Source of the DNA: Bolinopsis microptera
Taxonomy: Eukaryota > Ctenophora > Tentaculata > Lobata > Bolinopsidae
DNA length: 64,000 bases
NCBI RefSeq assembly: GCF_026151205.1
Contig: NC_087080.1
Span: forward strand, 12,969,337-13,033,336
Direction of reading: 5' to 3'
Position numbers and translations under genes: made by a program. Under the pieces are notes generated by a model that was not told the origin of the DNA, ran no database searches, and saw nothing but the letters and a program-made list of their open reading frames with translations. Position 1 is the first letter of the stretch. Every line of letters begins with the position of its first letter. Positions 1 through 64,000 of this stretch are shown here, piece after piece.

Positions 1-475
1 GGGGATGCAAATAGGACATACAACGTTTAACGATTTACTCGAACTTTTGATTCATTTGTTAGCTCGACGTTACATGGTATCAATTCAGGACAGATATTCC
101 TTCTTCAGGTTCATTGAGGAAATCGTACCCGCTATTTGCGTTACCACATGGCAAGTATCTGGACTAATAATATCTTAGGATCTCCATCAATCATAAATTC
201 CTCTCAGATTCCCAAGCTGCATTTAAAGTGTGGCAAACGACGCAAGATTGTGAACACTTTTCAGGAGAAGCAGAAACATCCCAGCACCTCCTCTGCAAGT
301 GCATCCAGATCATGACGTTCAGAATGAGGACGATTGGTAAACTCTACCTTAACAACAGTAAACTACAATCATATCTTCAAATTTGTGGAACAGTCGACAA
401 GACTGGATAGGGAAAACCCTTTTGGGTAACCTCCTAGGATTCTTCACCAGGAACTTTCGCTAAATCCCATACTAG
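1..475 (+). pseudogene. LINE C-terminal tail relic
   Basis: A short open stretch (about 228-410) contains a C-x-H-F-S-G-E-A-E-T-S-Q-H-L-L-C-K-C pattern followed by R-T-I-G. It resembles the cysteine/histidine tail found after the reverse transcriptase of some non-LTR retrotransposons. There is no upstream reverse transcriptase in the window and the frame is broken, so this is a fragment. The family cannot be assigned from so little sequence. Confidence 0.45.
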
Positions 476-760
476 GAACTCAACCTAGGCCCATCTCCGC
501 ATAGAGACATATCTCCCAGGCTTTGACCTTGCTCGGAAGTCCCTTGTCTGCCCGAAGAAGTACTACAACGGAAGTGGGTTTGCTCTGAGACAGGTAGTGA
601 CAGCTTCAAGACTCCAGGGGTCTGTTGCATTGATATTTATTATTTTATGATTTCGTATATACTTTGGGAGTCCTGGCGTGCAGCTAGCAGGAGTTGCATT
701 CTGTGGGCACGGTGATAAGGCCTCCATCTTTTTAGTAAGAGGCCAGAAACCGTTGACCAG

Positions 761-1142
<382 letters not shown>

Positions 1143-1179
1143 GTACAGCCTATTTGCTCTCTAGATTTGTAAATTCTAT

Positions 1180-1920
1180 TTAAGAAATTAAATCAGATAA
1201 AACGTAAACTTTTGGAAAAACACTAATATTAAATGGTGACCAACTTACTTTCATTATAATAGGAGTTGATGTTTTTATCACAATCTAAGTACACAATACT
1301 ACAATTTATTATTGAAGAATATTTACAATCATGCAGAATAACTGTATTTCATTGCTGGCAGGGATAAGACATAATTCCACATATAAAGTAAGAAAATTGA
1401 GTTAAACTTCTAAGTCAAACATTTTCAACAGGATTGGTAGCAATAAAAGCAGTGACAGCATCAAAGGAATCAACTTTTGATATATATATAGCAGAAAACT
1501 GCATAGATGGAAACGTAAACAGCCTTTGCCATGGAAATTTTGGACAGTTATGTATTGATAAGGGACCTGCGTGAACTTTTCCCTGAAAAATACATTTCCT
1601 TACGTAGTAAGTGAACGATCCCTAACAGAGTCTGGAGCATAATGAGAAATTGATGCGAAGTAAAAACATGACAAAGCTCCTGTTTATAATCGAAAAGCTT
1701 AACAAAGATATCATACACATAATTTATAGACATAAATTAGCGCTGGGTTTTCCAAAAATACCGATTTACTTTTTTAATAACTTAATACTAGATTTTATTC
1801 TGTTTTCGGTTGTTTCAAGATTTATTGGGGACTTCAACAGTAAAGCCAATATTTACCGTACGATTTCGGTGAAATAAAATAGTACAGTGCTCAGTAAATA
1901 AGGGTTCCCAGCCAGATCTG
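1180..1920. other. AT-rich intergenic stretch, nothing recognised
   Basis: No coding frame with a recognisable domain, no RNA gene and no terminal repeats were seen. Short open frames here are composition noise. Confidence 0.5.
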
Positions 1921-1925
1921 ATGGT

Positions 1926-1998
1926 TTCTAGTGCACCCCCCTCTAGTGCACCCCACCCCCTCTAGTGCACCCCCTTTCTAGTGCACCCCCTTTCTAGT
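1926..1998. repeat. C-rich short tandem repeat (CTAGTGCACCCC)
   Basis: Four or five imperfect copies of a unit containing TCTAGTGCACCCC, varying in length because the C- and T-runs differ. It lies just upstream of the first cassette exon unit. Confidence 0.8.
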
Positions 1999-2177
1999 AG
2001 TCCAATATAATAGCTCCTGCCATTTCATTAAACCGACTGCAATAAACGCAATCATATATAAAAATACGTTTGATCAATATAAAAGTATTCATAATAAATA
2101 TAAGTAATATAAGTACTTAATTCTCCGAATTTGTATCAAATAGGTAAATGTGCAGTATTTTAATTGTGATACTTCAG

Positions 2178-2663
2178 GTCTAAAGCTAAAGTCGGCAGTC
2201 GCAGAGTTAACCCCCACAAAGGTTACACAAGGAAAAACACTTTATCTCAACGAGGAACAATTTGCAGCAACACATGCAATCGATAAAGACCTCTCAACTG
2301 TAGCAGCTACTGTCACTGATAACGGAGCAGGCTGGATAAAGTTAGAGTTTGATGGAACCTACTTTATCCACAAGGTCCTTATCTACCACCAATTTTATAC
2401 CGACTGGTACCAAAACCGTCCTGAAAGTCAATGGTGTGCAGAGAATGAAGCTAATTTTAAGATGTGTGTGGATGGTCATAACGAAGTAGATGTGTCAGTG
2501 TACCAAGGAGAGGTAAAACAGAGCTCCTGCGGGACACTCCAACTAACATACGGACTAGAGCAGGCAGACCAGATCTACACACTGATCTGTGACACTGACG
2601 GGGACACTGTAAAGCTCAGCAAGAGTATAGGGAACATAAATGTAGCTGAAGTTGTTGTAACAG
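2178..2663 (+). CDS. F-exon 1: galactose-binding (F5/8C/fucolectin-like) cassette exon
   Basis: Inferred internal exon of a multidomain extracellular protein, 486 bp (162 codons). The proposed acceptor is TACTTCAG before GTCTAAAG and the donor is AACAG before GTGAATTG. Both junctions are phase 1, so the exon is symmetric. The protein reads like a galactose-binding beta-sandwich: an A-I-D-K-D-L-S motif, a G-W-I-K-L-E-F strand, a V-L-I-Y strand, paired cysteines (W-C-A-E, K-M-C-V-D-G, S-S-C-G, L-I-C-D) and a closing A-E-V-V-V-T-G strand, as in fucolectin/F5/8C domains. The frame is also open slightly upstream (V-N-V-Q-Y-F-N-C), so an acceptor at the TAG before position 2144 is an alternative, but that would give unequal phases. 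The domain family is assigned by pattern only; no profile search was possible. Confidence 0.75.
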
Positions 2664-3150
2664 GTGAATTGTATTAATTATTAAAGAGAAACGAATTTGA
2701 CCAAAACCCATAATCATGGGTAGAGTGGACCGCTGCCAGTGTCTCTCTTTCCCAACCAAAAGGAAATGATATTAATTTGATTGACCGTCTGCAAAATATG
2801 CAAAATGATACGAGAATGAAATCGGTCGCTCGATTTTCTCATTCATTCAGGGTTTACGAATTATAATAGGTTTCGATTAATTAAATCAATCACATGCTGT
2901 AAAAATCTCTTTGGGTTGCGTTCGGGTCGACACCTAGTATTTCGGGATAAAGATGGAAGTTAGTGAATTAGCTGACGTTTGTTGAGTGAGAGTCATTTCA
3001 TAAAACCGAATGCAATAAACGCAATCATATATAAAAATACGTTTGTCCAACATAAAAGTATTCATAATAAATATAAGTAATATAAGTACTAAATTCTCCG
3101 AATTTGTATCAAATAGGTAAATGTGCAGTATTTTAATTGTGATACTTCAG

Positions 3151-3636
3151 GTCTAAAGCTAAAGTCGGCAGTCGCAGAGTTGACCCCCACAAAGGTTACA
3201 CAAGGAAAAACACTTTATCTCAACGAGGAACAATTTGCAGCAACACATGCAATCGATAAAGACCTCTCAACTGTAGCAGCTACTGTCACTGATAACGGAG
3301 CAGGCTGGATAAAGTTAGAGTTTGATGGAACCTACTTTATCCACAAGGTCCTTATCTACCACCAATTTTATACCGAGTGGTACCAAAACCGTCCTGAAAG
3401 TCAATGGTGTGCAGAGAATGAAGCTAATTTTAAGATGTGTGTGGATGGTCATAACGAAGTAGATGTGTCAGTGTACCAAGGAGAGGTAAAACAGAGCTCC
3501 TGCGGGACACTCCAACTAACATACGGACTAGAGCAGGCAGACCAGATCTACACACTGATCTGTGACACTGACGGGGACACTGTAAAGCTCAGCAAGAGTA
3601 TAGGGAACATAAATGTAGCTGAAGTTGTTGTAACAG
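3151..3636 (+). CDS. F-exon 2: galactose-binding cassette exon
   Basis: Second copy, 973 bp downstream of the first with the same proposed splice sites. The protein differs from copy 1 only in the segment before W-Y-Q-N-R (E instead of D). The surrounding intron is also nearly identical to that of copy 1. The frame is intact. Confidence 0.75.
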
Positions 3637-4151
3637 GTGAATTGTATTAATTATTAAAGAGAAACGAATTTGACCAAAACCCATAATCATGTGTAGAGTG
3701 GACCGCTGGCCGCTGCCAGTGTCTCTCTTTCCCAACCAAAAGGAAATGATATTAATTTGATTGACCGTCTGCAAAATATTCAAAATGATACGAGAATGAA
3801 ATCAGTCGCTCGATTTTCTCTTTCATTCACGGCTTACGAATTGTAATAAGTTTCGATTAATTAAATCAATCACATGCTGTAAAAATCTCTTTGGGTTGCG
3901 TTCGGGTCGACACCTAGTATTTCGGGATAAGGCCAAGGGTGGTAGTTAGTGAATTAGCTGACGTTTATTGAGTGAGAGTCATTTCATAAAACCGAATGCA
4001 ATAAACGCAATCATATATAAAAATACGGTTGAGTTTGACCAATATAAAAGTATTCATAATAAAAATAAGTAATATAACTATAAGTACTAAATTCTCCGAA
4101 TTTGTATCAAATTATAGGTAAATGTGCAGTATTTTAATTGTGATACTTCAG

Positions 4152-4637
4152 GTCTGAAGCTGAAGTCGGCAGTCGCAGAGTTAACCCCCACAAAGGTTAC
4201 ACAAGGAAAAACACTTTATCTCAACGAGGAACAATTTGCAGCAACACACGCAATCGATAAAGACCTCTCAACTGTAGCAGCTACTGTCACTGATAACGGA
4301 GCAGGCTGGATAAAGTTAGAGTTTGATGGAACCTACTTTATCCACAAGGTCCTTATCTACCACCAATTTTATACCGAGTGGTACCAAAACCGTCCTGAAA
4401 GTCAATGGTGTGCAGAGAATGAAGCTAATTTTAAGATGTGTGTGGATGGTCATAACGAAGTAGATGTGTCAGTGTACCAAGGAGAGGTAAAACAGAGCTC
4501 CTGCGGGACACTCCAACTAACATACGGACTAGAGCAGGCAGACCAGATCTACACACTGATCTGCGACACTGACGGGGACACTGTAAAGCTTAGCAAGAGT
4601 ATAGGGAACATAAATGTAGCTGAAGTTGTTTTAACAG
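4152..4637 (+). CDS. F-exon 3: galactose-binding cassette exon, intron split by a transposon
   Basis: Third copy with an intact 486-bp frame. It has E before W-Y-Q-N-R and a V-to-L change in the last strand (V-V-L-T-G). Ten bases after its donor site the intron is interrupted by the TIR-bounded insertion starting at 4648. Confidence 0.75.
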
Positions 4638-5082
4638 GTGAATTGTACAGGGTGGGCCAAAAGTCAGTGTGCAAACGTTGGCCTTAATAGCTCAGTCACT
4701 GAGTGCCCAATTGAAATACTTCCTTCTGTTATGACTTAATACCACCACTGGTTCGAGGAATTTGTCAACTCGAAAAATATTCGCGTTCATTTTTTTCAAA
4801 TGGAGGTTCATTTTCACATTTATTTGATAGTTTGGATAGTCGGATCAAGCTAAATGTTATTGAATTGTGTTAGGCCATTCGAATTACGTTTGTCCTGAAA
4901 GAATTAGAACTGTAGCTTCTCAGATGACCGAGATATGAAGCATAACGAGTTTATTCATTACGTGTGATCAGGTGATTGGTTTACCTAATCACGTGATAAG
5001 GTGACCCCGTTAACTACCCCGTTAAACATTATGGGAATTTCAAATAACGGAGTAGTTCGCTGTTTATTAGTCTCATGATTGA

Positions 5083-7253
5083 AATACTGATATCTGGATA
5101 TTATCCGGTTGGAAGAGACAAGGACAAGTGAAACAAGGAAGTTAGGAGTAAGGGCAAATTTTCGGCGTCAACGCCATCTTCAGGCTAAAATTGTTATAAA
5201 TGTTAGTATATAATAAATGCTTCTATACTAGTTAAAATGCTAAATTAATATTACACACACTGAATACAGGTTACATCAAATGGTATTGTACATTACATTG
5301 AAAATAGTGATGTACACACGTTTTACACTCTGTCCAAGTACATAATATCTACTGAACAGCAGAGTCGTGTGCTATTTGTTTAAATTTGTCTTTGAATATG
5401 TTGTAAAAGAAATCCCTTAAGCTTCTCGCACTCTTCTTTGTTATTGATACTAGGTTTAAATAAATTAATGTAGTAAGCTTCTGTCACTTTACGTTTAATG
5501 GTGCTATATAAGTTAATTTCTAAAATATCGAAGGAAATATCTGGTTCTATGTTACCGTGAAACTCTGAATAATGAGCAGCCAACGCATTATCAGGATAGG
5601 TTAAAGGCCTGTTGACTGCTCTTCGATGCTCTGAAAATCTATCGTGTGCTGTTCTACTCGTTTCCCCTATATATAGCTCTTGACATAATTTACACGTAAC
5701 TTTGTATATGACACATTTTGGTTTGCAGTCGTGATTTGTTGTGATGAGTGGACATATGATACAGTTTGGTATGGTGCAGTGTGGTTTGTCGTGTGGTCGT
5801 GATGAACATAAGATCTTGAGAGTTTCTTACCTGGTGTGAATATGAATTTGACCGCTAAGTTGTGTGAGAGGGCAAATTGAGTGACTTCTTTGGAAAATGG
5901 CTCGTTGATGAATGGTAGAGTGCATGTTACGTGGTCGGTATCTTGTATGTTTGATGATGAAGGGTTATGACGTGTTGTAGGTGAGAGAGGGTGAAGTCGT
6001 CCTGTTTTGTTTATACGTCGTGGGTCTTGGTAACCGTTGTTGACCAACAAGTTGTCTACTATCTTCATGGACTCTTCTTTATACTCTGGTGTTGATGAGC
6101 AAAAAGCAGCCGTTTTGTAGAAGTTCTTGATGGTTGCTACTTTAGTTCCCTCATTGTGGTGGCTGTTGGCGTGCAGTGTGATATTCTTTTTCTGCTTCTT
6201 TTTGTAGAATTTGTGGTGTAGTGTTCCCTGTTCGTCGATCTTTATCTGGGTGTCGAGGAATGGGCTGAAATCCTGACGGCTTTCCGGATAGTCAATTTCC
6301 CATTTGAGCAACTGGTCTGGGTCCTCGTTTGAGATGGACTCCACTATCCTCAGAGCTTCTTCTTTGGAGCTGGCTAGACTCCCGGCATCATCCACGTATC
6401 TCCGGTAGAATGAGACGTGTAAATCAGTGTAAATCGATCTTCTCTCGAACATATATACTCGTACTATCGCTCCTATTGGTGATGGTTGGCACCCCATGAA
6501 GAGACCAATTTTCTGGAGGTAGAGTCTTGAGTGATATGTAAAGTATGAGTTGGTGAAGACGAATTCAAGGATCTTGTGGATGTGCGTGAGTGTTAGACCC
6601 CAGGTGTCGAGGTCTTCCCAATGTTCTTCGGTGAGTGTAATGAGGTCTTGAATGCAGCCACTGATGTTGATGTTTGTGTACAGTGCTGTGACGTCAGCTG
6701 TGAAGAATGAGAGACCTGAGAGTTGTTGATGTGACATGTTTTGAAGCTCTTCTAGGTGAGTGTGTATATTGCTCAGGTGAGATGGAACATGATTAAGCAG
6801 AGGAGATAGAATAGATTTAACAATCCAAGCAAGCTACACTACTCAGAAGGGGAATTTATACAAGACACAATTGGACGTATTTTACAATTAGAAATAATAT
6901 CTACATCTGAAACTAAGACATTACAATCAAATTTATGAGTTTTCTGTATTAAATAAATAGTCGGTAGTTGGGTATTATGTGATTTAAATAAGTCTACTGT
7001 TTTGCTGTCATAATTACACATCCTACTTATCTCTGTCCATAACACATTACTCTCAGTCTCTAGTCTCTCAGTAACCCTGTTGATGAGGCGGCTGTAGGAG
7101 ACTTCTGAGGGGTTTGCTATTGGTTGGATCCGATTTTGTCGCGTGGTGGTAGGTGCAACGTAGGTGTACGCTTCTTGCGAGGTCATGTCTGACAGATGTT
7201 TCTGCGTAATCTGCTGTTGTACTCCACTGCTCATAATCACAAACTCACCCCCC
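5083..7253 (-). pseudogene. Penelope-like element A, 5'-truncated inverted copy
   Basis: Minus-strand retroelement, and the left arm of a long inverted repeat with 7519-10077. It encodes a reverse transcriptase with F-M-G-C-Q-P-S-P and the Y-V-D-D catalytic motif (frame about 6737-5667). Downstream is a GIY-YIG endonuclease segment (about 5700-5380: Y-K-V-T-C, L-Y-I-G-E-T-S-R, E-H-R-R). The N-terminal part (7240-6839) ends in a stop created by a small insertion relative to the right copy. A 2-bp difference before the endonuclease shifts frame. It is defective, and its own 5' end is missing at 7253. Confidence 0.85.
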
Positions 7254-10077
7254 GTTTTTCAGATGAGATCCCAGATGATACATGCCCGACCAGCTTCGCA
7301 TTTATTAAGTCGAAAAACGTGCCATTTCAACGACCGTTTGCTGGTGCTCCACCCACCACCAACCTCGCCATGGAACATCACCTCCGCCAACTGTGTTACA
7401 TCATTAACACCAGATTAGAACACAGTAAAGTACCCTCTAACCTAACAGCAAAACAACGGGAGGGACTCAAATCCTTGATTGCAAGAAAAGAAGAACTCCA
7501 CTTCTCGAGAAGCGACAAGGGGGGTGAGTTTGTGATTATGAGCAGTGGAGTACAACAGCAGATTACGCAGAAACATCTGTCAGACATGACCTCGCAAGAA
7601 GCGTACACCTACGTTGCACCTACCACCACGCGACAAAATCGGATCCAACCAATAGCAAACCCCTCAGAAGTCTCCTACAGCCGCCTCATCAACAGGGTTA
7701 CTGAGAGACTAGAGACTGAGAGTAATGTGTTATGGACAGAGATAAGTAGGATGTGTAATTATGACAGCAAAACAGTAGACTTATTTAAATCACATAATAC
7801 CCAACTACCGACTATTTATTTAATACAGAAAACTCATAAATTTGATTGTAATGTCTTAGTTTCAGATGTAAATATTATTTCTAATTGTAAAATACGTCCA
7901 ATTGTGTCTTGTATAAATTCCCCTTCTGAGAAGCTTGCTTGGATTGTTAAATCTATTCTATCTCCTCTGCTTAATCATGTTCCATCTCACCTGAGCAATA
8001 TACACACTCACCTAGAAGAGCTTCAAAACATGTCACATCAACAACTCTCAGGTCTCTCATTCTTCACAGCTGACGTCACAGCACTGTACACAAACATCTA
8101 CATCAGTGGCTGCATTCAAGACCTCATTACACTCACCGAAGAACATTGGGAAGACCTCGACACCTGGGGTCTAACACTCACGCACATCCACAAGATCCTT
8201 GAATTCGTCTTCACCAACTCATACTTTACATATCACTCAAGACTCTACCTCCAGAAAATTGGTCTCTTCATGGGGTGCCAACCATCACCAATAGGAGCGA
8301 TAGTACGAGTATATATGTTCGAGAGAAGATCGATTTACACTGATTTACACGTCTCATTCTACCGGAGATACGTGGATGATGCCGGGAGTCTAGCCAGCTC
8401 CAAAGAAGAAGCTCTGAGGATAGTGGAGTCCATCTCAAACGAGGACCCAGACCAGTTGCTCAAATGGGAAATTGACTATCCGGAAAGCCGTCAGGATTTC
8501 ACCCCATTCCTCGACACCCAGATAAAGATCGACGAACAGGGAACACTACACCACAAATTCTACAGAAAGAAGCAGAAAAAGAATATCACACTGCACGCCA
8601 ACAGCCACCACAATGAGGGAACTAAAGTAGCAACCATCAAGAACTTCTACAAAACGGCTGCTTTTTGCTCATCAACACCAGAGTATAAAGAAGAGTCCAT
8701 GAAGATAGTAGACAACTTGTTGGTCAACAACGGTTACCAAGACCCACGACGTATAAACAAAACAGGACGACTTCACCCTCTCTCACCTACAACACGTCAT
8801 AACCCTTCATCATCAAACATACAAGATACCGACCACGTAACATGCACTCTACCATTCATCAACGAGCCATTTTCCAAAGAAGTCACTCAATTTGCCCTCT
8901 CACACAACTTAGCGGTCAAATTCATATTCACACCAGGTAAGAAACTCTCAGAGATCTTATGTTCATCACGACCACACGACAAACCACACTGCACCATTTT
9001 TATCTCAACACTTATTTTACTTCGGACATTCCAACAGCCACATTGTTACACAAGTGTGTAACCAGCCAATTACAGGAAGCCGAAGGATTCAATTATACAT
9101 TAGGCCAGTGACGGTTAAGGTAGTGTGTACCATACTTTCTTCGCCCGAGACTTTGCTGCAATGGGCAGCTCCTCATTTAACCCTCACACCCGATTTCTCG
9201 AGTATTTGGCTGAGTGGACCGGGGGGCTGCATAGACCACTCAGGATCCTTAGCTGAGCGTCGACGACGCTCACCCCACGGCTAGTGACAGAGTCGGGAAT
9301 CGAACCTGGTACCTCAAGCAATACCAGGCGGATTAACCAACTGAGCCACTAAGCCGTTTTTGAGCCACTAAGCCGTTGAGAATATACATACCAAACTGTA
9401 TCATATGTCCACTCATCACAACAAATCACGACTGCAAACCAAAATGTGTCATATACAAAGTTACGTGTAAATTATGTCAAGAGCTATATATAGGGGAAAC
9501 GAGTAGAACAGCACACGATAGATTTTCAGAGCATCGAAGAGCAGTCAACAGGCCTTTAACCTGTCCTGATAATGCGTTGGCTGCTCATTATTCAGAGTTT
9601 CACGATAACATAGAACCAGATATTTCCTTCGATATTTTAGAAATTAACTTATATAGCACCATTAAACGTAAAGTGACAGAAGCTTACTACATTAATTTAT
9701 TTAAACCTAGTATCAATAACAAAGAAGAGTGCGAGAAGCTTAAGGGATTTCTTTTACAACATATTCAAAGACAAATTTAAACAAATAGCACACGACTCTG
9801 CTGTTCAGTAGATATTATGTACTTGGACAGAGTGTAAAACGTGTGTACATCACTATTTTCAATGTAATGTACAATACCATTTGATGTAACCTGTATTCAG
9901 TGTGTGTAATATTAATTTAGCATTTTAACTAGTATAGAAGCATTTATTATATACTAACATTTATAACAATTTTAGCCTGAAGATGGCGTTGACGCCGAAA
10001 ATTTGCCCTTACTCCTAACTTCCTTGTTTCACTTGTCCTTGTCTCTTCCAACCGGATAATATCCAGATATCAGTATT
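7254..10077 (+). pseudogene. Penelope-like element A, longer plus-strand copy
   Basis: The frame open from about 7254 reads D-K-G-G-E-F-V-I-M (a conserved N-terminal Penelope motif) and continues through a full reverse transcriptase with Y-V-D-D (about 8365-8380) to about 8997. There a tRNA-derived SINE interrupts it. The reading resumes after 9389 with P-N-C-I-I-C-P, a cysteine pair typical of the linker, then a GIY-YIG endonuclease (L-Y-I-G-E-T, conserved R and E-H) ending at the stop at 9780. The 3' untranslated part runs to 10077. The N-terminal open frame continues artificially upstream into the opposing copy. The element is inactive as it stands because of the SINE. Confidence 0.88.
8998..9389 (-). 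mobile_element. tRNA-derived SINE inserted in Penelope copy
   Basis: A 392-bp insertion is defined by comparison with the opposite arm, which is continuous here. Read on the minus strand it begins with a tRNA-like head: A-box TGGCTCAGTTGG (9348-9337) and B-box GGTTCGATTCC (9306-9296), the internal Pol III promoter. A short duplication (TGAGCCACTAAGCCGTT) sits at the head. The body runs toward 8998 and ends in an A-rich tail (GAGATAAAA). A CAT trinucleotide flanks both ends and may be a short target duplication. Confidence 0.8.
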
Positions 10078-10119
10078 ATGGGAATTGTTAAGGGTGCCCA
10101 ATTAAAGTGTCGTGTCACG

Positions 10120-10225
10120 GTGTCACATAATCACCCAGTCAATTTTGTTAACGAGATACACAAAATGCTTGATAACTTCGTCATTTCTAATCCGTTTTGC
10201 CTCATGTTTTCAGATCATATGCAAC
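10120..10225 (+). repeat. dispersed repeat shared with 62875-62985
   Basis: Diverged similarity to the segment near 62.9 kb: both contain CC(C/A)A-TCAATTTTG, then a TGCTTGAT segment, then TTCAGAT-ATAT. The origin is unknown. It lies between the Penelope 3' end and the LINE tail inside the composite insertion. Confidence 0.4.
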
Positions 10226-10426
10226 ATTTGATAATCTACCGTCTCTGAAAAAATTAGGCGTTCAGCATGTTGAGAGAAAACAATATTGGTGTTTTAATAT
10301 TGAATGGGCGTGGTCTAAAATATTCGTATTTTCAAATTTTGACAACGGAATCTTCGAACCAGTAAGTACAGTATGCCATCTGCAAAGCATACATACATGT
10401 TACATGTTACATGGTAAGGTCTCCTC

Positions 10427-11068
10427 CTAGTCGTTGGAGTGGCCTGCATCACACACATCGCGTTGGCGGCGTAACATATGTCTCCACTGTACTCGGTTGG
10501 TAGCCAAAGCTTCTGTTGTGTCGTTGTCGATGTTTTCAACACCTGTAAACTTAGCAGCATCTTCGAGTACGCAGGACTTCCAGTTCTTACGGGGTCTGCC
10601 CCTTGACCTCTTTCCATAATTTGGCTTCCAGTTCAACAGAAACCTCGGTAGTCTAGAGTCTGGCATTCTAACTACATGTCCATACCAACGTAGCCTGGCA
10701 GCACTGATGAAAGTCTCAACTGACTTGATGCCAGCCCTCCTAAGAACTTCGTCGTTGGTCACATGAAAGAACCATTTAATCCTAAGGATCCTTCTCAAGG
10801 AGCTTTGATGGAAAACCTCGAAGCGTTTCATCTGCTTTTTGGTGGTGTTCCAGACTTCAGCTCCATACAACAAGATGGTGAGGACAGCAGCCCTATAGAT
10901 CCTGATCTTGGTTGGAGTCTTTATAGTTCTGCTATTCCAAATGTTCCAGAGCTGATGAAAGGCGCCATTAGCCTTCTGAATACAGACATCCAGGTCTCTG
11001 TTGATTGTCCCATCCCCACTCTGCAAAGCAACAGCTCTCAAATATAAAACACGGCGGAGGTATAAGAC
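10427..11068 (-). pseudogene. 5'-truncated LINE (RTE-like) C-terminal fragment
   Basis: A minus-strand frame of about 200 residues carries hallmarks of the region after a non-LTR reverse transcriptase: L-L-Y-G-A-E-V-W, L-R-R-I-L-R-I, R-L-R-W-Y-G-H-V-V-R-M and R-G-R-P-R-K-N-W. No catalytic domain is present. The coding part runs directly into the right terminal inverted repeat of the composite element, so it was truncated at or recombined with that end. Confidence 0.8.
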
Positions 11069-11102
11069 CCAACGTTTGCACACTGACTTTTGGCCCACCC
11101 TG

Positions 11103-11690
11103 ATTAAAGATAAACAAATTTGACCAAAACCCATAACCATGGGTAGAGGGGACCGCTGCCAGTGTCCCTCAATCCCAACCAAAAGGAAATGATATTAATT
11201 TGATTGACCGTCTGCAAAATATGCAAAATGATACGAGAATGAAATCGGGCGCTCGATTTACTCATTCATTCACGGCTTACGAATTGTAATAAGTTTTGAT
11301 TAATTAAATCAATCATATGCTGTAAAAATCTCTTTGGGTCGCGTTCGGGTCGACACCTAGTATTTCGGGATAAGGCCAAGGGTGGTAGTTAGTGAATTAG
11401 CTGACGTTTATTGAGTGAGAGTCATTTCATAAAACCGAATGCAATAAACGCAATAACCAGCTGAAGTTGTTGTAACAGGTGAATTGTATTAAATATTAAA
11501 GAGAAACAAATTTGACCAAAACCCATAATCATGGGTAGAGTGGACCGCTGCCAGTGTCTCTCTTTCCCAACCAAAAGGAAATGATATTAATTTGATTGAC
11601 CGTCTGCAAAATATGCAAAATTATACGAGACTGAAATCGGTCGCTCGCTTTTCCCATACTAATTTTATAATAATTTTATAATAATCCATA
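11103..11690 (+). pseudogene. F-cassette unit with exon deleted
   Basis: Intron sequence of the array reappears here, but an internal deletion joins the upstream intron (AATAAACGCAATAACC) directly to the last 19 bp of the F-exon (AGCTGAAGTTGTTGTAACAG, exon end 11478). Two tandem copies of the downstream intron segment (TTGACCAAAACCCATAATCATGGG) flank the deletion. It cannot encode the domain. Confidence 0.8.
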
Positions 11691-11737
11691 ATTCTATATT
11701 CTTTAAATATAATTATAAACATCAACTAATCCCCCAG

Positions 11738-11857
11738 GAGCGGAATGTGAGGAAGGGAAGGCACGTTGTGCGGATGGAGTGCAATGTATTGAGGACAATT
11801 CTTTTTGTGATGGTTCAGCAGATTGTGAAGATGGTTCAGATGAAGATAATTGCCCAG
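11738..11857 (+). CDS. LDLa-exon 1: LDL-receptor class A cassette exon
   Basis: A 120-bp exon, acceptor CCCCCAG and donor GCCCAG before GTTGAG, phase 1 at both ends. It encodes a complete LDL-receptor class A repeat of about 40 residues with six cysteines and the calcium-binding acidic end C-D-G-S-A-D-C-E-D-G-S-D-E-D-N-C. Such modules are extracellular, calcium-dependent ligand-binding units. Stops in all frames just beyond the splice sites support the exon borders. Confidence 0.85.
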
Positions 11858-12084
11858 GTTGAGTATTGATAAACTTATTTGTAAATTTTACCATAAAACC
11901 TAAAATTCTGAAATAACATCTTACAGCTATTATAATAGTCCGATATAGCTCCCGCCATCCCATAATACCAAATGCAATAAATGCAATCATATATAAAGCT
12001 ACGTTTGACCAACCTAAAAGTATTCATAATAGATATAAGTAGTACTAATATAAGTACTAAATTCCCCGAATTTGTATCAATTAT

Positions 12085-12238
12085 AGGGTCTGCAACCGAT
12101 ATTATCGGCGATAATTTGTGAAAAAGTCATTATCGGTTATCGGCGATAATTTCTAACCGTTAAACCAATGATGACAAAATTTGTTTCTTCAAAAATCATC
12201 CCCAAAAAGTTCGAAATTCCGTAAAATCATCGATAAAA
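12085..12238. repeat. palindromic relic with ATTATCGGCGATAAT, copy A
   Basis: A segment beginning TAGGGTCTGCAACCGATATTATCGGCGATAAT, with a second inverted TATCGGTTATCGGCGATAAT close behind. The opening resembles a hAT-type terminal repeat. Related copies are at 17787-17958 and 27225-27386, always a few hundred bases after an LDLa-exon, so the insertion predates block duplication. Confidence 0.65.
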
Positions 12239-12619
12239 TGTAGCGTTATTGGACCTCTAACTAATTTTTCGTACAATAACTATAAGCAAAAAAGGCAGTC
12301 GTTAAGCAGTAAAAATGTCAAAATATCTTTAGATCAGTGTCTATGATAATGAAAGTTGTGTAAAAACAACAAATACGAAATTTGATGATCAGATTCATAT
12401 CACAGGTGATCTTCCTCAAATGGGTTATCGTGCAATAAATATTCCATGCTTTAAGCATCATACCAGTAATACATGCTTTTAAAAAACAATTTTGTATTCG
12501 ACCACCTCGGTCCTGCATTTGAGTGTAAACTTTACAAGATCTGGAGGTAAATAATAACTCCGAAGATGTGAACGGTTGATTACGGACCAATTGATATATA
12601 ACACAGTTTTTCAACTTAG

Positions 12620-12796
12620 TTGATGGAGGATTGAGTGCGTTTGGAGAATGGTCAGAGTGCTCAACTTCTTGTGGAGAAGGCCAAGGACAACAGACCAGGG
12701 AAAGAAGCTGTAATAACCCAGCCCCAGCTAATGGTGGTGCTGATTGTGAGGGAAGTTTGACAGAAGCGCAAAATTGCAACTCCGGTCCTTGTCCAG
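12620..12796 (+). CDS. TSP1-exon 1: thrombospondin type 1 cassette exon
   Basis: A 177-bp exon (59 codons), acceptor CAACTTAG and donor GTCCAG before GTTCG, phase 1 at both ends. It encodes one thrombospondin type 1 repeat: F-G-E-W-S-E-C-S-T-S-C-G (the W-x-x-C-S-x-x-C-G signature), then T-R-E-R-S-C, then four more cysteines ending G-P-C-P. TSP1 repeats are extracellular and often C-mannosylated and O-fucosylated at this signature. This copy contains the longer G-E-G-Q-G-Q-Q loop. Confidence 0.88.
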
Positions 12797-12947
12797 GTTC
12801 GTTAATTAACCTATTATATTTCGATAATTCAGTATGAAGAAAAAACATAACAACTAAATATTAAATTGACTTTTTCCAAAGTTCAGAAAGTATTAGCGCA
12901 AAATAAAATCTGTTATATTTGATATATGACACAGCTTTTCAACTTAG

Positions 12948-13118
12948 TTGATGGAGGATTGAGTGCGTTTGGAGAATGGTCAGAGTGCTCAACTTCTTGT
13001 GGAGAAGGACAACAGACCAGGGAAAGAAGCTGTAATAACCCAGCCCCAGATAATGGTGGTGCTGATTGTGAGGGAAGTTTGACAGAATCGCAAAATTGCA
13101 ACTCCGATCCTTGTCTAG
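12948..13118 (+). CDS. TSP1-exon 2: thrombospondin type 1 cassette exon
   Basis: 171 bp, phase 1-1, 328 bp after the first copy. It lacks the two-residue G-Q insertion (G-E-G-Q-Q) and has D in P-A-P-D-N. It also has a substituted end (D-P-C-L instead of G-P-C-P), changing the base before the donor (CTAG|GT). The frame is intact. Confidence 0.86.
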
Positions 13119-13255
13119 GTTCGTTAAGTAACCTATTATATTTATATTCGATAATTCAGTACGGAGAAAAAACATAACAACTAAAAATTAAATTGACTTT
13201 TCCCAAAGTTCAGAAAGTATTAGCGCAAAATAAAAACTTCATAATAAATATAAGG

Positions 13256-14010
13256 GTTCTTTTGCGATAGTGTAATTGCGACAACTAGCGCTATCCAGCG
13301 CTAGTTGTCGCCATCCAGCGCTATAGTTGTCGCTATCCAGCGCTGGTAAAAGATATCCAACTCAAAATATAAATTTTCGATAATTGTCGCAATCCAGCGC
13401 TAGAATTGTCGCCATCAGCGCTAGTTGTCGCTATTCAGCGCTAGTTGTCCGAGCGTGCTAAATCACTCTACAGTCGATCTTCGAGATTGTTCTAAAAGGG
13501 CCCCAGATGGTTGTAACCAACTTCAATAGATGTATTTTCGGACGCTGATTCCGAATCACCCCCCATGACATAGGGTTAAAATGCTCTCCTGACGAGATAT
13601 TGGCGAAAAACTGTATCGATCACGTGATATGACCGTATAAGGAAGTTAGTCTAATTTCTCGTTAGGGTTAGGGTTTCAGCATATGTTTTTGTTAAGGATT
13701 GGGTTAGGGTTTGGGTTGGGATCAGATTAGAGGGTTAGGGTTTCGAAAAGTCGTTCAGAACCAGCAAGAGAATGAGTTAAAAAGTCACGTGACAGTCGAG
13801 TGTAGAGTGATTAATCATTATCCCTAGTTGTCGACAACTATTGTCGACAACTATCCAGCGCTAGTTATCGAACTGTTTTCTGCGATGGCCAGTTGCGCTG
13901 GCCATCACAAACTGTCGGGTGCGACAATGTCGCATAACCAGCGTTATCCAGCGCAAGTTGTCAATGTCGACAACTAACGCTGGATAGCGACAACCAATGC
14001 TGTGAATTTC
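13256..14010. repeat. palindromic (CCAGCGCTAGTTGTCG) repeat block A
   Basis: Many direct and inverted copies of the self-complementary core TCCAGCGCTAGTTGTCG lie at 13256-13460 and 13825-13995. Between them is a stretch with degenerate GTTAGGGTTAGGGTTT motifs (about 13663-13745). A homologous block occurs at 34450-34760 after the last TSP1 exon of the other array block. It may be a foldback-type element. No coding potential was seen. Confidence 0.7.
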
Positions 14011-14181
14011 GCACTAAACGTATTAATAAGTATTGTTCGAATTAAATTCGCGTTCGAATTTTTTTCTGAAAATTGCCGCACTTTAAAAGAAATACGGGAA
14101 CAGGAAATCACGTGCCCATATCAAAATGTTCACGAAAGTTGGCTTTGTATGGTGGAATATTGCCAAAACATGTGCCTCCCG

Positions 14182-14237
14182 CAACTGTAGCAGCTACTGT
14201 CACTGAACATAAATGTAGCTGAAGTTGTTGTAACAGG
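14182..14237 (+). pseudogene. F-exon remnant with internal deletion
   Basis: About 25 bp from inside the F-exon (CTGTAGCAGCTACTGTCACTG) is joined to its last 30-odd bases (AACATAAATGTAGC to the CAG donor). Most of the domain is deleted. A normal array intron follows. Confidence 0.8.
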
Positions 14238-14747
14238 TGAATTGTATTAAAGAGAAACAAATTAGACCAAAACCAATAATCATGGGTAGAGTGGACCGCT
14301 GCCAGTGTCTCTCTTTCCCAACCAAAAGGAAATGATGTTAATTTGATTGACCGTCTGCAAATATGCAAAATGATACGAAAATGATACGAAAATGAAATCG
14401 GTCGCTCGATTTTCTCATTCATTCAGGGCTTACGAATTGTAATAGGTTTCGATTAATTAAATCAATCACATGCTGTAAAAATCTCTTTGGGTTGCGTTCG
14501 GGTCGCGACACGTACCTAGTAGTAGTATTTCGGGATAAGGGTGGTAGTTAGTGAATTAGCTGACGTTTATTGAGTGAGAGTCATTTCATAAAACCGAATG
14601 CAATAAACGCAATCATTTATAAAAATACGTTTGAGTTTGACCAATATAAAAGTATTCATAATAAAAATAAGTAATATAAGTACTAAATTCTCCGAATTTG
14701 TATCAAATTATAGGTAAATGTGCAGTATTTTAATTGTGATACTTCAG

Positions 14748-15237
14748 GTCTAAAGCTAAAGTCGGCAGTCGCAGAGTTAACCCCCACAAAGGTTACACAT
14801 GGAAAAACACTTTATCTCAACGAGGAACAATTTGCAGCAACACATGCAATCGATAAAGACCTCTCAACTGTAGCAGCTACTGTCACTGATAACGGAGCAG
14901 GCTGGATAAAGTTAGAGTTTGATGGAACTTACTTTATCCACAAGGTCCTTATCTACCACCAATTTTATACCAACTGGTACCAAAACCGTCCTGAAAGTCA
15001 ATGGTGTGCAGAGAATGAAGCTAATTTTAAGATGTGTGTGGATGGTCATAACGAAGTAGATGTGTCAGTGTACCAAGGAGAGGTAAAACAGAGCTCCTGC
15101 GGGACACTCCAACTAACATACGGACTAGAGCAGGCAGACCAGATCTACACAGTGATCTGTGACACTGACGGGGACACTGTTTATAAAGCTCAGCAAGAGT
15201 ATAGGGAACATAAATGTAGCTGAAGTTGTTGTAACAG
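14748..15237 (+). pseudogene. F-exon 4, frameshifted
   Basis: 490 bp between the usual splice sites instead of 486. An extra TTAT near 15180-15183 (ACTGTTTATAAAGC versus ACTGTAAAGC) shifts the frame before the last strand. It also carries a Q-to-H change (V-T-H-G-K) and N before W-Y-Q-N-R. If included in an mRNA it would break the reading frame. Confidence 0.8.
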
Positions 15238-15732
15238 GTGAATTGTATTAAAGAGAAACAAATTTGACCAAAACCCATAATCATGTGTCGAGTGGACCGC
15301 TGCCTGTGTCTCTCTTTCCAAACCAAAAGGAAATGATATTAATTTGATTGACCGTCTGCAAAATATTCAAAATGATACGAGAATGAAATCGGTCGCTCGA
15401 TTTTCTCATTCATTCACGGCTTACGAATTGTAATAAGTTTCGATTAATTAAATCAATCACATGCTGTAAAAATCTCTTTGGGTTGCGTTCGGGTCGACAC
15501 CTAGTATTTCGGGATAAGGCCAAGGGTGGTAGTTACTGAATTAGCTGACGTTTATTGAGTGAGAGTCATTTCATTAAACCGAATGCAATAAACGCAATCA
15601 TATATAAAAATACGTTTGAGTTTGACCAATATAAAAGTATTCATAATAAAAATAAGTAATATAAGTACTAAATTCTCCGAATTTGTATCAAATTATAGGT
15701 AAATGTGCAGTATTCTAATTGTGATACTTCAG

Positions 15733-16220
15733 GTCTGAAGCTGAAGTCGGCAGTCGCAGAGTTAACCCCCACAAAGGTTACACAAGGAAAAACACTTTAT
15801 CTCAACGAGGAACAATTTGCAGCAACACACGCAATCGATAAAGACCTCTCAACTGTAGCAGCTACTGTCACTGATAACGGAGCAGGCTGGATAAAGATAG
15901 AGTTTGCTGGAACCTACTTTATCCACAAGGTCCTTATCTACCACCAATTTTATACCGAGTGGTACCAAAACCGTCCTGAAAGTCAATGGTGTGCAGAGAA
16001 TGAAGCTAATTTTAAGATGTGTGTGGATGGTCATAACGAAGTAGATGTGTCAGTGTACCAAGGAGAGGTAAAACAGAGCTCCTGCGGGACACTCCAACTA
16101 ACGTATACGGACTAGAGCAGGCAGACCAGATCTACACACTGATCTGTGACACTGACGGGGACACTGTAAAGCTCAGCAAGAGTATCGGGAACATAAATGT
16201 AGCTGAAGTTGTTGTAACAG
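15733..16220 (+). pseudogene. F-exon 5, frameshifted
   Basis: 488 bp. Two extra bases near 16102 (AACGTATACGG versus AACATACGG) lead to an early TAG at about 16113. Other changes are W-I-K-I-E-F-A-G in the core strand. Adjacent copies 4 and 5 are thus both broken, by different lesions. Confidence 0.8.
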
Positions 16221-16709
16221 GTGAATTGTATTAAAGAGAAAAAAATTTGACCAAAACCTATAATCATGGGTAGAGTGGACCGCTGCCAGTGTATCTCTTT
16301 CCCAACCAAAAGGAAATGATATCAATTTGATTGACCGTCTGCAAAATATGCAAAATGATACGAGAATGAAATCGGGCGCTCGATTTTCTCATTCATTCAC
16401 GGCTTACAAATTGTAATAAGTTTCGAATAATTAAATCAATCGCATGCTGTAAAAATCTCTTTGGGTTGCGTTCGGGTCGACACCTAGTATTTCGGGATAA
16501 GTTTGGTATAGTTAGTGAATTAGCTGACGTTTAATGAGTGAGATTCATTTCATAAAACCGAATGCAATAAACGCAATCATATATAAAAATACGTTTGACC
16601 AACATAAAAGTATTCATAATAAATATAAGTAATATAAGTACTAAATTATCTGAATTTGTATTGTGTATCAAATAGGTAAATGTGCAGTATTTTAATTTTG
16701 ATACTTCAG

Positions 16710-17195
16710 GTCTAAAGCTAAAGTCAGCAGTCGCAGAGTTGACCCCCACAAAGGTTACACAAGGAAAAACACTTTATCTCAACGAGGAACAATTTGCAGC
16801 AACACATGCAATCGATAAAGACCTCTCAACTGTAGCAGCTACTGTCACTGATAACGGAGCAGGCTGGATAAAGTTAGAGTTTGATGGAACCTACTTTATC
16901 CACAATGTCCTTATCTACCACCAATTTTATACCGACTGGTACCAAAACCGTCCTGAAAGTCAATGGTGTGCAGAGAATGATGCTAATTTTAAGATGTGTG
17001 TGGATGGTCATAACGAAGTTGATGTGTCAGTGTACCAAGGAGAGGTAAAACAGAGCTCCTGCGGGACACTCCAACTAACATACGGACTAGAGCAGGCAGA
17101 CCAGATCTACACAATGATCTGTGAATCTGACGGGGACACTGTAAAGCTCAGCAAGAGTATAGGGAACATAAATATAGCTGAAGTTGTTGTAACAG
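16710..17195 (+). CDS. F-exon 6: galactose-binding cassette exon, most diverged intact copy
   Basis: 486 bp, intact. It differs at several sites (F-I-H-N-V-L, E-N-D-A-N-F, T-M-I-C-E-S-D-G-D, N-I-N-I-A-E-V), making it the most divergent intact F-exon. An LDLa-exon follows 255 bp later. Confidence 0.74.
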
Positions 17196-17450
17196 GTGAA
17201 TTGTATTAAAGAGAAACAAAGTTGACCAAAACCCATAATCATGGGTAGAGTTGACTGCTGCGGCCAGTGTATCTCTTTCCCAACCAAAAGGAAATGATAT
17301 TAATTTGATTGACCGTCTGCAAAATATGCAAAATGATACGAGAACGAAATCGGTCGCTCGCTTTTCCCATACTAATTTTATAATAATTTTATGATAGTCC
17401 ATAATTCTATATTCTTTAAATATAATTATAAACATCAACTAATCCCCCAG

Positions 17451-17570
17451 GAGCGGAATGTGAGGAAGGGAAGGCACGTTGTGCGGATGGAGTGCAATGT
17501 ATTGAGGACAATTCTTTTTGTGATGGTTCAGCAGATTGTGAAGATGGTTCAGATGAAGATTATTGCCCAG
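17451..17570 (+). CDS. LDLa-exon 2: LDL-receptor class A cassette exon
   Basis: 120 bp, phase 1-1, six cysteines retained. One notable change: the residue between the last acidic position and the final cysteine is Y instead of N (D-E-D-Y-C). Flanking introns match copies 1 and 3 closely. Confidence 0.85.
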
Positions 17571-17786
17571 GTTGAGTATTGATAAACTTACTTGTAAATT
17601 TTACCATAAAACCTAAAATTCTGAAATAACATCTTACAGCTATTATAATAGTCCGATATAGCTCCCGCCATCTCACAATACCAAATGGGATAAACGCAAT
17701 CATATATAAAACTACGTTTAACCAACATAAAATTGTTTTTATAATAAATAATATAAGTACTAAATTCTCTGAATTTGTATCAATTA

Positions 17787-17958
17787 TAGGGTTTGCAACC
17801 GATATTATCGGCGATAATTTGTGAAAAAGTCACTATCGGTTATCGGCGATAATTTCTAACCGTTAAACCAATGATGACAACATTTGTTTCTTTCAAAATC
17901 ATTCCCAAAAAGTTCGAAATTCCGTATAAACATCTATCAAATTTAGCGTTATTGGACC
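17787..17958. repeat. palindromic relic with ATTATCGGCGATAAT, copy B
   Basis: Same relic as at 12085, in the same position after an LDLa-exon. It is followed almost at once by the Penelope insertion at 17998. Confidence 0.65.
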
Positions 17959-18394
17959 TTTACAGCTAACCACCTTGACCTAATTCTAACTGTCCACAGA
18001 GGAATTTGTTTCCCTTTAAATCAATCAAACTAGATGAATTGTTGTAAATACTGAGATCAAACTATCAATCTACAGGCTATTGTCAAACATGTTGCAAGGC
18101 GTCATCTTCAGTGACATATAAGCCCTAGAAATTGTAAAAAGTTAGTAAAACTCAAAATTCCTTTAAAAATCTGAACACTCTTAAAACGGGTATAAAGTTA
18201 AAATTAAGATGTTAGGAGTAAGGGAAGGCCAAAAGGATTTATAGTGTTAATTCCCAAAGGTTTTAAAGTCTTGAGTAGTTGAATATATTTATGTTCACGG
18301 ACTTCCAAAGTTTAGGACTAGAATTATCAATAATTGACACATTACAAATTTTGTTAAAATCTTCCCTTTGTTTAAAACCATGATCCAACAAATG

Positions 18395-20378
18395 TTAACC
18401 CAAACTATATTCATCACTTGTTTCATCTACCTGATCACCATTTAAAAGTTTATAATATTTGACCCTATGTTCTCCAGTCCTAACCCGTAGATAGCGAGTT
18501 GTGCGACCGACGTAAGCCTTTCCACAGACACTACATGGGAACAGATAAATGATGTTGTAACTCTGGCAGTTTCCAGGGGAAGCATTAACCTTCTTGCCGT
18601 TCACTTTGAATTCATGGGTGCCTTTGACAAGTTCACAACATTTGCATCTTGGCACATCGCATTTGCTGGTTGGGCCATGTTTAGCTCCTAAAGCAAGTTC
18701 TTTCAATTTGACGAGGCGAGATTTTAGGCTTGACCCTGTTTTCTTTGTGTAACTGAAAATTTTCTTCCTAGGCGTGGCAGATGTTGAGGAGGTCTCTTGG
18801 GATGTTTCAACAGTGTCACTTTCACTGAAACTCCTCGTTCTTGAGAGGTGTTCTTCATACTTCTTAGTCACAGACACCAGATCATCATCACTACCATAAG
18901 TAGATATGACCCTGATTGGAAGATGTAATGATGTCTGGTCATCAGGAGCCTGGACTTTGCGTGACAGTGATCTTTTTGTGTTGAGGACCTTATTACTGAT
19001 GTTCTCAATCATTTTTCTAGGGTAACATGCGGCAAGAAAGGCTTTTTTGAGGTTGTTGAGATGTTCTTTCAGGCGTTCTTGGCAGTTGATGATCCTTCTG
19101 AGTCTAAAGCATTGAGATTACACGATACCGGAATAGATATGGTTAGGGTGGGAGCTTTTAAAATGTAGATATGAACGAGAGTCTGTTGGCTTTATGAACA
19201 AATCCGTTTGGAGGGATCCTAAGGAATCGAAGGTGAACATTATGTCAAGGAAAGATACGTATTTACCAGGATTTTCTATTTGGTATTCATCAATGACTAG
19301 GCCATAGGAGAGGAGTGCTTTGTTAACATCTGCAATCCAAATTTTGAACTCATCAGTAGTTCCCTCAAACAAACCTGCTCCGTCGTCAATGTAACGCCTG
19401 TCTGATACGATCTTATTCATGAGCTCTGGGTTACTATAAACACATTTGTTCATTAGGTAGTAGACTGCTATGTTTGCGATTTGGACACATAGTGATCCAC
19501 CCGTAGGGATACCGATGAGCTGTATGAACCAATTTTGATCGAACACCCCAGCAGAGGATCGGAGGCTTAATTCCACCAGTTGTGTGAGCCATTGGCAGAA
19601 GTCTTCAGACCAATCTTCTCTACATGATGACACAGCGGACCTCAAGGCCTCTATGACGAGAGATGGTGTTAAAGAGTCATAGAAGGCCTTAAAGTCGTAG
19701 GTAAACGATCTGAAGCCTTTCTTCTGTACTGGGGAATGTTCACTATCCACGAAATCCAACCATTGAAGGGCATCTGCAGTGCAATCAGTCAAAAGGTCAG
19801 AGCAGAAATCTTTTTCAAGATCCTTCAGGTATTGGTTAGCGAGGAAAACATCACTGCGTTTTGTGATTCCATCCTGGAGTGCCGTGATGAGCCTGAAGGG
19901 GGGCTCGACTCCTGGTTTAAGGTCTTCCTTTTGAAGCTTGTGGATCTTTAGAGTGGGGTAGAAATAAGCTTTACCAGGTTTGAAGTGGGTAGAAGTACTC
20001 TTGTTGTTAGTAAATGTACCATCACTGTTCAGATTGTTGGTAATACCCATGATGTCTTGAGCTTCTTTTGGTATAACAAAGTTTTTCTTTTTTCCCTCGA
20101 TCTATAAATCAAATAATTCCTGGTGTAGGTCTTGCGTTGGGTCTTTAGCGAGCTTTTTATACAATAGGGGGTTGTCGAGCTTTTCCTGTGTTCTTCGCTT
20201 TAGCATAGCTGGGTCCACTAGTAACACGGCTCCACCTTTGTCAGCTGAAACTATTCAACTTGCTATTGTAAGTTTTTCATGTTTGATCATTCTTTCTAAC
20301 CATTTAAGGCCACGGGACTCCATCTTGTTGAGGTTTTTAGGCTGTAGATTAGTTTTAGGTCCTCTAATGAGTTGCTGA
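18395..20378 (-). pseudogene. Penelope-like element B reverse transcriptase and GIY-YIG endonuclease, broken
   Basis: Reading 20378 to 18395 on the minus strand: an N-terminal block with D-K-G-G-A-V-L-L-V-D (interrupted by stops near 20255 and 20101), a reverse transcriptase (20050-19118) with I-G-I-P-T-G-G and R-Y-I-D-D-G-A-G, a stop at 19118, a linker with C-D-V-P-R-C-K-C-C, and a GIY-YIG domain (N-I-I-Y-L-F-P-C-S-V-C-G-K-A-Y-V-G-R-T). At least three in-frame stops show it is dead. The catalytic motif (Y-I-D-D versus Y-V-D-D) and linker differ from element A, so it is a separate family. Confidence 0.88.
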
Positions 20379-20397
20379 TCTAAGTCCGCAGCCCATG

Positions 20398-21626
20398 GGC
20401 ACATATTAGGTGCGATGGGTGCGGGATCGCACAATTTACCGTTTCCCGCACACTTCCGCATAATTTATTGTTTTCCGCACATTTTCGCACATTTTGTAAT
20501 TATCTGCATATTTCCGCATAATCTAGCATTTTCCGCGTAATTTCGCATAATTTTGAAATTTTTGCGTTAAGATTTTCGAGTGTAAAAACCAAAATATGTT
20601 AAATGTCGGGCCCTTTTATAGGACCGTGACTCAGGCCCTTTCGGGACCCTGACCCAGGCCCTTTCGGGACCCTGACCCAGGCCCTTTCGGGACCGTGACC
20701 CAGGCCGTTTTGGAACTCATACCTAGGCCACGTGACCCAGTTACCACGTGACTCAGGCCCTTTCGGGACCCTGACCGAGGCCCTTTCGGGACCCTGACTC
20801 AGGCCCTTTCGGGACCCTGACCGAGGCCCTTTCGGGACCATGACCCAGGCCCTTTTGGAACTCATGCTTAGGCCACGTAACCGAGGCCCTTTCGGGACCG
20901 TGACCCAGGCCCTTTCGGTACCGTTACCCAGGCCCTTTCGGGACCCTGACCCAGGCCCTTTCGGGACCATGACCCAGGCCCTTTTGGAACTCATGCTTAG
21001 GCCACGTGACCGAGGCCCTTTCGGGACCGTGACCCAGGCCCTTTCGGGACCGTTACCCAGGCCCTTTCGGGACCGTGACCCAGGCCCTTTCGGGACCGTG
21101 ACCCAGGCCGTTATGGAACCCTCGTCGTTACCGTACTTCGATTATAGTGTATCAGTTATCATTCGTAACTTCTGCCTCTGGTGATAATAGAGTAGGTAGC
21201 GTTGGCTTTATAGTGGGCTTAATGGATCTTGGATCAAATGGTTCACAAGTACTGACGATCAATGCCAACAAGCGTGTCACATATTTGCGATCACGCATGG
21301 GATCTGATCGACTCTATCAAGAGGCGTCTTCAAATAACTGTCTCCTGATCTCTACCAGATCAAGTCACTGTTCTCAGATAACTGAATCTCAATAAAGGTT
21401 CAATCATGGTCTTAGTAAAGAACTACACCCTCAGTAACACATAAACAGACCTATTTTTGATAAGAGCGGCGGTTATACGTTTAGAATTTCCAAAGTCCTT
21501 GAGAAAATGCAAAAGAAAACCGCACAATTCCCGCACAAATTACGAAAAAATCACCGCACATTTTACCTTTATAGTCGGGTGCGGTACCGCATAATTTCGA
21601 TTTTTTTACCGCACCTAATATGTGCC
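20398..21626. mobile_element. Non-autonomous TIR element carrying a minisatellite
   Basis: Ends are perfect 17-bp inverted repeats, GGCACATATTAGGTGCG (20398-20414) and its complement (21610-21626). Subterminal regions are full of CCGCACA/TTCCGCATAATT motifs in opposite orientation. The flanks CCGCAGCCCATG and CCGCAGCCACATGG look like a target duplication, though a TCTG stretch intervenes on the right. No transposase. It interrupts the N-terminus of Penelope element B. Confidence 0.75.
20607..21118. repeat. 23-bp minisatellite (CAGGCCCTTTCGGGACCCTGACC)n
   Basis: About 20 tandem 23-bp units containing the near-palindrome GGCCCTTTCGGGACC, with a higher-order variant holding a TTTTGGAACTCATGCTTAGGCCACGTGACC insert. 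Both strands stay open only because the unit has no stops; no protein is inferred. Confidence 0.93.
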
Positions 21627-21785
21627 TCTGCCGCAGCCACATGGTGTTTGTAATCTCATTGATGGATTGGTCCTCACTTGGGGGCTTTCTACCCTTAACC
21701 GTCCACCCTAAATCTTGATATAGTTATACCTTATCGGACCATATTTGACCGGACATTAAATGAACGGACATAATTATGAACAGAC

Positions 21786-22218
21786 ATTAAAAATTTGACC
21801 AAAACCCATAATCATGGGTAGAGTGGACCGCTGCCAGTGTCTCTCTTTCCCAACCAAAAGGAATTGATATTAATTTGATTGACCGTCTGCAAAATATGCA
21901 AAATGATACGAGAATGAAATCGGTCGCTCATTTTCTCATTCATTCACGGCTTACGAATTGTAATAAGTTTCGAATAATTAAATCAATCGCATGCTGTAAA
22001 AATCTCTTTGGGTTGCGTTCGGGTCGACACCTAGTATTTCGGGATAAGGGTGGTAGTTAGTGAATCAGCTGACGTTTATTGAGTGAGAGTCATTTCATAA
22101 AACCGAATGCAATAAACGCAATCATATATAAAATACGTTTGACCAACATAAAAGTATTCATAATAAATATAAGTAATATAAGTACTAAATTCTCCGAATT
22201 TGTATCAAATAGGTAAAT
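21786..22218. other. F-cassette intron segment joined to block boundary
   Basis: After the Penelope insertion, sequence also seen at 27417-27495 (a GGACATTAAATGAACGGACATAATTATGAA palindrome-like stretch) is fused directly to the standard F-intron (TTGACCAAAACCC). This marks the recombination joint where a TSP1 segment is missing between LDLa-exon 2 and F-exon 7. Confidence 0.6.
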
Positions 22219-22246
22219 GTGCAGTATTTTAATTGTGATACTTCAG

Positions 22247-22732
22247 GTCTAAAGCTAAAGTCGGCAGTCGCAGAGTTAACCCCCACAAAGGTTACACAAG
22301 GAAAAACACTTTATCTCAACGAGGAACAATTTGCAGCAACACATGCAATCGATAAAGACCTCTCAACTGTAGCAGCTACTGTCACTGATAACGGAGCAGG
22401 CTGGATAAAGTTAGAGTTTGATGGAACCTACTTTATCCACAAGGTCCTTATCTACCACCAATTTTATACCGACTGGTACCAAAACCGTCCTGAAAGTCAA
22501 TGGTGTGCAGAGAATGAAGCTAATTTTAAGATGTGTGTGGATGGTCATAACGATGTAGATGTGTCAGTGTACCAAGGAGAGGTAAAACAGAGCTCCTGCG
22601 GGACACTCCAACTAACATACGGACTAGAGCAGGCAGACCAGATCTACACACTGATCTGTGACACTGACGGGGACACTGTAAAGCTCAGCAAGAGTATAGG
22701 GAACATAAATGTAGCTGAAGTTGTTGTAACAG
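22247..22732 (+). CDS. F-exon 7: galactose-binding cassette exon
   Basis: 486 bp, intact; carries the H-N-D-V-D-V variant. It is the first of five closely spaced intact copies. Its intron variant (CCAAAATTCATAATC and GACCACTGCC) recurs only at copy 9. Confidence 0.75.
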
Positions 22733-23219
22733 GTGAATTGTATTAAAGAGAAACAAATTTGACCAAAATTCATAATCATGGGTAGAGTGGACCACTGCCA
22801 GTGTCTCTCTTTCCCAACCAAAAGGAAATGATATTAATTTGATTGACCGTCTGCAAAATATGCAAAATGATACGAGAATGAAATCGGTCGCTCGATTTTC
22901 TCATTCATTCACGGCTTACGAATTGTAATAAGTTTCGAATAATTAAATCAATCGCATGCTATAAAAATCTCTTTGGGTTGCGTTCGGGTCGACACCTAGT
23001 ATTTCGGGATAAGGGTGGTAGTTAGTGAATTAGCTGACGTTCATTGAGTGAAAGTCAATTCATAAAACCGAATGCAATAAACGCAATCATATATAAAAAT
23101 ACGTTTGACCAACATAAAAGTATTCATAATAAATATAAGTAATATAAGTACTAAATTCTCCGAATTTGTTTTTTGTATCAAATAGGTAAATGTGCAGTAT
23201 TTTAATTGTGATACTTCAG

Positions 23220-23705
23220 GTCTAAAGCTAAAGTCGGCAGTCGCAGAGTTGACCCCCACAAAGGTTACACAAGGAAAAACACTTTATCTCAACGAGGAAC
23301 AATTTGCAGCAACACATGCAATCGATAAAGACCTCTCAACTGTAGCAGCTACTGTCACTGATAACGGAGCAGGCTGGATAAAGTTAGAGTTTGATGGAAC
23401 CTACTTTATCCACAAGGTCCTTATCTACCACCAATTTTATACCGACTGGTACCAAAACCGTCCTGAAAGTCAATGGTGTGCAGAGAATGAAGCTAATTTT
23501 AAGATGTGTGTGGATGGTCATAACGATGTAGATGTGTCAGTGTACCAAGGAGAGGTAAAACAGAGCTCCTGCGGGACACTCCAACTAACATACGGACTAG
23601 AGCAGGCAGACCAGATCTACACACTGATCTGTGACACTGACGGGGACACTGTAAAGCTCAGCAAGAGTATAGGGAACATAAATGTAGCTGAAGTTGTTGT
23701 AACAG
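23220..23705 (+). CDS. F-exon 8: galactose-binding cassette exon
   Basis: 486 bp, intact, with the same predicted protein as copies 7 and 9. The upstream intron has the TTTGTTTTTTGTATC variant shared with copies 10 and 11. Confidence 0.75.
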
Positions 23706-24184
23706 GTGAATTGTATTAAAGAGAAACAAATTTGACCAAAACCCATAATCATGGGTAGAGTGGACCGCTGCCAGTGTATCTCTTTCCCAACCAAAAGGAA
23801 ATGATATTAATTTGATTGACCGTCTGCAAAATATGCAAAATGATACGAGAATGAAATTGGTCGCTCGATTTTCTCATTCATTCACAGCTTACGAATTGTA
23901 ATAAGTTTCGATGAATTAAATCAATCACATGCTGTAAAAATCTCTTTGGGTTGCGTTCGGGTCGACACCTAGTATTTCGGGATAAGGGTGGTAGTTAGTG
24001 AATCAGCTGACGTTTATTGAGTGAGAGTCATTTCATAAAACCGAATGCAATAAACGCAATCATATATAAAATACGTTTGACCAACATAAAAGTATTCATA
24101 ATAAATATAAGTAATATAAGTACTAAATTCTCCGAATTTGTATCAAATAGGTAAATGTGCAGTATTTTAATTGTGATACTTCAG

Positions 24185-24670
24185 GTCTAAAGCTAAAGTC
24201 GGCAGTCGCAGAGTTAACCCCCACAAAGGTTACACAAGGAAAAACACTTTATCTCAACGAGGAACAATTTGCAGCAACACATGCAATCGATAAAGACCTC
24301 TCAACTGTAGCAGCTACTGTCACTGATAACGGAGCAGGCTGGATAAAGTTAGAGTTTGATGGAACCTACTTTATCCACAAGGTCCTTATCTACCACCAAT
24401 TTTATACCGACTGGTACCAAAACCGTCCTGAAAGTCAATGGTGTGCAGAGAATGAAGCTAATTTTAAGATGTGTGTGGATGGTCATAACGATGTAGATGT
24501 GTCAGTGTACCAAGGAGAGGTAAAACAGAGCTCCTGCGGGACACTCCAACTAACATACGGACTAGAGCAGGCAGACCAGATCTACACACTGATCTGTGAC
24601 ACTGACGGGGACACTGTAAAGCTCAGCAAGAGTATAGGGAACATAAATGTAGCTGAAGTTGTTGTAACAG
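24185..24670 (+). CDS. F-exon 9: galactose-binding cassette exon
   Basis: 486 bp, intact, 1938 bp from copy 7 with the same intron variants, so it belongs to the second half of a two-exon duplication. Confidence 0.75.
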
Positions 24671-25157
24671 GTGAATTGTATTAAAGAGAAACAAATTTGA
24701 CCAAAATTCATAATCATGGGTAGAGTGGACCACTGCCAGTGTCTCTCTTTCCCAACCAAAAGGAAATGATATTAATTTGATTGACCGTCTGCAAAATATG
24801 CAAAATGATACGAGAATGAAATCGGTCGCTCGATTTTCTCATTCATTCACGGCTTACGAATTGTAATAAGTTTCGAATAATTAAATCAATCGCATGCTAT
24901 AAAAATCTCTTTGGGTTGCGTTTGGGTCGACACCTAGTATTTCGGGATAAGGGTGGTAGTTAGTGAATTAGCTGACGTTCATTGAGTGAAAGTCAATTCA
25001 TAAAACCGAATGCAATAAACGCAATCATATATAAAAATACGTTTGACCAACATAAAAGTATTCATAATAAATATAAGTAATATAAGTACTAAATTCTCCG
25101 AATTTGTTTTTTGTATCAAATAGGTAAATGTGCAGTATTTTAATTGTGATACTTCAG

Positions 25158-25643
25158 GTCTAAAGCTAAAGTCGGCAGTCGCAGAGTTGACCCCCACAAA
25201 GGTTACACAAGGAAAAACACTTTATCTCAACGAGGAACAATTTGCAGCAACACATGCAATCGATAAAGACCTCTCAACTGTAGCAGCTACTGTCACTGAT
25301 AACGGAGCAGGCTGGATAAAGTTAGAGTTTGATGGAACCTACTTTATCCACAAGGTCCTTATCTACCACCAATTTTATACCGACTGGTACCAAAACCGTC
25401 CTGAAAGTCAATGGTGTGCAGAGAATGATGCTAATTTTAAGATGTGTGTGGATGGTCATAACGAAGTAGATGTGTCAGTGTACCAAGGAGAGGTAAAACA
25501 GAGCTCCTGCGGGACACTCCAACTAACATACGGACTAGAGCAGGCAGACCAGATCTACACACTGATCTGTGACACTGACGGGGACACTGTAAAGCTCAGC
25601 AAGAGTATAGGGAACATAAATGTAGCTGAAGTTGTTGTAACAG
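25158..25643 (+). CDS. F-exon 10: galactose-binding cassette exon
   Basis: 486 bp, intact, 1938 bp from copy 8. The exon differs from copy 8 (E-N-D-A-N-F and H-N-E-V-D-V) although the flanks match, which suggests gene conversion or exchange within the exon. Confidence 0.75.
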
Positions 25644-26130
25644 GTGAATTGTATTAAAGAGAAACAAATTTGACCAAAACCCATAATCATGGGTAGAGTG
25701 GACCGCTGCCAGTGTATCTCTTTCCCAACCAAAAGGAAATGATATTAATTTGATTGACCGTCTGCAAAATATGCAAAATGATACGAGAATGAAATTGGTC
25801 GCTCGATTTTCTCATTCATTCACAGCTTACGAATTGTAATAAGTTTCGATGAATTAAATCAATCACATGCTGTAAAAATCTCTTTGGGTTGCGTTCGGGT
25901 CGACACCTAGTATTTCGGGATAAGGGTGGTAGTTAGTGAATTAGCTTACGTTTATTGAGTGAAAGTCAATTCATAAAACCGAATGCAATAAACGCAATCA
26001 TATATAAAAATACGTTTGACCAACATAAAAGTATTCATAATAAATATAAGTAATATAAGTACTAAATTCTCCGAATTTGTTTTTTGTATCAAATAGGTAA
26101 ATGTGCAGTATTTTAATTGTGATACTTCAG

Positions 26131-26616
26131 GTCTAAAGCTAAAGTCGGCAGTCGCAGAGTTAACCCCCACAAAGGTTACACAAGGAAAAACACTTTATCT
26201 CAACGAGGAACAATTTGCAGCAACACATGCAATCGATAAAGACCTCTCAACTGTAGCAGCTACTGTCACTGATAACGGAGCAGGCTGGATAAAGTTAGAG
26301 TTTGATGGAACCTACTTTATCCACAAGGTCCTTATCTACCACCAATTTTATACCAACTGGTACCAAAACCGTCCTGAAAGTCAATGGTGTGCAGAGAATG
26401 ATGCTAATTTTAAGATGTGTGTGGATGGTCATAACGAAGTAGATGTGTCAGTGTACCAAGGAGAGGTAAAACAGAGCTCTTGCGGGACACTCCAACTAAC
26501 ATACGGACTAGAGCAGGCAGACCAGATCTACACACTGATCTGTGACACTGACGGGGACACTGTAAAGCTCAGCAAGAGTATAGGGAACATAAATGTAGCT
26601 GAAGTTGTTGTAACAG
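26131..26616 (+). CDS. F-exon 11: galactose-binding cassette exon
   Basis: 486 bp, intact; N before W-Y-Q-N-R and E-N-D-A-N-F. The intron after its donor differs slightly (GAATTGTATCATTATAAGAG). It precedes LDLa-exon 3. Confidence 0.75.
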
Positions 26617-26872
26617 GTGAATTGTATCATTATAAGAGAAACGAATTTGACCAAAACCCATAATCATGGGTAGAGTGGACCGCTGCCAGTGTCTCTCTTT
26701 CCCAACCAAAAGGAAATGATATTAATTTGATTGACCGTCTGCAAAATATGCAAAATGATACGAAACTGAAATCGGTCGCTCGCTTTTCCCATACTTTTTT
26801 TATAATAATTTTATAATAATCCATAATTCTATATTCTTTAAATATAATTACAAACATCAACTAATCCCCCAG

Positions 26873-26992
26873 GAGCAGAATGTGAGGAAGGGAAGGCACG
26901 TTGTGCGGATGGAGTGCAATGTATTGAGGACAATTCTTTTTGTGATGGTTCAGCAGATTGTGAAGATGGTTCAGATGAAGATAATTGCCCAG
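26873..26992 (+). CDS. LDLa-exon 3: LDL-receptor class A cassette exon
   Basis: 120 bp, phase 1-1, with the same peptide as copy 1 (acidic end D-E-D-N-C). The acceptor is preceded by CTAATCCCCCAG as in the other copies. Confidence 0.85.
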
Positions 26993-27224
26993 GTTGAGTA
27001 TTGATAAAATTACTTATAAATTTTACCCTAAAACCTAAAATTCTGAAATAACACCTTACAGCTATTATATTAGTCCAATATAGCTCCCGCCATCTCACAA
27101 TACCAAATGCAATAAACGCAATCATATATAAAACTACGTTTGACCAACATGAAAGTATTCATAATAAATATAAGTATTACTAATATGAGTACTAAATTCC
27201 CCGAATTTGTATCAATTATTAATA

Positions 27225-27386
27225 GGGTTTGCAACCGATATTATCGGCGATAATTTGTGAAAAACTCATTATCGGTTATCGGCGATAATTTCTAACCGTT
27301 AAACCAATGATGACAATATTTGTTTCTTCAAAAATCATTCCCAAAAAGTTCGAAATTCCGTATAATCATCGATCAAATTTAGCGTT
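27225..27386. repeat. palindromic relic with ATTATCGGCGATAAT, copy C
   Basis: Third copy of the relic at the equivalent position after an LDLa-exon. The sequence then diverges from copy A and includes a GACGAGTCCAACTCAGCGTGCGTCCTGGTA stretch (27570-27600) also seen near 34800 and 59890. Confidence 0.6.
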
Positions 27387-28060
27387 ACCTTGACCTAATT
27401 CTAACTGTCCACTTTAAATCTTGATATACCTTATCAGACCATATTTGACCGGACATTAAATGAACGGACATAATTATGAACGGACATTAAAATGAACGTT
27501 CGAAGGCATTCAAAACTTAACGGGTGATACTCGTAAAACATTTGTTTCAAATAGTACCGGAGGGTCGACGAGTCCAACTCAGCGTGCGTCCTGGTACGTA
27601 GGTTATAAACCTACAACATACAATTCAAAACCATCAAAAATCCAATATTTTTCATCGTTTTTTTTTTGCATTTTTAAAACTTTAGCAGATAATTGGTAAA
27701 TTATTTTTCGTACAATAACTATAAGCAAAAAAGGCAGTCGTTAAGCAGTCAAAATGTCAAAATGTCAAAATGTCTTTAGATCCTGATCAGTGTTGTTGTC
27801 ACCGCGGTTGATAATGAAAGTTGTGTAAAAACAACAAATACGAAATTTGATGATCATATCACAGGTGATCATCTTCCTCAAATGGGGTATCGTGCAATAA
27901 ATATTCCATGCTTTAAGCATCATACCAGTAATACATGCTTTTTAAAAACAATTTTGTATTCGACCACCTCGGTCCTGCATTTCAGTGTAAACTTTACAAG
28001 ATCTGGAGGTAAATAATAACTCCGAAGATGTGAACGGTTGATTACGGACCAATTGATATA

Positions 28061-30905
28061 TGGACACGTTCATTGAAGTTTGAGGATATTGGTAAATATT
28101 AGTGACCCTACTGAATGGCACGATGATGTAAAATGTGTCACACTATGAAACTATATAAACCCTCTAACCCTAAGATAATCGTTTCATCCTCTAGATAAAG
28201 TTTGTCGCATAACGATATCTTTATCAGACGATAAGATATCGCTAAAATGCGGCCGGCAGTGAGTTGTAAACTTTGTCACACTATAAAAACGTGACGGAGT
28301 TTATATGGACCCCTTGTTGCCGTGTTTGACCAAATTTTCGAATTTCCAATTCATAGAATGGCTGTATATGACTATTATCTACATATTCAGCGACTTTTTT
28401 TCTTAAATGGTAGCACCATGTAAACTCCGTCACACATTTAAGAAATTTATATGAGGGATGTTTATGACATCCTGACAAGAAATGCCGAATAGTCTAACAT
28501 TATTTTGTGAGCTGAATGTGTTTGGAATTGTTCACATATTTCATTGTTATAGGCAAATACAAATACAGAAGGCAGAAATAGGTAAATTTAGTCACATAAA
28601 TTTGTATGATATCTCAACATGTGTGAAATTGAGTAAATATTAGTATACCAACTTAAACACCCTATATTACGTACTATGGATCAATTGACAATATTTCAAC
28701 CATACGCCGGTCATATAAATTATTATATGGCAGTGATATGTTAACATTGGATAAATTTCAACACCTAAACAGGGTAAAAATTTGTAAATTTCGTCACAAA
28801 AAAAATATTATAACTTTATTTGCTCCGTGTTGGCAAAATAACTAATTTATCGACATATTGATGGTGATAAAGTAACAGTATATACTAATTGAGGTATGAT
28901 TCTTCAAAATAGGGGCAAGAAATGTAAATTTCGTCACATCAGCCATTGCATTAGTTAGATATATTTTCTTCCATATCAAATGCCCTTATTATAGTCGGAA
29001 TGGATTTATACAGGAAATATAGAAACCCATGCCCATTTTTCATCACATTGAAATTATACTGTTGGGGCAGGAAAACTAAATTTCGTCACATTTCGGTAAA
29101 TTAGTGATATCAAACTCAGTATTGTTAAACTTGGGTTCTGATTTTCTGAAAAATAACCTACCAATAATTCCTGGAAGAATATCGAATTCTAATCGGGGTA
29201 TGGTTCTTCAAAATAGGGTCAAGAAATGTAAATTTCGTAACATACGTCATTGTAAAATGTAGATACATTTTCTTTCACATCAACAGTCCTAATTATAGTT
29301 CGAAATGATTAATTCAGAGATAAAGGAAATATAGAAACCCATGCCCATTTTTCATCACATTGAAATTATACTTTTGGGGCAGGAAAAGTGAATTTCGTCA
29401 CATTTCGGTAACTTAGTATAATCAAACTCAGAATTGTCAAACTTGAGTTCTGCTGAATAATAACCTACTGATAATTCCTGGAAGAATATTGAATTCTAAT
29501 CGAGGCATGTTTCTTCAAAATAGGGTCAAGAAATGTAAATTTCGTCACATCAGCCATTGCATTAGTTAGATAGATTTTCTTTCATATCAACTGCCCTTAT
29601 TATTATTGTGACAATTTTTACATCAACTGCCCTTAACTTGAATCAGCTCTATCTGTGCATCGTCCTTATATACAGTTTTCCCGCCTTCCAAACCAAAATC
29701 AGATATAAATGATTTCGGCAATTCACCCAAAATTTTAACTTCCATATAATGTGACAGAATTTACATCATTTCCCAATAAGTGCATGTATTTGCTAACTTT
29801 TCAAAACAACATATTTTAGGGCTATGATTGGTAAAAAAACCATCAAATAATGAGTTGAAAGGGTTTTGAGGACACCTCACAGTAGAAAAGAGGTATCGTA
29901 TTCTGAGTGTGACAAAGTTTACGAAATATTGCCTTAAAACCGTTCGATACCTGCCCTTTAGCCAAATGTTGTATCATAATTGTTAGAATGACCTAATCTA
30001 CTATATTATTTTAAACAAAAAATGCTAATTGGGCAGCTATGGTTAACACAGTCACAAAAATGTGACATTTTTTACATTATAGTGCCTAAAAACAATAAAT
30101 TGTATTTGAATTTCTGAGCCGTGTATATGGAAGTATGGTTCACGTGGCTAATGTCCAGAACTTCTGAACACGCTATTTTTTTGTTTACCAATATCCTTAA
30201 ACTTCAACATGAACGTGTCCATTTACGATTTCGTATCATTTTGTGACGATGTTTACATCAACTGTCCTATACTTCAATCAACTGTATCCGTGTATCGTCC
30301 TCGATCATATATAGTTTTCCCGCCTTCCAAACCAAAATCAGATATAAATGATTTCGGAAATTCACCCAGAATTTCAAATTCCATATAATGTGACAGAATT
30401 TACATCATTTCCCAATAGCCAAGCGCATGTATTTGTTAACTTTTCAAAACAACATATTTTAGGGCTATGATTGGCAGAAGAACTATCAAATAATGAGTTG
30501 AAAGGGTTTTGAGGACACTTCACAGTAGAAAATAGGTCTCGTATTCTGAGTGTGACAAAGTTTACGAAATGTTGCCTTAAAGCCGTTCGATCACTGCCCT
30601 TTAGGCCTAAATTGTATCATAATTGTTAGATTGACCTAATCTACTATATTTTAGACCAAAAAATGCTAATTGGGCAGCTATGGTAAACAATGTCACAAAA
30701 ATGTGACATTTTTTACATAATAGTGCCTAAAAGAAATACATTTTATTTTTGAGCAGTGCATATGGGAGTATGGGTCACGTGGCTAATGTTCAGAACTTAT
30801 GAACACGCTAGATTAATATATGTTAAAATTAAACCACTATCGTCAAAAACGCTTTTTTAGAAATTTACCAATTTCCAGTTCCTCAAACTTCAATGAACGT
30901 GTCCA
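28061..30905. mobile_element. 2.85-kb TIR element with iterated GTAAATTTCGTCACA motif
   Basis: Ends are perfect 26-bp inverted repeats starting TGGACACGTTCATTGAAG (28061-28086 and 30880-30905). The empty site at 12600 (GATATATAAC) shows a 2-bp TA duplication. The interior has no transposase. It holds tandem repeats of roughly 310 bp (about 28905-29620) and 600 bp (about 29630-30800), and an internal copy of the right end at about 30187-30221. At least 15 copies of GTAAAYTTCGTCACA occur, mostly one orientation left of about 29600 and inverted to its right. Confidence 0.8.
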
Positions 30906-30928
30906 TATAACACAGTTTTTCAACTTAG

Positions 30929-31099
30929 TTGATGGAGGATTGAGTGCGTTTGGAGAATGGTCAGAGTGCTCAACTTCTTGTGGAGAAGGACAACAGACCA
31001 GGGAAAGAAGCTGTAACAACCCAGCCCCAGATAATGGTGGTGCTGATTGTGAGGGAAGTTTGACAGAATCGCAAAATTGCAACTCCGGTCCTTGTCCAG
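30929..31099 (+). CDS. TSP1-exon 3: thrombospondin type 1 cassette exon
   Basis: 171 bp, phase 1-1, short-loop form (G-E-G-Q-Q, P-A-P-D-N). The acceptor region (CAGTTTTTCAACTTAG) lies only 23 bp after the end of the 2.85-kb TIR element. Confidence 0.86.
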
Positions 31100-31249
31100 G
31101 TTCGTTAAGTAACCTATTATATTCGATAATTCAGTACGAAGAAAAAACATAACAACTAAAAATTAAATTGACTTTTCTCAAAGTTCAGAAAGTATTAGCG
31201 CAAAATAAATTCTGTTATATTTGATATATAACACAGCTTTTCAACTTAG

Positions 31250-31441
31250 TTGATGGAGGATTAGTTGATGGAGGATTGAGTGCGTTTGGAGAATGGTCAG
31301 AGTGCTCAACTTCTTGTGGAGAAGGCCAAGGACAACAGACCAGGGAAAGAAGCTGTAATAACCCAGCCCCAGCTAATGGTGGTGCTGATTGTGAGGGAAG
31401 TTTGACAGAAGCGCAAAATTGCAACTCCGGTCCTTGTCCAG
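31250..31441 (+). CDS. TSP1-exon 4: thrombospondin type 1 cassette exon with duplicated acceptor
   Basis: 192 bp from the first acceptor. A 15-bp in-frame duplication (TTGATGGAGGATTAG) adds D-G-G-L-V and creates a second acceptor at 31265, which would give a 177-bp exon. Long-loop form (G-E-G-Q-G-Q-Q). Confidence 0.86.
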
Positions 31442-31592
31442 GTTCGTTAAGTAACCTATTATATTCGATAATTCAGTACGAAGAAAAAAACATAACAACT
31501 AAAAATTAAATTGACTTTTCCCAAAGTTCAGAAAGTATTAGCGCAAAATAAAATCTGTTATATTTGATATATAACACAGCTTTTCAACTTAG

Positions 31593-31784
31593 TTGATGGA
31601 GGATTAGTTGATGGAGGATTGAGTGCGTTTGGAGAATGGTCAGAGTGCTCAACTTCTTGTGGAGAAGGCCAAGGACAACAGACCAGGGAAAGAAGCTGTA
31701 ATAACCCAGCCCCAGCTAATGGTGGTGCTGATTGTGAGGGAAGTTTGACAGAAGCGCAAAATTGCAACTCCGGTCCTTGTCCAG
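31593..31784 (+). CDS. TSP1-exon 5: thrombospondin type 1 cassette exon with duplicated acceptor
   Basis: 192 bp, long-loop form with the doubled acceptor. The first donor-side codon after the exon differs (GTTGG instead of GTTCG). The downstream intron contains the LINE insertion at 31856. Confidence 0.86.
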
Positions 31785-31855
31785 GTTGGTTAAGTAACCT
31801 ATTAGTATTATAATTATATTCGATAATTCAGTACCAAGTACGAAGAAAAAACATA

Positions 31856-32229
31856 GTAGTAGTAGTAAATCTTTCAAAGTACGAAATATCTCTTTAAAAG
31901 AGCATCCTAGGCACCTTATAGATATCAAAACGCATAAAAAAGAAAACAAAAACATCAACCATCTTCTAACTTCTTCCACTCCTCCCTATCTAAAGCTAAA
32001 AATCTAAGGTCTTCGAAATCAGTCAAATTCTTAAGTCTAATATCAAGATTTCTACTAGTCAAGTCTTTTCTAATAACATCTAATAAGTTTAAACATGGTC
32101 TACCCCGTCTCCCTTCCATAAAAATATCAGAATTTATAGCAAATAACATAGAGGTGTATGCTGGTGAGTCTTCCTGTCCTCTTAAGATATGTCCTAACAT
32201 TCTCCATCGAAACTTAGAGACTCTCACAC
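31856..32229 (-). mobile_element. LINE 3'-end insertion in TSP1 array intron
   Basis: Flanked by a perfect 10-bp duplication AAAAAACATA (31846-31855 and 32230-32239). On the minus strand it encodes a non-LTR retrotransposon tail (F-R-W-R-M-L-G-H-I-L-R, G-R-R-G-R-P) and ends in a short (TAC)n run, a typical LINE 3' tail. It is severely 5'-truncated. Confidence 0.88.
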
Positions 32230-32337
32230 AAAAAACATAACAACTAAAAATTAAATTGACTTTTCCCAAAGTTCAGAAAGTATTAGCGCAAAATAAAATC
32301 TGTTATATTTGATACATAACACAGCTTTTCAACTTAG

Positions 32338-32529
32338 TTGATGGAGGATTAGTTGATGGAGGATTGAGTGCGTTTGGAGAATGGTCAGAGTGCTCAACTT
32401 CTTGTGGAGAAGGCCAAGGACAACAGACCAGGGAAAGAAGCTGTAATAACCCAGCCCCAGCTAATGGTGGTGCTGATTGTGAGGGAAGTTTGACAGAAGC
32501 GCAAAATTGCAACTCCGGTCCTTGTCCAG
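32338..32529 (+). CDS. TSP1-exon 6: thrombospondin type 1 cassette exon with duplicated acceptor
   Basis: 192 bp, phase 1-1, long-loop form. The GTTGG donor context is shared with copy 5, which suggests these two arose from one another before the LINE insertion. Confidence 0.86.
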
Positions 32530-32687
32530 GTTGGTTAAGTAACCTATTATATTCGATAATTCAGTACGAAGAAAAAAACATAACGACTAAAAATTAAATT
32601 GACTTTTCTCAAAGTTCAGAAAGTATTAGCAATTAGCGCAAAATAAAATCTGTTATATTTTATATATAACACAGCTTTTCAACTTAG

Positions 32688-32879
32688 TTGATGGAGGATT
32701 AGTTGATGGAGGATTGAGTGCGTTTGGAGAATGGTCAGAGTGCTCAACTTCTTGTGGAGAAGGCCAAGGACAACAGACCAGGGAAAGAAGCTGTAACAAC
32801 CCAGCCCCAGCTAATGGTGGTGCTGATTGTGAGGGAAGTTTGACAGAAGCGCAAAATTGCAACTCCGGTCCTTGTCCAG
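32688..32879 (+). CDS. TSP1-exon 7: thrombospondin type 1 cassette exon with duplicated acceptor
   Basis: 192 bp. Its downstream intron (GTTCGTTAATTAACC, then TATTTCGATAATTCAGTATGAAG) matches the intron after TSP1-exon 1, linking this pair to the upstream block. Confidence 0.86.
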
Positions 32880-33028
32880 GTTCGTTAATTAACCTATTAT
32901 ATTTCGATAATTCAGTATGAAGAAAAAACATAACAACTAAATATTAAATTGACTTTTTCCAAAGTTCAGAAAGTATTAGCGCAAAATAAAATCTGTTATA
33001 TTTGATATGACACAGCTTTTCAACTTAG

Positions 33029-33199
33029 TTGATGGAGGATTGAGTGCGTTTGGAGAATGGTCAGAGTGCTCAACTTCTTGTGGAGAAGGACAACAGACCA
33101 GGGAAAGAAGCTGTAACAACCCAGCCCCAGATAATGGTGGTGCTGATTGTGAGGGAAGTTTGACAGAAGCGCAAAATTGCAACTCCGGTCCTTGTCCAG
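33029..33199 (+). CDS. TSP1-exon 8: thrombospondin type 1 cassette exon
   Basis: 171 bp, short-loop form, single acceptor. It occupies the place equivalent to TSP1-exon 2 but keeps the usual G-P-C-P end. Confidence 0.86.
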
Positions 33200-33349
33200 G
33201 TTCGTTAAGTAACCTATTATATTCGATAATTCAGTACGAAGAAAAAACATAACAACTAAAAATTAAATTGACTTTTCTCAAAGTTCAGAAAGTATTAGCG
33301 CAAAATAAAATCTGTTATATTTGATATATAACACAGCTTTTCAACTTAG

Positions 33350-33541
33350 TTGATGGAGGATTAGTTGATGGAGGATTGAGTGCGTTTGGAGAATGGTCAG
33401 AGTGCTCAACTTCTTGTGGAGAAGGCCAAGGACAACAGACCAGGGAAAGAAGCTGTAACAACCCAGCCCCAGCTAATGGTGGTGCTGATTGTGAGGGAAG
33501 TTTGACAGAAGCGCAAAATTGCAACTCCGGTCCTTGTCCAG
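33350..33541 (+). CDS. TSP1-exon 9: thrombospondin type 1 cassette exon with duplicated acceptor
   Basis: 192 bp, long-loop form, doubled acceptor. Confidence 0.86.
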
Positions 33542-33693
33542 GTTCGTTAAGTAACCTATTATATATTCGATAATTCAGTACGAAGAAAAAACATAACAAC
33601 TAAAAATTAAATTGACTTTTTCCAAAGTTCAGAAAGTATTAGCGCAAAATAAAATCTGTTATATTTGATATATGACACAGCTTTTCAACTTAG

Positions 33694-33870
33694 TTGATGG
33701 AGGATTGAGTGCGTTTGGAGAATGGTCAGAGTGCTCAACTTCTTGTGGAGAAGGCCAAGGACAACAGACCAGGGAAAGAAGCTGTAACAACCCAGCCCCA
33801 GCTAATGGTGGTGCTGATTGTGAGGGAAGTTTGACAGAAGCGCAAAATTGCAACTCCGGTCCTTGTCCAG
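33694..33870 (+). CDS. TSP1-exon 10: thrombospondin type 1 cassette exon, last of array
   Basis: 177 bp, long-loop form but with a single acceptor. It is followed by the same AAAACTTCATAATA intron tail as TSP1-exon 2. No further domain exon was recognised downstream on the plus strand. Confidence 0.86.
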
Positions 33871-34007
33871 GTTCGTTAAGTAACCTATTATATATTCGAT
33901 AATTCAGTACGAAGAAAAAACATAACAACTAAAAATTAAATTGACTTTTCCCAAAGTTCAGAAAGTATTAGCGCAAAATAAAAACTTCATAATATTAATA
34001 AATATAA

Positions 34008-34448
34008 GGGTAGTAGTAAACCCGCGATGGGGTGGCATGTGCCTCAATGAAAATATTACAATCATTTATTATTATATCAATTTATCATTAAATATTTCAA
34101 CAATATCAATAACGTATGGTTGATCCCTTACACTTAGTAAAATATATAAAAATAAAGTTAATCTACACTAAAGAATAACTAATCGATATTATATAAATCA
34201 ACAATATTATCTCCCCATCTTCTTGTAGTCATTTTATCAAAGCGGTAGAAATCCAAGTAATTTTAATACGCGGTGCGCAAGGAATTTCGTTAAAAAATGT
34301 GTAGGCAAGATAAGCCTAAGTTTGGCTTAATAAGTTGCAGAATAAATTGCAGTGACTGATTGTCAAATGCATTATCGCAGTTCATTTATTTGACTGCACT
34401 AACGTTTAGTGATTCTCTAACACTAACAGCTGTTATATATTGCTAATA
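34008..34448. mobile_element. Probable insertion of unknown type
   Basis: Compared with the equivalent site at 13250 (ATAAGGGTTCTTTTGCGATAG), about 440 bp is inserted, beginning GTAGTAGTAAACCCGCGATGGGG. The GTAGTAG end resembles the (TAC)n tail of the LINE at 31856 read on the minus strand, so it may be another LINE 3' end. No protein match was recognised. Confidence 0.45.
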
Positions 34449-34449
34449 T

Positions 34450-34760
34450 TTCTTTTGCGATAGTGTAATTGCGACAACTAGCGCTGGATGTCGACAACTA
34501 GCGCTATCCAGCGCTAGTTGTCGCCATCCAGCGCTAGTTGTCGCTGGTATTGGTAAAAGATATCCAGCGCAAAATATAAATTTTCGATAATTGTCGCAAT
34601 CCAGTGCTAGTTGTCGCCATCAGCGCTAGTTGTCGCTATCCAGCGCTAGTTGTCGAAAACTATTGTCAACAACTATCCAGCGCTAGTTATCGAACTGTTT
34701 TCTGCGATGGCCAGTTGTGCTGGCCATCACAAACTGTCGGATGCGACAATGTGGCATAAC
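34450..34760. repeat. palindromic (CCAGCGCTAGTTGTCG) repeat block B
   Basis: Homologue of the block at 13256, again directly after a TSP1 run. It includes the TGCGATGGCCAGTTG/TGGCCATC hairpin and ends in the GACGAGTCCAACTCGGCGCGCGTCC stretch. Confidence 0.7.
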
Positions 34761-34850
34761 TTAACGGGTGATACTCGTAAAATATCTGTTCCAGGACCGT
34801 CGACGAGTCCAACTCGGCGCGCGTCCTGGTAGATTGTAAACCTACATTGT

Positions 34851-35308
34851 AGCAGCATTTTAACGCTATTTTAATGGGCAGTATTTTAACGCTATCTTAA
34901 TTAGCAGTATTTTAACGCTATCTTAATGAGCAGTATTTTAACGCTATCTTAATGAGCAGTATTTTAACGCTATCTTAATGGGCAGTATTTTAACGCTATT
35001 TTAATGGGCAGTATTTTAACGCTATCTTAATGGGCAGTATTTTAACGCTATTTTAATGGGCAGTATTTTAACGCTATTTTAATGGGCAGTATTTTAACGC
35101 TATTTTAATGGGCAGTATTTTAACGCTATTTTAATGGGCAGTATTTTAACGCTATCTTAATGGGCAGTATTTTAACGCTATTTTAATGGGCAGTATTTTA
35201 ACGCTATCTTAATGAGCAGTATTTTAACGCTATCTTAATGGGCAGTATTTTAACGCTATCTTAATGAGCAGTATTTTAACGCTATTTTAATGGGCAGTAT
35301 TTTAACGC
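34851..35308. repeat. 26-bp minisatellite (CAGTATTTTAACGCTATCTTAATGGG)n
   Basis: About 17 tandem copies differing mainly at two positions (TATTTTAAT or TATCTTAAT, and GGG, GAG or TAG). The variants are interspersed along the array rather than blocked. Confidence 0.95.
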
Positions 35309-35309
35309 C

Positions 35310-36440
35310 GCGTAGCTCCCCAGGACAGGAGTGTAGTGGTTGATAACGCTAGATGTCAGTCGGTGTGCAGAATTTACAATTGATAAAAACTATCATATCT
35401 GCTATCTGTCTCCATTTGAGGGGACAGATAAACTATAAGGACGGGAAGCTGTCGCAAGTGCAGCTTATGGACATGGAATTGACAAACACTTTTAGTTTCG
35501 CTGAATTGTAATTGTGCTTTCACGGACTAACTTTAATACAGGAGTTTAGTTACCTCCGATAATAGTATATCAATGTAGCAATTTCAAAAATCTATTTTAA
35601 CCACAGTTTGGTTACTATGGTTACCACAGTTTGGTTACTATGGTTACCACAGTTTGGTACCTGAAGCCTACTTTCGATCACAGCTATTTTAAAGACTACT
35701 TAAAATTTTACATTGAAGCATCTTTTTAATTTCGTCTACGTTAAGCAGTATGAGTAAGCACGTAATATTACTATATTACTATATTGGTAATACTAGCATT
35801 AGATAAGCTTCACATTTCATGCATAACTTGTAGTTTAGACCAGAAGATTGCACAGGATCCAGTAAGTGCCCCTCGTTTGTTCCTCGTGCTGGTGACCGTG
35901 AGAATATAGCATTCGACTTCTAATGATATAATGTTTCTGTTTTATGCCGATATAATCCAATCAATATATTGTGTATTTTATAATTCAAATTGATAAATGC
36001 CAAATTGATTTTGCAATAACGGGCTTCATTCATGTATTCGAATTTTTTGACTTTGTAGAGGTCGAACAGCGTGCAGTGTTCGTATTTAGTTCATCACAAG
36101 TTTATTTTGCCAAACAGGTATTCGAATATTCTATTCCAATTAGTTGAACGATTAACCCATATAAATAGAATTACTAGGATGATAAAAGGATTAATCCTCC
36201 TTCTTTCTCCGTGAAATCCCACCTTGTTTTGGGTGTGAAGTATTATATATGCAAGTACGCCCTGAGTACGTTGCTAAAGTACATAAACATAGCGTGTAAT
36301 CACTTTTTTCATGGAACATTTTATGTTTCTAATCGAATCAAAATTATAACCAAGATAAGTTTAATAACTTATCATTATTTCCAAGTGAAACTTGGCCCAT
36401 GATTCCTAAGGAATCACATATTACGTTGCAACCTCATTTA
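35310..36440. other. Non-coding stretch with a small 24-bp tandem repeat
   Basis: No gene recognised. About 35596-35658 holds three copies of TTACTATGGTTACCACAGTTTGG. Confidence 0.6.
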
Positions 36441-36444
36441 TTGA

Positions 36445-36606
36445 CCCTGACCCTGACCCTGACCCTGACCCTGACCCTGACCCTGACCCTGACCCTGACC
36501 CTGACCCTGACCCTGACCCTGACCCTGACCCTGACCCTGACCCTGACCCTGACCCTGACCCTGACCCTGACCCTGACCCTGACCCTGACCCTGACCCTGA
36601 CCCTGA
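36445..36606. repeat. (CCCTGA)27 hexanucleotide array
   Basis: A perfect run of 27 CCCTGA units, 162 bp (TCAGGG on the other strand), a one-base variant of the metazoan telomere repeat TTAGGG. A Leu-Thr repeat frame across it is an artefact. Confidence 0.97.
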
Positions 36607-36609
36607 CTC

Positions 36610-37430
36610 TTTTAACTTAATAAGAGACGTATATATTAGGACATTTGTAATTTGATAAAATTTAAAGTTTTGGTGTTTTAATTAAAGGTCTTTAAAAAAA
36701 CATATTGCATGACGTCAGGATTCATCAGAAGTTCAGAAGCCTAGCATTTATAAAATTCAGATAACATTACTGATTACTCTTTTATGCCGTGGGATCGTAA
36801 ATTAGCAGGACACAGTTTGCCCTTTGTAGTCCAAATTTACATCACCTCATTGCTAGAATCCATTCCTTAAAACAAATTTTCCAAGAATTTGGAATTGTTC
36901 CAGTTTCTCCCTCCTTGCATGTTTAGTTGTACCCTCGATCTTTGGGAGTGAGACCTATTACTAGGTAGTGCGCCATCGACAGTGAGCCGCGCGTGCTGTA
37001 GGATGGTTTTTTAGCGCTAATTTCGGCCAGCACAATTTTCTTCAAAAAAATAAATATTGGGTATCCTTCCCGACCTCCGATTGCAACAAAAATAGGTAAG
37101 CTTATAGACTTACAAGGAAAGTGTCCGAAAAATTTAAAGCATATCCAACCATATAAACATTATGTTACAGCTAAAAGCAGCGTATTTTGCCCCATTTTTA
37201 TTACTATATCAACTCCGATATCCACCAAATTTTTCAGACAGTTGTGAAAGCCCTATTGGAAGGTCGTCGCCAATTTTCAGAATGATCTCATTCAAGGAAC
37301 CAAAGATATATCCGAATAATACTTGTATCACGTTGCGACCCCCACGGCCGGTCGTTTCACTATCTGCTATCGTCCTGACGATACAGGGGGAGCCGCGCAC
37401 TCGTGCGCGGCGGGTCATACAACGTATGAC
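36610..37430. other. Non-coding stretch, hairpin only
   Basis: No gene recognised. A strong short hairpin, CCGCGCAC-TC-GTGCGCGG, lies at about 37393-37410, next to the cassette-intron relic. Confidence 0.5.
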
Positions 37431-37431
37431 A

Positions 37432-37720
37432 ACATTTGACCAAAACCCATAATCATGGGTAAAGTGGAGCGCTGCCATTGTCTCTCTTTCCCAAACAAAA
37501 GGAAATGATATTCATTTGATTGACCGTTTTCAAATGCAAAATGATACCGAGAATGAAATCGGTCACTCGCTTTTCCCATTCATTCACAGCTTACGAATTG
37601 TAATATCAAATATAGGTTTCGATAAATTACATCGATCACATGCTGTAATTCTTTTTGGGTTGCGTTCGGGTCGATAACTAGTATTTCGGGATAAGGCGGT
37701 GGTTATAGTTAGTGAATTAG
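37432..37720 (+). repeat. Diverged F-cassette intron relic outside the array
   Basis: About 290 bp similar to the array intron (TTGACCAAAACCCATAATCATGGG, then GATTGACCG, then TTGCGTTCGGGTCGA and TAGTATTTCGGGATAAGG) but clearly more diverged and with no exon. It shows that the array once extended or was copied here, 3.5 kb beyond the last TSP1 exon. Confidence 0.8.
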
Positions 37721-38705
37721 CCACATGAAATTTATTGAATCTTTATTGCCGAGTACAGCTGTCTTCGGGTATGGTAGTTTTTCTTAATCTTGTGGGCTTG
37801 AATGGTGGGCTTGAATGTTTCTACGGTACAAAACATTATCTAGTTAGACTTAACATGGTGTTTTATCGGGATGTGTTTTATCGGGATGTGATAGAAAATA
37901 TAACAACTCAAAAACCCGGACGAATCTATAAATTTATAATCTATAAATAATCTATAATTCGACTTTTGATATTTGAAATTTTAATATTTTAGACAACTTC
38001 CCGATCCATGACTCTTGTGTCAGGTATGCGCACACATGCGCTTTCTTAGTCAGGAATAGGAACGTGAACAAAGCTTTTTTTGAACTGAGTTAAATTGTTA
38101 TGCATTGTTATGAGATGAGTGTTTCTATCACAGCTATAGCTTACACCAAGTCATCAACCACTGAGCCATGGACCAATCTGAACCGTCACCAAATTAACCG
38201 ACACAAAAGATTAGAGTTTCCAACTGGAGGAACAAATATCGAATGATAATAAATAGATTAGAAGCAAATACAAGTAAAAGACTAGTATCACTATCATGAT
38301 TGTTATTGATTAGAATGATATGTATTGTCCTATATTCGCGTCAATTCTGCTAGCAGGGGTAGCGGGGGCCGGGCGGTCGTTACGCCACTGATAGTTCCTC
38401 CTCCCATAATGGCAACACCGAGGAAGACGATTCGATGGCGATCAGGATTTCACTTTGTTCCATTAATGTAGTGTTGTTTATTTTATGTCTTAATGCTTAA
38501 CAAAAGAGAAAAGATTTAAATAGCACTGACCGATTGCGTGCAAACAAAGGCTAACAAGAATTTCGCCGCGGTTAAACCAAACCATTTAACCACGCACGAT
38601 AAATTTTTCCTACCATGTACTTGCAACTTGTACCATTATGGCCATTGGCCATGGCATCAATTCTTTTGAGTGAAAAGTGTGAATGGGAAAAAGTGCACCA
38701 TATTT
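37721..38705. other. Non-coding stretch, nothing recognised
   Basis: AT-rich; short open frames without recognisable domains. Confidence 0.45.
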
Positions 38706-38707
38706 AC

Positions 38708-38797
38708 TTACTGGGCCGCGCTCAGCCTGTCATTCCGCCGAATTCTCTATTATATATGTTAATGCAAATGAACATGATAGCCTGAGGTCCCCAGTTA
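38708..38797 (+). mobile_element. Short MITE copy 1 (TTACTGGGCCGCGCTCAGCC)
   Basis: Member of a four-copy family in this window that starts TTACTGGGCCGCG and ends CCTGAGGTCCCCAGGTAA, giving short imperfect inverted ends (TTACTGGG/CCCAGGTAA). The interior has CATTCCGCC and GAACATAATAG. Confidence 0.7.
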
Positions 38798-39041
38798 TCA
38801 TATTTACATACAATTTTTTTAAATAAATGAGTGGGATTCGTGCATGGTAAAAATTAACAGTTTATTTGACCATTGCAGCGCTGCGCATCAACAATAAATG
38901 AATCCAGAAAATCGCGGAAAATAACTTTGCGAAGGTGGAAGGAGGAATTTCACTGTAATTAATTAACACATGACAGTACATGGCTAGCGTCGCGCGCAGC
39001 ATAACAGAAGCTTCCTATACACTTATAATTATAGGGGAGTG

Positions 39042-39135
39042 TTACCTGAGGACCCCAGGCTATTATGTTCATTAACATAATAATAATAAATAAATAAAGA
39101 TTTGGCGGAATGACAGGCTGAGCGCGGCCCAGTAA
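39042..39135 (-). mobile_element. Short MITE copy 2
   Basis: Inverted orientation relative to copy 1, about 245 bp away. Carries a small TAA/TAAA expansion in its middle. Confidence 0.7.
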
Positions 39136-39364
39136 AGGGGAGTGGTCTATATTGCGAAGGAGCAGACTTTTGTCGTCACCGCAGGTCCATCGGGCCACCT
39201 CATATATCCTTAAACCCGATTACTTATTCCCTACGATATTTTTGCCTTCGGCAAGAGTAGGAAAAAAATGCACGCTGCGCTGTCATGGATGGAAGCAGTA
39301 CGCACGTGCAATTTTGCCAAGGGCCGTTTTAATCGTTGGGTAACAGGTGTCCGATTGAATAATT

Positions 39365-39439
39365 TTACTGGGCCGCGCTCAGCCTGTCATTCCGCCTAAT
39401 CTCTATTTATGAACATAATAGCCTGAGGTCCCCAGGTAA
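39365..39439 (+). mobile_element. Short MITE copy 3
   Basis: The most compact copy, about 75 bp, with both ends well preserved. Confidence 0.7.
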
Positions 39440-41660
39440 GAATAATTTTGACATTTACCTTCGTGCTTTAACATTTGACAGGTACAAGATACGGTAACCG
39501 GTCAGTTCTGCTAGCTTTAACAGGAGTTCAACTGTGTTATTGTTATTACTTATTATTCCTTGGCGACTGAATTAGAAGTATCAGAGTCGGCTAGCTAGTA
39601 TTAAATGTGAACGACCCCTTATAATATAATTACGACTAATGACATTGAAAACCCACTGTCCGTTTATTCACCTCCAGGTTAAATACGATTATGAACTATC
39701 AAATTACATCTCGTTAAGTCATGGTTTTGTTGTTTTTGACGGTACCTAGAAACAGTGACACACAAGTCTCGAAAACCGCGACATGAGCTCGCGTGAAAGT
39801 GCGCGCGCCCTTACAGATTGATGACGGCCACGTTAGCGCCTACAAGTTATATTTTCAGCGCTTTCCATTTCGGTGAGTAAACCGCCAAAAGAGGAACTGA
39901 AACTTGTGAAAGGGTATTTGTTTTGATGCTGGATGAATATTCAGTAATAGTGGATTAGTATTTAGCTACGAGCCTTCTGGAAGCATTAGTGAAATATTCA
40001 GAGCTCAATGAAACATCAATATCAAGTTAAAATAGAAATCGTTATGACATTTTTGAGTGTGCATGCCACGTAGGTCGTAGATAACTTGAAAGTAAATGTT
40101 TAGTTTTGACTTTTAGAACAATGCCGATGTCTCTAAATACTTTTTGTCTTTATGAAAAGTAATACGCAAAATTTAATCACAGAAGGAAGTCAGATAAGAC
40201 TATTGATCGCAAAATATCCAGCATTTCTATTTGTAAAACAATTTTTATGTTACACATATGACCTATGAGTAAAATCTGAATATCTTGAAACATTAACCAT
40301 ATGTGAGACCAAGACATTACTGACTAAAGATTGCTATCAATATCCATAATACACATAATGTACATGTAACATGATCGATCACAAATCCATCAATTTTCTT
40401 TGATGGGATCGATAAAATAGATGCATGCTATCATAGCGTTCCTAAATAACAATAATTTGATCGAAACTATCTAGTATCTACGTTCAAAGTAAATTGAAAA
40501 TATGCAATAAAGCAATTGTACAAGAGATAACATTGTATTATCGAACTTAAAATTTTCAGGGCTATAACTGAACATTACAAGCAGCATAAAAGGTCTATGC
40601 ATTCGGCAAGCTAATATAATACATCATAGCAATCAGCTATACGTACATTCACTTGCTGTAAAGATACTACAAAAAAAACTTAATACAAACTCTCATAAAA
40701 CAAAAACGGCACTGCAAGTATTTAAGCATTTTTAAACTACAGAACTGAAGAACTTGAGCACGGGAAGGGACCATTCTACCACCAAGAATTTGTAGTCCAC
40801 TCTTTGCACCAGTATGGTCTAATCTAGCACTCAAGTTCGTCATAGTTAGAATAACACACGTCACAAAGGAATTCTATGTATTTCACAAGTTGTACACATA
40901 CCATTAGGTTGCAATGTGTGTTCTGTCGGAATAATATAATAAACATTTAAAATTAGTCCTTCTTTACAATTTCTGTTCATTACCACAGCTTTTTCCTTTT
41001 GATTAAGTATTTTTCCAACTTGATATTAATTAACTTTTTATTTGGAAAGTAAATTTAACCGGTAACTTGTGTAATGGATGTATTAAAATAGACTATAATG
41101 TACTGAAATTAATAATTAAACATTTCAATCAAGCTGGAATTTAACACCGACTAAAGATATTTTTGTTAAATTTATTGAAAATTTGTTGCGTTCAGAGTTC
41201 TGGAATGTGACAGAATCAAATTGCAATCCCAAAAGAAAATCATCTCAACATCCTCTAATATTCAACCAATTCAATAGAGGCTACATTTCAAAAAAACTAT
41301 TCTAAAATTTGCTTATATTATAAAGTAGTTTATTTTCGTGTCGGTAGAGTTGTCCACTTCCTCAAATCCTCATAGCCTGAAATATTAATATTATAATATA
41401 GATAACTATGAATTATTATAGTGGATAGGAAATAATAAAATTCAGCATTATATACATTACGTAAAAGATAAATAGGACAAATAGAAATTAGAACATGTCC
41501 CATAATATCAATGTTCAGTGATGAGAAGTGCTTCGAGGATAATACAGCTTCAGTCGTGCTACATGCTTTAGAAATCGATCGATCAAATATGTTATAATTT
41601 GCGCTAAAGTGATCGACACTTCACAGCCTGAAGAAGTGATTTCTCAAAAATATTTGAGTT
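39440..41660. other. Gene-free AT-rich stretch
   Basis: No domain-bearing frame, RNA gene or transposon end was recognised in about 2.2 kb. Confidence 0.5.
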
Positions 41661-41681
41661 AGATTTCAGCGATTCCTAAAT

Positions 41682-41868
41682 GTGAGAAGGGAAGGTAAAA
41701 CAATAATTTGTGACTTATTATTTTACTTTATTCGTAAAATAATTTCCGGTTCGGCGAATGTGAAAACCAGTAGGTTGGAAGGTCTAAATCTAAAGAATGT
41801 GGAGAACTCTGGGCATAAGGGCGGGATGAAGAAAACTAATGGTGAGGTTGAGACTGCCAAGTCAGAGT
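41682..41868 (+). CDS. Possible exon of an unknown gene
   Basis: An open frame of 62 residues, rich in K, E, N and G toward its end, closes at a good donor (CAGA|GTAAGT at about 41869). No domain is recognised, the upstream part is hydrophobic and may be intronic, and no partner exon could be joined with confidence. It could be chance. Confidence 0.2.
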
Positions 41869-41963
41869 AAGTATATTAAAGTTTGTGATATCTAGGAAGG
41901 GGGGGGGGGGGGCTATTTAAAGTGAGCTTATAGTACTTATAGCGGAGTAGTTTCCTGTAGTAA

Positions 41964-42208
41964 CCTGTGAGTCTATCCCTGGGGTCCCCTAAGGTTCCAC
42001 AAAGGGAACAGTCCGGGACCATCACTACTGGCAGTGCTCGGTGCACGTTCAGGGGCGGTTGGTGCCACTACAGGTGGAGCTACCACCAGGGGTGGCAGAA
42101 CCATTGGGGGCCGTGGGGCAAGCTTACGTGGCCGGGGAGGAGGCGGGCTGGGTGAGGGCGCGTACTCGCTCTGATCCAGATTATCTGTCAGCTGAATTGG
42201 TTTACTGC
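41964..42208 (-). CDS. Proline-rich open frame, possible alternative last exon of flotillin
   Basis: A GC-rich island in AT-rich surroundings is open on the minus strand and encodes a proline-rich tail (S-P-S-P-P-P-P-R-P-R-K-L-A-P) ending at a TAG near 41970. A candidate acceptor (CCAATTCAG before CTGACAGAT, about 42200) would place it in phase 0, matching the cryptic donor after M-S-K in the flotillin terminal exon. The plus strand is also partly open. Coding status is unproven. Confidence 0.25.
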
Positions 42209-42289
42209 TTGAATTGGGGGAAACCCGGGATATCTTATACCTTAACTCTCTATCAATCATACTGTTACATTTTCTGAGATAGACTGAGT

Positions 42290-43580
42290 CTGTTCAACAA
42301 TTAAGTGGCCCTCTCTGAGTAATACCCAGTGTCCTAGAACAGAGCCCTGTGTGCAACTAACCCCACTAGCAGGTCGGAGAAGGTGCTGACAGGTGTAAAT
42401 CTCACTGGACTGAATCAGTTACAAGGCTTCTTATAATTACCTTACATCATTTCATACACTGTTCAGTGTTCAAGGTTCCCTGTATTCCTATAACTATAGA
42501 TAGTGCAACATGGAATGTTTTAAACGGTTTGGAGAATTTAAGTTTTAGTAGAATTAAAAGACTTTTTTCACCAGCTATTGCTGAATGCTGATGTTTTACT
42601 CTTCTTGTACAGCATTAGTTGAACACTTTTGCAGTTTTAGAACATGCTTAGAAGACGCACGATTTAAACATTTAGATAGTAAAGTAGTACATGTCACCTC
42701 ATTTTCAACTCTAAATGAGAACATCTTTGTGGCATGATGAGACAACATGAAAGAGAAAAGTTAAGAAAGCAGCGATATTTCCATGCACAATTACACAATA
42801 TAAGATATCCACACGGAAGTTTTACACGTAGTGTACCACGTGATGCATATAGATAACAAACTCGTGCATATACAAGAGCTAGAGCTACAGTGTGTAAAAC
42901 AAGCAGGGTGTTAAGTAGTGTGTCTATCGAGGAAACACGATAGGAATGAAAGGACAAACTAAATATGATTTTATCTTTATTCCAGAGTCAACCTTCTAAG
43001 TTACTGCGAAACACGCAAAAAATACACAAGCGTTCAGGGGCTTTATGAGTCACAACTACTTTGAACATAAAACAGATTGTCAAGCCCTTAACAGGTACTC
43101 TATAAAACCCAGTCAAGTATACAGATATAGAAGGTAAGATATACGTAATCATCAAGCATTATTTAGGCAGCTGGCAGTTTTAATGTTAAATCTACATTCA
43201 TACACAGCAAAATCACACATTGCAATTAGAATCAAGCGCAATTTCAATTATTAGCAGGGGTATTTTACAGCTGGAAGCGATCAAGCTTAAATAAACGATC
43301 AGCAAATACCGAACATTCTCTTACTTATTTTGACATTGAGATTTTCATAGCCTGAAATGGATACCAAATTAAAGTCGCTGTACAGTGTACAGAAGTAAAA
43401 ACACTAAAGTTCAGGTTTGGAATTGTTATCATAATACCTAAAATATTTTCAGTGTTTCATTACTTAAGGTAAAGCGGTATTTAACCACAACTCATAAACA
43501 TCACTATGAACACGTGACGCGTGAGGAAACACACATTACTCAAGAACAAATTATATATTAAAGCAGTGTTATGCGATAGT
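42290..43580. other. Non-coding stretch downstream of flotillin
   Basis: Contains the probable 3' untranslated region of the minus-strand flotillin gene. No other gene recognised. Confidence 0.5.
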
Positions 43581-43581
43581 A

Positions 43582-46500
43582 TTACGGTGTTATACTATTA
43601 TACGGTGATCTATAAATAGCCTGTACCTTGCTCATGTCGACGCCAGTTATCTCCTCAATAACCTTAGGAAGTCTCCGTACGATCTCCAGAACTTCTCCTG
43701 TAAGTTTAGCAGCTCCGACTTCTCCGTTAGGTCCTGATACCAGGGTCACCTTGCTGACGTTCTGGAGCGGTGCTGCCACCTCAGCTGCTATCTGGGGGGA
43801 GATTGGTCACGTGGTGGTGTGACGTCATGACACGTGGTGTGACGTCATGACACGTGGTGACGTTTATATGGGCTAGCGTAACTGTGGTTCTACCATCAAG
43901 TAGCGGAGTATGACTTTACAATATCATCATTGTTACGAATAAACAAGAAGGAACATACCTTAGGCAGCTGCTGCAAGATCATGTCCACCATAGCAGCATC
44001 CTTATACTCATTCCAGGCATCAGCTTTCTTTGCCATCTGCTCAGCCTCGGCCTTCGCTTTAGCTTCAATAGCGTACGCTTGAGCTTCAGCCTTAAGACGA
44101 ATAGCCTCTGCTTGAGCTTCAGCCTCAATAATTCTCTTGTTCCTGTGAATATTTAGTTAATTAATAAAATTGATCTTTACAAAGCTGATTGTTTTTATAA
44201 AACATTAAACCTACAAAGGATTATAGTTGTTAATTGATGCATGATTAATTAGTAATTATGTAAGAACAGTTTTTATTATATGACCTGGTGCCCTTCCCAT
44301 TAGAAACTTCCTCTTTTAAGAAACAAAACATCAGTTAACTATTTAAAAACTGTTTATCTATCTTACTCCCTCAGCCCCTGGATCAAACTAATATTTAATA
44401 GCTTAAAGCCCCTTTGTTATATCCCTTCTTTGTTGTGTCTCAGTAACTACTAGGGCCAAGAAACTCACTTTTCAGCCTCAGCCAGTTTCTCGATCTTGTA
44501 TCGTTCAGCCTCGGCAGGTTTGATGACCTGAGCGTCCAGTTCCCTCTGCTTCCTCGTGATTTCCTGCTCCTGGATTGAAATCTGCTTCTTCCTCTCAATA
44601 ACCTGGGTGATTATTTATCGGTTATAACGTGTGAGGTACGTCACGTGATGTTGCTTGGGCAGAAACATTTGAAAAGCTCGATTTTTATACAGTTTTCTGC
44701 GCAGGATATTATTTTTTGACAAAATACATTATATCGTCTGGGGTTGCCCCCCCCCCCCCCCCCCCCAAAGGCTAGGAACAGTTTTTATACAGTTTCCTGC
44801 GCAGGATATTATTTTTTGACAAAATACATTATATCGTCTGGGGTTGCCCCCCCCCCCCCCCCCAACGGCTAGGAACAAGATTCCTCATTTTCAGCAACTG
44901 CCTCCTCACCCTCATCGTCTATATCGAGTACAAGGCTGCATTATGATCTGATCACATTACCGCGCCAAGCTGCCACGTGACAACATTAAAAACGGTAGTG
45001 AATGTAATTTAAGAATGTGCAGCACTACAGGAGACACTTCAGGGATTAGAAGTGTGTATAAATATACGAGCAAAGAAAGTAACTAATCATACTAACAATG
45101 ATTATATACTAGTTATAATAATGAACTAACCTTGATCTCCATCAGTTCCTCCTTAATCCTCTGTTGGGTTTTAGCGGACTGCAGCTCGTAAGCCAGGTCT
45201 GACTGAGCCTTCTTGGTGAAAGTCTCTTGATCGTAGGTGGCCTTCTTCAGCAGGTAGTCCCTTTGAGCCTTAGCTGTGGTGATCTTGTTGGAGTAGACAG
45301 CCTGCATCGCTCTCTCGTTAGCTGCTGCTTCCTAGGGAGAGGTGGTGTCAGGACCATGCTTTATATTTGCACGTGCGCGTTTCCAACAGCGTTTTTCGGA
45401 TTATGATATAGATTATATTGGGTAGTTACGGCATGAGGGGCCCGTTCTATATCTTTCGTTCTAACATACTTTATTAGTCATAGTTAATTCGTTTTGTAAA
45501 GAGACGAGTGATGTATGCGACAAGAGAATCGCCATCTTAAGACGCGAGGAGAGTGAGGACTCCTCGGTCATATTATTATATAATACTAGAAGTGCCTAGA
45601 AACACTGCTTACTATACCCGATGTATACTGTACACATTGCAAACTGGTAATATTGTCCTTAGTATCAGTAGTGTGTAGAGTATAACTTACTAAATACTAA
45701 AGTTAATAATAACAGGATTACTGAGTAGAACTTACTAAAGTTACGTATAATAATAGCTAATAGTATTACTAAGCTGATAAATACGAGAACAGTATAATTA
45801 CATTGATCCAGACGTCCAACAAAAGCCCAGAACGTATCCACACTGTCTCCCACAGCTACCAACAAAAGAAACCCCAGCTACCAATTCTATTCAGGATTCG
45901 GGCACTAACTACACGCTGCAATTATTAGACCCTGCTACGAATTTTGTTTTGTAGTCTGTGCGTGACACTAACCACACACTAAACTGGAATTATTAGACTA
46001 TTCGGCGTGGGAGTGTACAACAATCTAGTACATTCTATTTAGATCTATAATAGACGACAGACGTATAATGTACGTCGTATGTATTACACTGGAATCTGGG
46101 CTCACAATTTTAAAGATTAGATCTAATAATTCGTCGACATGTAATCCTCAAAAATATTGTGATCTGTACAATCTTGTAAATATGTCGAATACGTAAGCCC
46201 ACAGCATTCGTAAATCAGACAATGAATGAAAACAATAAAACTTCTAGAAAGATCCAGTATTATATCTTTGTCGTCATCTCAACTGCTCTTTTTTTAAAAG
46301 ACGTAAGAATGTTAACATTATTAGAGTCTGCTTTATCATTGTTTATTATTGTCATGAACGTTATCTATTCTATCTGATTATGTCGCTTTAACTCCTCATT
46401 ATTCAGGTTTACTGTACAGTAAATACTAAATACCACGTTCCCTCAACTTTGGGAACTTTTACCGAAAGAAATGTTAAAAGTCTCGCCGGAACTAAAACAG

Positions 46501-49500
46501 AAGGATTCACATTCCTGTGATCTTACAGAGGGGTGTTTTGGTTTTAGGTTACACAAAACACACTGGTACACTCAGCTATAAATTCAATTAACTTGTGGAA
46601 TGCGAGTGAGGGAGGCGGTGTGTAAGGGGCAGCATTAGATCACCACTAAACACCTGGGCCAGAAACTTAGTTTCACGAAACCAGGTATAGTTACATAGCT
46701 TTATAACTTTATATTGGCCCTCAAGTTCACACTTCACACTGAAGTTACACCCTCTCCCGGCCCTGTTTCTACTTTTCTACATGTTTTACATTCTGTTTCT
46801 ACATGTTTTACATTCTGTTTCTACATGTTTTACATTCTGTTTCTACATGTTTTACATTCTGTTTCTCTACTTCCTCAACTCAGGAGGCTTTGTAAGGTGA
46901 CAACACAATAGTATACATATTACATAACAGTGTAACAACAATTCTAGTCAATTCGAGTAATCGGTTTAGCAGTCTTGCATTGGTACATACACCAGGCAAA
47001 TATAAATAGTTTTACATGTTAAACTTGTACGTCATGTCGAATATGCAGTTTTCAGTGTTTTATGAGTGTACGAACTGAATCGAAAACGTGTAGCCAGATA
47101 AAGATATTTCACTTAATTAATTGTAACTCAGTCGATGGATTTTAAGTTTTTCAGTCTCAATAAGTAACTGTCTCCAGTAACAAAAGTTCAATAACTGATT
47201 TAGCTAAAACCAACAATTGAGTCGAAATTGAAGTTAAAACTAAAATAATTGCCTATGACTTGGTATTATATCTACTTGTATCAGTCAAAAACAAATTCAA
47301 TAATATGTAATCATTTAGTATATATTATATAATATAAATTATATAATATAAATTATATAATATAAATTATACGATACACATAATACAACTAAAACTTACC
47401 TCAATACCAGCGTCCCTCTTGGCCTCAGCGTTACCAATATCAGCATCACGTTTGACCTCAGCTGTACGAGGTTTACCAAGAGCTTTGAGGTACCCTTGTT
47501 CGTCTGTCACCTCGTTAATTGTGTACGAAATAACTCGGATACCCATCGACATCAGATCAGTGGACGCAACCTAGGGTTATTTCTTAGTATAAGAATTCAG
47601 TGTTATCAGTTCAAGTTATCTAAATCTAGTTTTAACACTGTCATGTGCATAAACGACATATATTAACAAAGTTCAAAGATACGTCTTTGATTAGTATAGA
47701 GGTCGAGTAAAATACAAATTTTCTCGACTAATTTGCCCAACATTACACAATATCATGATTCCAATAATAGGGACACAAGTTGAACTGTTAATGAAACTGT
47801 TCACCCTGCGTACAACTGACATTATCTCAGTCCGGGGAGTATCCTATTGACTCTACTACGTACTGACCTGCAACACTTGCTCGGAAAAAGCAGCCCTGTT
47901 CTTGTAAATATCCTCCACAGTCATGGTCCCCATGATAGCACGCTGATGTCCCTCGAGTGTCTCACCGCAGATAAGCTTGATTTGTTCGGTAGATCTGTTC
48001 ATAAACAGTTCAGCAGCAGCCATCAGACTCTTCTTCTCCTTTGAGTGGATCTTGATCTGAAGATAAGTAAGACGTTAGATCTGATCTGAACATTGGGGAG
48101 TTCAGATTAATATGACAATTCCGTAAATTAACCTGTCTTTATCATTTATAGGCGGTGATTAGTGACCACGAAAAGAGATCAGAGCCAAGATAGCTTTTCC
48201 GTTAAATAGCATATGTTGAAAGTTACATGAGGGGATCAGATCCTCTACACGTCAGTAAAGATTGTTCAACAATAACAGGTGATATTAGATAAATATGCCA
48301 CATAGAATAGAGTGGTAAATGCCACTCGGATAGACTGCTATTACAGGCGGTACAGAGCAATTGCGAATCAGTTATTAAAGAGAAAATCGTTCGTTTTCTG
48401 TTCTTTCTATGGCTGAAGAGACCAAGAGTGCTCACTTTTCTTCTTTTATATGCTTTATTCGAAGGTTATTCTGGTTAAACTTAGATTTAATGATATTTTT
48501 AATATTTTTTTTCATAAATTCTGAACTGATATAAAATTCCATAAATTTTATACGTCCATACTGAATCTCTCCTGAATGGCTTAAACATATCCGGAGAAAT
48601 ATTAATGTAACTTTTGTGCCTTTGAGTCGTGCTAGGATGTATTTTTTAAATAACTTTTTATCCATTTTTCTAAACTTTATTCTGTAAAAATATATTGGTA
48701 GTTCTAAGGTTTGATGGAGACTCCTGAATTTTGTACGCTGCCATGGCCATCATAGCAACCACAATCAGTCCACTAGCAACCGAGGTAAATTAGGGTAATT
48801 TGTTCTCTTTAATCGACCAAAGGAAAGACCAATTGCAATATCGTCTGTATCAGTCAGATCATGTGTTACATTCACATCACGTGTTAACTGTTGACAGTAA
48901 AGTGTAGAGCCACCTGATCTGCAGTACATTTTAGTAATAACTTTACTATGCACTATACACACCTCACAGGAAGGTGTGTTAGAGTCTCCCTCCACCTCTA
49001 TTATTACTAATATTTAATACCCCCTACATATTATCTGTAAATTTGTACTGTTTTACAGTTGTTATATACATCTCTTAGTTGCGCCGTTTTGTCGCTGTAC
49101 CTCGGGTTTAAGGACAGGTCACTCTCAATTTGATTTTTCAGCAGCCAAATTGTCTAACCATCAACCATCATCAGTAGCATAATCAGTCGTGAACACGTGG
49201 CTAATCAGTTTAGAGATAACAAGAGATAACGAAGATGTTCCCTCTCAGGAAACTTGCTCGCTTGATCACAACTATTTCGGTTCTCTGTGTAGCAGCAACC
49301 CTTATCATAACAACATTCTTATCTCTACTATCTTCTGTTACACAAGTTTTCCTCACTACTCCCACAATATTCTCCGAAACCAAGTCATCATGTTCGCACA
49401 GCCAATCAGACTACTTTGTGGACGATAACACGTCTCTAAAGAGCCGGTTCTCTAAAGAGGTCGAGTTTAGAGAACGTCTAACAAACTTATCAGCAGATCA

Positions 49501-51922
49501 AATAAAGGAGCTTTCAGGTCAATATTACAGAGATTTAAATGTTCACTGGCACCGAGATGGTCGCAGACTCCTCCCCCAGTCAAAACCTCTGCACGACATA
49601 AAATGTTCAAGTTATCTAGATAAAGATTACAAGATGGAAGTTTCCATTGTTTTAGCGTATCATAACGAACTATCAGTACTTTTGTTGAGAACCCTGACCG
49701 TCATAATGCACCGGACACCGTTAAGGTATTTGAAGGAGATACTACTTATTGATGATAGAAGCAGCTTTAATATTACTGAGGAAGTCAGGGCCTATGCTCG
49801 AGAACAAAGAATGCCAATTAAGCACCTGACTAATTCTGAGCGGTTAGGAATAGCAAATTCTAGGATGAGAGGTAAACATTTTAAAGACATGTGCACTTTT
49901 TTTGTAAGTGATAAAACATTCGCAAGTTCTAAGTAGTTATGTGATAATTGATAGCTGCCAATGTACTCCTACATCACTAACATACCCAACATTACACTAA
50001 CGTTATTCCACCCCAGGAATACAAGAAGCGAGGGGAGATGTAGTTGTGATCCTGGACTCTCACATGGAGGTCAATGACTTCTGGCTGGAACCCCTCCTCA
50101 ACATCATTACCAACAAACCTGGTAGTATTGCTGTTCCTCTTATCCACATGATGTATGAAGCAGACTACTCCACACAGGGCAGCAAGCTGGTGGAACCCTA
50201 CATCGTGCAGCCCCGCAAGGGACACAATCACCTGTCTTTAATTAACTACCGTAGAGTAAAAGATAAGACAGAGCGGAAACGGTGGGAGCCTATACCCAGT
50301 CCAGGTGTGATGGGGGGAGGGTTAGCAGCCTATAGGAGCACATTATTAGAGTATTATCCTGTCAGTATAGTGAACAGTTCCTGGGGTGTGGAGAACAACA
50401 GACTGAGCTTCAGAGCCTGGATGTGCGGGGAGGGGGTGTGGGTTTCACCCTGCAGTCAGGTTCTGCATCCTAATGGGAATGATGTGTCCTTGAACAGGTA
50501 CTTTAGGGGCAAATGGGACATGTTCCATGTGGTTATTCACGAGAGTGTAGCTGAGATATTGAACTTTGTAGATAATGAGGTGGATAAGGAGAAATTGCTG
50601 TTCAAAGTTTCTTCTTTGATAAAGGATCATGCTAAGATAAAAACCATATCAAATGAAATCAGAAACTCGTTCAACCCAGTAGAACAGCAGTGTAAAAGCT
50701 ACAAATGGTATTTGAACGAAGTGTACGCTTCCTACATCTCGTGGGAACGTGACCAGTTTGACCACGTTGGTGAGGTCCGCTCACTGCACGACCCTAACAC
50801 GTGTCTAGAAGTTCTGGACAGGAAGTTGGAACTGTACTCCTGTAGAGGCACCCCGCTGGAGCTGCTGGATACCCACACAGTAGGGTTTACAAATAATCAG
50901 GATGTGAGGAGCGGGAACCTGGACGGGGAATGCTGGGACACAGCCTCCCCACACGAGGAGAGTGGGGAGATTAAGATGTATATGTGTCACGTGACGCCGG
51001 TTGGTGTGGAGACTGCGTATGATTCTCAAAGGTTTGTCTATGATGATACTTCTAAGAAGATAATCCATATCCCTTCAGGAAGATGTCTTGAGTTTGTTCC
51101 TGGTTCTGAGCGAGCCAGGCCACTGTTGATGAAGTGTTCGGTGGAGAAACTTCAACAGAATTGGGATATTTTTGACAGTGCTTGGTTTTGATTTCATTGA
51201 GTTAAATTGTTTCTACTTCCCGAATATAATTTGAGTGATTGTAATGTATTGATTGTAATGTATTAATTGTATTAGGAATAAGTATATTTGTCGTAATTAG
51301 AGTTTCTAATAAGTTACGACATATTTACAACTATGCTGTGGCCCGCGCCAAACGATGTAAACCAAATTGTAGAACAATTGAATAGTCGTGTGTACTCTTG
51401 AGTTCAAAAAAAATAAAGCAATGAAGCATAATTATATCAAACAGATCACATCTTCACAAGAAGACAAAAGGTCAGGTATGAAAGTATAACTAACCTGAGC
51501 GGTTCCAGTAACGTTAATAGGTACTCCGAGTTGAGTAAAGACCTGGTTAGTCCTGATCTTAGTAGTGATAACATTGAGTGGTAATCGGCCTATCTTCTGG
51601 ACACAGGGGAACACTAGGAGACGTCCTCCCACAACCATCTTGGGTTTAGCATGACAGCAACCTGGGAGAGAGGGAGGGTTAGTTGGGAGGGAGGGAGGGA
51701 GGGAGGGAGGGAGGGGGGGAGGGAGAGAGCGAGAGAGAGGGAGGGAGGGAGGGAGGGAGGGTTAGTTTAAGTAAACTGGACGGAAGTTTATCAAGTTTAT
51801 TAAGTTCAGTTCTATACTGCTTGAAATAACAACCTTGCCCAGGTGACATTAACAAATAAAGTTTTTAACTTACCAGAGACGATGAGAGCCTCATTGGGAC
51901 CACACGTATAGAATCCAGCCAT
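43582..51922 (-). CDS. FLOT1: Flotillin, complete eight-exon gene
   Basis: Flotillins are SPFH-family scaffold proteins of cholesterol-rich membrane microdomains and act in endocytosis and signalling. Minus-strand coding exons: 51874-51922, 51495-51661, 47868-48056, 47400-47570, 45131-45331, 44469-44602, 43959-44142 and 43582-43791, all with AG/GT borders and matching phases. The total is 434 residues, close to vertebrate flotillins. The start reads [12 protein letters not shown]. The SPFH domain includes [12 protein letters not shown]; the C-terminal half is the E-A-rich coiled-coil ([10 protein letters not shown]). The N-terminus and mid-region favour flotillin-1, while T-G-V-D-M-S-K near the end recalls flotillin-2, so the paralogue call is tentative. 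The last exon reads through to TAA at 43582. A GalNAc-transferase gene sits inside intron 2 on the opposite strand. Confidence 0.93.
44681..44876. repeat. Tandem duplication of a 100-bp unit with poly-C tract
   Basis: Two units (about 44681-44780 and 44781-44876) share TTTTTATACAG, GCGCAGGATATT and TCGTCTGGGGTTGCCCC, each followed by a run of about 17-20 C. They lie in the flotillin intron between exons 5 and 6. Confidence 0.92.
46764..46866. repeat. 22-bp tandem repeat (TTTCTACATGTTTTACATTCTG)
   Basis: About 4.5 nearly perfect copies in the flotillin intron between exons 4 and 5. Confidence 0.93.
47325..47374. repeat. AT-rich tandem repeat (TATAATATAAATTA)
   Basis: Several copies of an ATATAAATTATATA-type unit ending about 25 bp from the flotillin exon 4 donor. 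Confidence 0.75.
49235..51191 (+). CDS. Polypeptide N-acetylgalactosaminyltransferase-like, nested gene
   Basis: Type II Golgi enzyme that starts mucin-type O-glycosylation by moving GalNAc from UDP-GalNAc to Ser/Thr. Two exons: 49235-49871 and 50017-51191 (phase 1 junction GAG|GTAAAC, CCCCAG|GA), 603 residues. After a short N-terminal tail comes a hydrophobic signal anchor (about residues 9-33). The GT-A fold follows with S-I-V-L-A-Y-H-N-E and L-I-D-D-R, the D-S-H metal-binding motif at 226-228, [13 protein letters not shown] at 335-339 and a conserved P-C-S-Q-V-L-H. The C-terminus (about 463-603) is a ricin-type beta-trefoil lectin domain with Q-N-W near the end. D-S-H is followed by M-E rather than the common C-E. 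The gene lies wholly within flotillin intron 2 on the other strand. The isoform cannot be named. Confidence 0.92.
51412..51417 (+). terminator. Poly(A) signal AATAAA of the GalNAc-transferase gene
   Basis: A canonical AATAAA about 220 bp after the stop and about 80 bp before flotillin exon 2, consistent with a short 3' untranslated region that ends inside the host intron. Confidence 0.6.
51664..51768. repeat. (GGGA)n tract forming the flotillin exon 2 acceptor
   Basis: GGGA/GGGAGA repeats, read on the minus strand as (TCCC)n, abut the exon 2 acceptor and provide its polypyrimidine tract. The plus strand can form G-quadruplexes. Confidence 0.9.
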
Positions 51923-51929
51923 CTTATCT

Positions 51930-53120
51930 ACATTAATTTAATACGTTAAGTTACAGTTGAAACAAGATGCGTAAAGCTTAGATAGCTAAGTCTTTACTCT
52001 TATCTATTAATAGATAGCGTAGATAGCTATAACCTTATCTATTTATATTGGAACGGTCATTGCTGAAAATCTAGCTTAAAATGCCATTTTCTAGCAGCAG
52101 TTTTAGAAATCACAAAGGTGATATAATTAAAAACGATTTAAACACAAGACAACGATTTATTATTCAAAAAAACCAAATCAATTGCAGCCAATTCAATAAT
52201 ATTGTAAATAAAGGAACCATATCTTGAATCACACATTCGATCATCAAATTCACACGACAAACTAATTATACGATAACGACCGCATTAACTAAACAACATT
52301 GTATCAGTAAACATTATCATAATTATTTAAATCAAGAGTACAACAGTTAACTACAAAATACAATTATCAATCAAATCCGGTGTATTTATTTACAAGAATT
52401 AACAGTTGTATTAAAAAATTCCCACTCTAGTAGATCACTAGGATCATGCTATTTATTGTAACATAACTTAAATCACATTTAAATTTTAATATCCTCGCAT
52501 GTAAACTTTCATTAAATACAAATCATGTCTAGACCGTAATTTTTATGGTACCCAATTCATAATTTAATTTCCAAACAATCAGACAGTTTACGGTTTATAT
52601 ATATTTAAATTCACATTTCATAAAGATAGAAAAGAGAAAGATCGACAACGCTTAAAGTTGAAAAGTCGACAAAATAAGTTTATAAAAAGCAAACGTATAC
52701 AGGCATGTGAGAAAGAAATGAATATAACGTGTACATGTACAGAATATTACAAAAGATGATGTATGCATCTGAGCAAAGCATGAAATTATATTTGATATGT
52801 TTTTACAAGCTCGTTTTGAAGTGAAATGCCTGTAAACATGAAAAAAGCTTCAGAATAATTGCGATGGCAGTGCGCATATTGTTAACATACATGATATAGT
52901 TTACAGCAAAATCATAAGGGGGACCGACCCAGCCGATCCCTGAATTAGTTCGCTTGGCTTTCAAGTTTCATTACAACATTTTCCTTGGCTATATTGTATC
53001 TGGCAAATAACAAGATCAAAAATTTGACTCGAACGCTAAACTAATTTACCATTAATATTTCGATCACTAAAAATCACAACATATTTAACAACAGTGTTAA
53101 CAATTAGCAATTAACAGTGT
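51930..53120. other. Flotillin upstream region / PCYT2 downstream region
   Basis: About 1.2 kb of AT-rich sequence between the flotillin start and the PCYT2 stop, both genes on the minus strand. It should hold the flotillin promoter and PCYT2 3' untranslated region. No definite elements could be assigned. Confidence 0.5.
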
Positions 53121-53126
53121 TAACAA

Positions 53127-56985
<3,859 letters not shown>

Positions 56986-57139
56986 TTAGACTTTATTTAA
57001 TGTCTACCAGCCCAGGAGAATCCATGAACAAGGGTTCAGTGCCAGGTTTGACATGGGATGTGATCTAAACCACACCACGTTATTCTTTGAGAATCCATTT
57101 ATTTCTCAAAATTTTTAACAATACAGTTTTACTTCTTTA

Positions 57140-57590
57140 CAAAGTAAAGTTAAGTAAAGTAATATTTATGACATCACATCATCACACATGTCTACAAAAT
57201 ATCCTATTTTTAAAACATAATCAAACTTCCCAATGGAATAAAGATTTATAAATCGCTTCTTTGCCACATAAGGATGAAACCAGATATAATCGTTATGTTT
57301 CTCTTTATTACTGACATAACTGGCTCCCTCAATTCTTACTAAAACTTCATTAGAAACATTCCAAAAAAAAGCAATCATTTGTAATACTTTTAGAAATCAT
57401 ATCTTTCTTAAATCCTTCTAATTTAATTTTAAAGCCTAGAACTGTCACAGAGTTCTTGACGTCCAGAGGGAGTTTGTTCCAATATGGAATAACTCGCTCC
57501 AGGAGAAAAGACTTCTGGATATTCTTGATTTTAGTTAAACTTCTACTACATCTGTCGCTTGAAACAAGATTAAGACCGGATCTGCTAATT
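57140..57590 (-). pseudogene. LINE 3' coding fragment, copy 1
   Basis: On the minus strand the sequence reads S-D-R-C-S-R-S-L, then F-L-L-E-R-V-I-P-Y-W-N-K-L-P-L-D-V-K-N, then H-P-Y-V-A-K-K-R-F-I-N-L-Y. W-N-x-L-P is a common end-of-ORF2 motif in LINEs. A short (AAATC)n run adjoins its upstream side at about 57596-57618. Related to the copy at 58425. Confidence 0.75.
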
Positions 57591-57739
57591 CTAAAATCAA
57601 ATCAAATCAAATCAAAATATAATGACACAAACATCATCACACATCAGTTTAAAAATTATCAAAAATCCATTGGCCTAAACAACCAAGTTGAAATGAATCT
57701 AATTTACATACTTACAAAGTATTTCCATGCCTATTAAGC

Positions 57740-58205
57740 TATTACAGGAAATTAGGAACATCAGTGGAAAGGTGCACTGTCAATCATTATTGCTCCATAC
57801 CTCCAGTCCTCCTGTTATGTGCAATTCTCACTGCTATGTATGCTCCTCATTTGTATCAATTATATTGATGCTACATTGTTATTGAATATGAAATAATTTT
57901 CAACCGTATTAATTTATTAACTTATTGTAAATAGCAAGTTTGACAAAGGGATTACGTTTATTTTACCCGGAGTTCGTTTAAGTTTGGTATTGTAAATAGT
58001 TAATTTGACGAAGGGAATACGTCTATTTTACCCTGAGTTATGTTTTAGTTCAATCTTGACACAATTTTAAAATTATAGTTTAATTATTTTATATATATGT
58101 ATTGTCCATAACTAGGGTGGCCTGCTAACAGAACCATGATCTGCCTTGATTCATCCTTCAGCACAGAGAAAAGCTCCTTTTTTTATACATTATGATTACA
58201 GAGGA
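57740..58205. other. Non-coding AT-rich stretch with internal repeat
   Basis: Contains two related segments (about 57925-57975 and 57985-58035) sharing GTAAATAG, TTTGACAAAGGGATTACGT and ATTTTACCC. No gene recognised. Confidence 0.5.
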
Positions 58206-58209
58206 TCTG

Positions 58210-58380
58210 ATATTTAGATATATATAAAAAAAAAAAAAAAAAGGGGGGACCCCCAACCCATGTAGCTGAGACACCTCACAGCAAGTAGACCAAAGTGGCT
58301 CTTGCTTGTGAAAGGTGCATCAACTACCCGCCGAAGCGGTGGGTTGGGAGTCCCCCCTGGGATCATATTTAGATATATAT
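58210..58380. mobile_element. Structured palindromic insertion with 16-bp target duplication
   Basis: A perfect 16-bp duplication ATATTTAGATATATAT (58210-58225 and 58365-58380) flanks a 17-A run and a 115-bp module, 58243-58357. The module begins GGGGGGACCCCCAACCCA and ends TGGGTTGGGAGTCCCCCC, which pair. Inside, GTAG/CTAC, CACCT/AGGTG and CACAGCAAG/CTTGCTTGTG pair as one arm and CCGC-CGAA-GCGG as another, giving a branched fold. On the minus strand the module is followed by a T-run, like a Pol III stop. Confidence 0.75.
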
Positions 58381-58424
58381 TGCTGTGCTGTAAAAATTGA
58401 CTTTATTTATTTATTTATTTATTT

Positions 58425-58960
58425 TTACTTTCCACTACTATATAAGTTGATAAAGCGTTTTTTAGCAACATGAGGAGTACATATAAGATATTCATTGTGC
58501 TTCTCTTTATTAGTAACATAATTTAATCCCTCAATCTTTCCTAATACTTCGTCCGAAACATACCAAAAATGACTATCATTTACAGATCCGTTTAAAACAG
58601 TCTCTTTTTTGAAAGCCTCTAATCTTATTTTGAACCTTAACACTGTCCCACAGTTCTTGACATCCGAGGGGAGTTTGTTCCAATATTGATTGAAATAAAT
58701 TTTCGTGCACATACAGAATGAATGGTTAATAATTTAATATATATGTAGACCAAGCTCTGTGCACAGGATGCTTCCTGGAAGAATCCAGTTCTTTTAGCGG
58801 GGCACCCTACCTAAAGCCAAATTGAGATATAATAATCATATTCCTAGGATAATAATCAGAAATCGAATACCAATATGGTCTCACCCTCTCCGGAAGAAAA
58901 GAACTGTGGACTTTCTTCATTTTATTGCTACTTTTACTGCATCTACTGTTTGATACCACA
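58425..58960 (-). pseudogene. LINE 3' coding fragment, copy 2, interrupted
   Basis: Same family as 57140-57590 (W-N-K-L-P-S-D-V-K-N-C-G-T-V-L, H-V-A-K-K-R-F-I-N-L-Y). The upstream part (N-V-V-S-N-S-R-C-S-K-S, F-L-P-E-R-V-R-P-Y-W) is separated from it by about 190 bp of other sequence. It starts after a short (TTTA)n run. Confidence 0.75.
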
Positions 58961-60000
58961 TTAAGACCATAAAAACATCAACGATCCATAATCAGTCAAA
59001 CCACTTGTTACTTTAAAGGTCCCCACGTATTCGCCTCTGATTTTTGAGAGCTGGCTCTACTGTTTAGTGAATAGAAATAAATAACTTAGTTATTGACGAA
59101 GATCTTGGATGTGATGCTTGGTTACTTTGCCTTTAATAATATAAACTGATTTTCGAGGCTGAAAAACGAAATTGCTTGGTATCATGGCTAAATATTTTGG
59201 TTTGACAAGCACATTTTCGTCACTTTGCAGCAATTATTAACCGGCCCCTATAATTAGTGAGCAATAATATTTTCCCACTTATATTAAGAGGAAATAGAGA
59301 TATTGAAGGGCGAATGTCAAATTTCACTATGGCTTAAAACATAGGTATAATAGAGGTTTACAATATCCCCAACAGTTTGAAGCTCTATCGTGCTTAGATT
59401 AGATTTTCAAAGGGCGGATGTTATTTTCGAGATTTCAAAGAACGCCGAATGTTATAAATTGGGCGTTTGATTACAGTGGTCCAATGTCACATATAACGTA
59501 CTTTATCTACGTGCAGTATGCTGCCAACATATCGTCGTAGTTTTTTTGGAATGGCGAATGTCACACACAAAATGCAAAAGTCATTTAAAAAACTTTTACA
59601 GCCATCATCTCAAAGGTTTCGCCCTTTTAAAAAACCACAACGGTATATTTATAAGCAATAAGGGTGAGTGATGACAATGTGGAAAGATAGGAACTACATT
59701 TTTTAAGCTAAAGATTAATTCGTCTAAAAAAAATTAATTTTTACTGATCATTGATAACCATCATTGCGAAATATTTATTTTAAAAGTCTGCACAATTTTT
59801 TTCTCTGATTGTAGTAAATTTTGTAGCAAAAGTTGTTTAAAATGCAAATGAAATAATTTTTTCAAATATTTTAAAAACCGTTGCGACGAGCGCAAGTCCA
59901 ACTCAGCGCGCGTTTTGTATGGTAGGTTATAAACACACAAGCTTTTTAGTTTTTATGCACAGTTTAATTTTTAAATGTTTTTGTCTTGTAGCGCAATGCA
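58961..60000. other. Non-coding stretch
   Basis: No gene recognised. The end (about 59885-59935) holds a third copy of the GCGCAAGTCCAACTCAGCGCGCGT sequence seen at 27570 and 34800. Confidence 0.5.
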
Positions 60001-60200
60001 ATGCACTACTGAGCCGAGTCGTGCCTCGCACACAATAACACTTTTCGTTAGATTGACGATGTCAATCTTTTGTAGCTCGGTGTGCCGGTGTGGCCCAGTA
60101 GTGCATTTTGTCGATTTAATGAAATGATTGCAATTAGCATTAATATTATTGGATGCACGGCGCGGCCTAGTAGTGCATCGTGCTATAATTGATCCAACTA
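60000..60200. repeat. Inverted-repeat element with ATGCACTACTGGGCC
   Basis: ATGCACTACTGAGCC (about 60000) and GGCCCAGTAGTGCAT (about 60090-60105) are inverted, with further copies near 60175 and 60645. It may be a small foldback or MITE family. Confidence 0.5.
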
Positions 60201-60259
60201 CTGGGCTGCTAAATCATTATATCAAATCTTCACCTAACCATGTGCTTTCGCGCCACTGC

Positions 60260-60343
60260 TTACCTGGGGACCACAGGCTATTATGTTCATAAACATAAAA
60301 AATAGAGATTCGGCGGAATGCCAGGCTGAGCGCGGCCCAGTAA
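60260..60343 (-). mobile_element. Short MITE copy 4
   Basis: Same family as 38708, 39042 and 39365, about 21 kb away. Has ACCACAGG instead of ACCTCAGG near one end. Confidence 0.7.
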
Positions 60344-60349
60344 GCCATT

Positions 60350-61820
60350 GCGGGCGCCACTGCAAGCTCAAGGGCTCTGGATAGAGCAATATCAAATCAA
60401 ATGTGAAATGATTTGACTTTTGAATCCCATTGTTACCTTTGTAGTAGTTGTTGTAGCCTGACATAATTTCAATCCATGATTACATTACATTTTTAATGAA
60501 TAAGAGACTCATTTAGGAAAACAAGTTTTAGGAAAAAAGTTTTAGGAAAACAAGTTTTAAATTGTTGTATTTATTAATAACAATCAAAACAAAAAAGGTT
60601 TTTAAGAATTTCATACATCAGATCATACTATCACGAGTTGTAGCGCGATGCACTACTGGGTCGCGCGCGCATCCAATAATGCTTCTCGCAACCACGTATG
60701 CAACCACGTATAAGATGCGAAGGATTGACATCGTGAATCAATATCACGAGTTACTCATGTTTTTATTTATAACAAACTTTTTACTTTGTCAACTCGGCTG
60801 CAGCTGCAGTATTTTGTTTGTATAGAGAAAAAAATTTTTTTTAGAGAAACAAATTTGAATTTTGATCTTTATTACAGATTAAACATATCATATATAACCA
60901 TAAAAGCCGCGCGTCGGCTGATTGCCTCAACTTGGATTGGTAGTAATTTCAGTTTACAGAAGCTGAAGGACGGCAGCTCAAAAGCCCCAGTGAACCATCG
61001 GAAAGATCAAGGACTCGAGTGCCAATAGTGGCTTTTTCGAACCCATTTTCGCCGAATTGCTGTGGCCCAGATGAGCCGCGCCCTGCTGCTTAACGGCACA
61101 TGATGGTTTTTGTTTAAATACTTGTTTAAATTTAAGCGATAATTCATTTGGTGGTTTACAGTTTTTGAATCATGTTCATCATTTATTTTTCGTTCAATTA
61201 TCACGTGTTTACAATTCAGTCATACCATGCATAGTCAACATTGTTGAGGCAACCAGCTTCCGCAGTTCAATAATTGGAGACCGAAAAAATATAAATTGAT
61301 CGAAATTTACAATTCATCGTTATCAAATATAGTCAATAATATTCTTGATTCCATTTAGTACATAATAAGTTGGTTTTATTCTCTTGCAAGAATGTGCATT
61401 TTCTTTTTGTATCCTCTTCTTCCTGTGAATATCTTCTGTAAATTTTTTGTTCGACTTAACTTTTATGATGAGTGTCGTACTGATTTACAGTTGATAGTAG
61501 TGACAATTCTTTAATCGAGCCTTTTTAATAATTAATTGATATATCAATTGCAAAACATTGGATCCTTCTGACAACCAACTTGTCCAATCTACCTTAGTGT
61601 CTGGCTGGTTTTTGGCCTGGTTTAGTGCCCCAAACGTGGTTTATCGGGTGATAGTAAAGCTCCAACAGGCAACTTGTTTCTTTTGCCAACTGCTTTTGGT
61701 TTAAGTAGCGCCCTACTATCTATGTCGGGAACCAGAATAATCATAGTTTCAATTGTACCACTAGGTCAGCATGCTAAATTATATGTCTTGTTATCCAACG
61801 CCACCTTGGGGGCAAAACTT
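60350..61820. other. Non-coding AT-rich stretch
   Basis: No recognisable gene or element apart from a partial ATGCACTACTGGGTCGCG repeat near 60650. Confidence 0.45.
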
Positions 61821-61822
61821 AA

Positions 61823-62475
61823 CTTAAGTACTAGCAAAATTGCGTGTTTTGCTCTAGAAATACATGTTTATACTTTTAGACATTTTGCTGGCATATCCTC
61901 TAAAATCACCTAATTTGTTCAATTTTATCTTTCTACTTGAAGAAGAGGAGGGGGGGGGGGCAGTGGCGTAAGTTAGGGCCCCGCAGACCCCGCTGTGCGG
62001 GGGGGGGGGGGGGGGGGGGGGGCGCCGTATAAGGGGGGCACAATTTTCCTGAATTTTAGGCCCTTTCACTGAAAAACGCCTTGTTTGTGTATTTCCCTGT
62101 CCAATTTAGCGCTCGGCCGACGCGAAAAAAATATTTGGGGTACCCTTTTTTGCTTCAGGGGGCGCAAAAAGCTGTAGGGGGGCGAGAAAAAAAGTACCCG
62201 ACTTTTTTTTTTTTTTTTTTTTTTAGGGACAAAAAATTTTAGGGGGGCGCTTTTCGTCACTGAGCGGGGGGGCGCCAACAAGCAAAGTTTCGCCACTGGG
62301 GGGGGGGGGGGGGTTGGGCAGTGGTGTACCGTTGCCTGTTGGCACCCCGCTGAAAAAGCGCCCCCTGGTGGTGCCCCTCCCCTTTTGGCGCCGCTCCCTA
62401 AAATTGAACAAATTAGATGATTTTAGGGGATACGCCAGTAAGCAAAACGTGCAGTTTTGCTAGTAATAAATGTTA
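61823..62475. repeat. Foldback structure enclosing G-rich MITE sequence
   Basis: The arms 61823-61927 and about 62395-62475 are imperfect inverted repeats (CTAGCAAAA, GCTGGCATATCCTCTAAAATCA, AATTTGTTCAATTTTA). They enclose G-homopolymer runs and the hAT-like element at 61961-62298. Confidence 0.7.
61961..62298. mobile_element. hAT-like non-autonomous element
   Basis: Begins CAGTGGCGTAAGTTAGGGCC and ends AAGTTTCGCCACTG, giving the CAGTGGCG inverted ends typical of many hAT-derived MITEs. The interior is dominated by poly-G, poly-T and GGGGGGCGC blocks. Another CAGTGGTGTA end lies close by at about 62320. No transposase. Confidence 0.6.
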
Positions 62476-62479
62476 CTTT

Positions 62480-63225
62480 AATATTATGTATATTTTAGTA
62501 AAACAAATTTTTAGTAAAACAAATTTTATTTTATACCCACAATTGATTCATATTTAGTTCAAATATTTAAAGTCAAAATAACCATTTCACAGAAGTGGTT
62601 TTTATTATAATAAAATAATTTGTGATACGTGTTCAAGTGATAAATTAATAAATTAATTTACACTGAAAAATGTACAAAATATAGACAATTTTTACCTTGC
62701 AACACTGGCTCACGCGCGCTGCTGGTCGAAAAAGTTTGGTTTGCATTTACTAACTACAATGTACAGCGTACGCGTACATGAAAAGATAACTCACTGAATT
62801 GTTTAATACTAAATGCATATTAAGTCAGATGTTGTTCAATGAGTTGCCAACATCAAATTGGGTTGAGTCAATTTGTAATGCATTGTGTTTGGCCATCACA
62901 TGATTGCCCAATCAATTTTGCTAAACAGATAAAGAAATTGCTTGATCACTTCATCATCTTAGCGTCATCGTTTCAGATTATATTCCACATAATCTTGGTT
63001 ATTATTCCATATAATATGATGACCCGTGCAATATCTTAAAATGAAGTTAATTACTAGGATGACCTTTGATTTATCCTTGGGATTAAATGTCAGACACAGT
63101 ACACACTTTTGTAGATTTTCCCAGGTAGAAATAAGTTGCTTTTATATTTATATATAATGTCTTTTAGTCAAGCACATCCATAAAATAGTTAACTTTCTTA
63201 GAAATACATAAAAGTTAAAACTATA
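62480..63225. other. Non-coding stretch and likely promoter/5' UTR intron of the downstream gene
   Basis: No gene. About 62875-62985 is a dispersed repeat related to 10120-10225. A pyrimidine-rich ACTCATTTTCAG just before the next ATG looks like a splice acceptor, so a 5' untranslated exon may lie here. Confidence 0.5.
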
Positions 63226-63237
63226 CTCATTTTCAGA

Positions 63238-63879
63238 ATGGAATCATTGAAAGACGATGCTCAGCTTATTCTCCAAGGCCTCTTTCAACATGAAATTAAT
63301 GTGCGGCTGAAAATTGATGAAATAAAGAATGGAGCAGAAACTTTTCCATTTCCGTTGATACAGAAAATAAGATCCAACCTCAATGTTTTGAAAATAAAGA
63401 TCAAAGAACAGCCTTCTTCTGAAGCACAAGACTTCCTTCAACAGCAACATATGTTGCATCTAGAAGAACTAGAGGCACTTCAGCAACAGCTCAGAAATGC
63501 TCTTAATGTTCAAAATGAAATCAGAGACAAGGAAGAAAAAGAAGCCTTGTTGTCTGGAGGAACCGTTAGAAAAAGAGCTTCAAAAGATGTCACAAAAGTT
63601 GCTGAAGATATAACTAATCGTATGCAAAGAAATACAGAAATGTTAGCATCAATGGTTCGTCAGCAGGAAGACACTGTAAAAAATCTTGTAACATCTTCAT
63701 CTGAAATTAAAGAAGTAGATTCCGAATATCAGACTTTGTCTTCTGTCCTTATCAGCTCCCACAGATTGGTAACCAAGTTTGGACGAAGAGCTATGACTGA
63801 TACAATTTTGACATATCTGGGATTCTTTTTATTTCTCTGCACTGTGTTGTATGTTATCCAGAAGCGGATATTCTCATAG
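63238..63879 (+). CDS. BNIP1: Vesicle transport protein Sec20 (BNIP1 family SNARE)
   Basis: Sec20/BNIP1 is an ER-resident SNARE that works with syntaxin-18, USE1 and SEC22 in Golgi-to-ER retrograde transport. The coding region is 213 residues with no intron. The N-terminal half is helical (E-rich, L-E-E-L-E-A-L-Q-Q-Q-L). The SNARE helix spans about residues 115-180 (V-T-K-V-A-E-D-I-T-N-R-M-Q to L-I-S-S-H-R-L-V-T-K). F-G-R-R-A-M-T-D follows, then a C-terminal membrane anchor at about 189-206 and a short tail R-I-F-S. Length and order match the family. The ATG is the first after an apparent acceptor (TTTTCAG). A classic KDEL-like end is not present. Confidence 0.9.
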   Translation: MESLKDDAQLILQGLFQHEINVRLKIDEIKNGAETFPFPLIQKIRSNLNVLKIKIKEQPSSEAQDFLQQQHMLHLEELEALQQQLRNALNVQNEIRDKEEKEALLSGGTVRKRASKDVTKVAEDITNRMQRNTEMLASMVRQQEDTVKNLVTSSSEIKEVDSEYQTLSSVLISSHRLVTKFGRRAMTDTILTYLGFFLFLCTVLYVIQKRIFS

Positions 63880-63986
63880 AAATTGTAAAAGTTCACAGAA
63901 CTCAGAAGTACTATACACTGTTTTGAGTAATAATGACACATTGTACAGTGTAAATACCATGTGACTTAAATTCTATCTGTTTGCAA

Positions 63987-63992
63987 ATTAAA
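63987..63992 (+). terminator. Candidate poly(A) signal ATTAAA of BNIP1
   Basis: ATTAAA about 110 bp after the stop codon, close to the window end. Confidence 0.4.
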
Positions 63993-64000
63993 TTTGTTAT

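What the first reader, a model, noticed from the sequence alone, without database searches (positions are those of the whole stretch)
2178..33870. Giant plus-strand array of three phase-1 cassette exon types (F-lectin-like, LDL-A, TSP1)
Seen: 24 full-size domain exons (11 F, 3 LDL-A, 10 TSP1) with consistent AG/GT borders. With the chosen sites, each intact module is a multiple of 3 and begins and ends in phase 1. Known: symmetric phase 1-1 modules are the currency of exon shuffling in extracellular proteins. Inference: a large, copy-number-variable adhesion or recognition receptor, or a locus able to make many isoforms by choosing cassettes. This is the strongest candidate here for an undescribed system.
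Basis: partly seen in the sequence, partly recalled or inferred. Interest (0 to 1): 0.85.

Follow-up and report, generated by a model that had tools for sequence, protein, structure and literature searches.

The report
Comb-jelly modular surface-protein exon array
This stretch of what is probably a comb-jelly genome holds a long run of nearly identical, mix-and-match protein-domain exons that most likely build a large secreted or cell-surface adhesion or recognition protein, from a family that keeps gaining and losing domains by recombination.

Summary
The + strand of window 2178-33870 carries 24 domain exons (11 F, 3 LDL-A, 10 TSP1) with AG/GT borders in phase 1; 2 of the 11 F exons are frameshifted. 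A signal-peptide exon ending in phase 1 lies 1.67 kb upstream of the window. Joined to the 22 intact exons it gives 2,185 codons without a stop. A second locus (C1) repeats the order F4-LDL-A-TSP1-TSP1 and ends in a GPI-signal-like exon, again phase 1. The genome is probably a lobate ctenophore, perhaps Bolinopsis microptera. F resembles F5/8C domains only weakly and lacks the fucolectin motif; 62 strong rows occur genome-wide. F exons vary far less than their downstream introns (p=1e-21) and lean towards silent changes, less so in the youngest copies. The cassettes are almost identical, so choosing among them would vary length more than specificity. Best reading: a family of secreted or GPI-anchored modular surface proteins changing by recombination between intronic repeats. 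No transcripts were available, and this locus's 3' end was not found. New variant of a known kind.

The parts
2178..2663 (+). F exon 1 (162 codons, phase 1-1)
3151..3636 (+). F exon 2
4152..4637 (+). F exon 3
11738..11857 (+). LDL-A exon 1 (40 codons, phase 1-1)
12620..12796 (+). TSP1 exon 1
12948..13118 (+). TSP1 exon 2
14748..15237 (+). F exon 4, frameshifted (490 bp)
15733..16220 (+). F exon 5, frameshifted (488 bp)
16710..17195 (+). F exon 6
17451..17570 (+). LDL-A exon 2
22247..22732 (+). F exon 7
23220..23705 (+). F exon 8
24185..24670 (+). F exon 9 (identical to F exon 7)
25158..25643 (+). F exon 10
26131..26616 (+). F exon 11
26873..26992 (+). LDL-A exon 3
30929..31099 (+). TSP1 exon 3
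31265..31441 (+). TSP1 exon 4 (second acceptor 15 bp upstream)
31608..31784 (+). TSP1 exon 5 (doubled acceptor)
32353..32529 (+). TSP1 exon 6 (doubled acceptor)
32703..32879 (+). TSP1 exon 7 (doubled acceptor)
33029..33199 (+). TSP1 exon 8
33365..33541 (+). TSP1 exon 9 (doubled acceptor)
33694..33870 (+). TSP1 exon 10
37429..38321 (+). possible scar: F-intron-like sequence followed by sequence homologous to the 3' flank of the C1 tail exon; no tail exon recognised here. The C1 3' region also holds an F-intron-like piece, inverted, so the history is unclear

Best explanation
The array is the exon set of a large modular extracellular protein gene in what is probably a lobate ctenophore: signal peptide, then blocks of F5/8C-like (F) domains, an LDL-A domain and TSP1 domains, joined by phase-1 introns. 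At the sister locus on C1 the same order ends in a GPI-signal-like exon, so some of the family's products probably sit on the outer membrane as multivalent binders, with F domains as ligand-binding heads and LDL-A/TSP1 as spacer and adhesion modules. Modules are gained and lost by unequal recombination between intronic repeats, and the frame survives because every module is phase 1-1. Shown: module identity of TSP1 and LDL-A, border phases, the signal-peptide exon, the repeated order at C1, the shared tail exon, recent unit duplication, a TSP1 exon absent between repeats at one of three tail loci, low variation of F exons. Inferred: that the exons are spliced into one mRNA here, membrane anchorage, ligand, function. 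Adhesion or recognition is the likeliest role.
For: Modules and phases. Signal-peptide exon with phase-1 donor CAG|GTAAAA at C9:12967663: the only hit of a strict scan on both strands of 94 kb of C9 and 40 kb of C1, with a threshold set after I had seen it; a looser scan of the window's + strand finds no other. Signal-peptide-like exons, phase 1, at looser thresholds, lie upstream of F exons at C11 and at one of four other F places scanned, C8, about 180 bases from the F exon. SP plus 22 intact exons: 2,185 codons, no stop. C1 has F4-LDL-A-TSP1-TSP1 and an in-phase tail exon. That exon recurs at 20 other places over at least 183 of 262 bases; 6 of the 8 of these that I read keep the tail frame; 2 of 3 loci read further upstream have a TSP1 exon before it, and in the third that stretch is missing and one copy of the flanking repeat remains. 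Two-unit block duplicated in the F array. Variable sites 20/486 in exon against 77/263 in downstream intron, p=1e-21; nonsilent to silent per site 0.31, p=0.011. Family dN/dS 0.38 over all pairs of 19 F exons.
Against: No transcript. 2 of 11 F exons are frameshifted; included as they stand, the joined model stops at codon 823. No convincing terminal exon on C9: the tail-like ORF at 38363-38497 has only one phase-1 AG, inside it and without a pyrimidine tract. No signal-peptide exon at C1 with an AG or G donor; a looser scan lists two poor candidates there. Weak GTT donors. Penelope-like elements in the introns. Closer pairs show less constraint: C9 against C1 0.95, against two C8 exons 0.61 and 0.67. 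The 140 bases upstream of F exons vary only slightly more (10/124) than the exons (24/486), so downstream introns alone carry the contrast, and gene conversion could share in it. Near-identical units may be miscounted by the assembly.
Confidence: 0.62

Rival explanations
1. The C9 array is a decaying or rearranging pseudo-locus: exon copies spread from functional family members by segmental duplication and conversion, with no intact gene here.
For: Two frameshifted F exons, no terminal exon and a possible scar at 37429-38321, retroelements in the introns, C9/C1 F ratio near 0.95, F exons without TSP1 or LDL-A in the 10 kb read at C5 and two C8 places, the C5 one with an internal stop.
Against: F exons vary far less than their downstream introns and changes lean to silent; a well-formed signal-peptide exon; 22 of 24 exons stay in frame when joined.
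Confidence: 0.22
2. Three adjacent genes, [F3-L-T2], [F3-L] and [F5-L-T8], made by tandem duplication of an F-L-T gene, rather than one giant gene. This overlaps with the best explanation and changes only the gene count.
For: Repeated order F-L-T, and C1 is a single such unit. One tail-like ORF lies between blocks 2 and 3 (window 18900-19022) with phase-1 AGs, but it is antisense to a retroelement frame and unconvincing.
Against: No further signal-peptide exon on the window's + strand even in a loose scan; no convincing terminal exon between blocks.
Confidence: 0.3
3. Isoform generator: cassettes are chosen by alternative splicing (Dscam-like), so one locus makes many receptors.
For: Modules are symmetric, so any subset keeps the frame; 5 of 10 TSP1 exons have a doubled acceptor that would add 5 codons in frame; frameshifted F exons could be skipped harmlessly.
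Against: Cassettes are nearly identical (0-16 of 486 differences among 9), so choice yields length, not specificity.
Confidence: 0.08

Closest known systems
Class 1-1 (phase 1-1) shuffled extracellular modules of Metazoa (PMC8001218; passages seen)
   Same: Symmetric phase-1 exons of extracellular modules, signal-peptide exon ending in phase 1
   Different: Here change looks ongoing: F units 92-99% alike in self-comparison, module number differing between loci, a TSP1 exon absent between flanking repeats
F5/8C (discoidin) and F-type lectin domains
   Same: Weak Pfam matches: 14 of 19 members to F5_F8_type_C_2, 10 of 19 to F5_F8_type_C; best PDB match, E 0.008, is a chain of an alpha-N-acetylglucosaminidase family protein, followed by alpha-amylases from 0.04 that are probably chance; four cysteines conserved in 19 of 19
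   Different: Window member below the Pfam cut-off; fucolectin motif absent
SpTransformer (Sp185/333) family of sea urchin (PMC3091723, PMC5491942; search listing with start of abstract only)
   Same: Clustered, repeat-rich gene family; diversification linked to repeats in one title
   Different: Two-exon small genes there; multi-exon domain cassettes here; no immune induction shown here
Mega-thrombospondins of ctenophores (PMC6526912; passages seen)
   Same: Large ctenophore extracellular proteins named for thrombospondin
   Different: Defined there by the TSP C-terminal region with leucine-rich repeats and a cadherin domain; I did not search the array for these, and the modules found are others
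SRCR proteins of Mnemiopsis leidyi (PMC11797021; passages seen)
   Same: A figure legend names TSP1 and LDL domains among their partners
   Different: No SRCR domain was found or searched for here

Membership tests
Class 1-1 modular extracellular proteins | Modules bounded by phase-1 introns on both sides | tested here: met
   Sequence borders, 22 of 24 intact; splicing itself not observed
Class 1-1 modular extracellular proteins | Signal peptide exon joined in phase 1 | tested here: met
   C9:12967663, by a hydrophobicity and donor scan, no dedicated predictor
TSP1 domain (PF00090) | Score over Pfam cut-off | tested here: met
   50.4 bits against 21.6, one copy scanned
LDL receptor class A (PF00057) | Score over Pfam cut-off | tested here: met
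   36.9 bits against 24.1, one copy scanned
F5/8C domain | Score over Pfam cut-off | tested here: not met
   Window member 13.3 bits against 27.8; best E among 19 members 5.8e-4, bits not shown for it
F5/8C domain | Galactose-binding beta-sandwich fold | tested here: inconclusive
   Single-sequence model, mean pLDDT 39.7, unusable
F-type lectin (fucolectin) | Fucose motif H-X24-R-X-D-X4-R/K (recalled) | tested here: not met
   0 of 19 members
GPI-anchored proteins | C-terminal hydrophobic tail after small residues, ending at the stop | tested here: inconclusive
   By inspection for C1 and 6 of 8 copies read; no predictor run; not found on C9
Dscam-like isoform locus | Divergent alternative cassettes | tested here: not met
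   Cassettes nearly identical; exclusive use not testable without cDNA
Diversified immune receptor family (SpTransformer-like) | Induction by microbes, variation among individuals | not testable with these tools
   No expression or population data

The most novel reading that the evidence does not exclude
A ctenophore recognition system: dozens of loci share interchangeable phase-1 cassettes (signal peptide, variable F or other head, LDL-A, TSP1, GPI-like tail), and recombination between intronic repeats keeps reassembling them, giving a fast-evolving, individually variable repertoire of multivalent surface receptors.
Probability: 0.2. Interest if true: 0.78.

Novelty: new variant of a known kind. 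Interest (0 to 1): 0.5.

Why it matters
[quoted passage not shown] A family caught in the act of class 1-1 exon shuffling, with exons, flanking repeats and a missing module all visible, would let one test how modular extracellular proteins are built, and would supply candidate adhesion or recognition receptors.

Tried and rejected
COX1 and STING family searches to name the species: no match (the STING family rang in no control either, so that answer shows no absence); the species was instead placed by glutamate receptor fragments. Rfam on the window: no match. Single-sequence structure prediction of F: unusable, no fold search made. ORF at 38363-38497 rejected as the C9 terminal exon for want of a good phase-1 acceptor. 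One search was mis-aimed, about 600 bases downstream of the signal-peptide exon, so it says nothing about that exon. One search's 10.8% for downstream introns came from a multiple alignment; pairwise alignment gave 5.4%, and I rely. In one search the downstream comparison left out F exons 4152 and 26131, whose downstream sequence differs. Fucolectin identity rejected. Dscam-like reading judged weak. Literature: searches, in an open-access library only and reading the first rows listed, showed no paper on this array or on an F/LDL-A/TSP1/GPI family of ctenophores; that does not show it is undescribed.
Full report
Observation. A tblastn of the three module proteins against the window and 30 kb upstream gave 11 F, 3 LDL-A and 10 TSP1 exons, all on the + strand, between 2174 and 33872, and none in the 30 kb upstream. 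Borders: F TTCAG|GT...ACAG|GT (486 bp), LDL-A CCCAG|GA...CCAG|GT (120 bp), TSP1 TTAG|TT...AG|GT (171 or 177 bp), phase 1 at both ends. Two of the 11 F exons, 14748 and 15733, are 490 and 488 bp and out of frame. The block order is F3-L-T2, F3-L, F5-L-T8. The count of 24 is right; 22 are intact.

Identity of modules. One TSP1 and one LDL-A copy were scanned and pass Pfam cut-offs. The window F protein had no Pfam match at E 1 when sent as the whole ORF. Among 19 family members scanned one by one, 14 matched F5_F8_type_C_2 (best E 5.8e-4) and 10 matched F5_F8_type_C (best 1.5e-3); 5 matched Tectonin (best 0.014) and six other families matched one or two members each; the window member scored 13.3 bits against a cut-off of 27.8. 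Of four more distant relatives, three showed the same weak F5/8C matches and one did not. The profile's best PDB match is part of an alpha-N-acetylglucosaminidase family protein, E 0.008, with alpha-amylases from 0.04. I read F as F5/8C-like; membership is not established. The fucolectin motif, as I recall it, is absent in 19 of 19.

Organism. The genome is 264.65 Mb in 232 contigs; the F matches lay on C1 to C13, the listed TSP1 matches on these and C81. Two glutamate receptor fragments match ML032222a at E 1.8e-60 and 8.3e-60, with the next distinct protein at 2.3e-31 and 6e-31 and mammalian-type receptors at 2.4e-17. That ML numbers are Mnemiopsis leidyi genes is consistent with PMC6278862. 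The alignments show roughly three quarters identity (my estimate). A third fragment matched kainate and delta receptors best among the 60 shown. The B. microptera assembly has 13 chromosome-scale scaffolds holding 97.23% of bases (PMC10232365, passages). I infer a lobate ctenophore, most likely B. microptera; this is not proven.

The gene. A strict scan for signal-peptide exons with a phase-1 AG|GTA donor found one hit on both strands of 94 kb of C9 and 40 kb of C1: MKKSLTCLVVILAFSLKMCHGSPG at C9:12967663, 1,674 bases before window base 1 and on the array's strand. I had seen this exon before setting the threshold; the earlier, looser scan listed six candidates in C9, C1 and a third stretch, with poorer donors in the other five. 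A loose scan of the window's + strand found none. At looser thresholds similar exons lie upstream of F exons at C11 and at one of four further places, C8; none with an AG or G donor at C1. Joining the C9 exon to the 22 intact exons gives 6,556 bases, 2,185 codons, no stop. With the two broken F exons included as they stand the first stop is at codon 823. Intact exons read past their donor meet a stop within about 25 codons, so intron retention would truncate the protein.

Second locus and tail. C1, minus strand, has F4-LDL-A-TSP1-TSP1; the F4 to LDL-A stretch including introns is 95.9% identical to C9 over 4.4 kb. It ends in an exon with acceptor CCTTCAG|AG, phase 1, coding an acidic stretch, small residues and a hydrophobic tail to the stop, which looks like a GPI signal (by inspection). 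The exon and its flanks match 20 other places over at least 183 of 262 bases at 77-90%, and four places briefly, two of these in the window. I read 8 of the 20: 6 keep the tail frame and 2 are shifted. Of 3 loci read further upstream, 2 have a TSP1 exon before the tail and a different head exon, whose g2 copy has no Pfam match at E 10; in the third the TSP1 stretch is absent and one copy of the repeat that flanks it in the others remains. This is what deletion between direct repeats leaves. On C9 the corresponding place (37429-38321) is F-intron-like sequence followed by sequence homologous to the 3' flank of the tail exon, but C1 too has an F-intron-like piece, inverted, beyond its tail exon, so the history is unclear. 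No terminal exon was recognised on C9; the two tail-like ORFs (18900-19022 and 38363-38497) are unconvincing. Anchorage at C9 is unproven; a secreted product is possible.

Dynamics and constraint. F units repeat every 973 bp or so and are 92-99% alike in self-comparison. Exons 22247 and 24185 are identical with 1 of 340 differences downstream; 23220 and 25158 differ by 2 in the exon and 4 downstream, so a two-unit block was duplicated recently. In nine copies, 20 of 486 exon sites vary against 77 of 263 in the downstream intron, Fisher p=1e-21; two copies with different downstream sequence were left out. Over all 11, exons hold 24 of 486 variable sites and 2 indels, and the 140 bases upstream 10 of 124 and 9 indels. 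In the 9 intact exons 10 nonsilent and 9 silent changes give a per-site ratio of 0.31, p=0.011. Over all pairs of 19 family F exons dN/dS is 0.38. Against this, C9 and C1 F exons give 0.95, and C9 against two C8 exons 0.61 and 0.67, each one pair. Conversion could also lower exon divergence, so the silent bias is the better evidence, and it is modest.

Extent of the family. The F search listed 108 matches from 150 scored of 175 candidates; 62 rows have E of 2e-40 or better (my count of the table), on 10 contigs, some of them pieces of one exon. C11 has 5 tandem F exons with 624-bp spacing and no TSP1 or LDL-A match in about 4.5 kb on each side. C1:23.83 Mb holds 5 full TSP1 exons of the window's type and a partial one, with no F match in the 30 kb read.

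Mechanism. Best reading: a signal-peptide-led, phase-1 modular surface protein whose F domains bind a ligand, multivalently because they are tandem, with TSP1 and LDL-A as spacer and adhesion modules, GPI-anchored in at least part of the family. Symmetric phase lets unequal exchange add or drop modules without breaking the frame, and lets broken exons be skipped. Adhesion or recognition is inference from the module types.

What it is probably not. The near identity of cassettes argues against Dscam-like choice of specificity. It does not have the fucose motif of fucolectins. Kinship to mega-thrombospondins (PMC6526912, passages) was not tested. Papers: passages of PMC11797021, PMC6278862, PMC6526912, PMC8001218, PMC10232365 and PMC13231562 were seen; PMC3091723 and PMC5491942 in a search listing only. 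PMC6278862 names TSP1 among domains shared by colloblast, tentacle and toxin-database sets, without significant enrichment: a lead only.

Noticed in passing
window 5083-10077: Penelope-like retroelement copies in inverted arrangement between F exon 3 and LDL-A 1: RVT_1 (E 7.7e-5, below its cut-off) and GIY-YIG (just over cut-off) matches, arms over 99% identical.
   Followed up: partly
window 18395-20101 (-): Open frames that by eye look like a second Penelope-type reverse transcriptase between LDL-A 2 and F exon 7; no Pfam match.
   Followed up: partly
window 10427-11194 (-): 255-codon frame with a DUF6451 match over cut-off, by eye like the end of a LINE reverse transcriptase.
   Followed up: no
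window 49220-51191 (+): Two open frames (49220-49936, 50001-51191) with glycosyltransferase family 2 and ricin-type lectin matches: probably a polypeptide N-acetylgalactosaminyltransferase gene, named from the domain pair.
   Followed up: no
window 63202-63879 (+): Sec20-like SNARE open frame, E 1.4e-21.
   Followed up: no
L053 with L062; L063 with L056: A different head exon (about 180 codons; g2 copy without Pfam match) before TSP1 and GPI-like tail exons: possibly another undescribed extracellular domain.
   Followed up: partly
window 764-1139, 20621-21119, 34852-35308, 36442-36607: Simple and tandem repeats: (AG)188, GC-rich units of about 23 to 129 bp, 26-bp units and a 6-bp TGACCC array.
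   Followed up: no
G000:C1:10929860-10939595: Very long open frames (up to 1,790 codons) of TSP1 repeats, many 171 bp apart, without introns between them.
   Followed up: no
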